DNA from: Pseudonocardia sp. SCN 73-27
GTDB taxonomy: Bacteria; Actinomycetota; Actinomycetes; Mycobacteriales; Pseudonocardiaceae
Direction of reading: 5' to 3'
NCBI GenBank assembly: GCA_001725415.1
Contig: MEGH01000016.1
Coordinates: forward strand, 79,721 to 143,720
DNA length: 64,000 bases
The position numbers and the translations under genes were made by a program. Under the pieces are notes generated by a model. The model ran no database searches. It was not told where the DNA came from and saw nothing but the letters and a program-made list of their open reading frames with translations. Below are positions 1 to 64,000 of the stretch, piece after piece. Position 1 is the stretch's first letter. Each line of letters starts with the position of its first letter.

Positions 1-51
1 CAGGGCGAGCTCCGACTTCGTCTGGTGGGTCGGAACCTCAGGATCGGTCAC
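1..51 (-). CDS. Start of a possible GntR-family regulator (partial)
   Basis: Seventeen codons are visible, from a GTG at 51 running off the left edge. They read V-T-D-P-E-V-P-T-H-Q-T-K-S-E-L-A-L. The S-E-L-A-L stretch just after a short polar leader is typical of the start of GntR-family transcription factors, before the first helix of the winged HTH. No strong ribosome binding site is seen. The call rests on a few residues only and could be wrong. Confidence 0.35.
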   Translation of the reverse strand, partial: MTDPEVPTHQTKSELAL

Positions 52-237
52 AGGGCAAATCTTGCAGGTACCACCGTCGACGACGTCCCACGGGAGGCTC
101 CCTTCGTTGGGTCCTGCAATGAATAGAAAATATCCTGTAGCCGAATTGCACACAAGAGCTTCTGGCTGGAAGCGACACACCGATACATCGTCGACACGTC
201 ACCGACATGCCGCGGGCACGACGGCGGGCGTCCGTCG
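52..237. promoter_or_regulatory. Gene-free AT-richer leader between IclR end and the leftmost gene
   Basis: This stretch has no credible ORF. Around 112-165 it is far richer in A and T than its surroundings. It holds an imperfect dyad, CTGCAATGAATA then GAAAA then TATCCTGTAG (about 115-141). This looks like a promoter and regulator-binding region for the minus-strand gene starting at 51. The dyad could be that gene's own operator, which is inference only. Confidence 0.35.
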
Positions 238-1008
238 TCAGCGGGCCGCCAGGGCGCGGGTGAGGCCCAGGGCGGCGGTGCGGACGGCCGGGGCGAGGCG
301 CTCGGGATCGAACCGGTTGACCCATCCCGTGATCGACAGCGCGGCGACGGCGTGCCCGTCGGCATCCAGGACCGGGGCGGCCACGCAGGTGACGCCGATC
401 CCGGACTCCTCACGCTCGTAGGCGACGCCGCGCTCGTGGATGCGTTCCAGCTCGGCCGACAACAGGCCGGGGGCGATGATCGTCCGCGGGGCGCGGCGGG
501 CAAGGCCGGCGCGCAGGACCTCGTCGACGAGCTCCTGTGGCGCGAACGCGAGCATGGCCTTGCCGACGCCGGTGCAGTGCATCGGCATCCGCCCACCCAC
601 CCGCGACGGCACCCGTGGCCCGGCGCGCCCCTCCAGCTTCTGGACGTAGACGACCTCGGTGCCGTCCGGCGTCGCCAGGTGGACGGTCTCGTGGGTGGCC
701 TCGAACAGGTCGGCCAGGAACGGGGCGGCGGCCTCGCGCAGGCCGTGCTGGCGTGGCACGAGCTGGCCGAGCTCGAAGAGCCGGATGCCCAGGCGCACCC
801 CGCCGCCGGGGGTGCGTTCGACGACGCGCCACTCGGCCAGCTCGGTCACGAGCCGGTGCACGGTGGCCTTCGCGACCCCGGTGCGGCGCACCAGTTCGGC
901 CAGCGAGAGCTCGTCGTCGCCCAGCTCGAAGGCGGTCAGCACGGTGAGGGCGCGCCCGAGGACGGAGTTGGGTACCTCGTGAGAGGTGTTCCGTTGAGTG
1001 GACCGCAC
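238..1008 (-). CDS. IclR-family transcriptional regulator (meta-pathway cluster)
   Basis: The product is a regulator of about 256 residues, normal for IclR. The N-terminal winged HTH begins with [10 protein letters not shown] and contains the recognition region [10 protein letters not shown]. The C-terminal effector domain shows [11 protein letters not shown] and the late A-V-A-A-L-S-I-T-G strand. I chose the GTG at 1008; an in-frame ATG at 1038 would leave only 9 bp to the divergent dehydrogenase gene. The regulator probably controls that divergent aldolase/dehydrogenase pair. An imperfect GTTCC-N7-GGACC dyad overlaps its start. Confidence 0.85.
988..1004. promoter_or_regulatory. Imperfect IclR-type operator GTTCC-N7-GGACC
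   Basis: GTTCC (988-992), seven bases, then GGACC (1000-1004) lies at the start of the IclR gene and in front of the divergent dehydrogenase gene. It matches four of five bases in the second half-site of the GTTCC-N7-GGAAC dyads seen at 14,206 and 14,337. It is weaker evidence than those sites. Confidence 0.35.
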
Positions 1009-1047
1009 GCCTTCCAGCCTGCGGCATCCCGGTGTCATCGTCCAGGC

Positions 1048-1953
1048 ATGGACACCCCCAAGGTGCCGGTCGCCATCGTCGGGCCCGGCCACATCGGCAC
1101 CGACCTCCTGGTCAAGTTGCAGCGCAGCGACGTGCTGGACCTCCGCTACGTCGCCGGCATCGTCGAGTCCGAGGGTCTGACCCGGGCGCGGGAGGCGGGC
1201 GTCGAAGCGTCGGCGGGCGGCGTGGACTGGCTGCTGGAGCAGGACCCGCTGCCGCGCATCGTGTTCGAGGCGACGTCGGCCAAGGCGCACGCGGCCAACG
1301 CGCCCCGCTACGAGGCGGCGGGCATCCGCGCCGTCGACCTCACCCCCGCCCACCTCGGCCCGATGGTGTGCCCGGCCGTCAACGGCGAGGACCATCTCGA
1401 CGCCGTGAACGTCTCCATGATCACCTGCGGCGGACAGGCGACGATCCCGATGGTCGCGGCCGTCTCCCGGGTGACGAAGGTGCCGTACGCGGAGATCGTC
1501 GCGTCGATCTCGTCGCGGTCGGCGGGCCCGGGCACGCGCGCCAACATCGACGAGTTCACCCACACCACCGGCGGCGCGGTCGCCGAGGTCGGCGGAGCGG
1601 ACCGGGGCAAGGCGATCATCGTCCTCAACCCGGTCGAACCGCCGATGATCATGCGCGACACCGTCTACTGCATGATCGGTGCCGACGCCGACCGCACCGC
1701 GATCACGACCTCGGTGCACGAGATGGTCCTGCGGGTGCAGGAGTACGTGCCGGGCTACACGCTGCGCGCCGAGCCGCAGTTCGACGAGCCCACCGACGAG
1801 TGGGGCGGGCACGCCCGCGTCGCCGTGTTCCTGGAGGTCAAGGGCAACGGCGACCACCTGCCGCCCTACGCCGGCAACCTCGACATCATGACCGCGGCCG
1901 CAGCGCGCACCGGTGAGCTGATGGCCCGCGCCGAGCTGGGAGCTCTCGCATGA
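1048..1953 (+). CDS. mhpF: Acetaldehyde dehydrogenase (acetylating)
   Basis: The 301-residue protein matches the MhpF/DmpF/BphJ family, which converts acetaldehyde, CoA and NAD+ to acetyl-CoA. It does so in a channelling complex with 4-hydroxy-2-oxovalerate aldolase. A Rossmann G-P-G-H-I-G motif lies at residues 12-17. The catalytic cysteine is C127 in [11 protein letters not shown]. The ATG at 1048 starts exactly at the Rossmann strand. The stop overlaps the start of the aldolase gene by 4 bp (ATGA), as expected for obligate partners. The divergent IclR gene is the likely regulator. No 2-hydroxypentadienoate hydratase or ring-cleavage dioxygenase is next to it, so the upper pathway must be elsewhere. 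Confidence 0.95.
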
Positions 1954-2984
1954 CCAAGCCCGCACTCCGCAACGACGTCCGGATCATCGACACCACCCTG
2001 CGCGACGGCAGCCACGCGATGGCCCACCGGTTCACCGAGACGCAGGTCCGCGACACCGTCCGGGCGCTCGACGCCGCAGGCATCGAGTGGATCGAGGTGT
2101 CGCACGGCGACGGCGTCGGCGGCTCGTCGTTCAACTACGGGTTCTCCGGCACCGACGAGATGACGCTGATCGCGGCGGCCCGGGAGGAGGCCCGGCAGGC
2201 CCGCATCGCCGTGCTGCTCGTGCCCGGGATCGGGACCGTCGACGACCTCGAGCGCGCCCACGACGCGGGTGCCGAGATGGTCCGGGTCGCGACGCACTGC
2301 ACGGAGGCCGACGTGTCGCCGCAGCACTTCGCCGCCGCCCGCGAGCTGGGCATGGAGACGGTCGGGTTCCTCATGATGGCCCACCGCACCCACCCGGCCG
2401 ACCTCGCGAAGCAGGCCCGGATCATGGTCGACGCCGGGTGCGAGTGCCCGTACGTCACCGACTCCGCGGGCGCCCTGCTGATGCACGAGGCCAAGGCCCG
2501 CTTCGAGGCGCTGCTCGACGAGGTCGGCGACGAGGCTCTCGTCGGCTACCACGGTCACCAGAACCTCTCGATGGGCGTCGCGAACTCGGTGATCGCCTAC
2601 GAGACCGGGGTCCGCTCGATCGACGGGTCGCTGTGCGCGCTGGGTGCCGGGTCGGGCAACTCGCCCACCGAGGTGCTCGCCGCGGTGTTCGACCGCCTCG
2701 GCATCGACGCCGGTGTCGACCCGGGCCTGCTGCTCGACGCGGCCGAGGACGTCGTGCGGCCGTACCTGAACCGCTGGCCGAAGATGGACCGCAATGCGAT
2801 CGTGCAGGGCTGGGCGGGCGTGTACTCGTCGTTCCTGCTGCACGCCGAGCGTGCCGCCGAGCGCTACAAGGTCCCGGCCCACGACATCCTGCGCCGCTGC
2901 GGCGAGCTCGGGTACGTCGGCGGCCAGGAGGACATGATCATCGACGTCGCGATCACGCTCGCGGCCGAGCGCGACGAGGCGTGA
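1950..2984 (+). CDS. mhpE: 4-hydroxy-2-oxovalerate aldolase
   Basis: This 344-residue class II, metal-dependent aldolase of the MhpE/DmpG/BphI family splits 4-hydroxy-2-oxoacids into pyruvate and an aldehyde. The HMGL-like barrel begins with D-T-T-L-R-D-G-S-H (residues 14-22), which carries the metal-binding Asp and catalytic Arg. The metal-ligand motif H-G-H-Q-N is near residue 198. The C-terminal communication domain is present ([10 protein letters not shown]). It overlaps the dehydrogenase by 4 bp, and acetaldehyde is normally tunnelled between the two subunits. Transcription probably ends at the inverted repeat just downstream. Confidence 0.95.
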
Positions 2985-2990
2985 TCCCCG

Positions 2991-3055
2991 ACGCCGAGTT
3001 CGACGTGAGCCTGGTCCCGACCATGATCGAAGCAGTCCGACGTCGAACTCGGCGT
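2991..3055. repeat. 65-bp palindromic element, copy 1 (terminator-like)
   Basis: Perfect 16-bp arms, ACGCCGAGTTCGACGT (2991-3006) and its reverse complement (3040-3055), flank a 33-bp loop. The element sits between convergent genes, so it may act as a bidirectional terminator. A second copy at 45,823-45,887 shares the arm core CGCCGAGTTCGAC and part of the loop (CCTGGT-C/T-CCGACC). This suggests a dispersed palindromic repeat rather than an ordinary terminator. Confidence 0.75.
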
Positions 3056-3063
3056 GGCCGGGC

Positions 3064-3696
3064 TCAGCGGGCCACCAGGCCGCCCAGCACCAGCTCGCTG
3101 AACTCTGCGCCGACCTCCTCGGCGGTCCGTCGGCCGTCGGGCCGGAACCACCGGTACACCGAGTTGACCATGCCGAAGATCGCGAACGTCGCGAGCCGGA
3201 CGTCGGTGTCCGCGCGGACGTCGCCGGCGGCCTGTGCCTCGCGGATCCACTGTTCGACGGCCTTCTCGTGCCGCGTCCGCTCGGCGACGATCTCCCGCTG
3301 GCGTTCGGCCGGCAGCGACCGCCACTCCGTGTAGAAGAGGCTGGACTTGGTCAGGTTGGTCGCCGTGTGCGCCGTCTCGACCGTGATCAGCTCGCGGAGC
3401 TTGACCAGCGGCGCCGCGTCGGAGGCGAGGATCCGCTCGAAGTAGACGCGTGTGTCGTCGTGGTACTGCCGGACCAGCTCGTAGAGCAGGTCCTCCTTCG
3501 ACGAGATGTAGTAGTAGATGCTGCCCTTGAGCAGCCCCAGCGCCGCGCCGATGTCCTGCGTCGTCGTCGCCTCGTAGCCGCGCTCGAAGAACATCCGCGC
3601 CGCCACGTCGAGGACCTCCTCGCGGCGGGCGTGCTGTTTGCGCCGCCTGCCGGCGCGGGCCGGGGGCGGCGTCGTCTCCGGATCGGGCCGAGCCAC
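3064..3696 (-). CDS. TetR-family regulator of the acyl-CoA operon
   Basis: This is a regulator of about 210 residues. The HTH is clear near residues 20-65 (V-L-D-V-A-A-R-M-F-F-E-R-G-Y, then L-K-G-S-I-Y-Y-Y-I-S-S-K-E-D-L-L). The C-terminal ligand domain contains F-G-M-V-N-S-V-Y-R-W-F, a pattern common in regulators of fatty-acid or sterol catabolism. I chose the GTG at 3696 because GGGAAGGGGAGG lies directly upstream; an ATG at 3735 is also in frame. It is divergent from the CoA-ligase operon and is probably its repressor, released by a CoA thioester. The ligand is unknown. Confidence 0.88.
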   Translation of the reverse strand: MARPDPETTPPPARAGRRRKQHARREEVLDVAARMFFERGYEATTTQDIGAALGLLKGSIYYYISSKEDLLYELVRQYHDDTRVYFERILASDAAPLVKLRELITVETAHTATNLTKSSLFYTEWRSLPAERQREIVAERTRHEKAVEQWIREAQAAGDVRADTDVRLATFAIFGMVNSVYRWFRPDGRRTAEEVGAEFSELVLGGLVAR

Positions 3697-3779
3697 GGCC
3701 TCCCCTTCCCCTGCGGTGATCGAGGTGCAGAGCATACGAACCCCCCTTGCGCGTCGGCCACGTCTGCGGCAAATTCAAA

Positions 3780-3789
3780 CCACCGGTGG
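3780..3789. promoter_or_regulatory. Palindrome CCACCGGTGG, candidate TetR operator
   Basis: A perfect 10-bp palindrome sits 21 bp before the ligase start codon, in the short divergent region shared with the TetR gene. TetR repressors usually bind such dyads near their own promoter. Function is inferred from position. Confidence 0.4.
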
Positions 3790-3809
3790 AATAACGACGG
3801 AGGCGGCCC

Positions 3810-5348
3810 ATGGACGTGCCCGGCCTGATGCGTCAGTCGATGCGCTTCCACGCTCGACGGACGGCACTCGTCACCCGTGACCGCACGCTGACGTTCGCGC
3901 AGGCCTGGGATCGTGGGGTGCGGGTCGCCAACGACCTGCGTGCGCTCGGCGTCGGCCCCGGCGACCGCGTCGCGGCCGTGGAGGACAACACCCTCGGCGC
4001 GGCCGACCTGTTCCTCGGCGCCGCGATCGCCGGGGCGGTCCGGGTGCCGCTGTACCCGCGGAACTCACGGCGCTCGCACGAGGTGATGATCGCCCAGACC
4101 GGCGCCCGGGTCGTCATCGCGGAAGCGGCGCACGCCGACGGTGTCCTCGGCCTGGAGCGCGAGATCGACGGCCTCGACCACGTCGTCGTCCGCGACGACG
4201 GCTACGAGGAGCGGCTCGCCGCGCAGTCCGACGTCGACCCGACGGTGCAGGTCCGTGCCGACGACTGGTACGTCATCCGGCACTCCTCGGGTACCACCGG
4301 GCGACCGAAGGGCGTCGGCTACACCCAGCACGAGTGGCTGGTCAACTGCCGCAACTGGTTCTACCGGCTCCCCCGGCTCGGCTGGGACTCCGTGGTCGGC
4401 CACGCGGCACCGATCTCGCACGCGGCCGGGTACCTGTTCCTGCCGGCGTGGCTCGCCGGTGCGACCAACCTGCTCTACGGCCCGTTCGACGTCCCGACGG
4501 TCCTGGAGATGACCGAGCGGCACCGCGTGACACACACGTTCGCGGCGCCGTCGATGCTCGCGGCGCTCGCCGCCGACCCGGGGGCGAGCGGCCGGGACTG
4601 GTCGGCGCTGCGGTGCATCCTCGTCGGCGGCGCGCCGATCACCGACGCCACGATCACCGCAGGTCGGCGCGTGTTCGGTGACGTCGTGCACCAGGTGTTC
4701 GGGCAGACCGAGGCGACACCGCTGACGATCGGCACCCCCGACGAGTGGTTCGCCGACGTTCCCGGCTCGACACCGATGCGCTCCGCCGGCCGCGTCCTGC
4801 CGTTCTGCCGGCTGGAGATCCGTGGCTCCGACGGAACGGTGCTCGACACCGGTGCGGAAGGCGAGATCTGGACCCAGGTCGAGGCGCAGATGCACGGCTA
4901 CTGGGGTGACCCGGAGCGGACGGCCGAACGCCTCGTCGACGGCTGGGTCCGCACCGGCGACATCGGGCGGCTCGACGAGAACGGGTTCCTCTACGTCCTC
5001 GACCGGGTCGACGACATGATCGTCTCCGGCGGGTTCAACATCTGGCCCGCCGAGGTGGAGACCGTGATCGCCGGGCATCCCGACGTCGTCGAGGTCGCGG
5101 TCTTCGGCATCCCGCACACCCGCTGGGGCGAGACCCCGATGGCGGTGTGCTGCATCCGTCCCGACGCGACCGTCACCGAGCAGGAGATCGTCGACCTCGT
5201 CGCGACCCGCCTCGGGCGCTACCAGAAGCCGACGACGGTGCAGCTGACCACCGAGCCGCTGCCGAAGTCGGTCGTCGGCAAGCTGCAGCGGAAGGTGCTG
5301 CGCACCCCGTTCTGGGAGGGCCACGAGGCGCGGGTGAGCGGCGCATGA
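3810..5348 (+). CDS. AMP-dependent acyl-CoA ligase
   Basis: The 512-residue ANL-superfamily enzyme activates a carboxylic acid with ATP and CoA. The P-loop-like A3 motif H-S-S-G-T-T-G-R-P-K-G is near residues 158-168. The adenylate motif is G-Q-T-E-A-T. The hinge region is R-T-G-D-I-G followed by D-R-V-D-D-M-I. The adenylation lysine is in P-K-S-V-V-G-K-L. It is the first gene of an operon with a hydratase, a DUF35 protein and a thiolase-like protein, so the product is probably a medium-chain, aromatic or sterol-derived acid degraded by a beta-oxidation-type route. The substrate is not evident. Confidence 0.9.
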   Translation: MDVPGLMRQSMRFHARRTALVTRDRTLTFAQAWDRGVRVANDLRALGVGPGDRVAAVEDNTLGAADLFLGAAIAGAVRVPLYPRNSRRSHEVMIAQTGARVVIAEAAHADGVLGLEREIDGLDHVVVRDDGYEERLAAQSDVDPTVQVRADDWYVIRHSSGTTGRPKGVGYTQHEWLVNCRNWFYRLPRLGWDSVVGHAAPISHAAGYLFLPAWLAGATNLLYGPFDVPTVLEMTERHRVTHTFAAPSMLAALAADPGASGRDWSALRCILVGGAPITDATITAGRRVFGDVVHQVFGQTEATPLTIGTPDEWFADVPGSTPMRSAGRVLPFCRLEIRGSDGTVLDTGAEGEIWTQVEAQMHGYWGDPERTAERLVDGWVRTGDIGRLDENGFLYVLDRVDDMIVSGGFNIWPAEVETVIAGHPDVVEVAVFGIPHTRWGETPMAVCCIRPDATVTEQEIVDLVATRLGRYQKPTTVQLTTEPLPKSVVGKLQRKVLRTPFWEGHEARVSGA

Positions 5349-6169
5349 GCGTCCGTACCGAGCGGGTCGCGCTGGCAGGCCCCGGGCACGACGGCGTCCC
5401 GGCCGACGCCGCGCTGGTCGTCGTCACCCTCGACCGGCCCGAGGCCCTCAACCCGATCGACCACGACGTCGTCCACGCGCTGCGGGCCGCGGTCGCCGCG
5501 CACGACGCCGACCCGACGGTCCGGGCGATCGCGCTGACCGGGGCCGGGCGGGCGTTCTCCGCGGGCGGCGACATGGTCAAGTACCGGACGTTGCAGCACG
5601 ACCCCGTCGGGTTCCCGGCGTTCCTCACCGACCTGCACACCCTGATCTCCGAGATCGGCGGCTGTCGCACCCCGGTGCTCGCGATGGTCAACGGCATCGC
5701 CGTCGCCGGGGGAATCGAACTGCTCCTGGCCTGCGACTTCGCCGTCGCCGCCGCGTCGGCGCGGATCGGCGACGCCCACCTGCCGTACGGGCAGATGGGC
5801 GGCGGCGGGTCGCTGACGCTGCTCCCCCGCGCCGTCGGGCCCGCCCGGGCCCGCGAGCTCGTGTTCACCGGACGGCTGCTCGATGCCGCCGAGGCGCGGG
5901 AGTGGGGCCTGGTGAGCCGTGTCGTCCCCGACGACGCGCTGCTCACCACCGGGATCGAGCTCGCCCGCGACCTCGCCCGCAGGTCGCCGCTGGCCGTCGG
6001 CAACGCGAAGCAGGTGCTCAACGCGTCGTTCTGGGACGGCACGGCGATCACGTCCGGCCTGCGCACGGAACGCGAGACCGCCGCGCGCTACGGCCTCACC
6101 AGCACCGACGCCCACGAGGGGCTCGCGGCGTTCGCCGAGCGCCGCGCGCCCCGGTTCACCGGCTCGTGA
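5345..6169 (+). CDS. Enoyl-CoA hydratase/isomerase family protein
   Basis: This 274-residue crotonase-fold protein has the oxyanion-hole segments S-A-G-G-D-M (near residue 72) and G-I-A-V-A-G-G-I-E-L (near 117). The usual second acidic catalytic position falls in H-L-P-Y-G-Q-M-G-G-G-G, which lacks an obvious Glu, so isomerase, hydratase or another crotonase activity cannot be told apart. The start overlaps the ligase stop by 4 bp (ATGA), indicating translational coupling. The likely role is processing the CoA thioester made by the ligase. Confidence 0.88.
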   Translation: MSVRTERVALAGPGHDGVPADAALVVVTLDRPEALNPIDHDVVHALRAAVAAHDADPTVRAIALTGAGRAFSAGGDMVKYRTLQHDPVGFPAFLTDLHTLISEIGGCRTPVLAMVNGIAVAGGIELLLACDFAVAAASARIGDAHLPYGQMGGGGSLTLLPRAVGPARARELVFTGRLLDAAEAREWGLVSRVVPDDALLTTGIELARDLARRSPLAVGNAKQVLNASFWDGTAITSGLRTERETAARYGLTSTDAHEGLAAFAERRAPRFTGS

Positions 6170-6555
6170 ACACCCCCGCACCGCCCGAACCCGACCACGA
6201 CAGCGGTCCCTTCTGGGTGGCGCTGGACGAGGAGCGGATCGTCCTGCAGCGCTGCGCCGGCTGCGACCGGCTCCGCTTCCCGCCGATCGGCCGCTGCCCC
6301 TGGTGCCGTGAACCGCGTTCGACGTGGACGCCCGTCGACGGCCGCGGACGCGTCTACTCGTGGACCGTCGTGCACCACGCGTTCGAGCCCGCGTTCGCCG
6401 ACGACGTGCCCTACGTCGTCGCGACCGTCGACCTCGACGACGGCCCGCGGATCGCCCTGCGGTGCGCGGGCGTCCCGGACTTCGGGACCCGGGTGTCACC
6501 CGCGTTCGTCCGGCACGACGGCTGGACCGAGCTGCGGGTCGTACCCGATGCGTGA
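6166..6555 (+). CDS. DUF35 OB-fold zinc-ribbon protein
   Basis: This 129-residue protein starts at a GTG that overlaps the hydratase stop (GTGA). It has a rubredoxin-like zinc ribbon, C-A-G-C-D-R-L-R-F-P-P then C-P-W-C, near residues 28-47. An OB-fold follows (G-R-V-Y-S-W-T-V-V-H-H, Y-V-V-A-T-V-D-L-D-D-G). DUF35 proteins bind acyl-CoA and form complexes with thiolase-like partners. Known examples are steroid side-chain thiolases or aldolases of the Ltp2/ChsH2 type. The following gene, overlapping by 8 bp, is such a partner. Confidence 0.9.
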   Translation: MNTPAPPEPDHDSGPFWVALDEERIVLQRCAGCDRLRFPPIGRCPWCREPRSTWTPVDGRGRVYSWTVVHHAFEPAFADDVPYVVATVDLDDGPRIALRCAGVPDFGTRVSPAFVRHDGWTELRVVPDA

Positions 6556-7678
6556 GGTGGCGGTCGCGGGCGTCGGGTACACGCCGTTCACGCGCGCGTC
6601 GGGACGCCCGGTGCTCGACCTCGCCTGCGACGCGGCCCTCGCGGCCTGCACCGACGCGGGCCTCGACCCCGCGCTCGTCGACGGCGTCGGCACCCACTCG
6701 GTCGGCCAGGATTCGGAGCCGGCCCAGGCCGTCGCGACCGCGCTGGCGTCACCCGGGCTGCGGTGGGTCGTCGACCTGGCCATGGCGGGCCAGGCGCCGT
6801 GCCACCTCGTCGGGCTCGCCGCCGACGCCATCGCCACCGGCCGCGCCGAGGCGGTGCTGGTGTTCCGGGCGCTCAACGGGCGGTCCGGCGCCAAGGTCGG
6901 CTCGGCGCGCTTCCCCGGCCGCGGCGGGCCGTACCGCTACCCCATCGGCTACGGCGCCTACCCGATGTACATCGCGACCTGGGCGAACCGGCACCTCCAC
7001 GAGACCGGCCAGACCACCGACGACCTCGGCGCGGTCGCCGTCGCGCACCGCCGCTACGCCGTCCTCAACGACCGGGCGGTCGTGCGCACCCCGCTCGACC
7101 TGGCCGGCCATCGTGCCTCGCCGTGGGTCGCCGAGCCCTTCCGGGTCGCCGACTGCACCCGAGAGGTCGACGGCGCGTGCGCACTCCTGGTGACGACGCT
7201 CGAACGGGCCCGCGACCTGCGCAGACCCCCGGCCGTCGTGGCCGCGGCCGCCTACCGGGCCGGGCCCAGACCAGGCCTCGACCTCGGCGACCACGTCCTC
7301 ACCGACGACTACACCCGCAACTTCACCGACCTGGTGCGCGACGAGCTGTTCCGCCGCGCCGGTGTCACCCCCGCCGACGTGGACGTCGCGGAGCTCTACG
7401 ACTGCTTCAGCAGCGTCGTCCTCATGTCACTGGAGGGCCTCGGGCTCTGCGACCGCGGCGCGGCCGGTGAGCTGGTGCGGTCGGGGGCCCTGCCCGTCAA
7501 CACCCACGGGGGGCTGCTGGGCGAGGGCTACCTGCACGGGATGAACACCGTCGCCGAGGCGGTCCTGCAGGTGCAGGGACGTGGCGGGGTGCGGCAGTCG
7601 GCCCGGCACGACGTCGTCGTCGCGACGTCGGGCGCGTTGATGGACGGCTCGGCGCTCGTCCTGACCCGGGACCGTTGA
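6548..7678 (+). CDS. SCP-x/Ltp2-type thiolase-like protein
   Basis: The 376-residue thiolase-superfamily protein has the SCP2-thiolase type start (V-A-V-A-G-V-G-Y-T-P-F) and the C-terminal active-site loop N-T-H-G-G-L-L-G-E-G-Y-L-H-G. At the usual nucleophile region (A-M-A-G-Q-A-P-C-H) the cysteine is displaced, as in Ltp2-like members that act as retro-aldolases rather than thiolases. Together with the overlapping DUF35 gene it should form a heteromeric enzyme. It could cleave a beta-hydroxyacyl- or beta-ketoacyl-CoA. Aldolase versus thiolase cannot be decided here. Confidence 0.85.
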   Translation: MREVAVAGVGYTPFTRASGRPVLDLACDAALAACTDAGLDPALVDGVGTHSVGQDSEPAQAVATALASPGLRWVVDLAMAGQAPCHLVGLAADAIATGRAEAVLVFRALNGRSGAKVGSARFPGRGGPYRYPIGYGAYPMYIATWANRHLHETGQTTDDLGAVAVAHRRYAVLNDRAVVRTPLDLAGHRASPWVAEPFRVADCTREVDGACALLVTTLERARDLRRPPAVVAAAAYRAGPRPGLDLGDHVLTDDYTRNFTDLVRDELFRRAGVTPADVDVAELYDCFSSVVLMSLEGLGLCDRGAAGELVRSGALPVNTHGGLLGEGYLHGMNTVAEAVLQVQGRGGVRQSARHDVVVATSGALMDGSALVLTRDR

Positions 7679-7687
7679 GGCCGGCGC

Positions 7688-7720
7688 GCGGCGGGTCCGG
7701 CCCGAGGCCCGACCCGCCGC
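7688..7720. terminator. Bidirectional terminator hairpin
   Basis: GCGGCGGGTC (7688-7697) pairs perfectly with GACCCGCCGC (7711-7720) across a 13-nt loop that itself contains GGCC-CGA-GGCC. It lies between the convergent ends of the thiolase-like gene and cluster A. There is no T-run, which is common in high-GC actinomycetes. Confidence 0.65.
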
Positions 7721-7727
7721 CCGGGCC

Positions 7728-7997
7728 TCAAGCGCGCGGGGCGAGGTCGAGCCGCTCCGCGACAAGGGGGCGAGAATGGCCGCTGCTCGGACGCAGGTTG
7801 GCGAACAGCCGCGTCAGGAGGCTCGACGCCGACTGGCTGTCCGTCGCGGGGTCACGGTCCTCCAGCTCGGCGACCCGGGCCGCGAGCACCGACAGCTCCA
7901 TCCCGAGCGTGAGGACCATCGCCGCCAGCTGGTCGACGGTGGCGCTGCCCAGGAACGCCGGCTCCGGGCCCTCCGCGAACTCGTCGATGTCGATCAT
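7728..7997 (-). CDS. Small helical protein paired with methyltransferase (cluster A)
   Basis: This 89-residue protein is not recognised. It overlaps the methyltransferase stop by 4 bp (ATGA). It has an amphipathic helical core with F-L-G-x4-V-x2-L-x3-V-L-x-L-x2-E, then R-V-A-E-L-E. The protein at 18,650-18,961, which follows the paralogous methyltransferase in cluster B, has the same pattern with Y-L-G. It may be an accessory subunit of the methyltransferase. This is inferred only from conserved pairing and weak similarity. It is the last gene of the cluster A operon. Confidence 0.7.
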   Translation of the reverse strand: MIDIDEFAEGPEPAFLGSATVDQLAAMVLTLGMELSVLAARVAELEDRDPATDSQSASSLLTRLFANLRPSSGHSRPLVAERLDLAPRA

Positions 7998-9091
7998 GCT
8001 GCTCCCTCCTCGACCGTCTCCGCCGCGGGCTTGTGCGCCTCCAGCACCGCCCACGGGAGGTGCCACTCGGCGCGTTCCGGATATCCGTCGGGCAGCTCGG
8101 CCCCGGTGCGCTCGTCGAACGGCACCCAGCGCGCCCCGGCCAGCCCGACCGCAGCCAGCTCCCGTTCGACGTCGAACTCCATGAGCCCGGGCATGAACGG
8201 CTCGTTCTGACGCCAGGCGTGGTCCTCCATCACGGCGTCGCGGAACAGGTCGCCGGTGCGGGTGAACTCGAGGAACCGCACGATGCCGCCGGGCGCGAGG
8301 ATGCGGGCGGTCTCGGCGAAGGTCGCGCGCAGCACGTCGGGCGGCATCTCGTGCAGGACCATCGTCCCGGTGACGACGTCGGTGCTCGCGTCGGGAAGGC
8401 CCGTCGCGGACGCGTCGCCCTGCCGGAACGTGATCTCCAGGCCGTCGTCGTCGGCGCGGGTCGCGGCGAGCCGTACGCACGGCCCGGAGAACTCGATCCC
8501 GATGACGTCGGCGTCGGCGTAGCGCTCCTTGAACGGCCGGGTGCTCTTGCCGAAACCGGAGCCCATGTCGACGATGCGCCCGTACGTCTCGCCGGGGAAC
8601 GTCGCGGTGAACCGTCGGTGCAGCTCCAGGCCGCGGTTGCGGCCGACGTGCAGCACCTGCGTCCCGATCTCGTAGACGAGCGCCGACGCGTCCGCACCCC
8701 ACACGCCGCCGGGCTGGCAGTGGATGTCGTGGTCGCGGTACCAGGCCGGCAGCTCGAGGTCGGGGTCGAGCTCGGCGCGCGAGAGGTGCGGTGGCCGGAG
8801 GTCGTCGCCGAGGGCGTCCCAGTTCCGCTCGACGACGTCGTTGACGACCCGCCACTTGAGCACCTGGGCGCCGCGTTCGAGGAACCCGAACCAGCCGTAG
8901 CTCGGGCACCGATCGACGAGCTCGCCCGCCTCCTCCAGCGTCGCCGGGGCGCCCTCCCGCTCGGCGAGCGCGTCGAACTCGGCGCGCAGCCGGCCGAAGA
9001 CGTCGGTCGACCACAGCTTCCTCATCGCGGTCAGGTAGTCGATGCGGCGGCGGTCGTCGTCACCGACGGTGTCGAGTGCGATGCGTGCCAT
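7994..9091 (-). CDS. Class I SAM-dependent methyltransferase (cluster A)
   Basis: The 365-residue protein has a Rossmann methyltransferase domain with motif I D-M-G-S-G-F-G-K-S (175-183) and the acidic strand-2 end V-I-G-I-E-F-S-G. The post-motif segment V-V-T-G-T-M-V-L-H-E-M is also present. The first ~170 residues form an unusual domain containing W-Y-R-D-H-D-I-H-C-Q-P-G-G-V (117-130). The cluster B paralogue (17,559-18,653) shares both parts over its full length. The methyl acceptor is unknown. The gene lies 27 nt after the hydrolase-like gene and overlaps the small-protein gene, so it is part of the cluster A operon. Confidence 0.88.
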   Translation of the reverse strand: MARIALDTVGDDDRRRIDYLTAMRKLWSTDVFGRLRAEFDALAEREGAPATLEEAGELVDRCPSYGWFGFLERGAQVLKWRVVNDVVERNWDALGDDLRPPHLSRAELDPDLELPAWYRDHDIHCQPGGVWGADASALVYEIGTQVLHVGRNRGLELHRRFTATFPGETYGRIVDMGSGFGKSTRPFKERYADADVIGIEFSGPCVRLAATRADDDGLEITFRQGDASATGLPDASTDVVTGTMVLHEMPPDVLRATFAETARILAPGGIVRFLEFTRTGDLFRDAVMEDHAWRQNEPFMPGLMEFDVERELAAVGLAGARWVPFDERTGAELPDGYPERAEWHLPWAVLEAHKPAAETVEEGAA

Positions 9092-9118
9092 CCCTGTTCC
9101 TTCCGGGGTCCGATGTGG

Positions 9119-9961
9119 TCAGGACGTCCGCGGCGCGGTGCGCGCGGCGAGCAACTCGTCGACGAGCACGTCGAGGGCGGCGGCGAAGTCGGCCGGGGCC
9201 TCCCACGGGGCGAAGTCGGTCAGGCCCGGGAGCGTGACGACGCGGCTGCCGAGCGCGCGGGTGACGCGGTCCTGCCGGGCGGCGATCAGGTCCTCGGACC
9301 CGATCAGCACCGCGGACGGGATCCCGGTGGCCCGGAACGCATCGACGATCGGTGCGACGGGCAGCGCGAACACCGCCCGGTAGGCGGCCGCGTAGCCGGG
9401 ACGGGCCACGAGGTAGTCGCACACGGCGCGGTTGCGCAGCGCGACGTCGACGTCGGGATAGAGGTGGGTCAGCCGCGCCCAGATCGTCGCGAGGTGGGTG
9501 CCGTCGGGGTCGTCGTCGATGTCGGGGGCGTAGTGCGCGGCGCGGTCGGCGCGTTCGGCGTCGGTGTACAGCGACACCCCGTGGAAAACGACGGCGGCGA
9601 CGTCGCCGGGGTGCGCGGCGGCCACGAGCATCGCCAGGTGGCCGCCGGTGTGCTGGCCGACGAGGACCACCCGTCGGCCGTCGCGCAGCACCTCGACCGC
9701 GTCCCAGAGTGCGGCGGCGTAGTCGGCGAGATCGCCCACCCCCGGGTCGGACAGCCCGTAGCCCGGGGTGTCGAGGATCGCGACCGGCCCGGGGTGCGCG
9801 AGATGGTCGAGCACCGGCTCGTGCGTCCAGCCCGACAGCGGCGACTGGTGCAGGATCGCGACGAGCGGGGCCGCGCCCGCGTCGTCGGCCGCCGGGCGCA
9901 ACCGGGCGCCGATGCGTCCGCGCGGCGTCGGGACCGTCGTCAGGGCCCACGCGGCGGTCAC
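9119..9961 (-). CDS. Alpha/beta-hydrolase fold protein with His at the nucleophile position (cluster A)
   Basis: This 280-residue alpha/beta-hydrolase fold protein has the oxyanion-loop region L-H-Q-S-P-L-S (37-43). At the nucleophile elbow it reads G-Q-H-T-G (102-106), with H104 in place of Ser. The acid loop G-S-E-D-L (D224) is kept. The position of the catalytic His is occupied by Asp in P-G-L-T-D-F (D249). The cluster B paralogue has the same substitutions. A classical Ser esterase mechanism is therefore unlikely; the residues could bind a metal or act as acid/base. The GTG start overlaps the M20-like stop (GTGA). Confidence 0.85.
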   Translation of the reverse strand: MTAAWALTTVPTPRGRIGARLRPAADDAGAAPLVAILHQSPLSGWTHEPVLDHLAHPGPVAILDTPGYGLSDPGVGDLADYAAALWDAVEVLRDGRRVVLVGQHTGGHLAMLVAAAHPGDVAAVVFHGVSLYTDAERADRAAHYAPDIDDDPDGTHLATIWARLTHLYPDVDVALRNRAVCDYLVARPGYAAAYRAVFALPVAPIVDAFRATGIPSAVLIGSEDLIAARQDRVTRALGSRVVTLPGLTDFAPWEAPADFAAALDVLVDELLAARTAPRTS

Positions 9962-11337
9962 GTCGCCATCCCGACGATGATCGCGGCGAGGTGCCGCAGC
10001 CCGAGGCGGTAATCCTCGACGAGGATGTTCTCGTCGGGCCCGTCGACGCTCGAGTCGGGACGCGCGATCCCGACCCCGACGACGGGCACGCCTGCCGCCG
10101 CCACCAGCGCTCGGGTGCCGATCCAGACCGTCGTCGCCTCCAGCACAGGCGGTGCGCCGTGCGCCAGCTCCGCCGCCTCCGCGACGACGCCCGCGAACCA
10201 TCCCGACGAGTCGGTCGCCTCGGGCTCGCCGGCCCGTCGCACCTCGATGTCGAGCCCGTCGTCGAGCCCCTGCTCGGCGAGGAAGGCGCGGAACGCGGCG
10301 AGGACCCCCTCGGTGCTCTGGCCGGGGACGAGGCGGACCTCGATCCCGGCGCGGCACCCGGCCGGGACGCCGAGTGCGACCGAGCCCTCCGGCGGACCCG
10401 CGTGGATCCACGACAGCACGATCGTCGGCGTCGTCCGCACCGCGAACGCCGGGCTCTCGACGGCGTCCAGGCTGTCGCGCAAGGACTCGCCGGCCCGCCC
10501 GACCAGGTACTCCCGGTCGAACGGCATCGCCGCGAGGGCCGCGGCGTCGGCCTCGCCCCACGGCGTGACCGCGTCGAGGAACCCGGGGACGTGCCGGCCG
10601 TCGGTGAACCGGGTCAGTGCCGCAGCGGCCGCGACGACCCGGGCCGCCGCCTGCGGGAGCAGGATCGCGTTCTGCGAGCTGAGGTCACGGTCAAGCGCCC
10701 GGAAGCCGATCTCGAGGTAGAGGATCCCCTTCTCCCCCAGCTTGAGCAGCGGCCGGCCGTCGAAGTCGCTCCAGGAGTTCTCCCAGAGGGCGCCGTCGGC
10801 GCGGACGAAGTCCGGGTACCCGTCGACCACCCCGGCCAGCGCGGGGGCTCCGAGGGTGCGCTTTCCCTCCACCAGGAACCGCACCTCGACGGGCAGCTCG
10901 ACGCCGGCCTTCGCGAAGGCGTCGACGACGTGGATCCGCGAGAGCAGCGCGGCCTTGTCGTCGGCGATGCCGCGGGCGAACATCCGGCCGTCGCGGCGGG
11001 CGGGCTCGTACGGCGGCGTCGTCCACGCCTCGTCGGGGCCCGGCGGCTCGACCTCGACGTCGTAGTGGTTGAAGTTGAGCAGGGAGCGCTCGCCGGTACC
11101 CACCCTGGCCAGCAAATACGGATAGGCGCGGGCGGATTCCACCACCTCGACCGACGCGCCCAGGGCGCGCAGCCGGCGCTCGATCCACTCCTTGGTCGCG
11201 AGCATCCCGTCGGGTTCCTCGCGCCGTGACCGGAACCGGCAGAGCTCCTCGAGCTCGTCGAGGTAGCCGTCGAACGAGGCGTCGATCGCCTCCCAGACCG
11301 CGTCGACGCGCTCCTGGGGGGTCGCGGCGGGGGTCAC
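9958..11337 (-). CDS. M20-peptidase-like protein with altered active site (cluster A)
   Basis: This 459-residue protein aligns by eye with the M20 dipeptidase/carnosinase-type family. It keeps the first zinc ligands, N-H-Y-D-V (H91, D93) and A-D-D-K (D126). The usual E-G-E-E-E segment is E-G-K-R-T (157-161), so the catalytic base and a ligand Glu are gone. The lid-domain H-S-G is replaced by D-L-S-S-Q-N, and the last His ligand by D-G-P-D-E-N. The cluster B copy carries equivalent changes. It is probably a related but different hydrolase, or a non-hydrolytic enzyme. It overlaps both neighbours by 4 bp. Confidence 0.85.
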   Translation of the reverse strand: MTPAATPQERVDAVWEAIDASFDGYLDELEELCRFRSRREEPDGMLATKEWIERRLRALGASVEVVESARAYPYLLARVGTGERSLLNFNHYDVEVEPPGPDEAWTTPPYEPARRDGRMFARGIADDKAALLSRIHVVDAFAKAGVELPVEVRFLVEGKRTLGAPALAGVVDGYPDFVRADGALWENSWSDFDGRPLLKLGEKGILYLEIGFRALDRDLSSQNAILLPQAAARVVAAAAALTRFTDGRHVPGFLDAVTPWGEADAAALAAMPFDREYLVGRAGESLRDSLDAVESPAFAVRTTPTIVLSWIHAGPPEGSVALGVPAGCRAGIEVRLVPGQSTEGVLAAFRAFLAEQGLDDGLDIEVRRAGEPEATDSSGWFAGVVAEAAELAHGAPPVLEATTVWIGTRALVAAAGVPVVGVGIARPDSSVDGPDENILVEDYRLGLRHLAAIIVGMAT

Positions 11338-12143
11338 CACTTCCCCCCGCCGGGGCTGAAGATCTCCGTCATCCGGTCGATCACGTCGTCGGGCGCCCGC
11401 CTGGTGTCGTAGCTGTCGTCGTCGGGCGCCCACACGTGCAGCCGGCGGGCCCGGGCCGCCGTCTCGGCGGTGAGCATGACCAGGCCGTCGCAGTCGATGA
11501 CGGGGAGTCCGCCCACCTCGTGGATCCCGGCAGCCCAGAGCATCTCGTTGGGCAGGCCCTCGCCCGGGACGATGCACTGGGCGCCCTGTGCGCGCAGCGT
11601 CGTCGCGGCCTCGCCCATCGCCTCGGCCAGCGCGTCGGTGGAGCCGTCGCGGGTGGCGGCGGTGACCAGGTCGCGGCCACCGGGCAGGTACGCGAAGCCC
11701 GCGCAGGACTCGGCGAGCCCCAGCCGCCGGATGTTCGCGGTCAGCGCCTCCTGCAGCTCGGGGATGAACCCGACGACGCCGAAGCGCAGCCCGTGCGTGC
11801 GGGCCAGGGAGAACGCCGTCTCGCCGTAGGCCAGCACCGGGATCGAGACGAGCGACCGGGCCATCGCCAGTCCCGGGTCCTGGCTCGTGCCGATGACGTA
11901 GGCGTCGTACCCGGCGCGTTCGGCCTTCACCGCCTGGGAGGCGAAGTACCAGGAGAAGAAGACTTCGATCTGGCCGAACCGGACGTAGTCCGCCGGGATC
12001 TGGTCGTCGTAGACCGCATCCGGAAGGCCGACGAACGTGACCTCCGCGCGGTCCTCGAGCATCGCCTTCGCGTGCTTCGGATAGGTCTCGTCGAGCCACG
12101 GGTTGCGCCCGATGATCGTGTGCTTCTGGAACCAGATCTTCAA
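11334..12143 (-). CDS. Asp/Glu/hydantoin-racemase-like protein lacking both catalytic Cys
   Basis: The 269-residue protein has the hydantoin-racemase branch pattern D-P-G-L (89-92). Racemases use two cysteines. Here the first position reads I-G-T-S-Q-D-P (T86) and the second reads I-V-P-G-E-G-L-P (E195), so neither is present. The remaining Cys residues (147, 190 and one in I-D-C-D-G) are at other positions. Racemization by the usual two-base mechanism is unlikely; decarboxylation, isomerization or hydrolysis are possible. It is the second gene of the operon, 31 nt after the flavoprotein. I saw no copy in cluster B. Confidence 0.8.
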   Translation of the reverse strand: MKIWFQKHTIIGRNPWLDETYPKHAKAMLEDRAEVTFVGLPDAVYDDQIPADYVRFGQIEVFFSWYFASQAVKAERAGYDAYVIGTSQDPGLAMARSLVSIPVLAYGETAFSLARTHGLRFGVVGFIPELQEALTANIRRLGLAESCAGFAYLPGGRDLVTAATRDGSTDALAEAMGEAATTLRAQGAQCIVPGEGLPNEMLWAAGIHEVGGLPVIDCDGLVMLTAETAARARRLHVWAPDDDSYDTRRAPDDVIDRMTEIFSPGGGKW

Positions 12144-12174
12144 CGGTTCTCCCTCGTGGATCGTGGGCCGGGCC

Positions 12175-14193
12175 TCAGCGGGTGAGCAGCGGGAGGGCGT
12201 CGAGCCCGCGCTGCGCAGCGGTGCGCGCGGCGGGGTCGTCGCGGTGCCGGACGTCGGCGAGGGTGCGCAGCGCGCCGATCCGCCCGGACCACACGGCCCA
12301 GCCCGCGTCGCGGGGCGCGTACGCGTCGCCGACGACGCGGTGCGGCACAGGAAGGCGGGACGGCGACGCGGGCAGTGCGACGCCCGCGTCCCAGACGGCG
12401 TCGACGTCGCCGACCGCGGTCCCGGTGGCGGGCAGGCTCGTCCGCAGCGTCACCGCCCGGTCGCGGCGGCCCTCGATCGTGCTCATCAGGTGGACGTGCA
12501 GCAGCCCGGACTCCCGAAGCCGCGCGAGCAGCCCGAGCCGCGAGTAGACGGTGACGCCCGGCGCCAGGCTCTGCAGCGGCGTCACGTAGTGCGTCTCGAC
12601 GCCGTGGTGCACGAGGTGCTCGACGAGCCCCCACGCCTCCCAGCCGCCGCGTTCGTCGTGCACGACGGCGCGGCGGACGCCGGACAGGTCAGGGACACCG
12701 GCCCGGAAGGACCGGACCGGCGCCAGGTCCCGTCGTGGCTCGACGACGGCACCCGTCGCAAGGACGACGCCGTCCCACGCGCCCGTGGCGAGCAGGTCGG
12801 CGTCGAACGCGACACCGAGCCGCACGTCGACGCCCTGCGTGCGGCACTGCCGATCCTGGTCCTCGACGAGCCGCAGCCACCCGGCGCGGCCGTGCAGCCC
12901 GCCGGCCGTGCGCAGCGCCCCGCCGAGTACGTGCTCCCGCTCGACGAGCGTGACGTCGGCCCAGCGCGACGCCGTCACCGCGGCTTCGGCGCCGGCCGGG
13001 CCGCCGCCGACGACGAGGATCCGCGACCGGGAGGGGTCGCGGTCGTACGCGCCGTACGCGTCGGCCCATGCCGTCTCCAGCCCGACCTCGGGGTTGACGA
13101 CGCAGCTGATCGGCAGGCCGCCCGACGAGCGGCCGATGCACAGCTGGTTGCACCACGTGCACCGGCGCACCGCCTCGCCGTCACGGTGCTTGCGGACGAG
13201 GCCGGGGTCGGCGATGTGTGCGCGCGTCATGGCCGTCGCGTCGGCACAGCCCCGGGCCAGGACGTCCTCGGCCACCTCGAGCGAGTCGACGCGGCACGCC
13301 AGCAGCGTGGCGACACCGTTGGGCAGCCGGTCCCGCACGGCCTTCCCGAGGTGTGCGAAGGGCGCGGAGCCGTAGGACATGTCGGCCATCTGCGTCGACA
13401 GCGATGGTCCGCCGACGTAGGCGGAGTGGCTGACGTCGACGAAGTCCAGCCGGTACGACGAGGCCCACCGTGCGGCGTACTCCGCCATGACGTCGACGCC
13501 GAGGCCGCCGTCGACGAACTCGTCGGCGCTGATCCGGACGCCGAACGCCACGTGGGCGGGGACGAGGTCCCGGGTCCGCGTGAGCACCCGTTCGACGAGG
13601 CGCTCCCGGTTCGCGGGCGTGCCGCCGTAGTCGTCGTCGCGGGCGTTGCTCGTCGGGGAGAGGAACTGCTGCAGCAGGTGCCCGTGGCCGAGGTGGATCT
13701 CGACGCCGTCGAACCCCGCGGCGACCGCGCGGACGACCCCGCCGGCGAAGCAGTCGACCAGCTCGTCGATCTCGTCGGCCGTCATGGCGTGCGGAACCGC
13801 CGCGCCCCGGCTCCAGGCGATCGGGCTCGGGCCCCACGACGGTGTGCGTGTGTAGTCGTCGGCCGCCTCGCGTCCGGAGTGGAGGATCTGCGCGAAGACC
13901 GCCGCGCCGTCGGAGTGCACCGCGTCGGTCAGCCGGCGCAGCGGTGCGACGACGTCGTCGGACCAGATCGAGAGGGCCTCGGGGCGCTTCAGGCTCGTCG
14001 GATGGACGCGCAGTCCCTCGGTGACGATGAGCCCGACACCGCCCGCGGCCCGCGCCCGGTGGTAGGCGACGAGCCGGTCGGAGACGACGTGGCGCTCGCC
14101 GAGGTTGGTCGTGTGGGCCGAGACGAAGACACGGTTCCGCATCGTCACGGGACCGATCGTCAGCGGCCGGAACACCTGCCCGAGAGCCGTCAC
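12175..14193 (-). CDS. Old-Yellow-Enzyme/Fe-S NAD(P)H:flavin oxidoreductase (cluster A)
   Basis: The 672-residue protein has the architecture of 2,4-dienoyl-CoA reductase and trimethylamine dehydrogenase. An FMN TIM barrel comes first, then a C-X2-C-X3-C plus distal C [4Fe-4S] motif (C-T-W-C-N-Q-L-C, then S-C-V-V-N-P). A C-terminal FAD/NAD(P) domain follows (R-I-L-V-V-G-G-G-P-A-G-A-E-A-A). The active-site H-G-Y-L of relatives reads H-G-H-L here, with Tyr changed to His. I chose the GTG at 14193, preceded by CAGGAG; an ATG at 14259 is possible but would take in the operator. It is the first gene of the cluster A operon, opposite the IclR gene. Confidence 0.92.
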   Translation of the reverse strand: MTALGQVFRPLTIGPVTMRNRVFVSAHTTNLGERHVVSDRLVAYHRARAAGGVGLIVTEGLRVHPTSLKRPEALSIWSDDVVAPLRRLTDAVHSDGAAVFAQILHSGREAADDYTRTPSWGPSPIAWSRGAAVPHAMTADEIDELVDCFAGGVVRAVAAGFDGVEIHLGHGHLLQQFLSPTSNARDDDYGGTPANRERLVERVLTRTRDLVPAHVAFGVRISADEFVDGGLGVDVMAEYAARWASSYRLDFVDVSHSAYVGGPSLSTQMADMSYGSAPFAHLGKAVRDRLPNGVATLLACRVDSLEVAEDVLARGCADATAMTRAHIADPGLVRKHRDGEAVRRCTWCNQLCIGRSSGGLPISCVVNPEVGLETAWADAYGAYDRDPSRSRILVVGGGPAGAEAAVTASRWADVTLVEREHVLGGALRTAGGLHGRAGWLRLVEDQDRQCRTQGVDVRLGVAFDADLLATGAWDGVVLATGAVVEPRRDLAPVRSFRAGVPDLSGVRRAVVHDERGGWEAWGLVEHLVHHGVETHYVTPLQSLAPGVTVYSRLGLLARLRESGLLHVHLMSTIEGRRDRAVTLRTSLPATGTAVGDVDAVWDAGVALPASPSRLPVPHRVVGDAYAPRDAGWAVWSGRIGALRTLADVRHRDDPAARTAAQRGLDALPLLTR

Positions 14194-14205
14194 GCCGTCG
14201 CTCCT

Positions 14206-14222
14206 GTTCCCTTGAGAGGAAC
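14206..14222. promoter_or_regulatory. IclR-type operator GTTCC-N7-GGAAC upstream of cluster A
   Basis: GTTCC (14206-14210), CTTGAGA, GGAAC (14218-14222) is a perfect dyad 13 bp before the cluster A flavoprotein start. A third half-site follows: GGAACAC pairs with GTGTTCC at 14233-14239 across 8 bp. Two and a half sites fit the cooperative binding of IclR regulators. The same dyad recurs at 14,337 and, with one mismatch, at 15,360. Confidence 0.65.
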
Positions 14223-14336
14223 ACCGATCGTTGTGTTCCCGGCCCAGCGATGAGAACATCCGCTCAGTTCGAAGGCAATATGTCGCACCGTTCCTCGTGA
14301 CCAGCGCGACGCCGGGCGACGAGCGACGACCGGGGT

Positions 14337-14353
14337 GTTCCTCTGGAGGGAAC
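14337..14353. promoter_or_regulatory. IclR-type operator GTTCC-N7-GGAAC upstream of the IclR gene
   Basis: GTTCC, TCTGGAG, GGAAC forms a perfect dyad ending 10 bp before the GTG of the IclR gene. It matches the site in front of cluster A, which suggests autoregulation together with control of the divergent operon. Confidence 0.65.
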
Positions 14354-14363
14354 GGAGGACGGA

Positions 14364-15128
14364 GTGCCTGAGGCGGGTGTCGGCACGACCGCGAGCGACC
14401 GCGTCGCGGACGTCCTGCTGCTCTTCGCCGGCGGTCCGCGCACGGTCGGGGTCACGCGGGCGGCCCGCGAGCTCGGACTGCCCAAGTCGGTCGTCCACCG
14501 CATCCTGCAGTCCCTCACCGGACGGGGCCTCGTGGCCTACGACGCCGCGCGCCGTGAGTACACGCTCGGTCCCGCCGCGGCCGCGCTGGGCGGCCGGGCG
14601 CTGCGTGAATCGGACCTGCGATCGACGGCGCTCCCGCACCTCGTCGACCTCCGCGACCGGCTGCAGGAGACCGCCACGGTGAGCGCGAAGGTTCCGGGTG
14701 GACGTTTGTTCCTCGACCAGGTCGTGGGCGCACACGAGATCACGATGTCGGTCGAGGTCGGGCGTCGGCTGCCGCTGCACGCGGGGTCCGTCGGCAAGTG
14801 CATCCTCGCGTTCTCGGCGCCCGGGGAGATCGACCGCGCGCTGGCGGCCGGGCTGGTGTCGCTGACGCCGGAGACCGTCACCGACCCCGCGCGGCTGCGG
14901 GCCGAGCTGGCCCGCATCCGTGCCGACGGGTTCGCGTCGTCGGCCGGTGAGCGACAGGCCGGCGCCGCCTCGGTCGCCGCTCCCGTCCTCGACGGCGCGG
15001 GCGAGGTCGTCGGTGCGGTCTCGCTCTGCGGCCCTCGCTTCCGCCTCACCGACTACCGGATCGCGGTCCTCGCGCCCGAGGTCGTCGGCGCGGCGGCGCG
15101 GGTGAGCAACGGGCTCGCCGCCGGCTGA
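14364..15128 (+). CDS. IclR-family regulator between clusters A and B
   Basis: The 254-residue IclR regulator has an N-terminal winged HTH (A-S-D-R-V-A-D-V-L-L-L-F, recognition region G-L-P-K-S-V-V-H-R-I-L). The effector domain shows L-H-A-G-S-V-G-K-C-I-L-A-F and the late G-A-V-S-L-C-G-P strand. The start is a GTG at 14364, with GGAGG a few bases upstream. The gene lies between the two paralogous clusters. GTTCC-N7-GGAAC dyads lie in its own leader, before cluster A, and (one mismatch) before cluster B, so it is the best candidate for their common regulator. It resembles the IclR at 25,718 more than the one at 238. Confidence 0.92.
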   Translation: MPEAGVGTTASDRVADVLLLFAGGPRTVGVTRAARELGLPKSVVHRILQSLTGRGLVAYDAARREYTLGPAAAALGGRALRESDLRSTALPHLVDLRDRLQETATVSAKVPGGRLFLDQVVGAHEITMSVEVGRRLPLHAGSVGKCILAFSAPGEIDRALAAGLVSLTPETVTDPARLRAELARIRADGFASSAGERQAGAASVAAPVLDGAGEVVGAVSLCGPRFRLTDYRIAVLAPEVVGAAARVSNGLAAG

Positions 15129-15213
15129 CACCGTGGAGCGTCGGCAGTCGCCTGACGCACAACGACGCGTTGCTCGTCGAATCGTCCTGATCGACCGTTC
15201 CGCCGAGCCTGTC

Positions 15214-15246
15214 TCGGACGTCGGATACGGCGTGGACGGCGTCCGA
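15214..15246 (+). terminator. Weak hairpin after the IclR gene
   Basis: TCGGACG (15214-15220) pairs with CGTCCGA (15240-15246) across a 19-nt loop, about 85 bp after the IclR stop. It may end IclR transcription before the cluster B promoter. There is no T-run and the support is modest. Confidence 0.3.
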
Positions 15247-15332
15247 ACCCTGCGGACCCGTACATGGGGCTCGTAACAAAGCCAGATCGAATCGATTCAG
15301 TCAGCCGAAACACGACGATAACCGACGGGCCG

Positions 15333-15376
15333 TTGACTTTTCGAAGAACGCGCCCCTACGTTCCTCTCATCGGAAT
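15333..15376 (+). promoter_or_regulatory. Cluster B promoter with overlapping IclR-type operator
   Basis: A sigma-70-like promoter is visible: TTGACT (15333-15338), 18 bp, TACGTT (15357-15362). The dyad GTTCC-TCTCATC-GGAAT (15360-15376) overlaps the -10 and start-site region, so a bound regulator would interfere with polymerase. Another GGAAC half-site follows at 15392. The flavoprotein GTG is at 15408. The rest of 15,129-15,407 holds no credible gene. Confidence 0.6.
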
Positions 15377-15407
15377 GCTGTACGGCTCACCGGAACGAGG
15401 AGGTCGG

Positions 15408-17438
15408 GTGGACGCGATCGAGGCGGTGCTGTCGCCGGTGGAGATCGGCGGTGTCGCCCTCCGCAATCGCGTAGTCGTCCCGGGCCACACCACTAACTTC
15501 GGGCACGCGAACCTCCCCACCCACCGGCACGTCGACTACCACCGCGAGCGGGCGCGGGGCGGCGTGGGCCTGATCGTCACCGAGGCGGTACGCGTGCACC
15601 CGACGAGTGCCGGCCGCCACATCAGCCTCGGCAGCTTCGACGACTCGTCGATCCCCGCCTTCGCGGCGATCGCCGAGGCGGTGCAGGCCGAGGGCGCCAG
15701 ACTGTTCGCCCAGATCATGCACGCCGGCCGGCAGGCCAACGGCGACGCGACGCGCACCGTCGCCTGGTCCGCGTCACCGCTGCGCTGGACCTCCGGCGCG
15801 CAGGTGCCGCGGGCGATGGGCCGCCGCGACCTCGACACCGTCGTCGACGCCTTCGGCGCCGCGGCGACCCGCATGCAGCTGGCCGGGCTGGACGGCCTGG
15901 AGGTCCACCTCGGCCACGGCCACCTGCTCCAGCAGTTCCTCTCCCCCGTCACCAACCGGCGCGACGACGAGTACGGCGGGTCGCTGGAGAACCGGATGCG
16001 GCTCACCCGCCGGGTGCTCGAGACCGTCCGCGGCGCCACCGACCTCCCCGTCGGAATCCGGATCAGCGCAGACGAGTTCCTCCCCGGCGGCCTCGACGTC
16101 GCGCAGATGGTGGAGGTCGTCGGACTGCTGCGCGAGGAGTTCCCGCTCGCGTACGTGCACGTCAGCCACTCCGCGTACCACGGCAGCTGGTCGCTCTCGA
16201 CGCAGATGGCCGACATGAGCTTCGGGCACGCGCCCTTTCGTCACCACGCCGCCGCGTTCCGCCGCGCGCTCCCGGGGCTGCCGGTCATCGCGGTCTGCCG
16301 GCTGGACACCCTCCCGGAGGCGGCCGAGCTGGTCGCCGAGGGCGACGCCGACCTCGTCGCGCTCGCCCGCCCGCACATCGCCGACCCGCACCTGGTGCGC
16401 AAGGTCGCCGCGGGCCGGGCCGACGACGTCCGCAACTGCCTGGCCTGCAACCAGGGCTGCATCTCCCGAGTCGAGCAGAGCCTGCCGATCTCGTGCGTCG
16501 TCAACCCCGAGGTCGGTGCCGAGGGCGAATGGTCCGCGCACCGGGAGCGTGCCGCGGCCGCCCCGTCACGGCGGGTGCTGGTCGTCGGCGGTGGACCGGC
16601 GGGCCTGGAAGCGGCGCTGTCGGCCTGCCGGGCCGGCCACACCGTCCGGCTCGTCGAGGCGGCTGACCGGCTCGGCGGCCAGATCCGCACCGCCGCCCGG
16701 GTCGGTGGCCGTGGCCGCCTCGCGCTGCTGGTCGACGACCTCGAGCGGGCCGTGCGCGACGCCGGCGTCGAGGTCGTCACCGGCCACCGGGTCACGCCGG
16801 CCGAGGTGGTCGACGGCGGCTGGGACGACGTCGTGCTCGCGACCGGGTCGCGGCCCGCCCGCCGGGCCCGCCGGGAGCTGCCGGGCGGCCCGCGGGTCGT
16901 CGACACCTGGACGGCGGTCGAGATCGTGGAGGCCGAGCAGGCACCGACGGGTGCGGTCCTCGTGCTCGACGACGACGGCGGCTGGCCCGGCGCCTCGCTC
17001 GCCGAGCGGTTCGCCCGCCGCGGTGCGCAGGTCCACCTGGTCTCGCCGTCGGCACCGCTGAGCCCGAAGATCACCACCTACTCGAAGCTCGCGCTGGTCC
17101 CGCGGCTCTCGGAGCTGGGGGTGCACGTCCACCTGATGTGCACCCCCGAGGCCGCCGGCCCGGACGCGGTCGACCTCGTCGAGGTCGTCGGTGGCACCCG
17201 CACGCGCGTCGAGGGCGTCACGCTCGTCGTCGACGCGGGCTCCGGCTCGGCCGACGACGACCTGCACCGCGCGCTCGACACGCTGGTCGGGGGTGGGCCG
17301 GGGCCCCGGCTGCACCTCGCGGGTGACGCCAACTCACCGCGGACCGCGCTGGAGGCTGTGTACGAGGGACGGCTCGCCGGGGCGGTGCACACCACGGTCG
17401 CCGACCCGGCCCCGTTCCTGCTGGCACTGACCCGCTGA
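15408..17438 (+). CDS. Old-Yellow-Enzyme/Fe-S NAD(P)H:flavin oxidoreductase (cluster B)
   Basis: The 676-residue protein is a full-length paralogue of the cluster A flavoprotein. It has an FMN barrel with I-M-H-A-G-R-Q and R-I-S-A-D-E-F. A [4Fe-4S] site has Cys at 344, 347, 351 and 363. A C-terminal nucleotide-binding domain follows (R-V-L-V-V-G-G-G-P-A-G-L-E-A). The substrate loop reads H-L-G-H-G-H-L-L-Q-Q-F (H172 where relatives have Tyr). Likely activities are reduction of an activated C=C bond or oxidative N-demethylation. I chose the GTG at 15408, with GAGGAGG upstream; an ATG at 15264 would lie before the promoter. First gene of cluster B. Confidence 0.92.
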   Translation: MDAIEAVLSPVEIGGVALRNRVVVPGHTTNFGHANLPTHRHVDYHRERARGGVGLIVTEAVRVHPTSAGRHISLGSFDDSSIPAFAAIAEAVQAEGARLFAQIMHAGRQANGDATRTVAWSASPLRWTSGAQVPRAMGRRDLDTVVDAFGAAATRMQLAGLDGLEVHLGHGHLLQQFLSPVTNRRDDEYGGSLENRMRLTRRVLETVRGATDLPVGIRISADEFLPGGLDVAQMVEVVGLLREEFPLAYVHVSHSAYHGSWSLSTQMADMSFGHAPFRHHAAAFRRALPGLPVIAVCRLDTLPEAAELVAEGDADLVALARPHIADPHLVRKVAAGRADDVRNCLACNQGCISRVEQSLPISCVVNPEVGAEGEWSAHRERAAAAPSRRVLVVGGGPAGLEAALSACRAGHTVRLVEAADRLGGQIRTAARVGGRGRLALLVDDLERAVRDAGVEVVTGHRVTPAEVVDGGWDDVVLATGSRPARRARRELPGGPRVVDTWTAVEIVEAEQAPTGAVLVLDDDGGWPGASLAERFARRGAQVHLVSPSAPLSPKITTYSKLALVPRLSELGVHVHLMCTPEAAGPDAVDLVEVVGGTRTRVEGVTLVVDAGSGSADDDLHRALDTLVGGGPGPRLHLAGDANSPRTALEAVYEGRLAGAVHTTVADPAPFLLALTR

Positions 17439-17445
17439 AAGCGCG

Positions 17446-17483
17446 GGCGGACCGACGTCGGACCGCCCCGTCGAACCCGACGG
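17446..17483 (+). promoter_or_regulatory. Tandem hairpins in the leader of the cluster B methyltransferase
   Basis: Just after the flavoprotein stop, GGCGG-A-CCGACGTCGG-A-CCGCC (17446-17467) forms a 22-bp dyad. CCGTCG-AACC-CGACGG (17468-17483) forms a second hairpin, and paired GCCGGC blocks near 17520-17540 could form a third. The 120-bp gap is unusual among otherwise overlapping genes. The hairpins may partly terminate transcription or protect the downstream mRNA, changing enzyme ratios. No reading is proven. Confidence 0.45.
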
Positions 17484-17558
17484 CACCGACCTGAACGACA
17501 CCTGCACACCGAACCGCCGCGCCGGCATCGCGCCGGCCGAGACCCCGGAGGTCATTTC

Positions 17559-18653
17559 GTGCTCGACATCGAGGAACGGTTGACGCTCGACGAGCGCTCC
17601 GCCGTGGACTTCGTGCTCAGCCTGCGCAAACGCTGGTCGGACACGATCTACCCCGCCCTCGTGGAGGAGTTCGTCGCGACCGGCGCCGACCCGGCCACCG
17701 CGGGTGACGCCGGCACCGCGCTGCACGACCTGCCGTTGTACCCGTGGTTCAGCCACCTCGAGCGGGTGCAGCAGAAGATGCTGTGGAAGATCGCCGGCGA
17801 CGCCGTGATCGCCCGCCGCGAGGAGCTGCTCGGCCAGCTCGAGGACACCCCCGCCGGAACCGGGGGCAGCCTGCAGCTCGACCCCGACCTCGACCTGCCG
17901 GACTGGTACACCGACTACGACATCCACGTCCAGCCGGGCGGTGTCTTCTCCGACGACCTGTCGGCCTACGTCTACGAGTTCGGCGCGCGCATCGTCATGC
18001 TGCGCGACAACGACGGCTACAAGTTCCACCAGCTGTTCGCGACGACCGCGCTGCCGGAGCTGCCCGAGGCGACCCGCGTCGTCGACATGGGCTGCGGGTT
18101 CGGCAAGAGCACCCGCCCGCTCAAGCTGCGCTACCCGACGGCCGAGGTCATCGGCATCGACCTGGCCGCGCCGAACCTGCGGCTCGCCCACGCCGAGAGC
18201 GCCGACGCCGACATCGAGGTCAGCTTCCGGCAGGCCGACGCCCGCACCACCGGCCTCGAGGACGGCACGTGCGACGTCGTCACCGGGACGATGCTGCTGC
18301 ACGAGATGCCGGCGACGGTCATCGAGGAGACGATCGCCGAGGCCGCGCGCGTCGTGAAGCCGGGCGGGACCGTCGCGTTCCTGGAGTTCCAGCCGACCGG
18401 CCACGCCCTGCGCGACGCCACCGTCGTCGAGCACGCCGAGCGCAACAACGAGCCGTTCTTCCACGACCTGTTCGACAACGACCTGACCGCCCTCTGCGCG
18501 AAGTACGGCCTGACCGACGCGCACTGGACGCCGTTCGACGAGCGGCTGGAGGGCATTCGTCCGCAGGGCTGGGGCCCGCGTCCGGAGTGGCACTTCCCCT
18601 GGGCCGTGCTGACCGCGACCCGTCCCGCCGAGAAGACCGAGGTGGCCTCGTGA
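17559..18653 (+). CDS. Class I SAM-dependent methyltransferase (cluster B)
   Basis: The 364-residue protein is a paralogue of the cluster A methyltransferase along its whole length. The N-terminal domain carries W-Y-T-D-Y-D-I-H-V-Q-P-G-G-V (117-129 region). The SAM-binding motif D-M-G-C-G-F-G-K-S is at 176-184. V-V-T-G-T-M-L-L-H-E-M and the C-terminal W-H-F-P-W-A-V-L-T are also shared. The GTG start has CCGGAGG upstream. Its stop overlaps the small-protein start (GTGA), the same arrangement as in cluster A. The acceptor is unknown; the shared N-terminal domain may bind it or the small partner. Confidence 0.88.
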   Translation: MLDIEERLTLDERSAVDFVLSLRKRWSDTIYPALVEEFVATGADPATAGDAGTALHDLPLYPWFSHLERVQQKMLWKIAGDAVIARREELLGQLEDTPAGTGGSLQLDPDLDLPDWYTDYDIHVQPGGVFSDDLSAYVYEFGARIVMLRDNDGYKFHQLFATTALPELPEATRVVDMGCGFGKSTRPLKLRYPTAEVIGIDLAAPNLRLAHAESADADIEVSFRQADARTTGLEDGTCDVVTGTMLLHEMPATVIEETIAEAARVVKPGGTVAFLEFQPTGHALRDATVVEHAERNNEPFFHDLFDNDLTALCAKYGLTDAHWTPFDERLEGIRPQGWGPRPEWHFPWAVLTATRPAEKTEVAS

Positions 18654-18961
18654 GCGACGAGTTCGACTACCTGGGCGACCGCCGGATCTCCAAGCTGCTG
18701 GACCTGGTCCTGCAGCTCGCCACGGAGGTCCACGTCGGACGCCAGCGCACCCGGGCGCTCGAGCAGCTGCTCGTGCGCTCCGGCACCCTGACCGCCGGCG
18801 ATCTGGACACGTTCCGGGCCACCGCCGAGGAGGGCGCCGCGCTCGACCTCGAGCGCGACGCCTACACCCGCCGGCTCGTCCGGATCATCACCGAGTCCGG
18901 CCCGGCCGAGCACCCGCTGCGCGAGCAGTGGGAGGACGCCCTCGCCACGAAAGCCGGCTGA
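18650..18961 (+). CDS. Small helical protein paired with methyltransferase (cluster B)
   Basis: The 103-residue, charged, helix-rich protein shows no recognised domain. The pattern Y-L-G-x3-I-x2-L-x3-V-L-x-L-x2-E-V and R-A-L-E-Q-L matches the small protein of cluster A (7,728-7,997). It overlaps the methyltransferase gene by 4 bp and the SnoaL-like gene by 1 bp (TGATG). Conserved coupling in both clusters suggests it binds or activates the methyltransferase. No function is known to me. Confidence 0.75.
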   Translation: MSDEFDYLGDRRISKLLDLVLQLATEVHVGRQRTRALEQLLVRSGTLTAGDLDTFRATAEEGAALDLERDAYTRRLVRIITESGPAEHPLREQWEDALATKAG

Positions 18962-19374
18962 TGTCGGCCGCGGCCGCCGTCGAGCGGGTCGACGCGTACC
19001 TGACGCTGTGCGAGCAGCGCCGTCTCGACGAGGCGGCGGCCCATCTCGCGCCCGGCGCCCGGCTCGTCTTCCCCGGCGGGGTGGTCCACACCGACCTGCC
19101 GTCGATGGTGGCCGCGGCGAAGGGCCGGTACCTGCAGGTGGGCAAGCCGCAACGGCGCTATCTCGCCGGTTCGGACGGCTCGGGGGCCACCACCGTCACC
19201 TGCCTGGGCACCCTGTCCGGGCGGTGGCTCGACGGCACGTCCTTCTCCGGGATCCGTTTCGTCGACGTGTTCGTGTTCGACGGCGAGCTCATCGCCGAGC
19301 AGCACGTGTTCAACGACCTCTCGATCGCCGCGGTGGACGCGGCGAGTCCCCCTCACCTGGAGACCACCCCATGA
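18961..19374 (+). CDS. SnoaL/NTF2-like protein
   Basis: The 137-residue protein has the NTF2-like pattern: an N-terminal helix (A-A-A-V-E-R-V-D-A-Y-L-T-L), then curved strands with G-A-R-L-V-F-P-G-G and F-S-G-I-R-F-V-D-V-F-V-F-D-G. Members include ketosteroid isomerases, cyclases, dehydratases and binding proteins. No catalytic pair can be assigned with certainty. It overlaps the small-protein stop by 1 bp and the binding-protein start by 4 bp, so it is co-translated with the importer. It may act on a cyclic intermediate of the cluster B pathway. Confidence 0.72.
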   Translation: MSAAAAVERVDAYLTLCEQRRLDEAAAHLAPGARLVFPGGVVHTDLPSMVAAAKGRYLQVGKPQRRYLAGSDGSGATTVTCLGTLSGRWLDGTSFSGIRFVDVFVFDGELIAEQHVFNDLSIAAVDAASPPHLETTP

Positions 19375-20492
19375 ACACCGGACGCAAGCTGCTCGGCGCA
19401 CTCGCCGCCGGCAGCATCCTCCTGCTGGCTGCCTGTGGCGGCGGCAGCTCCGACAGCGGCAGCGGGTCCGGCGGCAGCGGCGCGCCGGCGAAGCTGACCT
19501 TCGCCATCGCGTCGGCCGTCATCGGCCCGAAGGAGGAGGTGGCCGTCTACGCCGTCGCGCAGAAGATGGGCTACTTCTCCGAGGAGGGCCTGACCGTCGA
19601 CACCATCAACGCCGACGGATCCGTCGCCGCGATCCAGGCCGTCGCCTCCGGCAGCGGCAGCATCACCGCCTCCGACGCGGGCTCGGCGCTGGCCGCTGCG
19701 CAGAAGAACGTCCCGATCACCACGGTGGGCGGCCTCGTCCAGAACTGGCCGTGGAAGATCGCCACCAAGCCCGACTCGTCGGTCAAGAGCGCCGCGGACC
19801 TCAAGGGCAAGAAGCTCGGCGTGATCAGCCTGGCGTCGGGCTCGGCGCCCTACGCCCGGGCGTTCGTCAAGGCGGCGGGTCTCGACCCGCAGACCGACGT
19901 CGAGCTCGTGCCGGTCGGTGTCGGCGCCCAGGCGGCGGCCGCGCTCAACGGCGGCCAGGTCGACGCGCTGGCCCTCTACACCCAGGCCTACACCGTCATC
20001 GAGCTGTCGGGGACCAAGCTCACCTACCTCGACAACCCCGACATCTTCACGGGCATCCGGTCGCTGACCTGGACCGCCTCGACGAAGGCGTTCAAGGACA
20101 ACCCCGAGGTCTACGGCAAGTTCCTGCGCGCCGCGTACAAGGCGATGCTGTTCTCCGCCTCGAACCCCGAGGCCGCCATGCGCATCGGCTACCAGGTGTT
20201 CCCACAGATCCTCGGCGGCGCCGACCCGTCGACGCGGCTGGCCAACGACACCGAGACGCTGAAGACCTGGATCAAGACCGCCACCCCGGCCACCGGTGAC
20301 CCGTCGTCGTGGAAGGACTGGGGCGCGATCAGCGACCCCGAGTGGGCGAAGACCCAGGCCTACACGCAGCAGGCCGGCCAGATCACCGCGCCGATCGAGC
20401 TCTCCAAGATCTGGGACCCGTCGCAGCTGCAGACCGCCAACCAGTTCGACTCGGCCGCGGTCATCAAGCAGGCCGCCGAGTACAAGCCCTGA
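19371..20492 (+). CDS. ABC transporter substrate-binding lipoprotein (SsuA/TauA/NrtA type)
   Basis: This 373-residue lipoprotein has a signal peptide and lipobox L-L-A-A-C-G-G (lipidated C22), then a Gly/Ser-rich linker. The mature part fits the NMT1/THI5-like binding fold used for nitrate, sulfonates, taurine and pyrimidine precursors (K-M-G-Y-F-S-E-E-G-L-T-V, L-K-G-K-K-L-G-V-I-S). The ATG overlaps the SnoaL-like stop by 4 bp. With the next two genes it makes a complete importer, probably for the pathway substrate. The ligand cannot be read from sequence; a small anionic or heterocyclic compound would fit the family. Confidence 0.9.
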   Translation: MNTGRKLLGALAAGSILLLAACGGGSSDSGSGSGGSGAPAKLTFAIASAVIGPKEEVAVYAVAQKMGYFSEEGLTVDTINADGSVAAIQAVASGSGSITASDAGSALAAAQKNVPITTVGGLVQNWPWKIATKPDSSVKSAADLKGKKLGVISLASGSAPYARAFVKAAGLDPQTDVELVPVGVGAQAAAALNGGQVDALALYTQAYTVIELSGTKLTYLDNPDIFTGIRSLTWTASTKAFKDNPEVYGKFLRAAYKAMLFSASNPEAAMRIGYQVFPQILGGADPSTRLANDTETLKTWIKTATPATGDPSSWKDWGAISDPEWAKTQAYTQQAGQITAPIELSKIWDPSQLQTANQFDSAAVIKQAAEYKP

Positions 20493-20539
20493 ACGACGAC
20501 CACATCCGACGGGCCGACCCCCGACATGGAGGACACGCC

Positions 20540-21370
20540 GTGAGCCTGCGCGCACCCGGCCGGCAGACCAGCCCGGCCACCACGGCCGAGACCGACACCG
20601 ACGCGTGGATCCGCGTGGCGGGTCTCGACAAGACCTACAAGGCACGCCGTTCCGAGCCGACCGTCGCACTGCAGGGCATCGACCTGTCGGTGCGCCGCGG
20701 CGAGTTCGTATCGGTGGTCGGCCCGTCGGGCTGTGGCAAGACGACGATGCTCAAGATCCTCGCCGGCCTCGTCTCCCGCACCGCGGGTGACGTCCAGATC
20801 GCCGGCAACGACGTGAACGGGCCGCTCCCGGAGATCGGGATGGTCTTCCAGGCTGCGACCCTGCTGCCCTGGCGGACCGTGCGGCAGAACGTCATGGTCC
20901 CGGCCGAGGTCCAGGGCCTGGACAAGGAGCGCTACGGCACCCGGGCCGACGAGCTGCTCGAGATGGTGGGCCTCGGCGAGTTCGCCGACAGCTACCCCTA
21001 CGAGCTCTCCGGCGGCATGCAGCAGCGCGCCGGCATCTGCCGCGCGCTGGTGCACGACCCCGCGGTGCTGCTCATGGACGAACCGTTCGGCGCACTCGAC
21101 GCCATGACCCGCGAGTACATGAACGTCGAGCTGCTGCGCATCTGGCAGCAGAGCGGCAAGACGATCGTGCTGGTCACGCACTCGATCCCGGAGGCGGTGT
21201 TCCTCTCCGACCGGGTCGTCGTGCTCAGCGCCCGGCCCGGGCGGATCGCCGAGATCGTCGACGTGGAGCTCGACCGGCCGCGCGAGCTCTCGGTCATGGC
21301 CAGTGACCGGGCCGGCGTCTACGTCGACCGGATCCGTCGCCACTTCAACGCCACCAGCGTCATCGACTGA
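20540..21370 (+). CDS. ABC transporter ATP-binding protein (SsuB/TauB type)
   Basis: The 276-residue ATPase has Walker A G-P-S-G-C-G-K-T-T (near 74-82), a Q-loop in V-F-Q-A-A-T-L-L-P-W, the signature L-S-G-G-M-Q-Q-R-A, Walker B V-L-L-M-D-E-P-F-G-A-L-D, and a switch His in V-T-H-S-I-P-E-A. L-L-P-W-R-T-V-R-Q-N-V is typical of the nitrate/sulfonate/taurine subfamily. I chose the GTG at 20540, preceded by GGAGGA. It energises uptake with the adjacent permease and lipoprotein. Confidence 0.95.
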   Translation: MSLRAPGRQTSPATTAETDTDAWIRVAGLDKTYKARRSEPTVALQGIDLSVRRGEFVSVVGPSGCGKTTMLKILAGLVSRTAGDVQIAGNDVNGPLPEIGMVFQAATLLPWRTVRQNVMVPAEVQGLDKERYGTRADELLEMVGLGEFADSYPYELSGGMQQRAGICRALVHDPAVLLMDEPFGALDAMTREYMNVELLRIWQQSGKTIVLVTHSIPEAVFLSDRVVVLSARPGRIAEIVDVELDRPRELSVMASDRAGVYVDRIRRHFNATSVID

Positions 21371-21398
21371 GCCCGGCGGGCTTGGAAGGAGGGACCGC

Positions 21399-22265
21399 AT
21401 GACCACCGCAGCACCCACCGGCAACACCGTCTCCGACCCGCCGGGCCACTCCCCGAAGGAGAAGGCCGCGAAGCAGCGCAACCCGCGCTTCGACGTGCGC
21501 GAGCGCCCCGAGCTGCTCCTCGTCCCGGCCGTGTTCGTCGTCCTGATCCTGGTGTGGGAGTTCGTCATCCCGCTGTTCGTCGACGACTACGTGCTCCCGG
21601 TGCCCTCGCGCATCGTCGACTCGCTCGGCCAGCAGCTCACCGACCCGCTCTTCTGGGGCCACCTCGAGGTGACGCTGCGCGAGTCGCTGATCGGCTTCGT
21701 CATCGGCGTCGGCACCGCGATCCTGCTCGGCACCGCCATCTCGCAGGTGCGGCTCGTCGAGAAGACGTTGATGCCCTACGTCGTCGCGTTCCAGACCGTG
21801 CCGAAGGTCGCGCTCGCGCCACTGTTCGTCGTGTGGTTCGGCTTCGGCCTGACCAGCAAGATCGTCATGGCGGCGGTCATCTCGTTCTTCCCGATGCTGA
21901 TCAACGTCATCGAGGGCCTCAAGGCGGCCGACGCCGACCGCATCCAGATGCTGACGGTGTTCGGCGCGAGCAAGCTGCAGGTCTTCCGGATGGTCCGGCT
22001 GCCCAGCGCGATGCCGTTCATCTTCGCCGGCCTCGACATCGGCATCGTGTTCGCGATCCTCGGCGCGGTCGTCGGTGAGTTCATCGGCGCCAAGGAGGGC
22101 CTGGGCTACCTGCTGCTGCAGACCAACTACAACTTCGACATCGCCGGCATGTTCGCCGTGCTCGTCGTCCTCTCGGTGCTCGGCCTGCTCGCGCACTTCC
22201 TGATCCGTTTCGCCCAGCGCAAGATCGCGTTCTGGGCCGAGGAGAGCCGCGTGATCGCCGCATGA
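21399..22265 (+). CDS. ABC transporter permease (SsuC/TauC type)
   Basis: The 288-residue BPD-type permease has about six membrane segments, starting at L-L-L-V-P-A-V-F-V-V-L-I-L-V-W-E-F. The EAA-type coupling loop lies in F-G-A-S-K-L-Q-V-F-R-M-V-R-L-P-S-A-M-P. A cytoplasmic N-terminus of about 40 polar residues precedes the first segment. The ATG at 21399 has GGAAGGAGGG upstream. The stop overlaps the SDR start by 4 bp, which ties the importer to the catabolic genes that follow. Confidence 0.93.
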   Translation: MTTAAPTGNTVSDPPGHSPKEKAAKQRNPRFDVRERPELLLVPAVFVVLILVWEFVIPLFVDDYVLPVPSRIVDSLGQQLTDPLFWGHLEVTLRESLIGFVIGVGTAILLGTAISQVRLVEKTLMPYVVAFQTVPKVALAPLFVVWFGFGLTSKIVMAAVISFFPMLINVIEGLKAADADRIQMLTVFGASKLQVFRMVRLPSAMPFIFAGLDIGIVFAILGAVVGEFIGAKEGLGYLLLQTNYNFDIAGMFAVLVVLSVLGLLAHFLIRFAQRKIAFWAEESRVIAA

Positions 22266-23011
22266 CCAGGCAGGACCCGAACTCGTTCGCGGGGCGCGTC
22301 GCGCTCGTCACCGGCGCCGCCCGCGGCATCGGCGCGACGATCGCAGAGACGCTCGCCGAGCGCGGCGCCGTCGTCGCGAACGCGGACGTGCTGCCGCTCG
22401 ACGACTGGACCAACCCCCTCGGCGAGCCGCACTCCCGGCACACCCTCGACGTCCGCTCCCAGGAGTCGGCCGACGCCGTCGTCGCCGAGGTGCTCGCACG
22501 CCACGGCCGGCTCGACCACGTCGTCAACGGCGCGGGCATCGTGCGCCGCGGCCCGGCCGCGACGATGACCGACGAGACCATCGCCGAGGTGCTCGACGTC
22601 AACCTCACGGGCACCTTCCGGGTCTGCCGGGCCGCCCGCGCGGCGCTCGTCGAGACGTCCGGGTCGATCGTCAACATCGGCTCGACCAACGGCCACATCG
22701 CGGTGCGCAACACCCTCGGCTACTGCCTCAGCAAGGCAGGCGTCATGCACATGGCCCGGGTGCTCGCCCTCGAGTGGGCCCCCGACGCGATCCGCGTCAA
22801 CGCCGTCGGCCCGACGATCGTGCCGACCGACATGACCTCCTCATTGCGCGTCGACGACACCTACATGGCCGACAAGATGGCGACGATCCCCATGGGCCGC
22901 ATGGCCGAGACGCAGGACGTGGCCGACACCGTCGCCTACCTGCTCAGCCCCGCGGCCGGCATGGTCACCGGCCAGACGATCTTCGTCGACGGCGGCGTCA
23001 CGATCCACTGA
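22262..23011 (+). CDS. Short-chain dehydrogenase/reductase (cluster B)
   Basis: The 249-residue classical SDR has the cofactor motif T-G-A-A-R-G-I-G (near 17-24), N-G-A-G-I, catalytic Ser in N-I-G-S-T-N-G, and Y-C-L-S-K (Tyr and Lys). An Asp-type second strand end (A-D-V-L-P-L-D-D) favours NAD+. It overlaps the permease by 4 bp. A role as an alcohol or hydroxy-acid dehydrogenase in the pathway is likely; the substrate is unknown. Confidence 0.9.
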   Translation: MTRQDPNSFAGRVALVTGAARGIGATIAETLAERGAVVANADVLPLDDWTNPLGEPHSRHTLDVRSQESADAVVAEVLARHGRLDHVVNGAGIVRRGPAATMTDETIAEVLDVNLTGTFRVCRAARAALVETSGSIVNIGSTNGHIAVRNTLGYCLSKAGVMHMARVLALEWAPDAIRVNAVGPTIVPTDMTSSLRVDDTYMADKMATIPMGRMAETQDVADTVAYLLSPAAGMVTGQTIFVDGGVTIH

Positions 23012-23053
23012 CCCCGTTCCCCGACTTCCCCGACACCCTCCCGGAGGACCCCC

Positions 23054-24481
23054 GTGGGCGACGCGCCCGGAAGCACGCAGGTGAGCACGGCCCCCGCAGC
23101 GAACGACCGCACCGCGGTCGAGGCCGCGCTCGCCGCCGTCGACGCGCACTTCGACGAGTTCGTCGTCGAGCTGCAGGAGCTGTGCCGGTTCCGCAGCCGC
23201 CGCCAGGAGCCCGACCAGATGGCCGCGACCGCACAGTGGCTCGCCGAGACCGCGCGCCGCCACGGCGCGTCGGCCGACGTCATCCCCTGGGAGCACTCGC
23301 ACCCCTACGTGCTGACCGAGATGCCCGGCGGGCCGAAGCGGCTGCTGCACTTCACCCACTACGACGTCGAGGTCGAGCCGGCGGGCGACGACTCCGACTG
23401 GGTCAGCGGCCCGTACGAGGCGGCCGTCCGCGACGGCGCGCTCTACGCCCGCGGTGTGGCCGACGACAAGGGCGTGATCATGTCGCGGCTGCACGCCGCC
23501 GCGGCCTGGCGGCTCGCGGGCCTCACCCCGCCGGTCACCAACGTGATCATCATGGAGGGCAAGCAGATGCTGCACTCCCCGGGTCTCGGGTCCTTCACCG
23601 CCGCCCACGCCGAGCAACTGGCCTCCGACGCCGCGCTCTGGGAGAACTCCTGGCGCGACAGCGAGGGCCGGCCGCTGCTGAAGCTCGGCGAGAAGGGCGT
23701 GCTCTACCTGCGTCTGAAGGTCCGCACCCTGCCCCGCGAGCTGACCAGCCAGAACACCGCGCTGCTGGCGTCGGCGACGACGCGGCTCGTCGGCGCGCTG
23801 GCCGGGATGGTCACCCCTGACGGCACCGTTCTCGTGCCCGGGTTCGCCGACGGCGCCCGCAAGCCGACCGACGCCGAGCTGGCTCTGCTCGGCGAGATCG
23901 AGTTCGACGGCGAGTTCCTGCGCCGCCGCGCCGGCGTCGACGGCTTCATCGGCGACGTCGACGACCGCGAAGCCGCCGTCGCGATCCGCACCCGCCCGAC
24001 CATGACGATCGCGAGCCTCACCGGCGGCGACGACCGCGACGACGTCACCCTCGGCATCCCCGCCGAGGCGTCGGCCAAGGTCGAGGTCCGGCTCGTCGCC
24101 GGACAGGACCCGCAGCAGGTCGTCGACGCGATCCGCGTCCACCTCGACGGCACCGGGTTCGCCGACGTCGAGATCGACGTCATGGCCACCAGCCGGCCCA
24201 GCCTGACCGACCACCGCGACCCGTTCGTCGCGCTCGTCGCCGACGCCGCCCGTCGCACCTACGACGCCGAGCCCGTCATCGAGCCCTACACGCAGTGGAT
24301 CGGCAACCAGGGCGTGCTGGCCGACCGGCCGATCGTCGGGGTGGGGGTGTCGCGCGCCGACTCGGGCGTCGACGGCCCCAACGAGCAGATCCTGCTCGAG
24401 GACTACCGGGCAGGCATCAAACACGTCATCGAGATCATGGCCGCCATGGCGGCCGGGAACGGCACGGAGGAGTCGGCGTGA
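23054..24481 (+). CDS. M20-peptidase-like protein with altered active site (cluster B)
   Basis: The 475-residue paralogue of the cluster A M20-like protein keeps T-H-Y-D-V (H102, D104) and A-D-D-K-G (D137/D138). The E-G-E-E-E segment is E-G-K-Q-M (168-172). The lid-domain H-S-G is E-L-T-S-Q-N, and the final His ligand is D-G-P-N-E-Q. Both copies share L-W-E-N-S-W and L-K-L-G-E-K-G, so the rebuilt site is under selection rather than decaying. The GTG start follows a 42-bp gap; the stop overlaps the next gene by 4 bp. Metal binding through the kept His/Asp pairs is possible, but ordinary peptidase chemistry is doubtful. Confidence 0.85.
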   Translation: MGDAPGSTQVSTAPAANDRTAVEAALAAVDAHFDEFVVELQELCRFRSRRQEPDQMAATAQWLAETARRHGASADVIPWEHSHPYVLTEMPGGPKRLLHFTHYDVEVEPAGDDSDWVSGPYEAAVRDGALYARGVADDKGVIMSRLHAAAAWRLAGLTPPVTNVIIMEGKQMLHSPGLGSFTAAHAEQLASDAALWENSWRDSEGRPLLKLGEKGVLYLRLKVRTLPRELTSQNTALLASATTRLVGALAGMVTPDGTVLVPGFADGARKPTDAELALLGEIEFDGEFLRRRAGVDGFIGDVDDREAAVAIRTRPTMTIASLTGGDDRDDVTLGIPAEASAKVEVRLVAGQDPQQVVDAIRVHLDGTGFADVEIDVMATSRPSLTDHRDPFVALVADAARRTYDAEPVIEPYTQWIGNQGVLADRPIVGVGVSRADSGVDGPNEQILLEDYRAGIKHVIEIMAAMAAGNGTEESA

Positions 24482-25305
24482 GGAGCCTCGGGGGCCGCGC
24501 GCAGCGCGGATACGTCGACCTGCCATGGGGGCAGGTGCACTACCGCCACGGCGGCGACGCCGGTGCCCCGGCCGTCCTGGTGCTGCACCAGTCGCCGCTG
24601 TCGTCGGCGACCTACGAGGCCGTCATCGAGCCGCTGGCAAAGCGTGGGCTGCGCGTCGTCGCGCCCGACACCCCCGGGTTCGGCATGTCCGACCCGACGC
24701 CGACGACCTGGACCATCCCCCAGTACGCCGAGGCGGCCTGGACGTTCGCCGACGCCGTCGGGCTGGGCACGGTGCACCTGCTCGGCCAGCACACCGGTGC
24801 CGTGATCGCCGCCGAGGCCGCATTCCAGCAGCCCGGGCGCGTCGACGGGATCGTCCTGCAGGGCCTCCCCCTCTACGACGACGCCGAGCGCGTCCAGAAG
24901 AAGACCGTCTACGCACCGCCTTACGAGCCGGTCGAGGACGGCGGCCACGTGCGGGTCATCCGCGACCGGGTGAAGGGTCTCTACCCGCGGCTGGACGTCG
25001 CCGAGACCGACCGGCAGGTCGTCGAGTACCTGCAGACCGGCCCCGACTACGCGACGGCCTACCGCGCGGTGTTCGACCACGTCGTCGACACCGACCGGCT
25101 CGACACCTTCCCGGTCCTGCTGCTGCACGGCGCGGACGACCTCGTCGACCGGATGACCCCGCAGGTCACCGCGGCGCTGCCGCACGCCGGGCTCGTCACC
25201 ATCCCCGGCGGCACCGACTTCGTCGCCGACGAGCAGCCCGAGGCCTTCGCCGACGAGCTCGCCCGCTACGTCCTGCGCGTCCCCGCCGCCGGCGGTGCCC
25301 GGTGA
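24478..25305 (+). CDS. Alpha/beta-hydrolase fold protein with His at the nucleophile position (cluster B)
   Basis: The 275-residue paralogue of the cluster A protein has L-H-Q-S-P-L-S (36-42) and the nucleophile elbow G-Q-H-T-G (103-107), with H105 replacing Ser. The acid loop is H-G-A-D-D (D220/D221). The catalytic His position is Asp in P-G-G-T-D-F (D247), followed by the usual E-Q-P-E-A-F. Ser to His and His to Asp in both copies indicates a conserved alternative mechanism. It overlaps the M20-like stop (GTGA). The order M20-like then hydrolase-like is the same as in cluster A, so the two proteins may act in sequence or together. Confidence 0.85.
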   Translation: MRSLGGRAQRGYVDLPWGQVHYRHGGDAGAPAVLVLHQSPLSSATYEAVIEPLAKRGLRVVAPDTPGFGMSDPTPTTWTIPQYAEAAWTFADAVGLGTVHLLGQHTGAVIAAEAAFQQPGRVDGIVLQGLPLYDDAERVQKKTVYAPPYEPVEDGGHVRVIRDRVKGLYPRLDVAETDRQVVEYLQTGPDYATAYRAVFDHVVDTDRLDTFPVLLLHGADDLVDRMTPQVTAALPHAGLVTIPGGTDFVADEQPEAFADELARYVLRVPAAGGAR

Positions 25306-25721
25306 GCGTCCTCCACACGGCCGAGGTGTCCGCGGTCGGCGGCCGCGACGGGCACGCCCGCTCGACGTCGGGCTCGCTGGACCTCGACCTGGCCCGGCCC
25401 GCCACCCGCGGCACCGGCAAGGGCACGGACCCGGAGGAGCTTTTCGCCGCCGGCTACGCGGCCTGCTTCCTGAGCTCGCTGCACGGCGCCGCGCGCGCCG
25501 CGCGGGAGAAGATCGGCGACCCGACGGTGACCGCGACGGTCTCGCTGCACGCGGGCGACGACGGCGGGTACGCGATCAGCGCAGCGCTCACCGTCGACGC
25601 GCCCGACTGCCCGCAGGCCACACTGGACGAGCTGGTCGAGCGGGCCCACCAGGTCTGCCCGTACTCCAACGCGCTGCGCGCCGGTGCCCCGGTCACGCTC
25701 GACGCCAGGGGTCGGCCGTGA
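25302..25721 (+). CDS. ohr: Ohr/OsmC-type thiol peroxidase
   Basis: The 139-residue protein has both Ohr cysteines in family context: G-Y-A-A-C-F-L-S-S-L and V-C-P-Y-S-N-A. Ohr reduces organic hydroperoxides using these two Cys and lipoyl or other thiols. It is embedded in the cluster B operon (4-bp overlaps on both sides), which is unusual for Ohr. The pathway may generate a peroxide or reactive electrophile, perhaps from the flavoprotein. Confidence 0.88.
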   Translation: MSVLHTAEVSAVGGRDGHARSTSGSLDLDLARPATRGTGKGTDPEELFAAGYAACFLSSLHGAARAAREKIGDPTVTATVSLHAGDDGGYAISAALTVDAPDCPQATLDELVERAHQVCPYSNALRAGAPVTLDARGRP

Positions 25722-26581
25722 CCAGCACCGACAGGGGGGACATTCACGTGCTGCCGACGGGTTCCGACGCCGACGGATCCGACGCGGCGGTCCCGGACAC
25801 GGCGTCGCGTTCGGGCCTCGCCCGCGCCCTCACCGTGATCGGGACGCTCGCCGAGCGCGCGCCCGAGGCGATGGGCGTCTCCGCCATCGCCCGGGAGCTG
25901 GGCCTGTCCAAGACCGTGGCGCACCGCATCCTCAGGGAACTCGCGTCGCTGGACTTCCTCGCCATCGACCAGGCGACGAAGCGTTACCGGCTCGGTCCGG
26001 GCGCGCTGCAGGTCGGGATGGCCGCGCTGCGGGGGCTCGACGTGCCGCGCGTCGCTCGTCCGCACCTGCAGCGACTGGTGCAGGAGACCGGCGAGACGGC
26101 GACGCTCTCGGCCCGCCAGGGCGCGGCCCGCGTCTACATCGACCAGGTGCTCTCGCCGCACGAGATCCGGATGTCGGTCGCACTGGGCACCGCCCACGCG
26201 TTGCACGCGGGCTCGTCGTCGAAGGCGATCCTCGCGGCGCTGTCGGACACCGAGGTCGAGGAGTACCTCGAGTCGCACGCGCTCGCGGCCGTCACCGACC
26301 ACACGATCACCTCCGCGGCGCACCTGCGCGCCGAGCTGCACGCGATCCGCGAGCGCGGCTGGGCCGGCAGCCGCGGCGAGCGCCAGCACGGAGCGGGCAG
26401 CGTCGCCGCCGCCGTGCTGCTCGCCGACGGCGGCGTGTTCGGCGCGGTGTCGTTGTGCGGACCGGTCGACCGGTTCGACGCCGACGTCCAGGTCGAGTAC
26501 GGCGCGCGCGTCGTCGCGGCGGCGCACAAGATCAGCCTGGAGCTCGGGTGGCAGCCCGACGGGGTGGTGGACGCCCTGTGA
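25718..26581 (+). CDS. IclR-family regulator inside cluster B
   Basis: The product has about 287 residues from the GTG at 25718, which overlaps the Ohr stop. A second in-frame GTG at 25748, preceded by AGGGGGGA, would remove ten residues and is equally plausible. The HTH (G-L-A-R-A-L-T-V-I, recognition G-L-S-K-T-V-A-H-R-I-L) and effector domain (L-H-A-G-S-S-S-K-A-I-L-A-A, G-A-V-S-L-C-G-P) are intact. It is closely similar to the IclR at 14,364. A regulator in mid-operon suggests feedback on the same GTTCC-N7-GGAAC sites. Confidence 0.88.
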   Translation: MTSTDRGDIHVLPTGSDADGSDAAVPDTASRSGLARALTVIGTLAERAPEAMGVSAIARELGLSKTVAHRILRELASLDFLAIDQATKRYRLGPGALQVGMAALRGLDVPRVARPHLQRLVQETGETATLSARQGAARVYIDQVLSPHEIRMSVALGTAHALHAGSSSKAILAALSDTEVEEYLESHALAAVTDHTITSAAHLRAELHAIRERGWAGSRGERQHGAGSVAAAVLLADGGVFGAVSLCGPVDRFDADVQVEYGARVVAAAHKISLELGWQPDGVVDAL

Positions 26582-27807
26582 ACGCGCCCGCCGCTCCTGT
26601 GAAGGGCCCGCTCGCCGGGGTCCGGGTCATCGACGCCTCGACCATCCTCGCCGGGCCGCTGTGCTGCCAGATCCTCGGTGACTACGGCGCCGACGTCCTC
26701 AAGATCGAACACCCTGTCGCAGGCGACAGCATGCGCGGGCACGGCCGTTCCAAGGACGGCGTCCCCCTGTGGTGGAAGGAGATCTCGCGCAACAAGCGCA
26801 CGATCGGCCTGAGCCTGTCCGACGCCGACGGGGCCGCGGTCTTCACGGAGCTCGTCCGGACCGCCGACGTCGTCGTCGAGAACTTCCGGCCGGGGACGTT
26901 CGAGCGCTGGGGCCTGGGTCCCGACGTGCTGCACGAGCTCAACCCCGGACTGGTCCTGGTGCGCGTCACCGGGTTCGGTCAGAGCGGGCCCTACGCCTCG
27001 CGGGCCGGGTTCGGCACGCTCGCCGAGGCGATGAGCGGCTTCGCCCACCTCACCGGGCAGGCCGACGGCCCACCCACCCTGCCCGCGTTCGGGCTGGCCG
27101 ACAGCATCGCGGGGATCGCGGCGTCGTCGGCGGTGGCAATGGCGCTGTTCGCCCGCGACAACGCCCCCGGCGCCGAGCGCGGCCGCGGCCAGGTGATCGA
27201 CATGAGCCTGCTGGAGCCGATCCTGGCCGCGGTCGGTCCCGGCCCTACGGTCTACGACCAGCTCGGCGAGATCGGCACCCGCAACGGCAACCGATCGTCG
27301 AACAACGCCCCGCGCAACACCTACCGCACCAAGGACGGCCGCTGGGTCGCGGTCTCGACCAGCGCGCAGAAGGTCGCCGAGCGCGTCATGGAGCTCGTCG
27401 GGCACCCCGAGGTGGTCGCCGAGCCGTGGTTCGCGACGGGCGCCCAGCGCGCCGAGCACGCCGACCTGCTCGACGCCCACGTCGGCGACTGGATCGCCGC
27501 ACGCACCCGCGACGAGGTGTCCGAGGCGTTCGCCGCCGCCGGTGCCGCCGTCGCCCCGATCTACGACGCGAGCGACATCGTCTCCGATCCGCACGTGCGG
27601 GCCACGGAGATGATCACGACCGTCGAGGACCCGGATCTCGGGCCGATCGCCATGCACAACGTGATGTGGCGGATGTCGGGAACCCCCGGGTCGATCCGGT
27701 TCACCGGGCGCCCACCGGGCGCCGACACCGACGAAGTGCTCGTCGGCGAGCTGGGCATGGACCCGGACGCCGTCGCCGAGCTGCGGGAACGCGGCGTCGT
27801 CGCCTGA
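26578..27807 (+). CDS. CaiB/BaiF-type class III CoA-transferase
   Basis: The 409-residue family III CoA-transferase has the CoA-binding start (L-A-G-V-R-V-I-D, G-D-Y-G-A-D-V-L-K-I-E-H-P). The catalytic Asp is in G-Q-V-I-D-M-S-L-L-E. It moves CoA between carboxylates such as succinate, formate or citramalate. It overlaps the IclR gene by 4 bp. With the MmgE/PrpD and CitE-like genes downstream it could activate a dicarboxylate for later lyase cleavage, as in itaconate or citramalate catabolism. That parallel is inference. Confidence 0.9.
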   Translation: MNAPAAPVKGPLAGVRVIDASTILAGPLCCQILGDYGADVLKIEHPVAGDSMRGHGRSKDGVPLWWKEISRNKRTIGLSLSDADGAAVFTELVRTADVVVENFRPGTFERWGLGPDVLHELNPGLVLVRVTGFGQSGPYASRAGFGTLAEAMSGFAHLTGQADGPPTLPAFGLADSIAGIAASSAVAMALFARDNAPGAERGRGQVIDMSLLEPILAAVGPGPTVYDQLGEIGTRNGNRSSNNAPRNTYRTKDGRWVAVSTSAQKVAERVMELVGHPEVVAEPWFATGAQRAEHADLLDAHVGDWIAARTRDEVSEAFAAAGAAVAPIYDASDIVSDPHVRATEMITTVEDPDLGPIAMHNVMWRMSGTPGSIRFTGRPPGADTDEVLVGELGMDPDAVAELRERGVVA

Positions 27808-27836
27808 CGACGCCTCCCGCGAGACGGAGAGGACGC

Positions 27837-28679
27837 ATGACCCCCACGACGACCGAGCGGGCCGACCCGCTCCTGGCCGCCCTCGCCGGCGGTGTGACGG
27901 TCCACGACCTGGGCCGCCCACTGACCATCGGCATGCCGCAGTCGCCCAACCACCCGCCGTACTGGCACACACTCCCCCGCCGCCACGGCGACCGGGTGCG
28001 GTCCGACGGCGCGTCCGCGGCGAACGACATGATCACGATGGGGACGCACGTCGGCACCCACATCGACGCGTTCTCCCACGTCTCGCAGGACGGCAAGCTG
28101 CACGACGGGTCCGACGCGCGCGAGGCGGGCATCGGCGGGCGCTACGCCGAGCTCGGCGCGCACACGATCGCGCCGATGGTCCGGCGCGGCATCCTCCTCG
28201 ACGTCCCGGCGACGCTGGGCCTGCCGCACTGCGCGGACGGCTACGAGATCACCCGCGACGACCTGGACGCGACCGTCGAGCGTCAGGGCACGGCACCCGC
28301 CGAGGGCGACGTCGTGCTGGTCCGCAGCGGCTGGGGACGGCACTTCACCGACCCCGACCCGCGCACCTACGTGGGGCACGACTCCGGCGTCCCCGGGGTG
28401 TCCGAGGCCGGCGCGCAGTGGCTGGCCGAGCACCGGCTGCACGCCGCGGGCGCCGACACCATCGCCTTCGAGCGGCTCGCCCCCGGCGCGGGCCACGCCG
28501 TGCTGCCCGCCCACCGGGTGCTGCTCGTCGAGGCCGGCATCTACATCATCGAGGCCCTCGCGCTCGACGACCTGGCCGCCGCGGGCGTCCACGAGTTCCT
28601 GTTCGTGCTCAGCCCGCTGGCGCTGTTCGGCGCGACCGGCTCGCCGGTCCGGCCGCTCGCGGTGGTCAGCGGTGGCTGA
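27837..28679 (+). CDS. Cyclase/kynurenine-formamidase-like metal hydrolase (cluster B)
   Basis: The 280-residue protein of the cyclase (KynB-like) family has the metal motif H-V-G-T-H-I-D-A-F-S-H and an N-terminal H-D-L-G-R-P-L strand. Members hydrolyse amides, formamides or lactones with a bound metal. The ATG has GGAGAGGA upstream. The stop overlaps the MmgE/PrpD start by 8 bp. A ring-opening or deformylation step fits its place between CoA-transferase and hydantoinase-type genes. A second family member is at 60,537-61,310. Confidence 0.88.
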   Translation: MTPTTTERADPLLAALAGGVTVHDLGRPLTIGMPQSPNHPPYWHTLPRRHGDRVRSDGASAANDMITMGTHVGTHIDAFSHVSQDGKLHDGSDAREAGIGGRYAELGAHTIAPMVRRGILLDVPATLGLPHCADGYEITRDDLDATVERQGTAPAEGDVVLVRSGWGRHFTDPDPRTYVGHDSGVPGVSEAGAQWLAEHRLHAAGADTIAFERLAPGAGHAVLPAHRVLLVEAGIYIIEALALDDLAAAGVHEFLFVLSPLALFGATGSPVRPLAVVSGG

Positions 28680-30114
28680 GCGCACCCTCTCCGAGCACCT
28701 CGCGGCGTTCGCCGCGAAGTCCGCCCAGAGCCCGCTCCCCGACGACGTCGCCGCGAGCGTCGGCCGTCGTGTCCTCGACGTCCTCGGGCTCTGCGTCGCC
28801 GCGCTCGACCTGCCGACGAGCCGCGCCGCCCTCGAGCACGTCGAGGAGCAGGGCGGCGCTCCACAGGCCCACGCCGTCGGGCTGCCCGGCGCGGTGCCCG
28901 CCGCGTGGGCGGCGTTCGCCAACGGCGTCACTGCGCACTCGCTCGACTACGACGACACCCACCTCCCGTCGGTGCTGCACCCCAGCGCCGCCGTCGTGCC
29001 CGCCGCGCTGGCGGCGGCGGAGTACGCCGGCGCGTCGGGCGCGCGCACCGTCGAGGCGATCGCCGTCGGGCTGGAGATCACCGTCCGGCTCGGCATGGCC
29101 GGCTACGACGAGCGGCTCGGCAACTCGGTGTTCTTCGAGCACGGCCAGCACGCGACGTCCATCTGCGGCGCGATGGGCGGTGCCGCCGCGGCCGCGCTGC
29201 TCCTCGGCCTCGGCGAGGACGGCGTGCGCGACGCGCTGGGAATCACCGCGTCGATGGCCGCGGGCGTCATCGAGGCCAACCGCACCGGCGGCACCGTCAA
29301 GCGCGTGCACTGCGGCTGGGCGGCGCACTCGGCCGTCACCGCCGCGCAGCTGGTGCGTCGCGGGTTCACCGGGCCACCGACGGTCCTGGAGGGTCGATTC
29401 GGGTTCTTCGAGGCGTTCCTGCGCGGCGAGGCCGACCACGCCGCGGTCACCGGCGGCCTCGGCGACGAGTGGGCGGTCCCCGGCATCTTCTTCAAGCCCT
29501 ACCCCGCCAACCATTTCACCCACACCGCCATCGACGCCGCGGCCCGGCTGCGCGAGCGCGGCGTGCGTCCCGCGGACGTCGTGTCCGTGGTGCTGGGCGT
29601 GCCGGGTGCGGTGATCCGCACGATCGGCGAGCCGATCGAGACCAAGCGCGCGCCCGTCACCGGCTACCAGGCCCAGTTCTCCGGCCCCTACGCCGTGGCC
29701 GTCGGCCTGTTCGGCGGCGGCGGGCTCGGGGCGGCGCTCGGCGACTACACCGACGCGCTCGCCGCCGACCCCGGCAGGCGCGCGCTGATGGCGAAGGTCG
29801 ACGTCGTCGCCGACGAGCGTTGCGACGCCGTGTTCCCCCACCAGTTCCCCGCGGTCCTGCGCGTCACGACCGCCGACGGGACGGAGTGGACCGAGGAGGT
29901 GCTCACCAACCGCGGCGGCCCCGACCGGCCACTGACAGACGACGAGCACGCCCGAAAATTCCGCGACAACCTCGCGGTGACGCTGCCCGCCGACGTGGCC
30001 TCCGCCGTCGCCGACGAGGTCACCGACACCGTGCTGGGCCTGGCCGGCTCCGACGACGCCGCGGTCGTCGGGCGGTTGCTGGCCCGGCTCACCCCCACCT
30101 CGACCGAGGAGTAG
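28672..30114 (+). CDS. MmgE/PrpD family protein
   Basis: The 480-residue protein from a GTG start fits the MmgE/PrpD superfamily (D-Y-D-D-T-H near residue 94, H-C-G-W-A-A-H, K-P-Y-P-A-N-H-F-T-H). The family contains 2-methylcitrate dehydratase, cis-aconitate decarboxylase and iminodisuccinate epimerase, so it dehydrates, isomerises or decarboxylates small polycarboxylates. It overlaps the cyclase gene and is followed after 3 bp by the hydantoinase-type gene. It points to a di- or tricarboxylic intermediate. Confidence 0.9.
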   Translation: MAERTLSEHLAAFAAKSAQSPLPDDVAASVGRRVLDVLGLCVAALDLPTSRAALEHVEEQGGAPQAHAVGLPGAVPAAWAAFANGVTAHSLDYDDTHLPSVLHPSAAVVPAALAAAEYAGASGARTVEAIAVGLEITVRLGMAGYDERLGNSVFFEHGQHATSICGAMGGAAAAALLLGLGEDGVRDALGITASMAAGVIEANRTGGTVKRVHCGWAAHSAVTAAQLVRRGFTGPPTVLEGRFGFFEAFLRGEADHAAVTGGLGDEWAVPGIFFKPYPANHFTHTAIDAAARLRERGVRPADVVSVVLGVPGAVIRTIGEPIETKRAPVTGYQAQFSGPYAVAVGLFGGGGLGAALGDYTDALAADPGRRALMAKVDVVADERCDAVFPHQFPAVLRVTTADGTEWTEEVLTNRGGPDRPLTDDEHARKFRDNLAVTLPADVASAVADEVTDTVLGLAGSDDAAVVGRLLARLTPTSTEE

Positions 30115-30117
30115 CAC

Positions 30118-31584
30118 GTGGCTCTCGACCTGCTCATCACCAACGCCGCCGTCGCCGGGCACGACCGGCCCGAGCCCGAGCGGCTCGACATCGGCATCTC
30201 CGACGGGAGGATCGTCCGCCTCGAGCCGGGCATCCCGGTCGAGGACGCGGGTGTCGTCGTCGACGCCGCCGGCAAGCTGGCCTTCCCGGGTGTCGTCGAC
30301 GCCCACCAGCACTGGGGCATCTACAACCCGCTGTCCGAGGACACCGCCATCGAGAGCCGCGCGTGCGCGCAGGGCGGCGTCACCACCGCGCTGAACTACA
30401 TGCGCACCGGGCAGTACTACCTGAACAAGGGCGGCCCCTACCGCGACTTCTTCCCCGAGGTCCTCGACGCCTCGGCCGGGCGCGCGCTCGTCGACTACGC
30501 CTTCCATCTCGCCCCGATGATGAAGGAGCACATCGACGAGATCCCGCGTCTGATCGAGGAGTTCGGCGTCACCTCGTTCAAGATCTTCATGTTCTACGGC
30601 GGGCACGGCCTGCACGGGCGCTCGAACGACCAGAGCTCCTTCCTCATGACGCCCGAGGGCGAGCGCTACGACATCGCGCACTTCGAGTTCGTCATGCGCG
30701 GAATCCAGGCCGCCCGCGAGCGGTTCCCGGACCTCGCCGAGGAGATCTCGCTCGGCCTGCACTGCGAGACCGCCGAGATCATGACGGCCTACCAGAAGAT
30801 CGTCGAGGCCGACGACTCGCTGACCGGTCTGCGCGCCTACTCGGCGTCGCGGCCGCCGCACTCGGAGGGCCTCGCCGTCTCCATCGCGTCGTACCTGGCT
30901 CACGAGACCGGGCTGCCGAAGATCAACCTGCTGCACCTGAGCTCGGCCAAGGCGGTCGACGCCGCGCTGCGCATGGCGGGCGCCTTCCCGCACATCGACT
31001 TCCGCCGGGAGGTCACGATCGGTCACCTGCTCGCCGACGTCGACACCGCTTCAGGCCTGGGCGCCAAGGTCAACCCGCCGATCCGCCCGCGCGAGGACGT
31101 CGAGGCGCTGTGGACGCACCTGCTCGCGGGCGAGCTCGACTGGGTCGTCTCCGACCACGCGTGCTGCCGCGACGAGATGAAGTTCGGGGACCCGCGCGAC
31201 GACGTGTTCGTCGCCAAGTCCGGGTTCGGCGGCGCGGAGTACCTGCTCGCCGGCCTGTACTCCGAGGGCACCAGGCGTGGCCTGACTACCCAGCGGATGG
31301 CCGAGCTGACCGCGTGGAACCCGGCGCAGCGCTTCGGGCTGCGCACCAAGGGCGCCATCGCCGTCGGGTTCGACGCCGACGTCGCGCTGCTCGACCCGTC
31401 CGTGCACTGGACGGTCCGCGCCGCGGACTCGGAGTCGGCACAGGAGTACACCCCGTTCGAGGGCTTCGAGCTCGACGCCGTCGTCACCGACACGTTCGTG
31501 CGCGGCAACCAGGTGCTGGCCGACCGCAAGGTCGTCGGCGAGCCCGTCGGTGGCTACCTGCACCGCCCGACCGGACGGAGCTGA
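30118..31584 (+). CDS. Dihydropyrimidinase/hydantoinase-type amidohydrolase
   Basis: The 488-residue amidohydrolase keeps the binuclear metal set of this family: H-Q-H (H63, H65), the carboxylated lysine K155 in S-F-K-I-F-M-F, H in L-H-C-E-T, H in L-H-L-S-S, and D346 in S-D-H-A-C. Relatives open cyclic amides such as hydantoins, dihydropyrimidines and allantoin. D-A-H-Q-H-W differs from the usual D-P-H-V-H. It starts at GTG 30118, 3 bp after the MmgE/PrpD stop. Unlike several partners in this locus its catalytic residues look intact, so it is the best clue that the substrate contains a cyclic amide or imide. Confidence 0.9.
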   Translation: MALDLLITNAAVAGHDRPEPERLDIGISDGRIVRLEPGIPVEDAGVVVDAAGKLAFPGVVDAHQHWGIYNPLSEDTAIESRACAQGGVTTALNYMRTGQYYLNKGGPYRDFFPEVLDASAGRALVDYAFHLAPMMKEHIDEIPRLIEEFGVTSFKIFMFYGGHGLHGRSNDQSSFLMTPEGERYDIAHFEFVMRGIQAARERFPDLAEEISLGLHCETAEIMTAYQKIVEADDSLTGLRAYSASRPPHSEGLAVSIASYLAHETGLPKINLLHLSSAKAVDAALRMAGAFPHIDFRREVTIGHLLADVDTASGLGAKVNPPIRPREDVEALWTHLLAGELDWVVSDHACCRDEMKFGDPRDDVFVAKSGFGGAEYLLAGLYSEGTRRGLTTQRMAELTAWNPAQRFGLRTKGAIAVGFDADVALLDPSVHWTVRAADSESAQEYTPFEGFELDAVVTDTFVRGNQVLADRKVVGEPVGGYLHRPTGRS

Positions 31585-31588
31585 GCCG

Positions 31589-32440
31589 GTGCGTCCGCGC
31601 AGCTACCTCTACGTGCCGGGCGACCGCGACGAGCGCTTCGCCCGCGCTGCCGAGCGCGGCGCGGACGCACTGGTGTTCGACCTGGAGGACGCCGTCGCCC
31701 CGCCGGCCAAGGACGCCGCCCGGGCCGCCGTCGCCGCACACCTGCGTGCGGCGACGGCCCGCGGCGGCCCCGAGCGCTGGGTGCGGGTGAACGCCGACCG
31801 GCTCGCCGAGGACGTCGCCGCCGTCACCTGCGTCGCCCTGTCGGGCGTCCTGCTCCCCAAGGCGACGCCGGAGTCGTTGCGCCGCACCGACTCCCTGCTC
31901 CTCGACGCGGAACGGGCCGCCGGTGTGCGGCCCGGGTCCGTGGCAGTCCTGCCGGTCGTCGAGACGGCGGCCGGGCTCCTCGAGGTCGCCGCGCTGTCCC
32001 GCGGGCCCCGCGTGCAGCGGCTCGCGATCGGTGAGGCCGACCTGGCCGCCGATCTCGGCCTCGTACCCGGCCCCGACCGCGCCGAGCTGGCACCCCACCG
32101 GGCGGCGATCGTCGTCGCCTCGGCGGCGGCCGGGCTCGTCGCACCCGTCGCGCCCGTCGAGACCGACCTGACGGCCACCGACGACCAGCTCGCGGCGAGC
32201 ACCGCCGCCCTGCTGCGGCAGGGGTTCCGGGCCCGGACCGCGGTCCATCCCACGCAGATCCCGGTGATCAACGCCGCGTTCACGCCGACCGCCGACGAGC
32301 TGGACCGGGCGCGGGCGGTCGTCGACACACTCGACGCTGCCGGATCCGGCATCGCGATCGACCCGCGGACCGGCCGCATGCTCGACGAGGCCGTCGTCCG
32401 CTCCGCGCGCGACGTGCTCGCGCGCGCCGGATCCGGGTAG
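31589..32440 (+). CDS. CitE-like (HpcH/HpaI family) CoA lyase
   Basis: The 283-residue protein has the CitE start S-Y-L-Y-V-P-G-D and the metal-site strand V-F-D-L-E-D-A-V. P-V-V-E-T-A-A-G-L, the Asp-containing I-G-E-A-D-L-A-A-D-L-G, and A-V-H-P-T-Q-I follow. Family members are citryl-, malyl- or citramalyl-CoA lyases and thioesterases. It is the last gene of cluster B, 4 bp after the hydantoinase-type gene, and could release acetyl-CoA, glyoxylate or pyruvate from the CoA ester made by the CoA-transferase. A terminator hairpin follows. Confidence 0.9.
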   Translation: MRPRSYLYVPGDRDERFARAAERGADALVFDLEDAVAPPAKDAARAAVAAHLRAATARGGPERWVRVNADRLAEDVAAVTCVALSGVLLPKATPESLRRTDSLLLDAERAAGVRPGSVAVLPVVETAAGLLEVAALSRGPRVQRLAIGEADLAADLGLVPGPDRAELAPHRAAIVVASAAAGLVAPVAPVETDLTATDDQLAASTAALLRQGFRARTAVHPTQIPVINAAFTPTADELDRARAVVDTLDAAGSGIAIDPRTGRMLDEAVVRSARDVLARAGSG

Positions 32441-32451
32441 CCTGCATCACA

Positions 32452-32470
32452 GGACGTCTCGCCGACGTCC
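32452..32470 (+). terminator. Terminator hairpin after cluster B
   Basis: GGACGTC (32452-32458) and GACGTCC (32464-32470) form a perfect 7-bp stem with a 5-nt loop, 12 bp after the CitE-like stop. This marks the likely 3' end of the ~17-kb cluster B transcript. Confidence 0.6.
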
Positions 32471-32490
32471 GCTCCCCGGGGTGAAGAAGC

Positions 32491-32513
32491 CGCCTCCCCT
32501 CACCACGGAGGCG
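32491..32513 (+). promoter_or_regulatory. Hairpin that would hide the STAS-gene ribosome binding site
   Basis: CGCCTCC (32491-32497) is complementary to GGAGGCG (32507-32513). The right arm is the Shine-Dalgarno sequence for the ATG at 32518. Folding would block initiation, so translation may depend on temperature, a protein or coupled transcription. The pairing is seen; the role is inferred. Confidence 0.45.
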
Positions 32514-32517
32514 CTGG

Positions 32518-32892
32518 ATGACGCTCGCGCACAACGGATTCCTGGCAATCGAGTCGCCCGCCCCGGCCGTGCACCTCGTCCGCGTGACCGGTGACCTCGA
32601 CGCCGCGACGGCGAACCGGGTCCTGCGGCTCGTCGACGCGCGGGTGCAGCTCGTCGCGGCCGGCAGCTGCGTGACCCGGCACGTGCTCGTCGACCTGTCC
32701 GGTGTCGCGTCGCTGGCGCCCGGCACGGTCACGGTCCTCGACCGGGCGCGTGAGGTCGCGGAGGCGCACGGGCTGACGGTCGACCTCGTCGGCACGTCCA
32801 AGCACACCGTCGCCCTCAGCGGCCGCGACCGGCACATGCTGTTGCGGTTCCGGGCGTTCCCGTCGGTCGGGGTGGCGCTCGACTCCGTGTGA
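32518..32892 (+). CDS. STAS-domain protein
   Basis: The 124-residue protein fits the STAS fold of anti-sigma-factor antagonists (V-H-L-V-R-V-T-G-D-L-D, V-L-V-D-L-S-G-V-A-S-L). The loop that normally holds the phosphorylatable Ser (D-S-S-G) reads A-P-G-T-V, so control by phosphorylation may be lost. It stands alone, without an anti-sigma kinase nearby. Confidence 0.75.
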   Translation: MTLAHNGFLAIESPAPAVHLVRVTGDLDAATANRVLRLVDARVQLVAAGSCVTRHVLVDLSGVASLAPGTVTVLDRAREVAEAHGLTVDLVGTSKHTVALSGRDRHMLLRFRAFPSVGVALDSV

Positions 32893-32935
32893 GACTCGGG
32901 TGGCGGTGCCACCAGGGCCGGGCCAGGATTCGACC

Positions 32936-33358
32936 ATGCCGATCCCGGTCAGCGGTTTCTCCCACGTCCGCATCACCGTCACCGACATCGAGCGCTCCAA
33001 GCGCTTCTACGACGACGTCCTCGGGCTGCCGGTCGCCTTCCAGCTCCCGCCCGACGCCGACGAGAAGACCCACGAGGAGAACTGGTGGCTCTTCGGCGGG
33101 GTGGTCTACCAGGTCCCCGGCGGGTTCTTCGGGCTGCGTCCCGTCGCCCCCGCCGACGACTCGTTCACCGAGGACCGCGCCGGGCTCGACCACCTGAGCT
33201 TCGCCGTGCCCTCGCGTGCCGACCTCGACGCCGCCGCCGCGCGCCTCGACGAACTCGGCATCGCCCATGACGGAGTCAAGGACATCGGGATCGGCTGCCT
33301 GCTGGAGTTCCGCGACCCCGACAACATCGCGCTGGAGCTGTGGGCCGACGCCTCCTGA
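32936..33358 (+). CDS. VOC (glyoxalase/bleomycin-resistance) family protein
   Basis: The 140-residue protein has paired beta-alpha-beta-beta-beta modules: F-S-H-V-R-I-T-V-T-D and L-D-H-L-S-F-A-V, with a C-terminal E-F-R-D-P-D-N-I-A-L-E-L. The His and Glu positions can bind a metal as in glyoxalases. It could be a lyase, epimerase or binding protein; context gives no further clue. The ATG at 32936 is chosen because the fold begins right after it. Confidence 0.82.
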   Translation: MPIPVSGFSHVRITVTDIERSKRFYDDVLGLPVAFQLPPDADEKTHEENWWLFGGVVYQVPGGFFGLRPVAPADDSFTEDRAGLDHLSFAVPSRADLDAAAARLDELGIAHDGVKDIGIGCLLEFRDPDNIALELWADAS

Positions 33359-33361
33359 TCC

Positions 33362-33910
33362 TCACGGGCGGGGCGCCCACACCGTCAGGTCCTGCCAGGT
33401 CACCCGCCTGCCCCGGCGCAGCGCACCCGGTCCGCCCGGGGCCGGGTGGCCGAGACAGACGAGGAACTCGGGCGTCCAGCCGGCCGGGACGTCGAGCACC
33501 GCGCCGACCGCGGCCCGGCTGAACGACGTCACCGGCCCGCCGCCGACGCCGAGCGCGTGCGCGGCGAGCAGCAGCGTCGCGGCGGCGGTACCGACGTCGA
33601 CCGAGAGGCTGTGCGCGTGGCGGGCGAAGCCGTAGTCGACGGCCAGGTCACGGTCGACGCAGATCCCCACCACCGCGACCGGGCGCTGCAGCATGCCCGG
33701 CGACACCATCCGCAGCGCCCGCAGCGTGCCCGGGTCGTCGCTGGCCACGAAACGTTGCAGGTGACGGTTGCCGGCCGTCGGCGCCCAGCGGGCCGCGTCG
33801 AGAATCCGTTCGAGCGTCTCCCGCGGGATCGGCTCGTCGGTCATCGCACGGACGACGCGGCGGCTGCGGATCGCGTCCAGGACGGGGTTCGGGTCGCTCT
33901 CTCCGCTCAC
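33362..33910 (-). CDS. Nitroreductase-family flavoprotein
   Basis: The 182-residue protein has the FMN-binding start R-S-R-R-V-V-R and A-A-R-W-A-P-T-A-G-N of the nitroreductase fold. Later segments D-V-G-T-A-A-A-T-L-L-L-A-A-H and P-E-F-L-V-C-L-G-H-P follow. Such enzymes reduce nitro groups, quinones or enones, or destroy FMN. The GTG start overlaps the preceding small gene by 4 bp (GTGA). It is the last gene of a three-gene operon with the 2-oxoacid decarboxylase. Confidence 0.85.
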   Translation of the reverse strand: MSGESDPNPVLDAIRSRRVVRAMTDEPIPRETLERILDAARWAPTAGNRHLQRFVASDDPGTLRALRMVSPGMLQRPVAVVGICVDRDLAVDYGFARHAHSLSVDVGTAAATLLLAAHALGVGGGPVTSFSRAAVGAVLDVPAGWTPEFLVCLGHPAPGGPGALRRGRRVTWQDLTVWAPRP

Positions 33911-34230
33911 GACGAGCGTCCCGGCACGTAGCGCCGGGCCAGCAGCGCGCCGAGCTCGGCGCAGACCGCGTCGAGGCGGGCGACGTACTCGTCGCGGCCC
34001 TCGCGCGGCACGGCGAGCTCGGGCAGTGGCCCGACGTGGTCGCGCGCGAAGGCGGCCGTCGGCTCCGACGCGCGGGCCGCGAGCCGGTCCGCGACCTTGT
34101 GCGCGGCCGTCAGCAGCCGCAGCGGGCCGTATTCGGCGGCCTCGTCGACCTGGGTCCGGGCGGCGGTGACGAGGTGGGCGAGCACCTCGAGGGCGTCGTC
34201 CTCGTCGAGGACCCACACGGGTTCGGTCAT
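33907..34230 (-). CDS. Uncharacterised small protein between decarboxylase and nitroreductase
   Basis: The 107-residue acidic protein is probably all-helical (A-L-E-V-L-A-H-L-V-T-A-A-R-T-Q-V-D-E-A-A-E). I recognise no known domain. The ATG at 34230 has GAGGGAACG upstream. It lies 17 bp after the decarboxylase stop and overlaps the nitroreductase start, so the three are co-expressed. It may be an accessory or chaperone-like partner. Confidence 0.7.
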   Translation of the reverse strand: MTEPVWVLDEDDALEVLAHLVTAARTQVDEAAEYGPLRLLTAAHKVADRLAARASEPTAAFARDHVGPLPELAVPREGRDEYVARLDAVCAELGALLARRYVPGRSS

Positions 34231-34247
34231 GACAGCGTTCCCTCCTC

Positions 34248-35918
34248 TCAGGGCTGCGGTGCGACGCCCAGCGCGCGGGTCAGCGTGGCCAGCAGCTCGG
34301 GGACGTCGTCGCGCGGGACGACAGCCTGGACGAGGGTGAACCCGTCCGGGTCCGTACAGGCCAACGCCGCGCGCAGCTCTCCCGCCGTGGTCGCGCGCAC
34401 CGCGGTGGCCCGCGCGCCGCCGCCGAACATCGCCGGGACCGCGGTCCAGTCCCAGCGGGCGATGTCGTTGTACGGCTCGTCGGGACCGTGGATGGCGCGT
34501 TCGACGGTGTAGCCGTCGTTGTCGACGACGACCACCAGCGCCGGCAGCCCCAGCCGCATGACCGTGCTCAGCTCCTGGACGGTCGTCTGCGCGGCGCCGT
34601 CGCCGATCAGCAGGACGCCGCGGCGGCCGGGCGCGGCCGTGCACACCCCGAGCAGCGCGGGCAGCGTGTACCCGATCGACGCCCACAGCGGCTGCCCCAC
34701 GAACGTCACGCCCGTCGGCAGCCGGTGCGGCGCCATCCCGTAGAAGCAGGTGCCCTGGTCGGCGAGGACGACGTCGCCCGCCCGCAGCGCCCCCGACACC
34801 TCCGTCCACAGGGTGTCCTGGTCGAGCGGGGTGTCGTCGGCGGCGGCGGTCGCCGCGGGCGCAGCAGCGGCGTCGGGTTCCGTGGCGGCCGGCAGGGCCG
34901 CGACCAGCGGCGCGAGCGCCTCCAGCGCGGCGGGCAGCGTCACCGGCGCGAACGTCGCCGCCCCGACCGACGCCGCGTCCGCGCCCAGCTCGATCGTCCG
35001 CGACCGCGTGATGCGCTGGGTGAACAGGCCGCTGTTGAGGTCGGTGAACTGCACCCCTGCGAGGACGAGCGCGGCAGCGTCCTCGACGACACGGCGCGTC
35101 TGCTCGGTGCTGCCCGCCGCACCCGAGTACGTCCCCGCGAAACCGGAGGCCGACTCGTCGAGCAGGCTCTTCGCCCACGGCGTCGTCGCGTGCGGGACGG
35201 CCCCGTCGCGCAGCAGCGCGGCGAGCCGGTCGCCCGCGTCGAACCGGTGCACGAGCAGGCCGGCGAGCACTCCGACCTCGGCGATCGACCCCGCCTCGCC
35301 CAGCAGCCGCCGCGCCGCCTCGGTGAACCCGGCGAGCGCCTCGGGATCGGTGCCGTCGACGGGCGGCGGCAGCGGCGTCGTCACCTGCTCGACCGGGGCC
35401 TCGGCGACGTCGGCGGCGAGCAGCAGGTAGCCCGGCAGCCGCTGGTCGCGGACCGCGACGAGGACCCGGTCGATCTCCGCGACCGCGTTGCCGGGGGTGA
35501 GGACGGTGCGGGCGCACGTGATGTCGGCGTGCATCGCGAGGAAGTGCCCGAACTCGCCGTCGCCCAGCGTGTGGTGCACCGGCGGGCGCAGCGCCTGCTT
35601 GGTCAGCGCCGGGGCGCCGACGACGTGCACCACCGGCACGTGCTCGGCGTAGCTGCCGGCGACCGCGTTGATCGCGCTCAGCTCGCCGACCCCGAACGTC
35701 GTGCACAGCGCCGCGACGCCGCGCAGCCGGGCGTACCCGTCGGCCGCGTAGCCGGCGTTGAGCTCGTTGGTGCAGCCGGTCCACTCGACGACGGGATGGC
35801 GGACGACGTGGTCGAGCATGCCCAGGCTGTAGTCGCCGGGAACGCCGAAGATGCGGCCGGCGCCCAACTCGGCGAGCCGGTCCATCAGGTGGTCGGCGAC
35901 GGTGTGGCGCGCGCTCAT
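34248..35918 (-). CDS. Thiamine-diphosphate 2-oxoacid decarboxylase (pyruvate/indolepyruvate type)
   Basis: The 556-residue protein has all marks of the non-oxidative decarboxylases: catalytic Glu in T-N-E-L-N-A-G-Y-A-A-D-G-Y-A-R, the H-H motif (V-H-H-T-L-G-D-G), and the ThDP/Mg motif G-D-G-A-A-Q then D-N-D-G-Y-T-V-E. A Pro/Ala-rich insertion sits near residues 350-365. It converts a 2-oxoacid (pyruvate, phenylpyruvate, indolepyruvate or branched-chain) to an aldehyde. The ATG has CCGGAGG upstream. First gene of the operon with the small protein and nitroreductase. Confidence 0.9.
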   Translation of the reverse strand: MSARHTVADHLMDRLAELGAGRIFGVPGDYSLGMLDHVVRHPVVEWTGCTNELNAGYAADGYARLRGVAALCTTFGVGELSAINAVAGSYAEHVPVVHVVGAPALTKQALRPPVHHTLGDGEFGHFLAMHADITCARTVLTPGNAVAEIDRVLVAVRDQRLPGYLLLAADVAEAPVEQVTTPLPPPVDGTDPEALAGFTEAARRLLGEAGSIAEVGVLAGLLVHRFDAGDRLAALLRDGAVPHATTPWAKSLLDESASGFAGTYSGAAGSTEQTRRVVEDAAALVLAGVQFTDLNSGLFTQRITRSRTIELGADAASVGAATFAPVTLPAALEALAPLVAALPAATEPDAAAAPAATAAADDTPLDQDTLWTEVSGALRAGDVVLADQGTCFYGMAPHRLPTGVTFVGQPLWASIGYTLPALLGVCTAAPGRRGVLLIGDGAAQTTVQELSTVMRLGLPALVVVVDNDGYTVERAIHGPDEPYNDIARWDWTAVPAMFGGGARATAVRATTAGELRAALACTDPDGFTLVQAVVPRDDVPELLATLTRALGVAPQP

Positions 35919-36251
35919 CGGGCCTCCGGTGTGCGGCGACGCGGGCGAGCGGATCTCTCCCGGGTGCGGGGATCACCCTGCCGCACAGCGCCCGTCGCGG
36001 CATCCGCCATTCGACGTGCGGTCCGCGACCGTCGTCGCGGACCGCACACCACGGACCCGGTCCGCCCGCCGAGCCGGTTCATTCGTCGAGGACGGGCACC
36101 CGCAGATCCGGTTCCGGCCCGGACCTGCGGTGATCGTCAACGGACCGTCCGATCATCACCGGGCGAGAAACACGGTGATGGTGAGCACGCGTGCGCGGTG
36201 CGACCATGCGAGTCGTCGCGACGACGCGGCACGGACAGGAGCGGAGCAGCG
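35919..36251. promoter_or_regulatory. Divergent intergenic region with a strong hairpin at 36016-36047
   Basis: No credible gene lies in these 333 bp. The main feature is a perfect 14-bp stem, GTGCGGTCCGCGAC (36016-36029), a 4-nt loop, and its complement (36034-36047). It lies between two divergent genes, so it is not a normal end-of-operon terminator. It could be an operator dyad, an attenuator in the decarboxylase leader, or a remnant terminator. The decarboxylase and Rieske promoters must also lie here but are not clear. Confidence 0.45.
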
Positions 36252-37262
36252 ATGTCGAGTTCGGACACACCGTCAGGCGCACCCGCGCCCGGGGGCGCGT
36301 CCCGGCTGACGACCTGGCACCGCGACCTCTTCGCCGCGATCACCGCATGGCCGTGGCTGCGCGACGCCGACGAGAAGGTCGCCGCCGTCGTCCTGCCGGT
36401 CTACGACCGACACCGCGCCAACCCCGTCGTCGAGCTCATGCACGGCGGCCGCTGGGCGGGGCACTCGCTGCACGCCGCACTCAGCGACCTTCCGATCGGG
36501 TTCTGGGCCGGGTCGGTGGTGCTCGACGTCCTCGGCAAGGACCGCGCCGGCAGCACTGGCCTCGACCCTGCCAGCACGCTCAGCGCCGCCGGGATCGCCG
36601 CGGCCGCCGCCACCGTCGCGACCGGGGCCACCGACTGGACCGTCAGCGACGGCGAGGACCGCCGCGTCGGCCTGCTGCACGGGATGATGAACCTCGCGGG
36701 CACCACGCTCGCCGCCGCGTCGCTGGCCGCCCGCGTCGCCGGGAAGCGTCGTCCCGCGCAGGCGCTCGGCATGGCGGGCATGGCCGTCACCGCCGCGGCC
36801 GGCTACGTCGGCGGACACCTCGTGCAGGGTCGCGGCCTCATGGTCAACCGGGTCGCCAACACCGCCGGCCCCAACCGGTGGGTCAAGGCGGTCGAGGAGA
36901 CCGACCTGCCGGACGGCGCCACCACCGGCGTCACCGTCGAAGGGCGGCAGGTCGTGCTCCACCGCTCCGGCGACGTCGTGTACGCCCTCGACGACCTCTG
37001 CAGCCACGCCGGGGGATTGCTCAGCCGCGGCGAGGTCGTCGACTGCGTCATCTCGTGCCCCCTGCACGAGTCGCTGTTCGACCTTCGCGACGGCCACATC
37101 GTCCGCGGCCCCGCCCACCACCCGCAGCCCGTGCTGCCCACCCGGATCCGCAACGGCTGGGTCGAGGTGCGGGGCTCACAGCCGCGGGCGCGCGGGACCC
37201 GGTCGGGTGCCGCGCCGGCCGAGGGCCGCACCCGGACCCGCAGTGCCCCCACCACCACCTAG
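36252..37262 (+). CDS. DUF2231 membrane protein fused to a Rieske domain
   Basis: The 336-residue protein has an N-terminal DUF2231-type membrane part (residues ~50-200) with S-D-L-P-I-G-F-W-A-G-S, several hydrophobic helices, and H-G-M-M-N-L-A. A Rieske [2Fe-2S] domain follows with C-S-H-A-G-G and C-P-L-H-E-S, then a Pro/Arg/Thr-rich tail. It is probably a membrane-bound electron carrier. The next gene encodes a second, soluble Rieske protein 9 bp downstream. Confidence 0.85.
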   Translation: MSSSDTPSGAPAPGGASRLTTWHRDLFAAITAWPWLRDADEKVAAVVLPVYDRHRANPVVELMHGGRWAGHSLHAALSDLPIGFWAGSVVLDVLGKDRAGSTGLDPASTLSAAGIAAAAATVATGATDWTVSDGEDRRVGLLHGMMNLAGTTLAAASLAARVAGKRRPAQALGMAGMAVTAAAGYVGGHLVQGRGLMVNRVANTAGPNRWVKAVEETDLPDGATTGVTVEGRQVVLHRSGDVVYALDDLCSHAGGLLSRGEVVDCVISCPLHESLFDLRDGHIVRGPAHHPQPVLPTRIRNGWVEVRGSQPRARGTRSGAAPAEGRTRTRSAPTTT

Positions 37263-37271
37263 GAGGCAGCC

Positions 37272-37628
37272 ATGGCATGGGAAGCGGTCGCGGACCTCGA
37301 CCAGCTCGAAGAGGGCGACATGATGGTCGTCGAGATGAAGGGCGAGCCCATCTGCGTGGTGCGGCTCTACGAGGACGAGGCCGTCGCCGTCCACAACACC
37401 TGCACGCATCAGCAACAGCCGCTCAACGAGGGCTACCTGCAGGAGGACGACACCCTCATCTGCCCGGCCCACAACTCCTGCTTCGACCTGCGCACCGGTG
37501 AGCCCCGCGGCGTGCCCGCGGTGAGCCCGATCCCGGTGTACGCCTGCAAGATCGAGGACGACGCGATCTGGGTCGACGCCGACCAGCAGCTCAACGACGC
37601 CGAGATCCCGCACAAGCCGTTCCACTGA
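37272..37628 (+). CDS. Rieske [2Fe-2S] ferredoxin-like protein
   Basis: The 118-residue soluble Rieske protein has cluster motifs C-T-H-Q-Q and C-P-A-H-N-S near residues 43-68, close in size to the ferredoxin components of aromatic-ring dioxygenases or nitrite-reductase small subunits. No oxygenase is adjacent. It follows the membrane Rieske protein with a GGAGG site before its ATG, so the pair probably exchanges electrons. Confidence 0.88.
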   Translation: MAWEAVADLDQLEEGDMMVVEMKGEPICVVRLYEDEAVAVHNTCTHQQQPLNEGYLQEDDTLICPAHNSCFDLRTGEPRGVPAVSPIPVYACKIEDDAIWVDADQQLNDAEIPHKPFH

Positions 37629-37667
37629 CGTCGGAACAGCCGCCGCCGCGGCGGGGTTGGCACCGGC

Positions 37668-38099
37668 ATGACCTCGTCCTCGTTCGACCCGCACGCGTTG
37701 CTCGCCGAGAGCCGGCTCGGAGTACTGGCGACGATCAAGGCCGACGGCCGCCCACAGCTCTCACCGGTCACCCCGTTCTACGACCGCGACGCCGGGCTGC
37801 TGCACGTGTCGATGACGGAGGGCCGCGCGAAGACCGCGAACCTGCGCCGTGACCCACGCGCGACCCTGGAGGTCACCAGCGCCGACGGGTGGGGCTGGGC
37901 GACGGTCGAGGGTGTCGCGACGCTCGTCGGTCCCGGCACCGACCCGAACGGCCCCGAGGTCGATGCGCTCGTCGGTTACTACCGGGCGGCCGCGGGTGAG
38001 CACCCGGACTGGCACGAGTACCGCCGGGTCATGGTCGACGACCGCCGCGTCCTCATGACGATGACGGTCGAGCACGTGTACGGCGCGCGCATCCGCTAG
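37668..38099 (+). CDS. Split-barrel (PPOX-class) F420- or FMN-dependent enzyme
   Basis: The 143-residue split beta-barrel protein has L-A-E-S-R-L-G-V-L-A-T-I-K-A-D-G-R-P-Q, then V-S-M-T-E-G-R-A-K-T-A-N-L-R-R-D-P-R. The R-A-K...N-L-R-R-D-P-R phosphate-binding pattern is frequent in F420-dependent members from actinobacteria. The leader holds a CCGCCGCGGCGG palindrome. The substrate is unknown. Its stop codon overlaps the antisense gene remnant at 38,096. Confidence 0.82.
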   Translation: MTSSSFDPHALLAESRLGVLATIKADGRPQLSPVTPFYDRDAGLLHVSMTEGRAKTANLRRDPRATLEVTSADGWGWATVEGVATLVGPGTDPNGPEVDALVGYYRAAAGEHPDWHEYRRVMVDDRRVLMTMTVEHVYGARIR

Positions 38100-38234
38100 C
38101 CCAGCAGCGGTCGCAGGTTCTCGTGGGCCCGGGCCGCGAGAAGAACCCGCAGCACAGGTGCAGGACCGCCCTGATCAGCAATCGACGACGTGACTGCCGA
38201 CGTTGCCCGTCGGGGTGGTCACGGCGATCTGCAC
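38096..38234 (-). pseudogene. Remnant of an NmrA-like NAD(P)-binding gene
   Basis: Two ends of one gene survive on the minus strand. From the GTG at 38234 the sequence reads V-Q-I-A-V-T-T-P-T-G-N-V-G-S-H-V-V, a textbook NmrA/SDR-like Rossmann start (T-x-x-T-G-N-V-G). It hits a stop two codons later (D-C-stop). About 40 bp on, in another frame, L-A-A-R-A-H-E-N-L-R-P-L-L-G-stop (stop at 38096) looks like the C-terminus of such a protein. Most of the coding region is gone. This is a deletion scar rather than a working gene. Confidence 0.6.
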
Positions 38235-38241
38235 GAGTCTC

Positions 38242-39501
38242 CTATCGGTCGTCCGGTTCGGGCTCCGGCCCACCCTCCCCCGCCCCACCGACAGTTCCGT
38301 CCCGGCGGACGCCGTCGCCTGCTCGCACGAGGCTCGCCGCGCCCGTGACGGCCAGGACGCCCGCCAGCACCACCAGCCCCACACCCGTCGACGCCCCGGC
38401 CGCGACCGCGCCGACCAGCAACGGACCGCCCGCGTCGCCCAGCTCGCGTCCGACCTCCGCCGACCCCATCGTCTGCCCCAGCCGTTCGGGCGGCGACGAC
38501 GCGGCGAGCGTCGCGAACGCGACGGGCGTCAGTACCCCGACACCCAACCCGACCAGGATCGCGGCCGGCACGATCCCTGCCAGGCCCGAGACTGTCGCGG
38601 CGACGACGAACCCGCCGACCATCGGCACGAACCCCAGCAGCAGCGCCGCCCGGGTGCCCAGCTCGCCACGGTCGTGCGCACGCCCGGCCCGGGGCTGGAC
38701 CAGCGTCGACGTCAGGGCGAGCAGCGCCACGACCGCGCCCGTCGCCACCGGGCCGAGCCCCACCGCCGCACCCAGCACCGGCAGGAACCCGACACCCACC
38801 GACAGCGCGGCGGTTGTCGCGGCGAGCGCCGCCGTCGGCCGCAGGAACGACGCCGACCCCAGCCTGCGGGCGAGGTCGACGACGGTCTGCCGCTTGCGCG
38901 GCAACGGATCGAGCACCGGCACCGCGACGACCACCCACACCGCGACGACCGCGGCCAGCACCCCGAGCGTCGCGAACAACAACGGCAGCCCGCCGAGCAC
39001 GACCAGCACACCGCCCAGGATCGGGCCCGCGGTGTAGCCCAGGCCCTTCCAGGCGCCGTACGAGCCGAAGGCCCGTCCCTGCTTCCCGCCGGCCGACAGC
39101 CGCCCGACCATCGCCCCGGCGGCCGGGGAGAACGCCGACGCCGCGGCACCCTGCCCGAGGCGCGCCAGCGTCAGCGCCACGACCGCACCCGACGCGGCGA
39201 CGACGCCGGTCGTCGCCAGCACCGCGTACACCCCCGACACCAGCGCGAACGCCACCAGTCCGCCCAGCAGCACTCGCCGCGGCCCCCACCGGTCGGCCAA
39301 CGACCCGAACACCGGCTTGAGCAGCACCTCCGCGCCGTCGTACACCGCGAGGACGACGCCCAGCGCCAGCAGCGACAGCCCGTCGCGACCGACCTCCGAC
39401 CCGACGCTCGCCGCCACCGCGTGTGCCCCGAACGCCGTGACGAACCCGGCCGCGTAGAGCGCAGCCGGCGCCCGCGTGCCCGCGGAGGTCACCGGGCCCA
39501 C
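38242..39501 (-). CDS. Major facilitator superfamily transporter
   Basis: The 419-residue membrane protein has about 12 hydrophobic segments and the MFS loop 2-3 signature (G-S-L-A-D-R-W-G-P-R-R-V-L-L-G-G). The second half-repeat follows a central loop after residue ~195 (D-P-L-P-R-K-R-Q-T-V). It is likely a drug-type exporter. The GTG start is an assumption, since no good ribosome binding site is seen; a second GTG lies three codons later. It ends eight bases from the NmrA-like remnant. Confidence 0.85.
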   Translation of the reverse strand: MGPVTSAGTRAPAALYAAGFVTAFGAHAVAASVGSEVGRDGLSLLALGVVLAVYDGAEVLLKPVFGSLADRWGPRRVLLGGLVAFALVSGVYAVLATTGVVAASGAVVALTLARLGQGAAASAFSPAAGAMVGRLSAGGKQGRAFGSYGAWKGLGYTAGPILGGVLVVLGGLPLLFATLGVLAAVVAVWVVVAVPVLDPLPRKRQTVVDLARRLGSASFLRPTAALAATTAALSVGVGFLPVLGAAVGLGPVATGAVVALLALTSTLVQPRAGRAHDRGELGTRAALLLGFVPMVGGFVVAATVSGLAGIVPAAILVGLGVGVLTPVAFATLAASSPPERLGQTMGSAEVGRELGDAGGPLLVGAVAAGASTGVGLVVLAGVLAVTGAASLVRAGDGVRRDGTVGGAGEGGPEPEPDDR

Positions 39502-39547
39502 ACGAGGAGGATGTCGACCCGCACGTCGTCGATCGTGCCCGGCACCC

Positions 39548-39823
39548 CTACTCGGCCAGTCCCGGCTCGGTCTTCGGCCGACTCCACGGCACGGAGCCGT
39601 CAGGCCGCTCGCCGGCCACGGTCAGCCATTCGACGCGTCGCCAGTCGTCGAGCGCCTGGTGCACCTCGGCCAGGTCGAGGGTCCCGGTGGACCGAGCCAT
39701 GAGGCGCTGCCATTGCGGGTCGAAGGCGGCCGCGTCCTCCGGGGTCGGTGCAGCGCGCACCCTGGCCGGCGAGGCGTCGACGAACGAGGGCGAGCTCTCG
39801 CCCCCCGCGGCAGCGGCGGTCAC
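39548..39823 (-). CDS. Small DUF6247-like protein
   Basis: From the GTG at 39823 the product has 91 residues. The C-terminal part (F-D-P-Q-W-Q-R-L, L-D-L-A-E-V-H-Q-A-L-D-D-W-R-R-V-E-W) matches my recollection of DUF6247, small actinobacterial proteins often found next to toxin-like or regulatory genes. No partner is obvious here. Longer in-frame starts would run into the hairpin upstream and are unlikely. Function unknown. Confidence 0.6.
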   Translation of the reverse strand: MTAAAAGGESSPSFVDASPARVRAAPTPEDAAAFDPQWQRLMARSTGTLDLAEVHQALDDWRRVEWLTVAGERPDGSVPWSRPKTEPGLAE

Positions 39824-39866
39824 GACCTGGACCCTAGCGACGACCACCGACGATCCGGGGACGCCG

Positions 39867-39894
39867 CGACACCGCGTGCATCTCGGCGCGGTGT
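39867..39894 (-). terminator. Hairpin after the minus-strand VOC/82-residue operon
   Basis: GACACCGCG (39867-39875) and CGCGGTGTC (39886-39894) form a perfect 9-bp stem with a 10-nt loop. It lies about 100 bp past the 39,996-40,244 gene and upstream of the DUF6247-like start, so it can end the first and separate it from the second. A regulatory role for the DUF6247-like gene is the alternative. Confidence 0.5.
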
Positions 39895-39995
39895 CACCAC
39901 CCGGCGTCGACCCGCCGAGGACCGCTATCTGGCGGCTAGGTCGCAGATCATTCGACGATGACGCCAAGGATCCAGCGTCGAACGGGCCACCCGCG

Positions 39996-40244
39996 TCAGA
40001 CCGGGTCGACCCGCAACGCGTTCTTGTCGTGCTGGGTGATCCGGCCGTCGCGGGCGACCCCGGCGACGCACGAGTACCAGACGGCGTGCCGGCAGCCCGT
40101 CGCCCGCCGGTCGATGACGATCGGGCCGTCGGCGGTGATCTCGAAGTAGTCGCCGCGGTGCCCGACGGTGACGGCGGGGTCCTCTTCGGCGACCGTGGCG
40201 ACGGCGACGTTCTCGGGCACGTCGAGCACGTAGAGGGTGGTCAC
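39996..40244 (-). CDS. Uncharacterised 82-residue protein coupled to a VOC protein
   Basis: The product has a beta-rich pattern (T-L-Y-V-L-D-V-P-E-N, V-T-V-G-H-R-G-D-Y-F-E-I) and two Cys in G-C-R-H-A-V-W-Y-S-C. I recognise no domain. The start overlaps the VOC stop by 4 bp (ATGA), so the two are translated together and probably act on the same compound. Confidence 0.68.
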   Translation of the reverse strand: MTTLYVLDVPENVAVATVAEEDPAVTVGHRGDYFEITADGPIVIDRRATGCRHAVWYSCVAGVARDGRITQHDKNALRVDPV

Positions 40245-40855
40245 ACCGGCACCCGGGAGGCGATGAGCTCAGCCTTGCGCGCCAATAGTTTCCCGAACGT
40301 CGGCTCGGGCTCGGCGACGACGTCGAGGAGGGCGTCGACGGTGAGCTCCGCGTCGACGTCCTCCTGCGGCAGCACGGGCCGCAGGGCGCGGGTGATCTCG
40401 AACATGTAGCCGTTGGGGTCGTGGGTGTAGATCGACTCGATCGTCTCGTGCCGGATCTGCATCTCCACCGGCCAGGAGCTGGCGTCGAGCCGGCGGCGGT
40501 ACTCCAGCAGGTCCTCCTCGGAGTCGACGTGGATCGCGAGGTGACGCGAGCGCACGAAGTATTCGGGCACGTCGGCGCCGAAGCGGGCGTGGACGTCGCC
40601 CTTCTCCCCCGCCGGACCGCCGACCTCGGGCGGGGTGCCGAAGTAGTAGAAGAACGCGATCCGGTCGCCGTTTCCGATGTCGAAGAAGAAGTGGATGAAG
40701 TCCGGGTGGTTCTCGGGGCCCCAACCCGCGGCACAGATCGAGTGCACGACCGGGAATCCCAGGACGTCCCGGTAGAAGCGGACCGTGGCCGCGGGGTCGA
40801 AGGTCGGGAAGGCGACGTGGTCGACGCCGCGCACCCGGTGGTCCTGTTCGCTCAT
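40241..40855 (-). CDS. VOC-family protein of the aryl-CoA cluster
   Basis: The 204-residue protein has two VOC modules: G-V-D-H-V-A-F-P-T-F-D-P and R-H-L-A-I-H-V-D, ending Y-T-H-D-P-N-G-Y-M-F-E-I. The spaced His/His/Glu residues could form the metal site of an extradiol-type dioxygenase or glyoxalase. A C-terminal extension of about 50 residues follows. Its promoter appears to give a leaderless mRNA. It sits beside the TetR/isomerase/ligase operon, so ring cleavage or isomerization is a reasonable guess. Confidence 0.8.
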   Translation of the reverse strand: MSEQDHRVRGVDHVAFPTFDPAATVRFYRDVLGFPVVHSICAAGWGPENHPDFIHFFFDIGNGDRIAFFYYFGTPPEVGGPAGEKGDVHARFGADVPEYFVRSRHLAIHVDSEEDLLEYRRRLDASSWPVEMQIRHETIESIYTHDPNGYMFEITRALRPVLPQEDVDAELTVDALLDVVAEPEPTFGKLLARKAELIASRVPV

Positions 40856-40862
40856 GACACCG

Positions 40863-40904
40863 ACGCTACGCGCCTGTCGACGAATGCGTCAACAGTTTGA
40901 CGCA
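40863..40904 (-). promoter_or_regulatory. Promoter and operator dyad for the VOC gene; leaderless start
   Basis: Reading the minus strand, TTGACG (complement of 40887-40892), 18 bp, then TAGCGT (complement of 40863-40868) puts the transcription start at or next to the ATG at 40855, implying a leaderless mRNA. The dyad TGCGTCAA-CAGT-TTGACGCA (40885-40904) covers the -35 box, a natural repressor site. The adjacent TetR protein is the obvious candidate. Confidence 0.6.
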
Positions 40905-40913
40905 AACGACAAA

Positions 40914-41624
40914 TCAGCTGATGTCGAGGACCCGTTCCAGGTGGTCCAGGTCCTGGCGCAGCATCTTCACCGCCGCCGCGGGGCCCTCCCCCTCGAGCGT
41001 CTGGCCATCGGGACGCGCGAGGGCACCGACGGCCATGTCGGACAGCTGCGCGACGACGGCCCCGGCCGAGTCGCGCCCTCCCGGGTGGAACCACCACGCC
41101 ACCCAGTTGCACATGCCGAGGACGCCGAGCGCGGCGACACGGGCGTCGACGGGCCGGAACCGCCCGGCGCGCACCCCGTCCTCGATGACGTCGGCGATCG
41201 ACGCCAGGACGTCGCGTCGCGACGCCGCGTAGGCCTCCGTGAGCTCGGCCGGCAGCTCGGCCTCCGACCGGATGAGCAGCCGGAACCGCTCGGGCTGCGC
41301 GACCCGGCGCCCGACGATGATCTCGACGACGCCGCGCAGCCGCGCCACCGCGTCGAGGTCGGTGCGGGCGCCCAGCGCGGCGAGCTCGTCGCGCGGTCCG
41401 TTGGTGACCTCGGTGACCAGCCTCGCCAGCAGCTCGTCCTTGCTGCTGACGTAGTAGTAGAGCGCGGGACGGGTGATGCCGAGGGCGTCGGCGATGTCCT
41501 GCAGGCTCGTCCCGGCGAAGCCGCGTTCGGCGAACAGCCGCGTGGCGTGCTCCAACAGCTCGTTCTCGACGAGCTCACGCCGGGCGGTCCCGGCCCGCCG
41601 CGAGCGGGGCTCCCCACTGCTCAT
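40914..41624 (-). CDS. TetR-family regulator of the aryl-CoA cluster
   Basis: The 236-residue TetR protein has a clear HTH near residues 22-67 (L-F-A-E-R-G-F-A-G-T-S-L-Q-D-I-A-D-A-L-G, A-L-Y-Y-Y-V-S-S-K-D-E-L-L). C-terminal G-V-L-G-M-C-N-W-V-A-W-W resembles the TetR at 3,064. It overlaps the maleate-isomerase-family gene by 4 bp, so it is made with the pathway it probably represses. Candidate operators are at 40,885 and 44,843. Confidence 0.9.
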   Translation of the reverse strand: MSSGEPRSRRAGTARRELVENELLEHATRLFAERGFAGTSLQDIADALGITRPALYYYVSSKDELLARLVTEVTNGPRDELAALGARTDLDAVARLRGVVEIIVGRRVAQPERFRLLIRSEAELPAELTEAYAASRRDVLASIADVIEDGVRAGRFRPVDARVAALGVLGMCNWVAWWFHPGGRDSAGAVVAQLSDMAVGALARPDGQTLEGEGPAAAVKMLRQDLDHLERVLDIS

Positions 41625-42379
41625 GACGCGATCGTAGAGGTGCCGGCCTTCGTGTCAGTGCCTGCGAGGAGCGTGCCCGCCCCGGGCAGCCGCGGATCGA
41701 GGCCGAGCGCGCGCAGCAGCGAGAACGCGCCCGCGGTGGCCGCGGAGAGCACCGGGAGCCCGAACTCGGCCTCGGCCGGAGCGACGAGATCGAGCGACGG
41801 CATCTGGACGCACGCGGAGACGACGAGCGCGTCGGCGCCGGCGAACGACAGGCCACGCGCGGCCCCCATGACGCGCTCGCCCGGGATGCAGCCCACCTCG
41901 GCGTTGTCGCCGACCTCCAGCGCCACCCAGTCGACGACCTCGATCCCCTCGGACTCCAGATAGCCCACGACCTGCTCGGCCAGCGGCCGCAGGTACGGCG
42001 TGACCAGCGCGATCCGCCGCGCCCCCAGCGCCTGCAGGCCTTCGACGAGCGCGCCGGCACTGGACCGGACAGCGGTGCCCGGCAGCTGCCCGCGCACCAA
42101 GGCCTCCACGCGCTGGTGCTCCCCCGGCCCCTGCGCCATGAGCGCGACGAGGCACGCGTAGAGCAGGGCGTCGACACCGGCATCGGCCAGCTCGTCGACA
42201 CATCGTTCGCGCTGGGCGTTCATGGCGCGCAGCTCCTCCGGCGAGACGCGGTGCATCCGCATCCGGCTCGAGTGGAACGAGAACCGGGCGTCGGCATGGC
42301 GGGCGAGCAGCGCCGGGACCTCGGTCTCGACGGTCACGTTCGAGCTGGGGACGACCAGCCCGATGCGGTGCGGCGTCAT
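41621..42379 (-). CDS. Maleate cis-trans isomerase / arylmalonate decarboxylase family protein
   Basis: The 252-residue Asp/Glu-racemase-superfamily protein keeps both family cysteines: L-L-Y-A-C-L-V-A (near 76) and V-V-S-A-C-V-Q-M-P (near 190). The starting segment is R-I-G-L-V-V-P-S-S-N-V-T-V-E. This pattern belongs to maleate isomerases. It could isomerise maleate or a substituted maleate released after ring cleavage. In contrast to the racemase-like protein in cluster A, its active site looks intact. ATGA overlaps link it to the ligase and the TetR gene. Confidence 0.85.
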   Translation of the reverse strand: MTPHRIGLVVPSSNVTVETEVPALLARHADARFSFHSSRMRMHRVSPEELRAMNAQRERCVDELADAGVDALLYACLVALMAQGPGEHQRVEALVRGQLPGTAVRSSAGALVEGLQALGARRIALVTPYLRPLAEQVVGYLESEGIEVVDWVALEVGDNAEVGCIPGERVMGAARGLSFAGADALVVSACVQMPSLDLVAPAEAEFGLPVLSAATAGAFSLLRALGLDPRLPGAGTLLAGTDTKAGTSTIAS

Positions 42380-44022
42380 CGGTTCTCCTCGGTCAGCGTC
42401 GCGGTGATCGCGGCCTGCAGCCGCTTCTTGTCGGTCTTGCCGACGAGGGTCCGGGGGATCTCGTCGAGGTGCTCGATGCGTTCGGGCCACTTGAACTTGG
42501 CGACGTCGAGCGCGGCGAAGTGCTCCTGCACCTGCGGCAGCGTGAGCGGCTCCCCGCGGACGACGACGTAGGCGCAGGTCCGCTCCCCCAGCCGCGGGTC
42601 GGACATGGCGACGACCGCGGCCGCGGTGACGCGGGGGTGGCGCAGCAGGAGCAGCTCGACCTCCTCGGCGTTGATCTTCTCGCCGCCGCGGTTGATGAGG
42701 TCCTTGATGCGGCCCTCGATGGAGACGCAGCGTTCGCCGCCGATCGTGCGGAGCGCGGCGAGGTCGCCGGTGCGGTAGAAGCCGTCGGAGGTGAAGGCGC
42801 GGGCGTTGTGGTCGGGGGCGTCGACGTAGCCGCGCAGTGTGTACGGGCCGCGGCAGGCGAGCTCGCCGACCTCCCCCTCGGGCACCTCGTCCTCGCTGTC
42901 CGGCACGAGGATGCGGATCTCGTCGTGCGGCGACAGCGGGGTGCCGACGGTCGTCGCGCGTGCCTCCCGGGCCGCGCCGGGGCGCGTCGTCAGGAAGAGT
43001 CCCTCGCCCATCCCGAACAGCTGCCCCGACCAGATACCGCGCGCCTCGATGCCGTCGAACAGCGCGGGCGGGACCTTGGCCCCGGAGAGCACGACCTGGG
43101 TGAGCGCGGCGGCCGCGGCGTCGAAGCCCGGGTGGTCGGGGGCGCGGAAATGGCCGTGTCCGAGCAGGACGTGCGTCGCGGCCTCGCGGGCCATGAGCGG
43201 CAACGACTCGTCAAGATCGCCGGTGCCCAGGACCAGGGCGGCGCCGACGCTGTGCGGGGCGTGCACGGCACACACGATCCCGGCGTTGTGGATGATCGGG
43301 ATGAGGTGGGCGACGCGGGTCGTCTCGTCCCAGCCCCAGGAGCGGGCGTACTCGGCGGCGTTGTACCAGTACTCGGCGTGCAGGCGCGGGATCACCTTGG
43401 GCACGCCGGTCGTACCGCCCGACAACTGGAAGACGGCGACGTCGTCGGGGTCGATCCCGGCCTGCACCTTCTCGACGGCCACCCGCGCGGCGGCGGGGTC
43501 GGTCCCCGCGCCGAGGGAGGTGACCGGGACGCCGCGGTCGTCGTCGCCGACGACCAGCACGTGCCGCAGCGTCGGATGGTCACGCTGCTGGTCGAGGGCG
43601 AACCCGACGAGGTCGAACCCGCGCGTCCCGGCCTCGACGAGGTGCGCGACGGCCCCGACCCGGCGGCTGATCTCGCCGATCTCGTGCCCGCGGTGCGCGG
43701 CCAGCGTGCAGACCGGCACGAGCCCGGCCTTGAGCACCCCGTACCAGGCGACGACGGCGTCGAGCCGGTTGGTGACCTGGAACAGCACGGGGGCGCCGGG
43801 ACGCGGCCCGAGGTCGAGGAGCCCGGCGGCGAGCAGGTCGGTACGGGCGTCGAGCTCGCGGAACGTGACCCGGCCGTCGAGCGCGACGACGGCGTCGCGG
43901 TCGGGGTGCGCGGCGGCGACGCGGGACAGCTCCTCGGCGATCGTGGCGGTGCCCCACAGCCCGGCGCCGCGGTGGGCGGCGACGGCGTCCGCGGGGTAGC
44001 GGACCACCCGGTCGTCGGTCAT
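42376..44022 (-). CDS. Aryl-acid AMP/CoA ligase
   Basis: The 548-residue ANL enzyme is similar in layout to 2,3-dihydroxybenzoate- or salicylate-activating ligases. Its A3 motif is L-S-G-G-T-T-G-V-P-K. P-I-I-H-N-A-G lines the acid pocket, as in DhbE-like enzymes. The hinge is R-I-K-D-L-I-N-R-G-G-E-K-I-N-A-E-E-V, with the lysine in R-T-L-V-G-K-T-D-K-K. It overlaps the frameshifted hydroxylase by 4 bp, matching salicylyl- or anthraniloyl-CoA hydroxylation pathways. The substrate is probably a benzoate or salicylate-like acid (inference). Confidence 0.88.
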   Translation of the reverse strand: MTDDRVVRYPADAVAAHRGAGLWGTATIAEELSRVAAAHPDRDAVVALDGRVTFRELDARTDLLAAGLLDLGPRPGAPVLFQVTNRLDAVVAWYGVLKAGLVPVCTLAAHRGHEIGEISRRVGAVAHLVEAGTRGFDLVGFALDQQRDHPTLRHVLVVGDDDRGVPVTSLGAGTDPAAARVAVEKVQAGIDPDDVAVFQLSGGTTGVPKVIPRLHAEYWYNAAEYARSWGWDETTRVAHLIPIIHNAGIVCAVHAPHSVGAALVLGTGDLDESLPLMAREAATHVLLGHGHFRAPDHPGFDAAAAALTQVVLSGAKVPPALFDGIEARGIWSGQLFGMGEGLFLTTRPGAAREARATTVGTPLSPHDEIRILVPDSEDEVPEGEVGELACRGPYTLRGYVDAPDHNARAFTSDGFYRTGDLAALRTIGGERCVSIEGRIKDLINRGGEKINAEEVELLLLRHPRVTAAAVVAMSDPRLGERTCAYVVVRGEPLTLPQVQEHFAALDVAKFKWPERIEHLDEIPRTLVGKTDKKRLQAAITATLTEENR

Positions 44023-44812
44023 CGTTCCTCCTCCGTGAGCAGCACATGGTCCATCCGGCCGCTGACCAGGGCGGCGGCGAGGTCGTCGCGCAGCGCCGCG
44101 GGCGCGGCGACGGTGGCACCGCAGCGCGACCTCGTCCGAGGCACCGGCCTCCAGAACCTCGGTGGTCGCGTCGAAACCGGCCCGGCACCACGTCGCCTCG
44201 TCGGTCTCGACGAGGAAGGTGCTCGTCCCTGTCCCAGCGGCCGAGTACGGGCAGGCGTGCGTGACGAACACGCCGTGTTCCGTGCGTACCGGGGCGAGGA
44301 CGGCGTCGGCGAGGGCGACGTCGGTACCGCACCACAGGTAGCGGCCGCGGCCGTGGTCGACCGTCGCGCCGAAGCCCCGGCCTCGCGGGTGGCGCTGCCG
44401 ACCCCGTCCGCGGCTGACGACGACATCGGCGTCCAGCTCCCCGACGCCACGGCGGTCGCCGAAGTGCAGGGTGACCCCGGCCTTCTCCGCGTGCCGCTGC
44501 AGCACGGCGAGCAGCTCGGTGCGGGCGATGCCGACGAGGCGGTCGTTGCGGACGCGCGGTGTGCCCGTCGACGGTCATCGTCATGTCGTGGCGGACCCCG
44601 GCGGCGAGGATCCCCTGCAGGGTCTCGGGGTCGGCCGCCTCCAGCTTGCGCTGGGTGCCGGCGGCCAGGCCGACGCCGAACCCGAACGTCGTGTCGGGGC
44701 CGCCCTGCTCGTGCAGGACCACCTCGCAGGCGGGGTTCGCGAGCTTGAGCAGCCGTGCGGCGTAGAGCCCGCCCGGGCCCCCGCCCAGCACCGCGACGCG
44801 ACGCAGATCCAT
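44019..44812 (-). pseudogene. Frameshifted FAD hydroxylase (salicylyl-CoA 5-hydroxylase-like)
   Basis: The ATG at 44812 opens with a good FAD site (R-R-V-A-V-L-G-G-G-P-G-G-L-Y-A-A-R). The protein then continues in pieces across frames: L-V-G-I-A-R-T-E-L-L, A-A-D-G-V-G-S-A-T-R-E, Y-L-W-C-G-T-D-V-A, T-S-T-F-L-V-E-T-D-E, and finally L-R-D-D-L-A-A-A-L ending at 44019. I count about four frame changes. The pieces match the FAD domain of salicylyl-CoA hydroxylase-type enzymes; the C-terminal domain of the bifunctional relatives is absent. The stop still overlaps the ligase ATG. It is either a young pseudogene or a sequence-error hot spot. Confidence 0.7.
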
Positions 44813-44842
44813 TCCGACCTCCCCGCCGGCGACAGCCGACTT

Positions 44843-44856
44843 TGACGAAATCGTCA
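44843..44856. promoter_or_regulatory. Dyad TGACGA-AA-TCGTCA in the divergent promoter region
   Basis: A perfect 6+2+6 inverted repeat lies 31 bp upstream of the hydroxylase start, in the AT-richest part of the 44,813-44,941 region that also serves the plus-strand hydrolase. It is a plausible operator for the cluster's TetR protein. It is not the same sequence as the dyad at 40,885, though both contain TTGACG. Confidence 0.4.
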
Positions 44857-44905
44857 GTTATTCGACGCTATCGATGGTCACGCGTCAAGTGCCCCGGCCC
44901 GCGGA

Positions 44906-44919
44906 CCGATGAGTTCCGG
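44906..44919 (+). promoter_or_regulatory. Shared 14-mer CCGATGAGTTCCGG, copy 1
   Basis: This 14-mer ends 22 bp before the ATG at 44942. The identical 14-mer ends 22 bp before the ATG at 46285, and both starts are preceded by TGC. Fixed spacing and identity suggest a promoter element of one sigma factor or a common activator site. Confidence 0.55.
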
Positions 44920-44941
44920 CGGGGTCCGTCGTCTCTCCTGC

Positions 44942-45808
44942 ATGACCACGCACACCCTCGCCATGCCCGAGGTCGACCTCGTCTACGACGTGATCGGCCC
45001 GCCGCCCACCAGCGACGGGCGGCCGCCGCTGCTGATGATCGGCCAGCCGATGACGGCGGAGGGCTTCACGACCCTGGCCACCCATTTCACCGACCGCACG
45101 GTCGTCACCTACGACCCCCGTGGCCTGGGCCGCAGCGTCCGCAAGGACGGCCGCACCGACCACCGGCCCGAGGTGCAGGCAGAGGACCTCCACCAGCTGA
45201 TCCAGGAACTCGGCGGTGGGCCCGTCGACCTCTTCGGCAGCAGCGGTGGCGCCGTCGTGGGTCTCGCGCTCGTCGCCGCCCACCCGAACGACGTGCGGAC
45301 CCTCGTCGCCCACGAGCCACCGGCGATTCCGGTGCTGCCCGACGCCGAGGCCGCCGAGCGCGCCCGCGCCGGGTTCTTCGACGTCTACAACGCCAAGGGC
45401 GGCAACGCGGGCATGGCCGCGTTCATCGCGATGACGAGCTGGAAGGGCGAGTTCACCGACGAGTACTTCGCCGCGCCCGCGCCCGACCCGGCGATGTTCG
45501 GCATGCCGACGGAGGACGACGGCCGGCGCGACGACCCGCTGCTCTCCGACATCTCCTGGGCCGTGAGCAGCTACAGCCCCGACGTCGACGCCCTGACCGC
45601 CGCGCCGACGCGGGTGGTCGTGGGGGTCGGCGAGGAGTCGACGGGCGTGTTCACCGGCCGGACCTCCGTCGCACTGGCCGCGCTGCTCGGCCAGGAGGCG
45701 ACGGTCTTCCCCAGCCACCACGGTGGCTTCCTCGGCGGGGAGCACGGCTACGCCGGCAAGCCCGCGGAGTTCGCCGCGACGCTGCGCGAGGTCCTCGACG
45801 CGAGCTGA
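44942..45808 (+). CDS. Alpha/beta hydrolase (classical Ser nucleophile)
   Basis: The 288-residue hydrolase has a normal nucleophile elbow F-G-S-S-G-G-A (G-x-S-x-G). An acid/oxyanion region M-I-G-Q-P-M-T lies near residue 34, and a terminal His is in P-S-H-H-G-G-F. It contrasts with the His-elbow proteins of clusters A and B. It appears to be a single gene with the CCGATGAGTTCCGG promoter-like element. The palindromic repeat at 45,823 follows. The substrate is unknown; an ester, lactone or epoxide is possible. Confidence 0.85.
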   Translation: MTTHTLAMPEVDLVYDVIGPPPTSDGRPPLLMIGQPMTAEGFTTLATHFTDRTVVTYDPRGLGRSVRKDGRTDHRPEVQAEDLHQLIQELGGGPVDLFGSSGGAVVGLALVAAHPNDVRTLVAHEPPAIPVLPDAEAAERARAGFFDVYNAKGGNAGMAAFIAMTSWKGEFTDEYFAAPAPDPAMFGMPTEDDGRRDDPLLSDISWAVSSYSPDVDALTAAPTRVVVGVGEESTGVFTGRTSVALAALLGQEATVFPSHHGGFLGGEHGYAGKPAEFAATLREVLDAS

Positions 45809-45822
45809 ACCCGGGCACGGTC

Positions 45823-45887
45823 CCGCCGAGTTCGACATCGACCTGGTTCCGACCCTCGTCGGACCGGGCTCCTGTCGAACTCGGCGG
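45823..45887. repeat. 65-bp palindromic element, copy 2
   Basis: CCGCCGAGTTCGACA (45823-45837) and its exact reverse complement (45873-45887) flank a 35-bp loop. The arm core CGCCGAGTTCGAC and the loop segment CCTGGTTCCGACC are shared with the element at 2,991-3,055. It lies 15 bp after the hydrolase stop and could terminate it. An internal CCGAC-CCTC-GTCGG makes a second small hairpin. Confidence 0.75.
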
Positions 45888-45942
45888 AAAAATCTGCACC
45901 CGCGGGCATACTGGGAGACGGCGCATCCGGGAGGAGGGGCCC

Positions 45943-46203
45943 ATGTGGCTGGTGTGCGGCATCGACGAGGAGCACCGGTTCCGCGAGTGGGACGAGGCGG
46001 CCGACTACCACCGGCTGATGGTCGGCGACTGGGTCGCCCGCCACGGTGACGACGCCGGCGCGGCCTCCTCGCTGGCCGGGCTGGCCGTCGGCCAGAGCTC
46101 GACGATCACCTTCCCCGACCCGGATCGCGACGCCGCGACGGTGGAGTTCTCCCTGACCTGGGAACGGGCCCGCGCCGGGCTCGAGGTCATCGGGGCCTGC
46201 TGA
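45943..46203 (+). CDS. Uncharacterised 86-residue protein
   Basis: The acidic product has Trp/His-containing segments (F-R-E-W-D-E-A-A-D-Y-H-R-L) and a beta-like C-terminus (S-S-T-I-T-F-P-D-P, T-V-E-F-S-L-T-W). I do not recognise a family. The ATG has an excellent GAGGAGGGG site 6 bp upstream, which supports a real gene. It stands alone between the palindromic repeat and the second CCGATGAGTTCCGG element. Confidence 0.6.
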   Translation: MWLVCGIDEEHRFREWDEAADYHRLMVGDWVARHGDDAGAASSLAGLAVGQSSTITFPDPDRDAATVEFSLTWERARAGLEVIGAC

Positions 46204-46248
46204 CCCGGCGCTGCAGCATCCCGGCGTGCCGGACGAGCCCGGCACGCG

Positions 46249-46262
46249 CCGATGAGTTCCGG
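46249..46262 (+). promoter_or_regulatory. Shared 14-mer CCGATGAGTTCCGG, copy 2
   Basis: Identical to 44,906-44,919 and likewise exactly 22 bp before its ATG (46285). A CGTC follows in both leaders, the typical -10 core of extracytoplasmic-function sigma factors. This is a hint only, because its spacing differs by one base between the two. Confidence 0.55.
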
Positions 46263-46284
46263 TGCTCACGTCGGTCCTCATTGC

Positions 46285-46815
46285 ATGGACACCACGAACC
46301 TCGCAGGCCTGTACGACGTCCCCGCGTTGGAGTGGGAGACGATCCGGACCGGGCTCGACGCCGGCTTCCCGCAGGCGCCGGGCGAGGGCGGTCCTGACCG
46401 GCACACCTGCTGGCTGACCACTCTGGACGCCGACGGCGGCCCGCACGTCACGGGCATCGGCGCGCTGTGGGCCGAGGGCGCGTTCTGGTTCGAGACCGGT
46501 GAACGGACGCGCAAGGGGCGCAACGTCGCCCGCGATCCGCGGTGTGCGCTGAGCCTGGCGACGGGGGCGTTCGACCTCGTGGTGCGCGGCCGGGCGGAGA
46601 TGGTCACCGACCGCGCGCTGGTCGCGGCGCGGGCGGCCGAGTGGGCAGCCGGGGGCTGGCCGTGCGAGGTCGACGAGTCCGGCGAGGCGTTGACGGCGCC
46701 GTTCAGTGCGCCGTCGGCGGGGAAGCCGCCGTGGCGGGTCTACCGGATCGTGGTGGAGTCGGCGACGGCGTTGCAGACGGTCGAGCCCGGCGGCGCGACG
46801 ACGTGGCGGTTCTGA
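46285..46815 (+). CDS. Pyridoxamine-5'-phosphate-oxidase-like split-barrel protein
   Basis: The 176-residue flavin or F420 split barrel has C-W-L-T-T-L-D-A-D-G-G-P-H-V-T-G-I-G, T-R-K-G-R-N-V-A-R-D-P-R-C-A-L-S-L, and a C-terminal W-R-V-Y-R-I-V strand. The K-G-R-N...D-P-R motif binds cofactor phosphate. It shares its promoter-like element with the hydrolase 1.3 kb upstream, so the two may answer the same signal, perhaps stress. The ATG at 46285 fixes the 22-bp spacing. Confidence 0.82.
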   Translation: MDTTNLAGLYDVPALEWETIRTGLDAGFPQAPGEGGPDRHTCWLTTLDADGGPHVTGIGALWAEGAFWFETGERTRKGRNVARDPRCALSLATGAFDLVVRGRAEMVTDRALVAARAAEWAAGGWPCEVDESGEALTAPFSAPSAGKPPWRVYRIVVESATALQTVEPGGATTWRF

Positions 46816-47105
46816 CGTCGCCTTCGGGTCCCCGCCATTCTCACGGGCCGGCTGGAGCGCGTTCATGTGAGCGGCCTCTACGAACGATCCGCTCGATCGC
46901 GGACCGCTCGCCCGGCTGTCGAGCCGAGCCCGGTCGAGTGCCACGGACAAACCACTCACAGCACGACAATCCCGTCCGAGACCGGCGCAGCTGGGCGACG
47001 ACGAGCGGTTTTCCGTTCCTGACGCGCAACCCGATCGGGCGACGGTCGTCTCCCTTTGTATCGGCGGTCGATGTGCTCGACGGCCGGCACGAGAGGAGAG
47101 CGGTT
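46816..47105 (+). other. 290-bp leader region before the L,D-transpeptidase
   Basis: I see no gene here. The last 20 bp contain GAGAGGAGAG, the ribosome binding site of the following gene. I looked for a cyclic-di-AMP-type riboswitch, common before actinobacterial cell-wall enzymes, and could not recognise one. The rest is unassigned. Confidence 0.4.
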
Positions 47106-47777
47106 GTGAGAAGGCGGCACGCGTACGGCGCGGTGGGGCTCGGGGTCGTGACGGTCACGACGAGCATCCTGCTCGCGGGCACCGCGTTCGCGGCGAACAC
47201 CGCGCCCGACCCCGCGACAGGCGAGTCGGCGGCGACCGCGGCGGTCCGTTCCCAGGCGCTCGTGCCGGGCACCCCGTGCTCGGTGACGGCGAAGGCGTGC
47301 GTCGACCTCGACTCACAGCGCGCCTGGCTGATCCAGGACGGCAAGGTCACCCGCGGCCCGGTGAACGTCGCATCGGGCGGGAAGACGACGCCGACACCGG
47401 TCGGGCACGACCTGCACGTCTACCTCAAGGACATCGACCACGTGAGCGGTGAGTCGTTCACCAACGGCGTCGGCGACCCGATGCCGTACTCGGTGTTCTT
47501 CGAGGACGGCGGCATCGCGTTCCACGAGGGCAACCCCGAGGCCGCGTCGAGCGGGTGCATCCACCTGGCCGCCGACGACGCCAAGGCTTGGTACGGCTAC
47601 CTGCAGATCGGCGACTCGGTGCAGGTCGTCAAGGCGTCGGAGGAGTTCGCGGCGCGCGGCCAGAGCTACGACGGCCCGATGTACGGCGCCGGCGGCGTCC
47701 GCGCCTGGGAGGCCGAGCACGGCGGCGACAACGCCTCCGGCGACAGCTCCGACGACAGCGACTCCGGGGACAACTGA
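47106..47777 (+). CDS. Secreted L,D-transpeptidase-like (YkuD) protein
   Basis: The 223-residue secreted protein starts at a GTG. It has a signal peptide (positively charged V-R-R-R-H, hydrophobic stretch, A-F-A-A-N cleavage region near 32). The YkuD domain starts at V-D-L-D-S-Q-R-A-W-L-I and contains F-H-E-G-N-P and S-S-G-C-I-H-L. The usual motif is S-H-G-C-V-R, so the catalytic Cys is kept but the His before Gly is Ser and the Arg is His. An acidic Ser/Asp tail ends the protein. It likely crosslinks peptidoglycan or modifies the wall. Confidence 0.85.
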   Translation: MRRRHAYGAVGLGVVTVTTSILLAGTAFAANTAPDPATGESAATAAVRSQALVPGTPCSVTAKACVDLDSQRAWLIQDGKVTRGPVNVASGGKTTPTPVGHDLHVYLKDIDHVSGESFTNGVGDPMPYSVFFEDGGIAFHEGNPEAASSGCIHLAADDAKAWYGYLQIGDSVQVVKASEEFAARGQSYDGPMYGAGGVRAWEAEHGGDNASGDSSDDSDSGDN

Positions 47778-47817
47778 GTCTCCGCGGGCCGGCTGCGAGG
47801 GGCGGCCGGTCCGCGGG

Positions 47818-48585
47818 TCACCCCTGTCTACCCACGAGATGGAACACGCGGCTCAGACCGCGGTAGGGGTCGCGCGCCGCAGCCCGCAGCTCGACCTCGG
47901 CGACGGCCTGCGCGTCGGCGTCGTCGGGGATCTCCACCCAGTCGGCGAACAGCCACACCCCGTACCAGGCCTCCTGCCGCACCCCGTTGGCGCGCAGCAA
48001 CTCTGCCAGGCCGTCGACGGTGTCGCCGCGGGTCGGAGTGCCGAGCACCCCGGTCTCGGTCGTGGCGTCGAACGCGGCGAGCGCGTCGTCCCACCTGCCC
48101 TCCAGCGCCGGCCTGACCGCGAGCGTCCGGGCGTTGAGCGCCATGACCGACACCAGTCCGCCGGGGGCGGCGCACCGGCACAGCGCGTCGAGCATCGGGC
48201 GCGGATCGTCGAGATACATCAGGACGCCGTGACACAGCACCGCGTCGAACTGCGCCTCCGCGGTCAGGACGTCGGCACGTTCCCCGGGTCCTTCCACCAG
48301 CCGGACCCGCCGACGTACCTCCTCCGGCTCCGCGGCGATCCGCGCCGCGGCACGCGCCAGCATCTCGGGCGACGAGTCCACGACGGTCACGTGGTACCCG
48401 AGCCGGGCCAGCGGCAGCGACTGGTGCCCCGCTCCCCCACCGACGTCGAGCACCGCGGCGTGCGGCGGCGGCAGATGGTCGAGCAGCTGCCGGTGCAGGA
48501 CCTGGGTCCGGACACGGCCTCTCACCGTGGCGTACGCGCCGTCGACGAACGCGTCCGCCAGCTCCGCCCACTCATCCTCCGCCAC
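47818..48585 (-). CDS. SAM-dependent methyltransferase
   Basis: The 255-residue class I methyltransferase has motif I V-L-D-V-G-G-G-A-G-H-Q-S, motif II V-T-V-V-D-S-S, and A-V-L-C-H-G-V-L-M-Y-L. R-V-R-T-Q-V-L and the C-terminal Y-G-V-W-L-F-A-D-W resemble the SmtA/CmoM-like group of tRNA-modifying methyltransferases, but the acceptor is not certain. The GTG at 48585 is chosen because the conserved region begins soon after. Divergent from the small gene at 48,619. Confidence 0.8.
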   Translation of the reverse strand: MAEDEWAELADAFVDGAYATVRGRVRTQVLHRQLLDHLPPPHAAVLDVGGGAGHQSLPLARLGYHVTVVDSSPEMLARAAARIAAEPEEVRRRVRLVEGPGERADVLTAEAQFDAVLCHGVLMYLDDPRPMLDALCRCAAPGGLVSVMALNARTLAVRPALEGRWDDALAAFDATTETGVLGTPTRGDTVDGLAELLRANGVRQEAWYGVWLFADWVEIPDDADAQAVAEVELRAAARDPYRGLSRVFHLVGRQG

Positions 48586-48618
48586 GCTGCGATCGTCGCA
48601 CCCGTCGGCGGGGACGGC

Positions 48619-48900
48619 GTGCCGGGCCGGTCGCCGGGGTACGGGCTGTCCGTGGCCGCCTACCTCGCCTGGACCTCGCAGCCTCCGGTCGATCTCGTCG
48701 GGCCGTGGGAGGAGGTGCGCGAGGCGGCGCCCGGGCTGTTGCTGATCGACAGCACCGCGTCGGTGTCGGCGGTCTACCACGCCGTGAAGTGGTGCCTACC
48801 GGACGACGCGGCGCTGCTGGTCACGGCGGTGGAGTCGACGCCCAAGTCACGCGGGCTGGCCGCCGGGAGCACGACCTGGCTGCGCAACCGGACCCGATGA
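48619..48900 (+). CDS. Uncharacterised small protein
   Basis: The product has 93 residues from the GTG at 48619, or 82 from the GTG at 48652, which begins V-A-A-Y-L-A-W-T-S. The body reads P-W-E-E-V-R-E-A-A-P-G-L-L-L-I-D-S-T-A-S and V-Y-H-A-V-K-W, ending W-L-R-N-R-T-R. It looks like a folded small alpha/beta protein with normal codon use. I do not recognise a family and cannot suggest a function. Confidence 0.55.
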   Translation: MPGRSPGYGLSVAAYLAWTSQPPVDLVGPWEEVREAAPGLLLIDSTASVSAVYHAVKWCLPDDAALLVTAVESTPKSRGLAAGSTTWLRNRTR

Positions 48901-48921
48901 GCACGCTCCCGCCGCGAACGG

Positions 48922-49383
48922 TCAGGCCGTCCGGGTCGACCGGGAGACCTCGCGCCCGAGGACGACGCCCAGCGCGATCATGGCGACCGCCAGGACCAGG
49001 TGGAGCCAGTTGTCCGCGGTGTTGAGCGGCACGAAGTTCGCGTCGCTGCCGTGGTCGATCACGAGCCCGTAGATCCACAGCACCGCGTAGACGATCCCGC
49101 CGTAGACGAGGTAGTTGCGGGCGGTGTCGGGCCTGCGGGCGAGGGCGAGCCCCGCGATCCCGAAGAGCAGGTGGACGATGTTGTGCAGGACCGAGACCGC
49201 GAACAGCCCGAGCAGCAGTGCACCGGACTCGTGGCCCGCGAACTGCAGCTGGTCGTAGTTCGTCGTCACCCCGGGAACGAAGCCCAGGACCCCGACGAGC
49301 AGGAAGACCACACCGAAGACGGCTGCGACGATCTGCACCGGCCGGCGGGTCCCGACGGCGGCGCCTGTGCGCGGAGTACTCAT
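48922..49383 (-). CDS. DUF4383 membrane protein
   Basis: The 153-residue protein has four hydrophobic segments and the DUF4383 pattern (G-V-V-F-L-L-V-G-V-L-G-F-V-P-G, L-H-N-I-V-H-L-L-F-G-I-A-G, D-N-W-L-H-L-V-L-A-V). This family is widespread in actinobacteria, with unknown function. The ATG at 49383 starts just before the first segment. Confidence 0.88.
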   Translation of the reverse strand: MSTPRTGAAVGTRRPVQIVAAVFGVVFLLVGVLGFVPGVTTNYDQLQFAGHESGALLLGLFAVSVLHNIVHLLFGIAGLALARRPDTARNYLVYGGIVYAVLWIYGLVIDHGSDANFVPLNTADNWLHLVLAVAMIALGVVLGREVSRSTRTA

Positions 49384-49503
49384 TGAACCTCGCTCTGATG
49401 GGTGGTGGCGGACGACGTCGTCGTCCAGGACGGGTTCGTGCTGCCGACCGAACGGCGGGATCACGGCGGGACCGGTCCGGGACCGCCCGTGTGCACCACG
49501 GCG

Positions 49504-49968
49504 CTACTCCTTGTTCTGCGCGTCCTGCGCGGCCCCGGCGACCTTCTCGAGGGCGTCGGGCAGTTCGGTCGTGCCGTAGAAGCGGCTGTCGGGACGGGTC
49601 GGCGGCGGCATCGGCGCGCTCGTCGTCGGCCCGTCGTGACAGGTGAACTCGCCGTTCCCGTCGGGGCTGGGGCCCTTGGCCCAGCGACCCTCACCGGCGT
49701 GCGCGCCGTCGGAGAAGTTGAGGTACTGGTAGGAGACCTCGGTGTGCTCCTCGGACTGCGGGAAGTTGCTCGGCGCCGGCAGCTTCTCCGCGCCCTCCTC
49801 CTGCAGCTCCGCGACGGCTGCCATGTTCCAGCCCTGGAACATGTACTGCATGGCGATGGTGATCTCGCCGTACCGGCCGCCCAGCACCTCCTGCAGTTTC
49901 CGGGTGTACACGGCGTCGGGCTTCTCGGGGGTGGACGTGAACTGCAGCTCTTGGCGGTGCAGGAACAC
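49504..49968 (-). CDS. Manganese-catalase-like protein lacking the metal-binding core
   Basis: The 154-residue protein is about half the usual ~290. It starts like a manganese catalase (V-F-L-H-R-Q-E-L-Q-F, G-G-R-Y-G-E-I-T-I-A-M-Q-Y). It then jumps straight to C-terminal segments (A-V-A-E-L-Q-E-E-G-A-E-K-L-P-A-P, G-E-G-R-W-A-K-G, F-Y-G-T-T-E-L-P-D). The central part with the E-E-x2-H-x-E and H ligands is missing in frame. It cannot bind the dimanganese site as known relatives do. It may be a decayed gene kept in frame, or a structural protein such as a spore-coat type. Confidence 0.75.
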   Translation of the reverse strand: MFLHRQELQFTSTPEKPDAVYTRKLQEVLGGRYGEITIAMQYMFQGWNMAAVAELQEEGAEKLPAPSNFPQSEEHTEVSYQYLNFSDGAHAGEGRWAKGPSPDGNGEFTCHDGPTTSAPMPPPTRPDSRFYGTTELPDALEKVAGAAQDAQNKE

Positions 49969-50127
49969 GAAGGGACCTCCGGAGGGATTCGGGTGTGGCC
50001 GGGATCGCGGCGCGCTACTGGACCGCTCGGCGTCACGGATCGCGACGCACCCGAGATCTGCCCGCCGCTCCGAGGCCCAAACCCACACCACCGGACGAAT
50101 CCGACGCCGGCGGATCGAATACCGGGA

Positions 50128-50457
50128 TCAGTCGTCGGGGCGGGTGGAGACCGACGGCCCGGGGACCACGAGGGCGACGTCGTAGACGTCGGGCCGGCGC
50201 AGCTTCTCCTGCAGGTGGGCGCGGGTCGCCGCCTCGCCGAGGGCGGCCCGGCTCGACCCGTGGCCGGTCCACACCACCGGGACCGGGAAGTCCTCGCGCA
50301 ACCCCGCGAGCAGGCCGTAGCCGCCGTACAGCAGGTCGTCGAGGGCGTCCAGGCTGGGCCCGAGCGTCCACGACTTGCCGTGCATGAACACCCGGTTGAC
50401 CTCGTCGTAGAAGCCGGCGATGCCATCGACGGCCGCGCCGTCGATCTCCACCCTCAT
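50128..50457 (-). CDS. Barstar-family ribonuclease inhibitor-like protein
   Basis: The 109-residue protein fits barstar: F-Y-D-E-V-N-R-V-F near residue 16, then S-L-D-A-L-D-D-L-L-Y-G-G, where barstar has the two Asp residues that block barnase's active site. The Trp between them is Asp here. No barnase-like RNase gene is adjacent. It overlaps the glycosyltransferase stop by 4 bp and so is transcribed with that operon. It is probably an orphan immunity protein or a regulator of an unlinked RNase. Confidence 0.78.
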   Translation of the reverse strand: MRVEIDGAAVDGIAGFYDEVNRVFMHGKSWTLGPSLDALDDLLYGGYGLLAGLREDFPVPVVWTGHGSSRAALGEAATRAHLQEKLRRPDVYDVALVVPGPSVSTRPDD

Positions 50458-51671
50458 CGTGCACCTCGCGGGATCACTCCAGCATGGACGTGGCACGTCA
50501 TCCTGCCGAACGCCCGCGCGATCACCTCCTCGCGGGGCACGTCGGGCCGGCGCCGGGCGCGGCCCTCGGCCCGGGCGCTGGTCAGCGTGGCGAGGTCGGC
50601 GCCCGTGTCGGCGCCGATGATCGTGATCTCCCCGGGGTCGTGCTCCTCGAGCATGCGCATCGCCTCCTCGATCGCCGTCGCCGGCAGCACGCCGTGGACG
50701 ACGACGCGGGCCCGGGCGCGGCGCAGCTGATCGGCCGACCAGAACCGGTCGGGCGGACCGATCGCGAGGTCGCGGTGGGTCTGGGCGCCGAGCGAGGCGC
50801 CGACCGCACTGCTGTCGGCATCGAGCTCGACCAGGACGTCGGGCAGCCCGCCCGCAGGGCGAGCCCCGCGCGTGCCCGGCTCCGGGATCAGCTCGGCGAG
50901 CCGTGCGGCCTCGGCCTCCTTCTGCCCGGCCTCGACGTCGCGGTCCGCCCAGTCGGGGCCGTCGTGCCAGGCGACGGCGTCGCGCCGGCGGACGAGGACG
51001 GCGCCGCCGTTCCAGGCCCGGTACGCCAGGTCCCAGTCCTCGCCGCCGTAGCCGACGAAGCGCTCGTCGAAGCCGCCGAGGTCGTCGAACAGGCTCCGGC
51101 GGCAGGCGAGGACGGCGCTGATGACGAAGCGGAAGCTGCGGCCGTCGGCGTGCAGGAGGTCCCCGGAGTGCGCGTAGCCGTCGGCGAGCCATTGCGGCGC
51201 CTCCAGCCGGGGCGCGGTCGCCGGGTCGTCGCCGGGGGCGAGCGCTGCCAGGTCGGCGTGCAGGCGGCGGCCGACCGCGACCACGTCCGGGCACTGCGCG
51301 ACGGGTGCGGTCAGCGCCTCGACGAACCCCGGCTCGGGCACGGTGTCGGCGTCGAGGAACACCAGTACCTCTCCACGGCTCCGTGAGGCGCCGAGGTTCC
51401 GGGCCGCCGCGGCGCGGAAGCCTCGATCCTCCTGGCGCACAACCGTTGTCGGCACCGGGCCGGCGCCGGCTCGGACGGGCCCGCGGGAGCCGTCGTCGGC
51501 GACGACGATCTCCACCGGCGGCAGGGTCTGCCGTTGCAGCGCGGCGAGGGTGAGCGCGAGCTGCCGGGGCTGTTCGTAGTGCACCACGACGACGCTCACC
51601 GTCGGCCGCGGCACGGGCAGGCCGGCGAGCAGGTCCCAACGGTTGTGCGGCAGCAGGACGTCGGTCAGCAC
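50454..51671 (-). CDS. Family 2 glycosyltransferase
   Basis: The 405-residue GT-A enzyme has V-S-V-V-V-V-H-Y-E-Q-P, A-D-D-G-S, the metal motif F-L-D-A-D-T, and G-G-E-D-W-D-L, the acceptor/base motif seen in chondroitin-polymerase-like GT2 domains. A C-terminal ~120-residue region is not part of the GT fold. The GTG at 51671 overlaps the upstream glycosyltransferase by 7 bp. It likely makes a surface glycan or natural-product sugar link with that partner. Confidence 0.88.
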   Translation of the reverse strand: MLTDVLLPHNRWDLLAGLPVPRPTVSVVVVHYEQPRQLALTLAALQRQTLPPVEIVVADDGSRGPVRAGAGPVPTTVVRQEDRGFRAAAARNLGASRSRGEVLVFLDADTVPEPGFVEALTAPVAQCPDVVAVGRRLHADLAALAPGDDPATAPRLEAPQWLADGYAHSGDLLHADGRSFRFVISAVLACRRSLFDDLGGFDERFVGYGGEDWDLAYRAWNGGAVLVRRRDAVAWHDGPDWADRDVEAGQKEAEAARLAELIPEPGTRGARPAGGLPDVLVELDADSSAVGASLGAQTHRDLAIGPPDRFWSADQLRRARARVVVHGVLPATAIEEAMRMLEEHDPGEITIIGADTGADLATLTSARAEGRARRRPDVPREEVIARAFGRMTCHVHAGVIPRGAR

Positions 51672-52624
51672 CGCACCCCCTGGACGCTCGCGTAGACCCG
51701 CAGGTGGGCGGCACCGGCGTCGGGCCAGGCCCGCGGGCCCGCGAGCACCGTCGCGGCGGGCCGGGCGAGCGCCGTGGCCGCCGCGGTGGCCAGGCCACGC
51801 CGTTCGTAGAGGACCAGTGCGTCCGGGAAGGCGCGGGCCTGCTCCGTCGCGTAGACACCGGCCGCGACCAGCGGCCGCCTGCCCGCGGCCCACCACGTGG
51901 CCAGTGTCCCGCTGGCGCTGACCGCGCGACCGGGCACGACCGGGACGGTAACGGCGTGCGCCGCCGCACCCATCGCGGCGTCGTCGAGGCGCCCGGTGAG
52001 GACCAGTTCGACACGGAGCGTGGCAGCGAGGTTCTCCAGCTTCGCGCGCACCGACTCGTGGCCGGGGCTGACCGCGCCCGCAGCGACCACCCGGGGCCGT
52101 TCCGGCAGGCATGCGGCGACGCGCACGACGTCGGCGTGGCCCTTGCCGGGATAGACGAACCCGAGGACACCGAGGGTCGGCCGGTCGGCCCAGTCCGGCC
52201 GTGGCCCGCACGGCACCGGCTCGACGGGCAGTCCCACGACGGCCGCCTCCTGGCCCGTCATGGCGGCGACCTTCGCCGCCTCGTGGGCGGCGGACACGAC
52301 GACGACGTCGGCCGCGGCGAGCACCTTCGTGTAGCCGCGGCACCGCCGCTCGTCGCGCCGTGGGTCGACGTCGCCGCCCGGGAGGTCGTGCAGCGTGACG
52401 ACGAGCGGGACCCGCACGGTCGCCGCCCACTCGGTGAAGCGGGCCGCGGCGGTGGCGATGTCGGGTCCCCAGAGGGCGTCGGTGAACTGGACGTGGACGA
52501 TGTCGGCGACGGATGCGTCGTCGACGACGTGCACACCGCCCCCGCGCAGCAGTCGAGCCAGCGTCGCCGAATGGCGCACGACGCCGTGGTCGGGCGGACC
52601 CGGGGCGACGAGCCGCACCCTCAC
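51665..52624 (-). CDS. GT-B glycosyltransferase (family 4-like)
   Basis: The 319-residue GT-B-type protein has an N-terminal Rossmann domain (V-R-L-V-A-P-G-P-P-D-H-G-V, V-V-T-L-H-D-L-P-G-G). The C-terminal donor domain begins near T-L-G-V-L-G-F-V-Y-P-G-K-G-H. The glycine-rich loop and E-x7-E motif of typical GT4 are only partly visible, so it may be divergent. First gene of the GT/GT/barstar operon. The GTG at 52624 is the most upstream start compatible with the fold. Confidence 0.8.
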   Translation of the reverse strand: MRVRLVAPGPPDHGVVRHSATLARLLRGGGVHVVDDASVADIVHVQFTDALWGPDIATAAARFTEWAATVRVPLVVTLHDLPGGDVDPRRDERRCRGYTKVLAAADVVVVSAAHEAAKVAAMTGQEAAVVGLPVEPVPCGPRPDWADRPTLGVLGFVYPGKGHADVVRVAACLPERPRVVAAGAVSPGHESVRAKLENLAATLRVELVLTGRLDDAAMGAAAHAVTVPVVPGRAVSASGTLATWWAAGRRPLVAAGVYATEQARAFPDALVLYERRGLATAAATALARPAATVLAGPRAWPDAGAAHLRVYASVQGVRC

Positions 52625-52942
52625 GAGGTGGCCCGCGGGAGAAGGACGCAGATCAGCACGGCAGGACGTTCCCGCCTGGCGTCGTCTCAACCCCGCGCCG
52701 CGTCACACACCCCGCCGTGTCCGGACAACCGGTAGAAATGTCTCGCATCCTGAGGCGTCCGCCGTCGTGGCGCTGCGGCGTCGACACACTCGAGGGGTGT
52801 GGTCATGATCGTCTCGTGGACCGCACCCGCAGGCTGACGCGTCGTCGTCACATCCACCTGCTGCGCATGTCAGCTCTTCGAGCGCAGCGGCCCGGAGTTC
52901 GTCAACGCCTGGACGCGCGCCGACCTCGCCTGATCCCCTGAC
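52625..52942. other. 318-bp region between the GT operon and MMPL gene; possible gene fragment
   Basis: No full gene is seen. On the plus strand 52,860-52,934 reads C-C-A-C-Q-L-F-E-R-S-G-P-E-F-V-N-A-W-T-R and then A-D-L-A-stop. It looks like the end of a small Cys-rich protein but has no start codon in frame. A tiny ORF, M-I-V-S-W-T-A-P-A-G (from 52805), precedes it in the same frame after a GGGG site. This may be a frayed gene remnant. The GT promoter should lie near 52,640-52,760. Confidence 0.3.
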
Positions 52943-55114
52943 TCACGCGGGTGGAGCAGCCGCCCGCTCCCCCGCGTGGTCGGACCGGGCGGGCCGGTCG
53001 AGCGCCGACGGCCACCAGACGCGACGCCCGATGTCGAGCGTCAGCGCCGGGACCAGGATCGACCGCACCAGGAGCGTGTCGACGAGGACGCCGACCGCGA
53101 CGAGGAACGCGATCTGCAGCAGGAACAGGATCGGCAGCACCGCCAGCGCGGCGAACGTCGCCGCCAGCACGACCCCGGCCGAGGTGATCACGCCGCCGGT
53201 GACGCGCAGCCCGCGGACGACGCCGTCGGCGGTCCCGTACAGCTTCGTCTCCTCCCGCACCCGGCTCATCAGGAAGATGTTGTAGTCGACGCCGAGAGCC
53301 ACGAGGAACACGAACGCGAACAGCGGGACGCTCGGGTCGGCCCCGGGCAGGTCGAGGACATGGTTGAACACCAGCGCCCCGATGCCGAGGGTCGCGGCGA
53401 ACGACAGCACCACCGTCGCGATCAGCAGCAGCGGCGCCACCAGCGCCCGCAACAACAGCGCGAGCACCAGGAACACGACGGCGAGCACGGCAGGGACGAC
53501 GACACCCAGGTCGCGCGTCGCTGCCTCCTGGGTGTCGAGCTGCGTCGCGGTAACGCCGCCGACCAGCGGGGACGCGTCGGGGACCGCGGCGAGAGTGCGG
53601 CGCAGCTCGGCGACGGTCGCGACGGCGGCCTCGCTGTCGGCCGGGTCGGCCAGTACGGCGTCGAGCTGCACGCGTCCGTCGACGACGCGATCCGTGCCGC
53701 GCTCGACCGACACGATCCCCGGCACCGCCCGCGCGGCCTCGACGACCCGGCCCTCGGCGGCGGCCGCCACGATCACGACGGCCGGTGACCCGGTTCCTCC
53801 CGGGAAGTGCCTGCTCAGCGCCTCCTGGCCCTGCACCGAGTCGACGGAGGACCTGTCGACGAAGAAGTCGGACTGCGCCACCCCGGACGCCTGGAACTGC
53901 GGGACGAACGCGGCGAGCACACCGAGCGCGAGGGCGGTGACGATCCACAGCCGCCGCGGCCGCCGCCCCACGGCGTCGGCGATCCGCGCCCACAGCCCGC
54001 TCGTCGTCTCCGCGGTGCCCGCACGTGGGCGGAACGGCCAGAACGCGGCCCGCCCGAACAGCAGCAGCGCGGCCGGCAGGAACGTCAGGGCGGCGAGGAC
54101 GGACGCCACGATGCCCAGCGCCGCAACGGGTCCGAGGCCACGGTTGGAGTTCAGCCCCGACAGCAGCAGGCACAGCAGGCCCAGGACGACCGTCCCCGCC
54201 GACGCCAGCACGGGTTCGACCGTGGCTCGCCAGGCGCTGCGCATCGCGGCCGCGGTGGACGCGGTGCGGCGCAGCTCCTCGCGGTAGCGGGCGATGAGCA
54301 GCAGCGCGTAGTCGGTGGCCGCACCGACGACCAGGATGAACAGGATCCCCTGCGTCTGGCCGGACAAGGTGATGAGACCGGCGTCGGCGAGCAGGTACAC
54401 CGCGATCACCGCGAGGCACAGCGCGAGGCCCGCCGAGAGCAGGACCAGCACCGGGAGCAGCGGGCTGCGGTAGACGATCAGCAGGATCAGCGCGACGACG
54501 CCCCCGGCCACGGCGAGCAACAGCCCGTCGATACCCGCGAACGCCGCGGACAGGTCGGCGGCGAGCCCGGCCGGTCCGGTGACGTGCACGGACAGCCCGG
54601 CGGGCAGACCTGCGGCCATCGTCTCGCGCAGCTGCGGGACCGACTCGTCGAGACCGTCGCGGGCCTCGGCAGGGTACGACGCGATGAACTGGGCGGCGCC
54701 ACCGTCCGGGGACGGGATGACCGGCGACACCGCCTCCACCCCGGGGGAACGGGCGGCCGCGGCGGCGCGGGCGCGGATCGTGTCGAGGTCCTGCCCGGTC
54801 AGACCGCCGGGGCGTTCGAAGACGACGACCCCGGGCAGCGGCCTCGGTCCGGCAAAGGCCTGTTGCTGCTCGGCGGCCCGTGTCGACTCGGCGTCGGCGG
54901 GCAGGAACGTGCTGCTGTCGTTGGTCTGGACCTCGGCCAGCCGGCCCTGGAACGGCCCACCGATCGCGCCGACGGCGAGCCACAGCATCAGCACGAGCGC
55001 GACGGCAGGCCACAGCCGGCGGGCCCGGACCGGTGCCGGCGCGGGGCGGGGCTCGTCCGAGGGCGGGGTGACCGGCGTCGTCGGACCGGGCGAATCGCCC
55101 GAAACTGGACTCAC
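52943..55114 (-). CDS. MMPL-family (RND-type) membrane transporter
   Basis: The 723-residue protein is an MMPL/RND exporter with two repeats: a first membrane segment at ~35-55, a large extracytoplasmic loop, and a five-helix block (~215-365). A second single segment, loop and five-helix block then repeat. G-A-A-T-D-Y-A-L-L-L and A-L-G-V-D-Y-N-I-F-L carry the conserved Asp/Tyr used for proton coupling. It moves lipids or drugs outward. The GTG start overlaps the IorB stop by 4 bp, an unusual operon partner; it may export an acidic or lipidic side product. Confidence 0.92.
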   Translation of the reverse strand: MSPVSGDSPGPTTPVTPPSDEPRPAPAPVRARRLWPAVALVLMLWLAVGAIGGPFQGRLAEVQTNDSSTFLPADAESTRAAEQQQAFAGPRPLPGVVVFERPGGLTGQDLDTIRARAAAAARSPGVEAVSPVIPSPDGGAAQFIASYPAEARDGLDESVPQLRETMAAGLPAGLSVHVTGPAGLAADLSAAFAGIDGLLLAVAGGVVALILLIVYRSPLLPVLVLLSAGLALCLAVIAVYLLADAGLITLSGQTQGILFILVVGAATDYALLLIARYREELRRTASTAAAMRSAWRATVEPVLASAGTVVLGLLCLLLSGLNSNRGLGPVAALGIVASVLAALTFLPAALLLFGRAAFWPFRPRAGTAETTSGLWARIADAVGRRPRRLWIVTALALGVLAAFVPQFQASGVAQSDFFVDRSSVDSVQGQEALSRHFPGGTGSPAVVIVAAAAEGRVVEAARAVPGIVSVERGTDRVVDGRVQLDAVLADPADSEAAVATVAELRRTLAAVPDASPLVGGVTATQLDTQEAATRDLGVVVPAVLAVVFLVLALLLRALVAPLLLIATVVLSFAATLGIGALVFNHVLDLPGADPSVPLFAFVFLVALGVDYNIFLMSRVREETKLYGTADGVVRGLRVTGGVITSAGVVLAATFAALAVLPILFLLQIAFLVAVGVLVDTLLVRSILVPALTLDIGRRVWWPSALDRPARSDHAGERAAAPPA

Positions 55115-56745
55115 GCCAGAAGCCTAGTCAGCTTCCCGCGAAGCGCATCTCCGTTCTCGTCCTCGGCCGCGGCGGCGCGCAGGGCCGCCAGGGTGGTCGC
55201 GGCGTCGCGACGGCCCCGCAACGCCCGGGCGGCGGCCATCAGCCGGGTGAAGCTCTCGCCGCCGTGGGCCCAGGTCGCGCCGTAGCCCTTGAGCACCTCC
55301 CGGCACTCGACGATCTCCGTGGCCAGCGCGGGGTCTGTCGCGGCGACGTCGATCGCGAGCGTGGTCCAGTCGTCGATCGCGGCCTGCTCGTGGACGAACC
55401 GCAGCGACCGGGGCCGCAGCGGCCGCAGCCGTGCCATCGTCGAGAGCAGTGTGAACCCGGTGACCGACGTCGTGTCGAGGACGATGCCGTCACGCGCCAC
55501 CCGGTCGACGGCGCGGGTGAAGGCACGGGAGCGGCGCAGGAGCCGGCCCAGCCGGTAGGGCATGGTGTCGGTGATCTCCTCGGCCTGTGGGTGCAGGTAC
55601 TCGCGAACCTGGGTGAGCTGCGCCGGGGTCGCCGACGCCTCGGTGCGGACGCGGTCGAGGCGGCGCTGCCGGGTCTTCTGGTGGGCGACCTGGATGGTGT
55701 CCTGATAGCACATCCACAGCGCGAGCTGCCGGGCCGCGGCGCTGGTCAGGGCGGCCGCGCCGTCGCGGTCGGGGTCGGCGGCGGCGAACGCGCGGACCCG
55801 GCCGAGGTAGCGCCGGGCGTAGTCGACGTCCTGGTAGACGCCGGTGCGGACGAGCCCGTGCAGGACCGTCGACCGGGCCGCGGCCGGCAGGTCCGCGACC
55901 TGGCGGGCGAGCGGGCGCAGGTCCGGGCCGACGAGCGACTCCGGGTCGGTGGCGGCGACCGCGGTGCGCCGGGCCTCCTCGCGGTCCTTCTCGTCGGCGG
56001 GCGACGGCGGGCGGGGCCCGATCGTGATCGCGACCGGGGCAGGCCGCCGGGGCGCGACGGTCTCGCGGGCGGCGTCGAACCCGCCGGCGAACGCCGTGAG
56101 GCTCGGCCCGACACCCTTGCCGGCGTCGCGGATCGCCCGCTCGAACTCCTCGCGTCCGAACGGCAGCGCGCCCGAGCCCGCGACGGCGCCGAGCAGCGCA
56201 GCGGAGACGACGCTGCGGTGTCGGGTGGCGATGGCGGCGAAGTCGGCGGCGACGAGCTGCTTCGCGGCGCGACCGGCGGCGGCGAGCAGTTCGGCGGAGT
56301 CGACGCGACCGTCGCCGGGATGCATCTTCTCGTCGATCGTGTAGACGCGGTTGGTCGACGCGATCAGCGTCGTGCGGTCCGGGGTGGCGAACCCGCGCTG
56401 CACGGCGCGACCGCACTCCATCAGCTCCGACGCGACGACGACGTCGACCTCCCCGGGCGCCGGGAACACCGACAGCACCGGCTCGGGGCGACCGGCTGCG
56501 CCGACGTCGGGCACCGGCGGGTACAGCTCGGCGTAGTAGACGGTCGCGCCCGTCCGCTGCGCGACGCCGGCGACCGACGTCGTCTGCGCGTGGTAGCCCG
56601 CTGTTTCGGCGACCGCGACGATCCAGTCGGCGAGGACGCCGCCGCCCTCCCCACCCATCGCCAGGATCGCGACGGTGATCGGGCGGGCCCCGGCGTACCA
56701 GGACGCCGTGCCGGTGGCGGCGGGTGCGGGCATGACGGTGGGCAT
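55111..56745 (-). CDS. iorB: Indolepyruvate ferredoxin oxidoreductase beta-type subunit (IorB-like, with DUF6537)
   Basis: The 544-residue protein has an N-terminal gamma-type 2-oxoacid oxidoreductase domain (A-I-L-A-M-G-G-E-G-G-G-V-L-A, V-A-G-V-A-Q-R-T-G-A-T-V). A long helical DUF6537-type region of ~300 residues follows. It works with the IorA subunit to oxidise arylpyruvates to aryl-acyl-CoA with ferredoxin as acceptor. The start overlaps the IorA stop (TGATG). Oxidation of aromatic amino-acid-derived 2-oxoacids, or of another bulky 2-oxoacid, is likely. Confidence 0.88.
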   Translation of the reverse strand: MPTVMPAPAATGTASWYAGARPITVAILAMGGEGGGVLADWIVAVAETAGYHAQTTSVAGVAQRTGATVYYAELYPPVPDVGAAGRPEPVLSVFPAPGEVDVVVASELMECGRAVQRGFATPDRTTLIASTNRVYTIDEKMHPGDGRVDSAELLAAAGRAAKQLVAADFAAIATRHRSVVSAALLGAVAGSGALPFGREEFERAIRDAGKGVGPSLTAFAGGFDAARETVAPRRPAPVAITIGPRPPSPADEKDREEARRTAVAATDPESLVGPDLRPLARQVADLPAAARSTVLHGLVRTGVYQDVDYARRYLGRVRAFAAADPDRDGAAALTSAAARQLALWMCYQDTIQVAHQKTRQRRLDRVRTEASATPAQLTQVREYLHPQAEEITDTMPYRLGRLLRRSRAFTRAVDRVARDGIVLDTTSVTGFTLLSTMARLRPLRPRSLRFVHEQAAIDDWTTLAIDVAATDPALATEIVECREVLKGYGATWAHGGESFTRLMAAARALRGRRDAATTLAALRAAAAEDENGDALRGKLTRLLA

Positions 56746-58910
56746 CAGGCCTCCATCCGGGCGGCGCGGCGTTCGAGGCCGCGGCCGATGAATGTGATCC
56801 ACCACGATCGGAACCGGCCGAGCAGGCGGTCGGCGACAGTGGGGTTGTCGACGACGTCGGTGCGGTAGAACGACGGGCACAGTACCGCTGCGTGGGCGTT
56901 GTTCCCACAGACGCCGCAGCCGACGCAGGAGTCGAGGACGGTCGCGACCGGGTTGCGGCGCAGGGGATCCGGGTTGTCGGTGATCGTCAGCGACGGGCAG
57001 CCGGAGATGCGGATGCAGGCGTGGTCGCCGGTGCAGGTCTCGGGATCGACGCCGAACCGTTCGCGGACCACGCGCTCGCCGCGTTCCAGCTTTCGCGCAC
57101 GTTCCTTCTTGACGCGCCGCTGCCGGTTGAGCTGGCACTCCGACTGCATGACGAGCAGCTCGGGGCCCTTCTCCGTGCGCCGGAAGGCTTTCAGGAACGC
57201 GTCGCGGACGCGGGCGACGTCGTAGGTGTGGTCGATCGTCGTCGCCCGGGTGATGCCGAGCCCGCGGGCCGCCGTCTCGATGGGGTGCTTGGTCGAGCGG
57301 CGGTCGAGGTCGGCGTGCGAGGACAGGACGTCCTGCCCGCCGGTGGCGGCGGCGTAGTCGTTGTCGACCACGACCATGAGCTGGTCGGCCTTGTTGAACA
57401 CGGCGTTGCCGACGCCGGACACGAGCCCGTTGTGCCAGAACCCGCCGTCGCCCATGATCGACACCGGCCGCCGGTCCGACGTGCCGCCGGCCAGCGCGGA
57501 CGCTCCCGCCGCGCCCATGCCGTAGCCCATCGTCGTGGCGCCGAGGTCGAAGGGCGCGTTGATCGCGAAGAGGTGACAGCCGATGTCGGCGGAGATCTGG
57601 TGGGCCCCGGTCTCGCGTTCGGCGAGCTTCAGCCCGGAGAAGATCGGCCGTTCCGGGCAGCCGGTGCACAGCCCTGGCGGGCGGGGCCGGACGACGTCGG
57701 CGTCGACCCGCGGCGTGAACGGGCTCCCCGGGTCGGAGGCGTCGCGCAGCAGCGCTGGCCGGCCGGCGACGACGTCGGGGGCGTACTTGCCGAGGAACTC
57801 GTCGAGACCACGGGTGACGACCTGCGTCGTGTACTCTCCCGCCGCGGCCAGCATGTCCTTGCCGTGCAACACCGTCGGGACGTCGGCGCGACGCAGGATC
57901 GCGTGCAGGTTCTGCTCGATGTGGTCGGGCTGGCCCTCCTCGACGAGGATCACCGCCCGCTTCCCGGCACAGAACTCGACGATCTCGGAGTCGACGACGG
58001 GGTAGGTCACGTTCATGACGTAGGTCGGGACCCGGGTGCGGCCGAACGCGTCGGAGGCGCCGAGCAGCTCCATCGACCGGTTGAGGGTGTTGTAGAGCCC
58101 TCCCTGCACGACGATCCCCACGTCGGAGGCGCTGCCGTCGCCGGGGAAGAGCTCGTTCATGCCGCGCTCGCGGATGAACTCGACGGCCTTGGGCCAGCGC
58201 TGTTCGAGCTTCTCCTTCTCGTGCAGGAAGCTCGCGGGCGGCAGCACGATGCGGTCGACGGCGCGGCGCGGGGCGTCGGCGGCCTGCGCGACCGTCATCG
58301 GCGGGCGCCTGTTGTCCTTGGCGACGAACCCGCCGTGCAGGTGACACGACCGCAGCCGCAGCTCCAGGAACACCGGGGTGTTGGACGCCTCGGACAGCTC
58401 GAACCCGGCCTCGACCGCGTCGACGATCGCGGTGGTGTTCGGGCGAGGATCGAGAAGCCACATCTGCGACTTCATCGCGAACGCGTGCGAGCGCTCCTGC
58501 ATGATCGAGCTGCCCTCGCCGTAGTCCTCGCCGAGGATCACCAGCGCGCCGCCGGTCACGCCACCGGACGCCAGGTTGGCCAGCGCGTCGGAGGCCACGT
58601 TGGTGCCGACCGGCGACTTGAACGTGATCGCACCGCGCAGCGGATGGTGCACCGACGCCGCCAGCATCGCGGCGGCGGTCGCCTCGGAGGCGGAGTTCTC
58701 GAACCGGACGTCGAGCTCGTCGAGGATCTCGCGGGCGTCGCCGAGGACGTCCATGAGGTGCGAGATCGGGGCGCCCTGGTAGCCGCCGACGTAGGCGACG
58801 CCGGACTGCAGCAGCGCCTTGGTCACGGCCAGGATGCCCTCGACGTGCAGCGTCTCGCCCGCACCGGCGCGCAGTTTCGCGACCTCGGCGGTGAAGGACC
58901 GTTCAGCCAT
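56745..58910 (-). CDS. iorA: Indolepyruvate ferredoxin oxidoreductase alpha-type subunit
   Basis: The 721-residue protein has the domain order of IorA: pyrimidine-binding domain (Y-V-G-G-Y-Q-G-A-P-I-S-H), middle domain, then the ThDP domain with C-T-G-C-P-E-R and M-G-D-G-G-F-W-H-N-G...D-N-D-Y. A ferredoxin domain with two [4Fe-4S] motifs ends the protein (C-I-R-I-S-G-C-P and C-V-G-C-G-V-C). An aerobic actinomycete using a low-potential ferredoxin enzyme is notable. It overlaps the FAD oxidoreductase gene by 8 bp. Confidence 0.93.
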   Translation of the reverse strand: MAERSFTAEVAKLRAGAGETLHVEGILAVTKALLQSGVAYVGGYQGAPISHLMDVLGDAREILDELDVRFENSASEATAAAMLAASVHHPLRGAITFKSPVGTNVASDALANLASGGVTGGALVILGEDYGEGSSIMQERSHAFAMKSQMWLLDPRPNTTAIVDAVEAGFELSEASNTPVFLELRLRSCHLHGGFVAKDNRRPPMTVAQAADAPRRAVDRIVLPPASFLHEKEKLEQRWPKAVEFIRERGMNELFPGDGSASDVGIVVQGGLYNTLNRSMELLGASDAFGRTRVPTYVMNVTYPVVDSEIVEFCAGKRAVILVEEGQPDHIEQNLHAILRRADVPTVLHGKDMLAAAGEYTTQVVTRGLDEFLGKYAPDVVAGRPALLRDASDPGSPFTPRVDADVVRPRPPGLCTGCPERPIFSGLKLAERETGAHQISADIGCHLFAINAPFDLGATTMGYGMGAAGASALAGGTSDRRPVSIMGDGGFWHNGLVSGVGNAVFNKADQLMVVVDNDYAAATGGQDVLSSHADLDRRSTKHPIETAARGLGITRATTIDHTYDVARVRDAFLKAFRRTEKGPELLVMQSECQLNRQRRVKKERARKLERGERVVRERFGVDPETCTGDHACIRISGCPSLTITDNPDPLRRNPVATVLDSCVGCGVCGNNAHAAVLCPSFYRTDVVDNPTVADRLLGRFRSWWITFIGRGLERRAARMEA

Positions 58911-60534
58911 CGTTGCTCCCACGGAGTCGGGACCGCAGCCGTGCGGCACGCCCGGGCGTCGCGAGCCGGTCGGCGACGAGGTAGCCGGACGCCCCGCCGA
59001 GGCCGGGCCCGGGATGGGTGGACGCGCCGATCTGCCACAGCGCCGCGACCGGTGTCGCGTGGGCGCCGGCGGTGGGCAGCGGGCGCCACCAGAAGTTCTG
59101 GTCGAGCTCGGCCGACCCGGCGTAGGGGTCACCGCGCAGGGCGTTCGGGTTGTGCGCCGCGAGCGCCGTCGGGTCGAGGACGTCCACGGCGCGCACCAGC
59201 TTCCGGAGTCCTGGCGCGTGCACGGCCACCCGGTCGAGGACGCGCCCGGCGTAGCCCTCCGCGAGCTTGCGGTCCCAGCCGTCGGTGGCGTCCAGCTCCG
59301 CGGCGGCGTCACCGACCGGCTCGAACGGCAGCTCCTGCAGCTGCAACCACAGCGCCGCGGCACCGTCGGGCACCCGGGACGGGTCGAGCACGTGCTGCTG
59401 CCCGACGACGACGGTGGGCCGCCGCGGCAGCAGCCCCGCCTCGGCCTCGGCGCATGCGATCGCCGTCGACGACGAGCCGTCCGAGACGTGGACGAGCGGG
59501 ACGTCGGCGAGCCGGGCGTCGGCCCACGGCACGGGGCCCGACAGTGCGACGTGGATCTGCATGGCGGCACGTCCGGGCCGGTAGCGGGCGGCGGCGTCGA
59601 CGACGTCGGCAGACGCCGAGCCGGGCGGCAGCAGCGACCCGTAGAGGGCGGTCGGCGTCACCGAGGCGAGCACCGCGCGGCGGGCGACGATCTCGAACCC
59701 GTCGCCGGCCACCCCGGTCGCCCGGCCGTCGGCCACCGGAATCCGCTCGACGCTCCGCCCGGTGTGGACGGTGACGCCCAGCTCGGCGAGGAACATCTCC
59801 CAGGCGGCGAGGAAGTTCCCCGACCCGCCGGCGACGACGGGCAGCCCGGCGCCGTGCATCGTCGCCGCGAAGATCGGCACCATCAGCCCGCCCGAGGCGG
59901 CGTCGGGGGTGAGCCCGGCGTGCAACAGCCACGGCGCCCACAGCAGGTCGGTCTCGGGTCCGGCGAAGCGGGCCCGCATCCACGAGCGTCCCGAGGTGAC
60001 GGCGTCGCGCGCGTACTCCTCGAGCCCGGTGCGCCGAGCCGCGCGGGCCAGCGTCAGCGCGGGCCGTAGCGACGACCCGGCGTGCAGCTCCGCGCCCAGC
60101 AGGCCACCGATGCCGGCGGCGTGCGCGCCGAACCGGGTGATCATCGCGCGGTACGCGTCGCGGTCGGCGGCCTCGGCGAACCCGGCGACGGTGGCGTCGA
60201 CGTCGCGGTGGGCCAGCGCGACCCTCCCGTCGTCGGCAACGGTGGCGGTCAGGGGGCCGTCGGTGTTGGCGTAGGCGAGGCCGTGGCGGTGCAGGTCGTC
60301 GCCGAACGCGGCGTAGGCGGGGCCGGTCACGAACAGCGGATGCCAGCTCGACCAGGTGTCGTGCACGTAGCCGGGCAGCGTCCGCTCGCCCGACGCGACG
60401 AACCCGCCGATCCGGTCGTGGTCGTCGACCAGCGCGACCGACCAGCCGGCTCGCGCGAGCCGGGCCGCGGCGGCGAGCCCGTTGATCCCGGCGCCGACGA
60501 CCACGGCGTCGACGATGCTGCGCTGCATGCCCAC
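58903..60534 (-). CDS. Phytoene-desaturase-like FAD oxidoreductase
   Basis: The 543-residue FAD protein of the amine-oxidase/carotenoid-desaturase fold has an N-terminal V-V-V-G-A-G-I-N-G-L-A-A-A-A-R-L-A-R and D-H-D-R-I-G-G-F, and a C-terminal G-P-G-L-G-G-A-S-G-Y-L-V-A-D. I chose the GTG at 60534, with GAGGA upstream; an ATG two codons later is possible. It probably desaturates or oxidises an aliphatic or cyclic substrate. Position between cyclase and IorA suggests it prepares the 2-oxoacid substrate, which is inference. Confidence 0.85.
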   Translation of the reverse strand: MGMQRSIVDAVVVGAGINGLAAAARLARAGWSVALVDDHDRIGGFVASGERTLPGYVHDTWSSWHPLFVTGPAYAAFGDDLHRHGLAYANTDGPLTATVADDGRVALAHRDVDATVAGFAEAADRDAYRAMITRFGAHAAGIGGLLGAELHAGSSLRPALTLARAARRTGLEEYARDAVTSGRSWMRARFAGPETDLLWAPWLLHAGLTPDAASGGLMVPIFAATMHGAGLPVVAGGSGNFLAAWEMFLAELGVTVHTGRSVERIPVADGRATGVAGDGFEIVARRAVLASVTPTALYGSLLPPGSASADVVDAAARYRPGRAAMQIHVALSGPVPWADARLADVPLVHVSDGSSSTAIACAEAEAGLLPRRPTVVVGQQHVLDPSRVPDGAAALWLQLQELPFEPVGDAAAELDATDGWDRKLAEGYAGRVLDRVAVHAPGLRKLVRAVDVLDPTALAAHNPNALRGDPYAGSAELDQNFWWRPLPTAGAHATPVAALWQIGASTHPGPGLGGASGYLVADRLATPGRAARLRSRLRGSNDG

Positions 60535-60536
60535 GA

Positions 60537-61310
60537 TCAGTCCTCGACGAGCGCCAGCACCCGTGCCGGGCTGCCCGACCCGCCGACGATCGGCAGCGGG
60601 CACACCACGAGCACAGCGCCCGTCGCCGGGAGCTGGTCGAGGTTGCGCAGGCTGGTCAGGCCCCACTTGCCGGCACCCATCAGCTCCGAGTGGCACGGGA
60701 ACGCCGGGTCGAGGCCCGGCGCCTGGCCGGCGTCGGTCCCGACAGTCTCGACGCCGAAGCCGGAGATCGGGGTCTCGCGGGCGAGCCAGCGCGCGCAGTC
60801 CGGCGCGACACCCGGGGTGTGCGGACCGTTCTCGTCGGCGTTGGCGAACGCCGCGGCATCCTCACCGCGTGACGACCAGCCCGTGCGGTGGAGCAGCCAG
60901 CCGCCCTCGGGCAGCGGGCCGTGCTCGGCCTGCCAGGCCTCGACGTCGGCGATCTGCAGCAGGAAGTCGGCGTCCTTCTCCGCCTCGGCCGTCTTGTCGA
61001 TGACGACGACGGGCGCTACGAGCGTCGACAGCGGCGCCCGGGAGACGTCGAGACCGTCGCGGCCGGTGACCCAGTGGTTCGGGGCGTCGAGGTGGGTGCC
61101 GGTGTGCTCGCCGGTGTGGATGTCGTTCCAGTACCAGGCCGGGCCCTTCTCGTCGTAGCGCGACAGCTCCTCGAGCCGGAACCGGCTGGTGTTGGCGAAG
61201 GGCGGTGGCAGCTCGAGGATCGGGGTGGACTCCTGCAGCGGCGTCGTGAGGTCGACGACGCGGACCGCGCCGGAGCGGGCGGCGTCGAGCAGGGCGGACA
61301 GCACGGGCAC
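60537..61310 (-). CDS. Cyclase/kynurenine-formamidase-like metal hydrolase
   Basis: The 257-residue cyclase-family protein has the metal motif H-T-G-T-H-L-D-A-P-N-H-W and an N-terminal V-V-D-L-T-T-P-L strand. The GTG at 61310 is preceded by AGGAGG with ideal spacing. First gene of the operon leading to FAD oxidoreductase, IorA, IorB and MMPL. If the pathway concerns tryptophan- or kynurenine-type compounds, formamide hydrolysis would fit with indolepyruvate oxidation, but that link is speculative. Confidence 0.88.
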   Translation of the reverse strand: MPVLSALLDAARSGAVRVVDLTTPLQESTPILELPPPFANTSRFRLEELSRYDEKGPAWYWNDIHTGEHTGTHLDAPNHWVTGRDGLDVSRAPLSTLVAPVVVIDKTAEAEKDADFLLQIADVEAWQAEHGPLPEGGWLLHRTGWSSRGEDAAAFANADENGPHTPGVAPDCARWLARETPISGFGVETVGTDAGQAPGLDPAFPCHSELMGAGKWGLTSLRNLDQLPATGAVLVVCPLPIVGGSGSPARVLALVED

Positions 61311-61422
61311 GGGAGACCTCCTGGGCGGCTCGGGACCTGTCCGAGGATCGGGCACGGTCCGGTCGGCAGCCATCCGCTGCGCGCGGACGCTGTCCGGAAA
61401 GCGCCCGGCCGGCGGCGTACGG

Positions 61423-62400
61423 TCAGCGGCGCAGCGTCTCCGACGGCGACTCGCCCCAGCGTTCCTTGTAGGCGACGGCGAAGCGGCCCAGGTGATGGAA
61501 GCCCCAGTCGGCCGCGACCTGGGAGACCGTGCGGCGCGTCGGGTCGGCGTCGGCCAGCTCCCGGCGCACCCCGGCCAGCCGCGCCTCGCGCAGCCGTGCC
61601 GTCGGCGTCGTGTCGTAGTGGCGGCGAAAGCCCTCCTGCAGGCTGCGCACCGACAGGCCCACCGCCTCGGCGATGTCGTCGACGGTCAGCGGCTCGCGGG
61701 CGTGCGCCTCGATGAGGGCGTCGGCGCGACGGATCACGCGCGGCACGGCGGGCGCGCTGCCGTCGGTCGACGCGAGCAGCTCGTCGGACGCCGAGTGCGG
61801 CACCGCGGCGAGGAGCTGGCTCATGAGCAGGCGCTCGGCCTGGGTGCGCAGCACGGGATGGGTGAGCCCGACGGGACCGTCGAGGTCGGAACGGACCATC
61901 TGCACGGTCGAGAGCCACGAGCGGGCCTGCGGGGTGGTGAGGTCGAGCTTCGTCGCCAACCGCAGCGGCGCCGCCGGCGGCCGGCCGAGCAACCGCTCCA
62001 GCTGCTCCTCCAGTGCCGCCCGCTCCACACGGATGATCAGCTGCGCGTTGCCCGCCTCCCACGTCATGTCGAGGTCGGCGTCCGGGTCGGGAACCGATGC
62101 GACGGTCGGGTCGGACTCGATCTCGGTGCCACCGGTGCGCACCAACGCCCTGCCCGACAACGGGATCTGCACGAGGACGAAGGACGACAGTGGCTGCGGA
62201 CGGATCCGCACCGTCGAGCCGTAGTCCAGGTAGGACAACCCGATCGCCCCGAAACCGGCGGAGTTGAAGCACACCGGCTGCGACGTCGGCCGGGCGACCA
62301 CCTCCAGCCGGTGCGGGCAGAACACCTCACCCACGCGCTCGCGGGCCTCGTCGAGATCCCGGGAGTGCACGCGGCGGTACCCGCTCAGCAGCTCTACCAC
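61423..62400 (-). CDS. AraC-family transcriptional activator
   Basis: The 325-residue AraC regulator has a variable N-terminal ligand domain and a C-terminal double HTH (L-T-V-D-D-I-A-E-A-V-G-L-S-V-R-S-L-Q-E-G, then V-S-Q-V-A-A-D-W-G-F-H-H-L-G-R-F). The layout matches the AraC-binding-like-domain regulators that activate aromatic oxygenase operons. The GTG has AGGAGG upstream. It lies upstream of the cyclase/Ior operon in the same direction and divergent from the SDR/monooxygenase genes; it could control either. Confidence 0.9.
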   Translation of the reverse strand: MVELLSGYRRVHSRDLDEARERVGEVFCPHRLEVVARPTSQPVCFNSAGFGAIGLSYLDYGSTVRIRPQPLSSFVLVQIPLSGRALVRTGGTEIESDPTVASVPDPDADLDMTWEAGNAQLIIRVERAALEEQLERLLGRPPAAPLRLATKLDLTTPQARSWLSTVQMVRSDLDGPVGLTHPVLRTQAERLLMSQLLAAVPHSASDELLASTDGSAPAVPRVIRRADALIEAHAREPLTVDDIAEAVGLSVRSLQEGFRRHYDTTPTARLREARLAGVRRELADADPTRRTVSQVAADWGFHHLGRFAVAYKERWGESPSETLRR

Positions 62401-62442
62401 GGCACCTCCTCGCGCCCGACGGACAGCACCCGCGCAGTGGGG

Positions 62443-62459
62443 ATAGTCACGCCGACTAT
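62443..62459. promoter_or_regulatory. Dyad ATAGTC-N5-GACTAT in the AraC/SDR divergent region
   Basis: A perfect 6-bp inverted repeat with 5-bp spacer lies next to TATATAG, the best -10-like sequence in this AT-richer gap. It is a candidate binding site for the AraC regulator or another factor controlling the divergent SDR/monooxygenase genes. Confidence 0.45.
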
Positions 62460-62521
62460 ATAGCCAAATCCTTACGGCGTTCATCAGTCCGCTAGATCGA
62501 GGCCCTGCCCCGGAGGTTCGG

Positions 62522-63304
62522 ATGTCGCCCGCCCTGCACGGCCGCACGGTCCTGGTGACCGGCGGATCGACCCTCGTCGGACACGGTGTCGTCCGTGCCC
62601 TGCACGCCGCCGGCGCGACCGTCGCCGTCGTCGACATCGACGCCGAGGGCGCCAAGCCGCTGCTCGACGAGCTCGGCGAGCGGATCTCGTTCCACCGCAC
62701 CGACATCACCGACGACGCCGCACTGGCCGCCACCGTCGCGACGATCGCCGCGAACGGCCTGCACGGCCTGGTCAACCTGGCCTGCAGCTACCTCGACGAG
62801 GGCGCCGACACCGGCCGCGCCGACTGGCTGCACGCCCTCGACGTCAACGTCGTGTCCGCCGTCCAGGCCACCCGTGCCGCCCGCCCGCACCTCGCCGCGA
62901 CGCGCGGTGCCGTCGTCAACCTGACGTCGATCTCGTCGAAGGTCGCCCAGACCGGACGCTGGGTCTACCCGGCCTCGAAGGCGGCACTCGTGCAGGTCAC
63001 ACGCTCGATGGCGATGGACCTCGCCACCGACGGCATCCGCGTCAACTCCGTCAGCCCGGGCTGGACCTGGTCGAGGATCATGGACGATCTCAGCCACGGC
63101 GACCGCGCCAAGACCGACCGGGTCGCGGCGCCGTTCCACCTCACCGGGCGCGTCGGCGACCCGGACGAGGTCGGCGAGGTCGTCGCCTTCCTCCTCTCCC
63201 CCGCCGCGTCGGCGGTCACCGGCGCCGACTGGGCCGTCGACGGCGGCTACTCCGCCATGGGCCCCGAACAGGCCGTCCCCGCCATCCCACAGCTCGCCGA
63301 CTGA
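62522..63304 (+). CDS. Short-chain dehydrogenase/reductase
   Basis: The 260-residue classical SDR has T-G-G-S-T-L-V-G (cofactor loop), V-V-D-I-D-A-E (Asp favouring NAD+), N-L-T-S-I-S-S (catalytic Ser) and Y-P-A-S-K (Tyr/Lys). The G-x3-G-x-G motif ends in V-G rather than I-G. The flavin monooxygenase follows after 16 bp. An alcohol dehydrogenase feeding a Baeyer-Villiger-type monooxygenase is a common arrangement. Confidence 0.9.
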   Translation: MSPALHGRTVLVTGGSTLVGHGVVRALHAAGATVAVVDIDAEGAKPLLDELGERISFHRTDITDDAALAATVATIAANGLHGLVNLACSYLDEGADTGRADWLHALDVNVVSAVQATRAARPHLAATRGAVVNLTSISSKVAQTGRWVYPASKAALVQVTRSMAMDLATDGIRVNSVSPGWTWSRIMDDLSHGDRAKTDRVAAPFHLTGRVGDPDEVGEVVAFLLSPAASAVTGADWAVDGGYSAMGPEQAVPAIPQLAD

Positions 63305-63320
63305 CCACGAGGAACCCGTC

Positions 63321-64000
63321 ATGCGCAACGCGATCGTCGGGGCCGGGTTCGCCGGCCTCTCCTCCGCCAAGGTCCTGACCGCCTTCGGTCACGACGTCAC
63401 CGTCTACGAGAAGGCCCCCGACGTCGGCGGGGTGTGGAGCGCGAGCCGCCGCTACCCCGGCCTGACCACGCAGAACGACAAGGGCACCTACTCGCTGTCC
63501 GACTTCCCGATGCCGCGGCACTACCCGGAGTGGCCGAGCGGGCAGCAGGTCCAGGAGTACCTGGAGGCCTACGCCCGGCACTTCGGCATCCGCGACAACG
63601 TCCGGACGTCCACCGAGGTGCTCTCCGCCGAGCCGCGCCCCGGCGGCGGCTGGACGATCACCACGACCGCGGGCACCTCCCCCGGCACCGACCAGGTCGA
63701 CCATCTCGTCGTCGCCAACGGGATCTTCTCCGAGCCGTTCCTGCCCGCCCTGCCCGGCACCGACGAGTTCCGGGCCGCGGGCGGCCGCTACTGCCCGCCG
63801 TCGGAGTTCACCGACCTGGCCGACGCGCAGGGCCGCGACGTCGTCGTCATCGGCTACGGCAAGTCCGCGTGCGACGTCGCCGTGGCACTGAACGAGGTCT
63901 CGGCGTCGACGACGGTCGTCGCCCGCGAGCTGCTGTGGAAGATGCCGCGCAAGATCGGCGGCGCCCTCAACTACAAGTATCTGCTGCTGACGCGGCTCGG
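63321..64000 (+). CDS. Flavin-containing/Baeyer-Villiger-type monooxygenase (5' part)
   Basis: The reading frame is open from the ATG at 63321 to the window edge (226 codons). The first Rossmann motif is I-V-G-A-G-F-A-G-L-S. The region R-Y-P-G-L-T-T-Q-N-D-K and Y-S-L-S-D-F-P-M-P is typical of FMO/BVMO-like enzymes. The NADPH motif is V-I-G-Y-G-K-S-A-C-D. The upstream SDR suggests an alcohol-to-ketone-to-ester sequence. The missing C-terminus prevents a firm subclass call. Confidence 0.85.
   Translation, partial: MRNAIVGAGFAGLSSAKVLTAFGHDVTVYEKAPDVGGVWSASRRYPGLTTQNDKGTYSLSDFPMPRHYPEWPSGQQVQEYLEAYARHFGIRDNVRTSTEVLSAEPRPGGGWTITTTAGTSPGTDQVDHLVVANGIFSEPFLPALPGTDEFRAAGGRYCPPSEFTDLADAQGRDVVVIGYGKSACDVAVALNEVSASTTVVARELLWKMPRKIGGALNYKYLLLTRL

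Follow-up and report, generated by a model that had tools for sequence, protein, structure and literature searches.

An unnamed gene set present in two related versions in a Pseudonocardia genome, with a methyltransferase–small protein pair and hydrolase folds of altered active site

In the aerobic lower pathway of nicotinate breakdown, NicD, NicF and NicE are an alpha/beta hydrolase that works through a Ser triad, an isochorismatase-fold amidase and a maleate isomerase, respectively. Flavoproteins of the OYE type usually carry an HGY motif, with Tyr, and in M20 enzymes the His of H.DV and the Asp of DDK belong to the first metal site. Catabolic operons without a name are common. A probable example comes from a soil-type actinobacterium, Pseudonocardia sp. 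SCN 73-27, in which a 64,000-nucleotide stretch (‘the window’, the whole of the DNA analysed) holds two old, related copies of one unnamed gene set. Gene calls place cluster A at 7,728–14,193 on the minus strand and cluster B from 15,408 on the plus strand; B does not end at 25,305, where an earlier note on this DNA had placed its boundary, but continues as an operon to about 32440. The features are as follows.

7728–7997, minus: SMALL_A, small helical partner of MT_A, 89 aa; 4-nt overlap with MT_A; actinobacteria-free profile E 2.1e-7
7994–9091, minus: MT_A, class I SAM methyltransferase with helical N-terminal domain
9119–9901, minus: HYD_A, alpha/beta-hydrolase fold, GQHTG elbow; His codon 9650–9652; start codon uncertain
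9958–11340, minus: M20-like protein A, without catalytic Glu and second-metal ligands
11334–12143, minus: Asp/Glu/hydantoin racemase family, A only; PF01177, 71 bits
12175–14193, minus: OYE_A, Fe-S flavoprotein, 2,4-dienoyl-CoA reductase/OYE type
14364–15128, plus: IclR_A regulator, between the clusters; 47% to IclR_B
15408–17438, plus: OYE_B
17559–18653, plus: MT_B; AlphaFold2 mean pLDDT 96.0
18650–18961, plus: SMALL_B, 103 aa; 4-nt overlap with MT_B; actinobacteria-free profile E 1.2e-21
18961–19374, plus: NTF2/SnoaL-like protein; SnoaL_2 at 20.5 bits, short of the curated cut-off (27)
19371–20492, plus: NMT1/THI5-like solute-binding protein; N-terminus lipoprotein-like by eye
20540–21370, plus: ABC transporter ATPase
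21399–22265, plus: ABC transporter permease
22262–23011, plus: SDR oxidoreductase
23054–24481, plus: M20-like protein B, without catalytic Glu and second-metal ligands
24478–25305, plus: HYD_B, GQHTG elbow; His105 codon 24790–24792, Asp247 codon 25216–25218
25302–25721, plus: Ohr/OsmC-type peroxiredoxin; TIGR03561, above cut-off
25718–26581, plus: IclR_B regulator
26599–27807, plus: CaiB-type CoA transferase
27837–28679, plus: PF04199 cyclase/amidohydrolase
28672–30114, plus: MmgE/PrpD family
30118–31584, plus: hydantoinase/allantoinase-type cyclic amidohydrolase; metal residues recognised by eye
31589–32440, plus: HpcH/CitE-type C-C lyase

Six gene types are paired between A and B. The sixth is IclR, of which the earlier note had counted one gene and we find two (14364–15128 and 25718–26581). 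In an all-against-all blastp of the window’s called proteins, the paired copies are 45% identical for OYE (675 columns), 46% for MT (355 columns), 44% for the M20-like protein (457 columns), 42% for HYD (234 columns) and 47% for IclR. SMALL_A and SMALL_B do not match within the window by blastp and pair weakly, at 33% identity when aligned; both open frames were nevertheless found by a profile of 54 family members from which every actinobacterial row was excluded (E values as listed above), and no third frame among the window’s 643 matched that profile at E ≤ 10. The proposal that five gene types occur twice is thus borne out, by blastp at 42–46% for four types and by the actinobacteria-free profile for the small pair, as is the description of the copies as full-length but diverged (234–675 columns in the four blastp pairs). 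Paralogy of several genes over their full length at 42–47% is far beyond chance. The racemase gene of A has no blastp partner in B; it is present, in a longer open frame, in the genus-mate G017.

Whether the two clusters stem from an old, maintained duplication, as first suggested, is a question with two parts. Maintenance is supported by selection on both copies, with dN/dS against G017 of 0.11–0.30 for six A genes and 0.08–0.49 for the B genes. (Outside A and B, a truncated 80-codon piece of a neighbouring DmpF gene gives 2.46.) As to duplication within this lineage, the MT tree places MT_A outside a group of MT_B and proteobacterial MTs with weak support (86/70), and a joint actinobacterial clade of A and B MTs is not rejected (p-AU 0.218). 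Separate acquisition of two related clusters is an equally good explanation.

HYD has the same fold and length as haloalkane dehalogenases, PcaD and RutD but differs from them at the nucleophile position, which is His, and at the expected catalytic His, which is Asp. In both window copies, as in seven of seven orthologous rows, the G-x-Nu-x-G elbow reads GQHTG, with His in place of a Ser, Asp or Cys nucleophile, and an AlphaFold2 model of HYD_B sets His105 between strand 99–104 and helix 106–117. After the last strand, the sequences GGTDF (B) and GLTDF (A) offer no catalytic His; the Asp stands at that site, which varies across the wider set. Among the best-scoring 80 of at least 366 confirmed MT loci, the elbow residue of 26 HYD matches above 45 bits is His in 18, Ser in 4, Ala in 1 and not readable in 3. 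A wider profile on the same best 80 loci gives 37 matches (19 His, 13 Ser, 2 Ala, 2 Tyr, 1 Leu), and this share of just 19 in 37 is a point against the reading that we favour below. A 20-row HYD alignment was chosen for the elbow His, so its 20 of 20 reflects selection. A non-hydrolytic role has precedent, because the alpha/beta-hydrolase fold includes cofactor-independent oxygenases of N-heteroaromatics, according to an excerpt of PMC10548524.

The M20-like proteins are homologous over their whole length to Sso-CP2 (4mmo; E 1.8e-45) and keep its HYDV and DDK motifs; CNDP2 is a further M20 dipeptidase/carboxypeptidase among the closest systems. In nine M20-like sequences, very close or identical copies excluded, the first metal site (HYDV and ADDK) is invariably present. 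The catalytic and metal-ligand Glu residues of EGxEE, by contrast, are replaced in all nine (EGK, then Q/R/K, then M/T/W), and the C-terminal metal-ligand His of HxPNE is Asp in all nine; these sequences thereby lack the Glu needed for catalysis as well as two metal ligands. In the terms of Sso-CP2, EGEEEIGS becomes EGKQMLHS in B and EGKRTLGA in A, and HAPNE becomes DGPNE or DGPDE. Plasmid-borne M20 proteins number 42 records, with 28–34% identity among the 15 matches listed. The labels ‘hydrolase-like’ and ‘M20-like’ describe fold and homology, respectively, but the activities they suggest are not fully supported, catalytic residues being missing in both copies of each protein. HYD and the M20-like protein are likely hydrolase folds turned to other chemistry.

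OYE_A and OYE_B contain the FMN domain (Oxidored_FMN, E 1.1e-60 and 1.1e-66) and have the two-domain architecture and four-Cys Fe-S motif of TIGR03997, BaiCD and histamine dehydrogenase, with the four Cys of C-x2-C-x3-C-x11-C aligned in both copies. Scores of 430 and 544 bits against a cut-off of 793 place them outside the mycofactocin OYE_2 family (TIGR03997), and in both copies His replaces the usual Tyr of HGY (HGHLLQQFLSP).

The MT copies carry a GxGxG SAM motif (VVDMGCGFG / IVDMGSGFG) and match Methyltransf_25 (E 2.6e-20 and 7.3e-19); a class I Rossmann SAM domain also emerges from an AlphaFold2 model searched with Foldseek. This domain resembles those of CouO, DsyB, Rv2258c and RdmB (best E 1.4e-11), but query-length TM-scores are only 0.35–0.50 among the 50 matches listed, and MT differs from these enzymes in an N-terminal helical region (residues 1 to about 146) and in the small partner gene that travels alongside. 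NCBIfam returns generic matches alone for MT, far under cut-offs, and the SMALL family has no credible match in Pfam, NCBIfam or PDB. A PDB match of SMALL to the N-terminal region of nitrile hydratase was rejected, as its whole-chain E of 6.1e-4 arises because a short helix is repeated in one chain, each stretch alone giving E 5.4. NCBIfam and Pfam names for 62 SMALL proteins differed, each covering three members at most, and were taken as chance.

Across 100 genomes (this one and 99 relatives), MT and SMALL are found in the same six and neither is found alone; all eight pairs are adjacent by coordinates. Among the best 80 of at least 366 MT loci, 60 contain the pair, in four named phyla (proteobacteria, actinobacteria, Myxococcota and Fidelibacterota). 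In the same best 80, SMALL lies on the same strand within 1.5 kb of 72 of 109 MT genes, a count that includes genes at contig ends, 71 of 75 SMALL matches fall within 1.5 kb of an MT, and both gene orders occur (38 and 34). The 37 MT genes of these best 80 loci without SMALL inside 1.5 kb count against our preferred reading. Neighbours differ in many of the 80 and include TonB receptors, other flavoproteins and cupins. An amide- or ureide-cleaving family is present in 29 of the best 80 loci versus 1 of 35 control windows (35 of 40 requested stretches, one just 8.2 kb), an enrichment biased upward because the controls are not taxon-matched and most seed proteins come from MT loci. None of the amide families searched for appears in the other 51, which, together with the varied neighbours, argues against a single class of substrate for the MT pair and counts against our preferred reading.

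The objection that these families might co-occur only here fails, because the proposed neighbourhood check finds all five in other genomes: three genus-mates, Micromonospora endophytica and two Streptomyces each carry them in an operon of the B type. Cluster A was observed in full in one further genome. An M20-like protein at E ≤ 1e-70 is confined to the window’s own genome among 396 sampled genomes of the phylum, with up to four first-look candidates scored per genome among the rows listed. The five-gene set is narrow; the widespread unit is the MT–SMALL pair. A second cluster in G032 has a lower block in common with B (hydantoinase 70%, cyclase 73%, CaiB 71%, PrpD 63%) and an OYE, an SDR and a HYD relative, but MT, SMALL and M20 are absent from the 18 kb read. 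Ordinary catabolism would explain the pairing by recent shuffling of a routine OYE reductase, dipeptidase-like M20, esterase and methyltransferase from separate known pathways, and all families except SMALL do belong to well-known superfamilies, with B-type MT unevenly distributed among Pseudonocardia (in 3 of the 59 same-genus relatives sampled). We consider this explanation unlikely: gene order is conserved across three genera, the active-site losses persist in both paralogues and orthologues, and the MT–SMALL pairing in the 100 genomes contradicts, for those two families, the expectation that they occur apart.

On balance, we lean towards A and B being paralogous upper-pathway modules of catabolic operons, acting on small nitrogen compounds that resemble cyclic amides, imides or ureides. 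The gene set probably serves the breakdown of a nitrogen-containing ring compound, and the gene neighbourhoods fit an N-heterocycle substrate. B adds an importer and CoA-level lower-pathway genes (NMT1-type ABC, CaiB, PrpD and HpcH), and no named pathway matches the combination, both as the earlier note had held. B would take up its substrate via the NMT1-type ABC system, and the Fe-S flavoprotein would reduce a ring C=C bond. MT would methylate an intermediate, or bind it with SAM, and SMALL would be its obligate small subunit. With His for the Ser nucleophile, the GxHTG protein may perform acid-base rather than covalent chemistry, as a lyase, isomerase, decarboxylase or cofactor-free oxygenase, and the M20-like protein would have a one-metal site at most and would not act as an ordinary peptidase or deacylase. 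The hydantoinase (30118–31584), in which DAHQH, SFKIF, LHCE, LLHLSS and VSDH were identified by eye as the HxH, Lys, His, His and Asp metal residues, could open and strip the ring with the cyclase, leaving CaiB, PrpD and HpcH to take the carbon skeleton into central metabolism. A may handle a related substrate under its own IclR, feeding the lower pathway of B or the CoA genes at 3810–7678, which adjoin cluster A. Further points against this scheme are that cluster A is seen with neither an importer nor a lower pathway, and that methylation that consumes SAM is unusual within catabolic routes. Some likeness to NicD/NicF/NicE appears elsewhere, with racemase-fold genes near a GxHTG gene in Shinella and isochorismatase-fold genes in Novosphingobium; unlike the aerobic nicotinate lower pathway, however, neither A nor B contains a visible ring-cleaving dioxygenase. 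Full-text literature searches, with most subscription papers outside their reach, returned no description of the module. One such search matched only molinate degradation in Gulosibacter, and the matches listed by another dealt with alpha/beta-hydrolase enzymes at large.

Could the clusters instead be biosynthetic, with MT, the NTF2/SnoaL-like protein, SDR, OYE and a non-hydrolytic alpha/beta-fold protein tailoring a small natural product whose precursor is re-imported by the ABC system? The best structural matches of MT are methyltransferases of natural products and small molecules (CouO, DsyB, Rv2258c, RdmB and AtmM), in keeping with the SnoaL-like and SDR neighbours. This account is improbable. 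The NMT1-type importer, IclR, CoA transferase, HpcH/CitE lyase, PrpD and hydantoinase all have a catabolic stamp, TonB receptors, MFS transporters and amidases were read by eye in relatives, and Pfam detects no carrier-protein, NRPS or PKS domain in the 20 A and B proteins searched, bar a weak KR match of the SDR. Most unlikely is a detoxification or redox-stress unit, whose OYE, Ohr and MT would serve to inactivate a toxin, electrophilic or aromatic, and not to support growth. OYE enzymes do reduce electrophilic alkenes, and an Ohr peroxiredoxin is present in B and near a GxHTG gene in Shinella, but a search at E 1e-6 did not recover Ohr from Streptomyces loci L010 and L011, and detoxification requires neither a CoA-level lower pathway nor two types of amidohydrolase.

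A further and rather doubtful possibility is that MT–SMALL is an undescribed, obligate two-subunit SAM-dependent enzyme, present in at least four phyla, that acts with the GxHTG protein in a new step of N-ring breakdown, the M20-like protein of A and B being a re-purposed single-metal or metal-free partner. That step could be, for example, a methylation-primed or cofactor-free ring opening, and its substrates might include tetrapyrrole-derived maleimides or related imides. The idea of a maleimide or hematinic-acid substrate comes from general chemistry; the literature matches listed, in partly accessible sources, included no bacterial maleimide breakdown.

More broadly, a methyltransferase and small-protein unit that persists across four phyla, with varying catabolic genes around it, suggests a general but unnamed chemical step. 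The alpha/beta fold with His for Ser and the M20-like protein without its catalytic Glu are concrete examples of folds probably diverted from hydrolysis, and purified proteins would allow both to be assayed. Provided that the proposed substrate class is correct, these modules would fill gaps in our picture of N-heterocycle and cyclic imide breakdown by bacteria of soils and the sea.

The window is part of contig 16 of an actinobacterial genome of 6.95 Mb, and the presence within it of twin gene modules, probably catabolic, is confirmed. Gene names carry the suffix of their cluster:
14193 down to 7728, minus strand: cluster A, in transcription order OYE_A (Fe-S flavoprotein), racemase, M20_A (M20-like protein), HYD_A (alpha/beta-hydrolase-like protein), MT_A (SAM methyltransferase), SMALL_A (small partner of MT)
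15408-32440, plus strand: cluster B, with OYE_B, MT_B, SMALL_B, NTF2/SnoaL-like protein, NMT1-type ABC importer (three genes), SDR, M20_B, HYD_B, Ohr, IclR_B, CaiB, PF04199 cyclase, PrpD, hydantoinase-type enzyme, HpcH

The five paired gene types proposed in the earlier note (OYE, MT, SMALL, M20-like and HYD) are real, and the IclR gene, thought to be single, has a second copy, making six paired types. Blastp does not pair SMALL_A with SMALL_B, which have diverged too far, but a profile of 54 SMALL members from which all actinobacterial rows were left out matches these two proteins and nothing else among the 643 frames of the window. Both OYE copies keep both domains and the four Fe-S cysteines, but neither reaches the score threshold of the closest curated family. 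Elsewhere in the window, AT skew rises above the remainder at 36001-40000 (0.179) and 52001-56000 (0.153), and a second cyclase resembling that of cluster B (31% identity; 60537-62400) adjoins, by eye, an AraC-type regulator. A Shinella locus (L102) carries a similar cyclase (46%) and an AraC gene near a gene with the HYD elbow motif GxHTG.

The earlier note's suspicion that the system is undescribed largely holds, but the widespread core is the MT–SMALL unit rather than the five-gene set, and a full-text literature search returned no description of the module in the portions of the sources it covered. When MT and SMALL profiles were run on the same 100 genomes (our own and 99 relatives), eight SMALL genes (E <= 1e-4) and eight MT genes (E <= 1e-40) fell in the same six genomes, where every MT adjoins a SMALL by coordinates; the profile search found neither in the other 94. 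Relatives G029 and G064 are independent tests of this pairing because they contributed to neither profile. More broadly, a genome-contig scan with the MT alignment confirmed at least 366 relatives. In the best 80 of these loci, 72 of 109 MT genes have a same-strand SMALL hit no more than 1.5 kb away, and 71 of these 72 pairs lie within 250 bases; the remaining 37 MT genes have none within 1.5 kb, some at contig ends and many not, and four of 75 SMALL hits are far from any MT. The pair occurs in 60 of the 80 loci (Pseudomonadota 52, Actinomycetota 5, Fidelibacterota 1, Myxococcota 1, no phylum given 1). Because gene order flips (SMALL first in 38 pairs, MT first in 34) while adjacency stays, these arrangements argue for a physical or functional bond between the two proteins. 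The MT_B model (pLDDT 96.0) has a class I methyltransferase fold and an N-terminal part made of alpha-helices; Foldseek ranks small-molecule methyltransferases as its best matches, at query TM-scores of 0.35-0.50 among the matches listed. Searches of 62 SMALL proteins against Pfam and NCBIfam gave no coherent family, and SMALL has no credible PDB match.

The neighbourhood search proposed in the earlier note found the same five families in six further genomes, giving seven genomes in three genera with our own. The set occurs in B order in Micromonospora endophytica, Streptomyces sp. SM1, S. oceani and the genus-mates G017, G023 and G032. The OYE_B orthologue of S. oceani (locus L011, 7654-9700) is split over two open frames of 417 and 264 residues, reflecting a frameshift or an assembly error. 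Cluster A is complete in G017; beside its B operon, G023 has of cluster A only a racemase 96% identical to A's and a 43-residue match to OYE_A, a remnant of the cluster (around 14116-15430 of L093, G023:C1:45000-64999). The five-gene set is nevertheless narrow, since the M20-like protein (E <= 1e-70) was found only in our own genome among 396 sampled genomes of the phylum.

The 'old' part of the proposed old duplication is safe. Duplication in this lineage is less certain: in the MT tree MT_A falls outside MT_B plus a proteobacterial clade (weak support, 86/70), but a single group of all actinobacterial A and B MT sequences is not rejected (p-AU 0.218). Both copies are kept by selection, with dN/dS against G017 ranging over 0.11-0.30 in six genes of A and 0.08-0.49 in those of B. 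A quick tree groups HYD_A, HYD_B and a G032 relative in a single clade (SH-aLRT 99).

Two of the paired families depart from canonical active sites. Aligned with Sso-CP2 (E 1.8e-45), M20_B has EGKQMLHS in place of EGEEEIGS, and DGPNE in place of the His-containing HAPNE. Across all nine A- and B-type M20-like sequences, the His and Asp of the first metal site remain, whereas Q/R/K and M/T/W stand in place of the Glu pair and Asp in place of the HAPNE His. Given the residue roles in carnosinase-type M20 enzymes, these replacements make an ordinary two-metal hydrolase unlikely for both copies. In HYD, the elbow motif is GQHTG in both copies and in seven of seven orthologous rows, with His in the nucleophile place. 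The HYD_B model (pLDDT 91.9) puts His105 between strand 99-104 and helix 106-117, the nucleophile-elbow position, and Asp247 after the last strand, where the catalytic His would be expected. The 80 loci give 26 hits scoring over 45 bits against the two HYD proteins of the window, with an elbow residue that is His in 18, Ser in 4, Ala in 1 and unreadable in 3; a wider profile gave 37 hits reaching the elbow in these loci (His 19, in 17 loci; Ser 13; Ala 2; Tyr 2; Leu 1). His is present in 20 of 20 rows of HYD alignment A5, which were picked for having it.

The HYD family extends beyond the MT pair, as its profile (E <= 1e-40) detects 14 genes in 11 of 60 genomes (our own and 59 relatives), and six of these 11 gave no MT in the 100-genome search (G010, G012, G022, G034, G079 and G081); some of these MT-less HYD genes lie, by eye, near Rieske, LigB-like or molybdopterin-enzyme genes. 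In stretches from MT-less genus-mates (L118-L121), GxHTG genes appear by eye in places near IclR, LigB-like, Rieske, M20 or molybdopterin-enzyme genes, neighbourhoods that suggest heteroaromatic catabolism. HYD also accompanies MT and SMALL on plasmids of Antarctobacter (L099) and, twice, Novosphingobium (pSA1, L100). The two MT/SMALL/GxHTG sets of pSA1, ~10 kb apart on one plasmid that also carries, by eye, Rieske, hydantoinase, HyuA/HyuB and TonB-receptor genes, are a parallel to the window's twin sets.

A second cluster in G032 (L122, G032:C13:27000-45000) shares with B its hydantoinase (70%), cyclase (73%), CaiB (71%), PrpD (63%) and SDR (46%), and adds an OYE (35%), a racemase-type gene, an ABC importer of the dipeptide type and a HYD relative (39%) whose elbow, GRATG, carries Ala. 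No MT, SMALL or M20 occurs within the 18 kb read, and the lower block of B is thus re-used alongside different upper genes. Counting hydantoinase, HyuA/HyuB, isochorismatase, AllA-like, PuuE-like, C-N hydrolase and amidase genes within ~9 kb, at least one such amide family accompanies 29 of 80 MT loci versus one of 35 control stretches, taken at one fixed position in relatives' genomes and neither taxon-matched nor seed-neutral. This enrichment favours, but does not prove, a substrate class of cyclic amides, imides or ureides.

In the most likely scheme, a compound would enter through the importer of cluster B and undergo ring reduction by OYE_B, after which MT_B with SMALL_B, together with HYD_B and M20_B (both non-canonical), would process intermediates. 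A non-hydrolytic role for an alpha/beta-hydrolase fold in N-heteroaromatic breakdown has a precedent in cofactor-independent oxygenases of that fold (PMC10548524). Hydantoinase and cyclase would then remove nitrogen from the amide, while the carbon skeleton would be turned into CoA thioesters and central metabolites by CaiB, PrpD and HpcH. Each of these steps is inferred from gene identity; cluster A would serve a second substrate, handling its upper steps.
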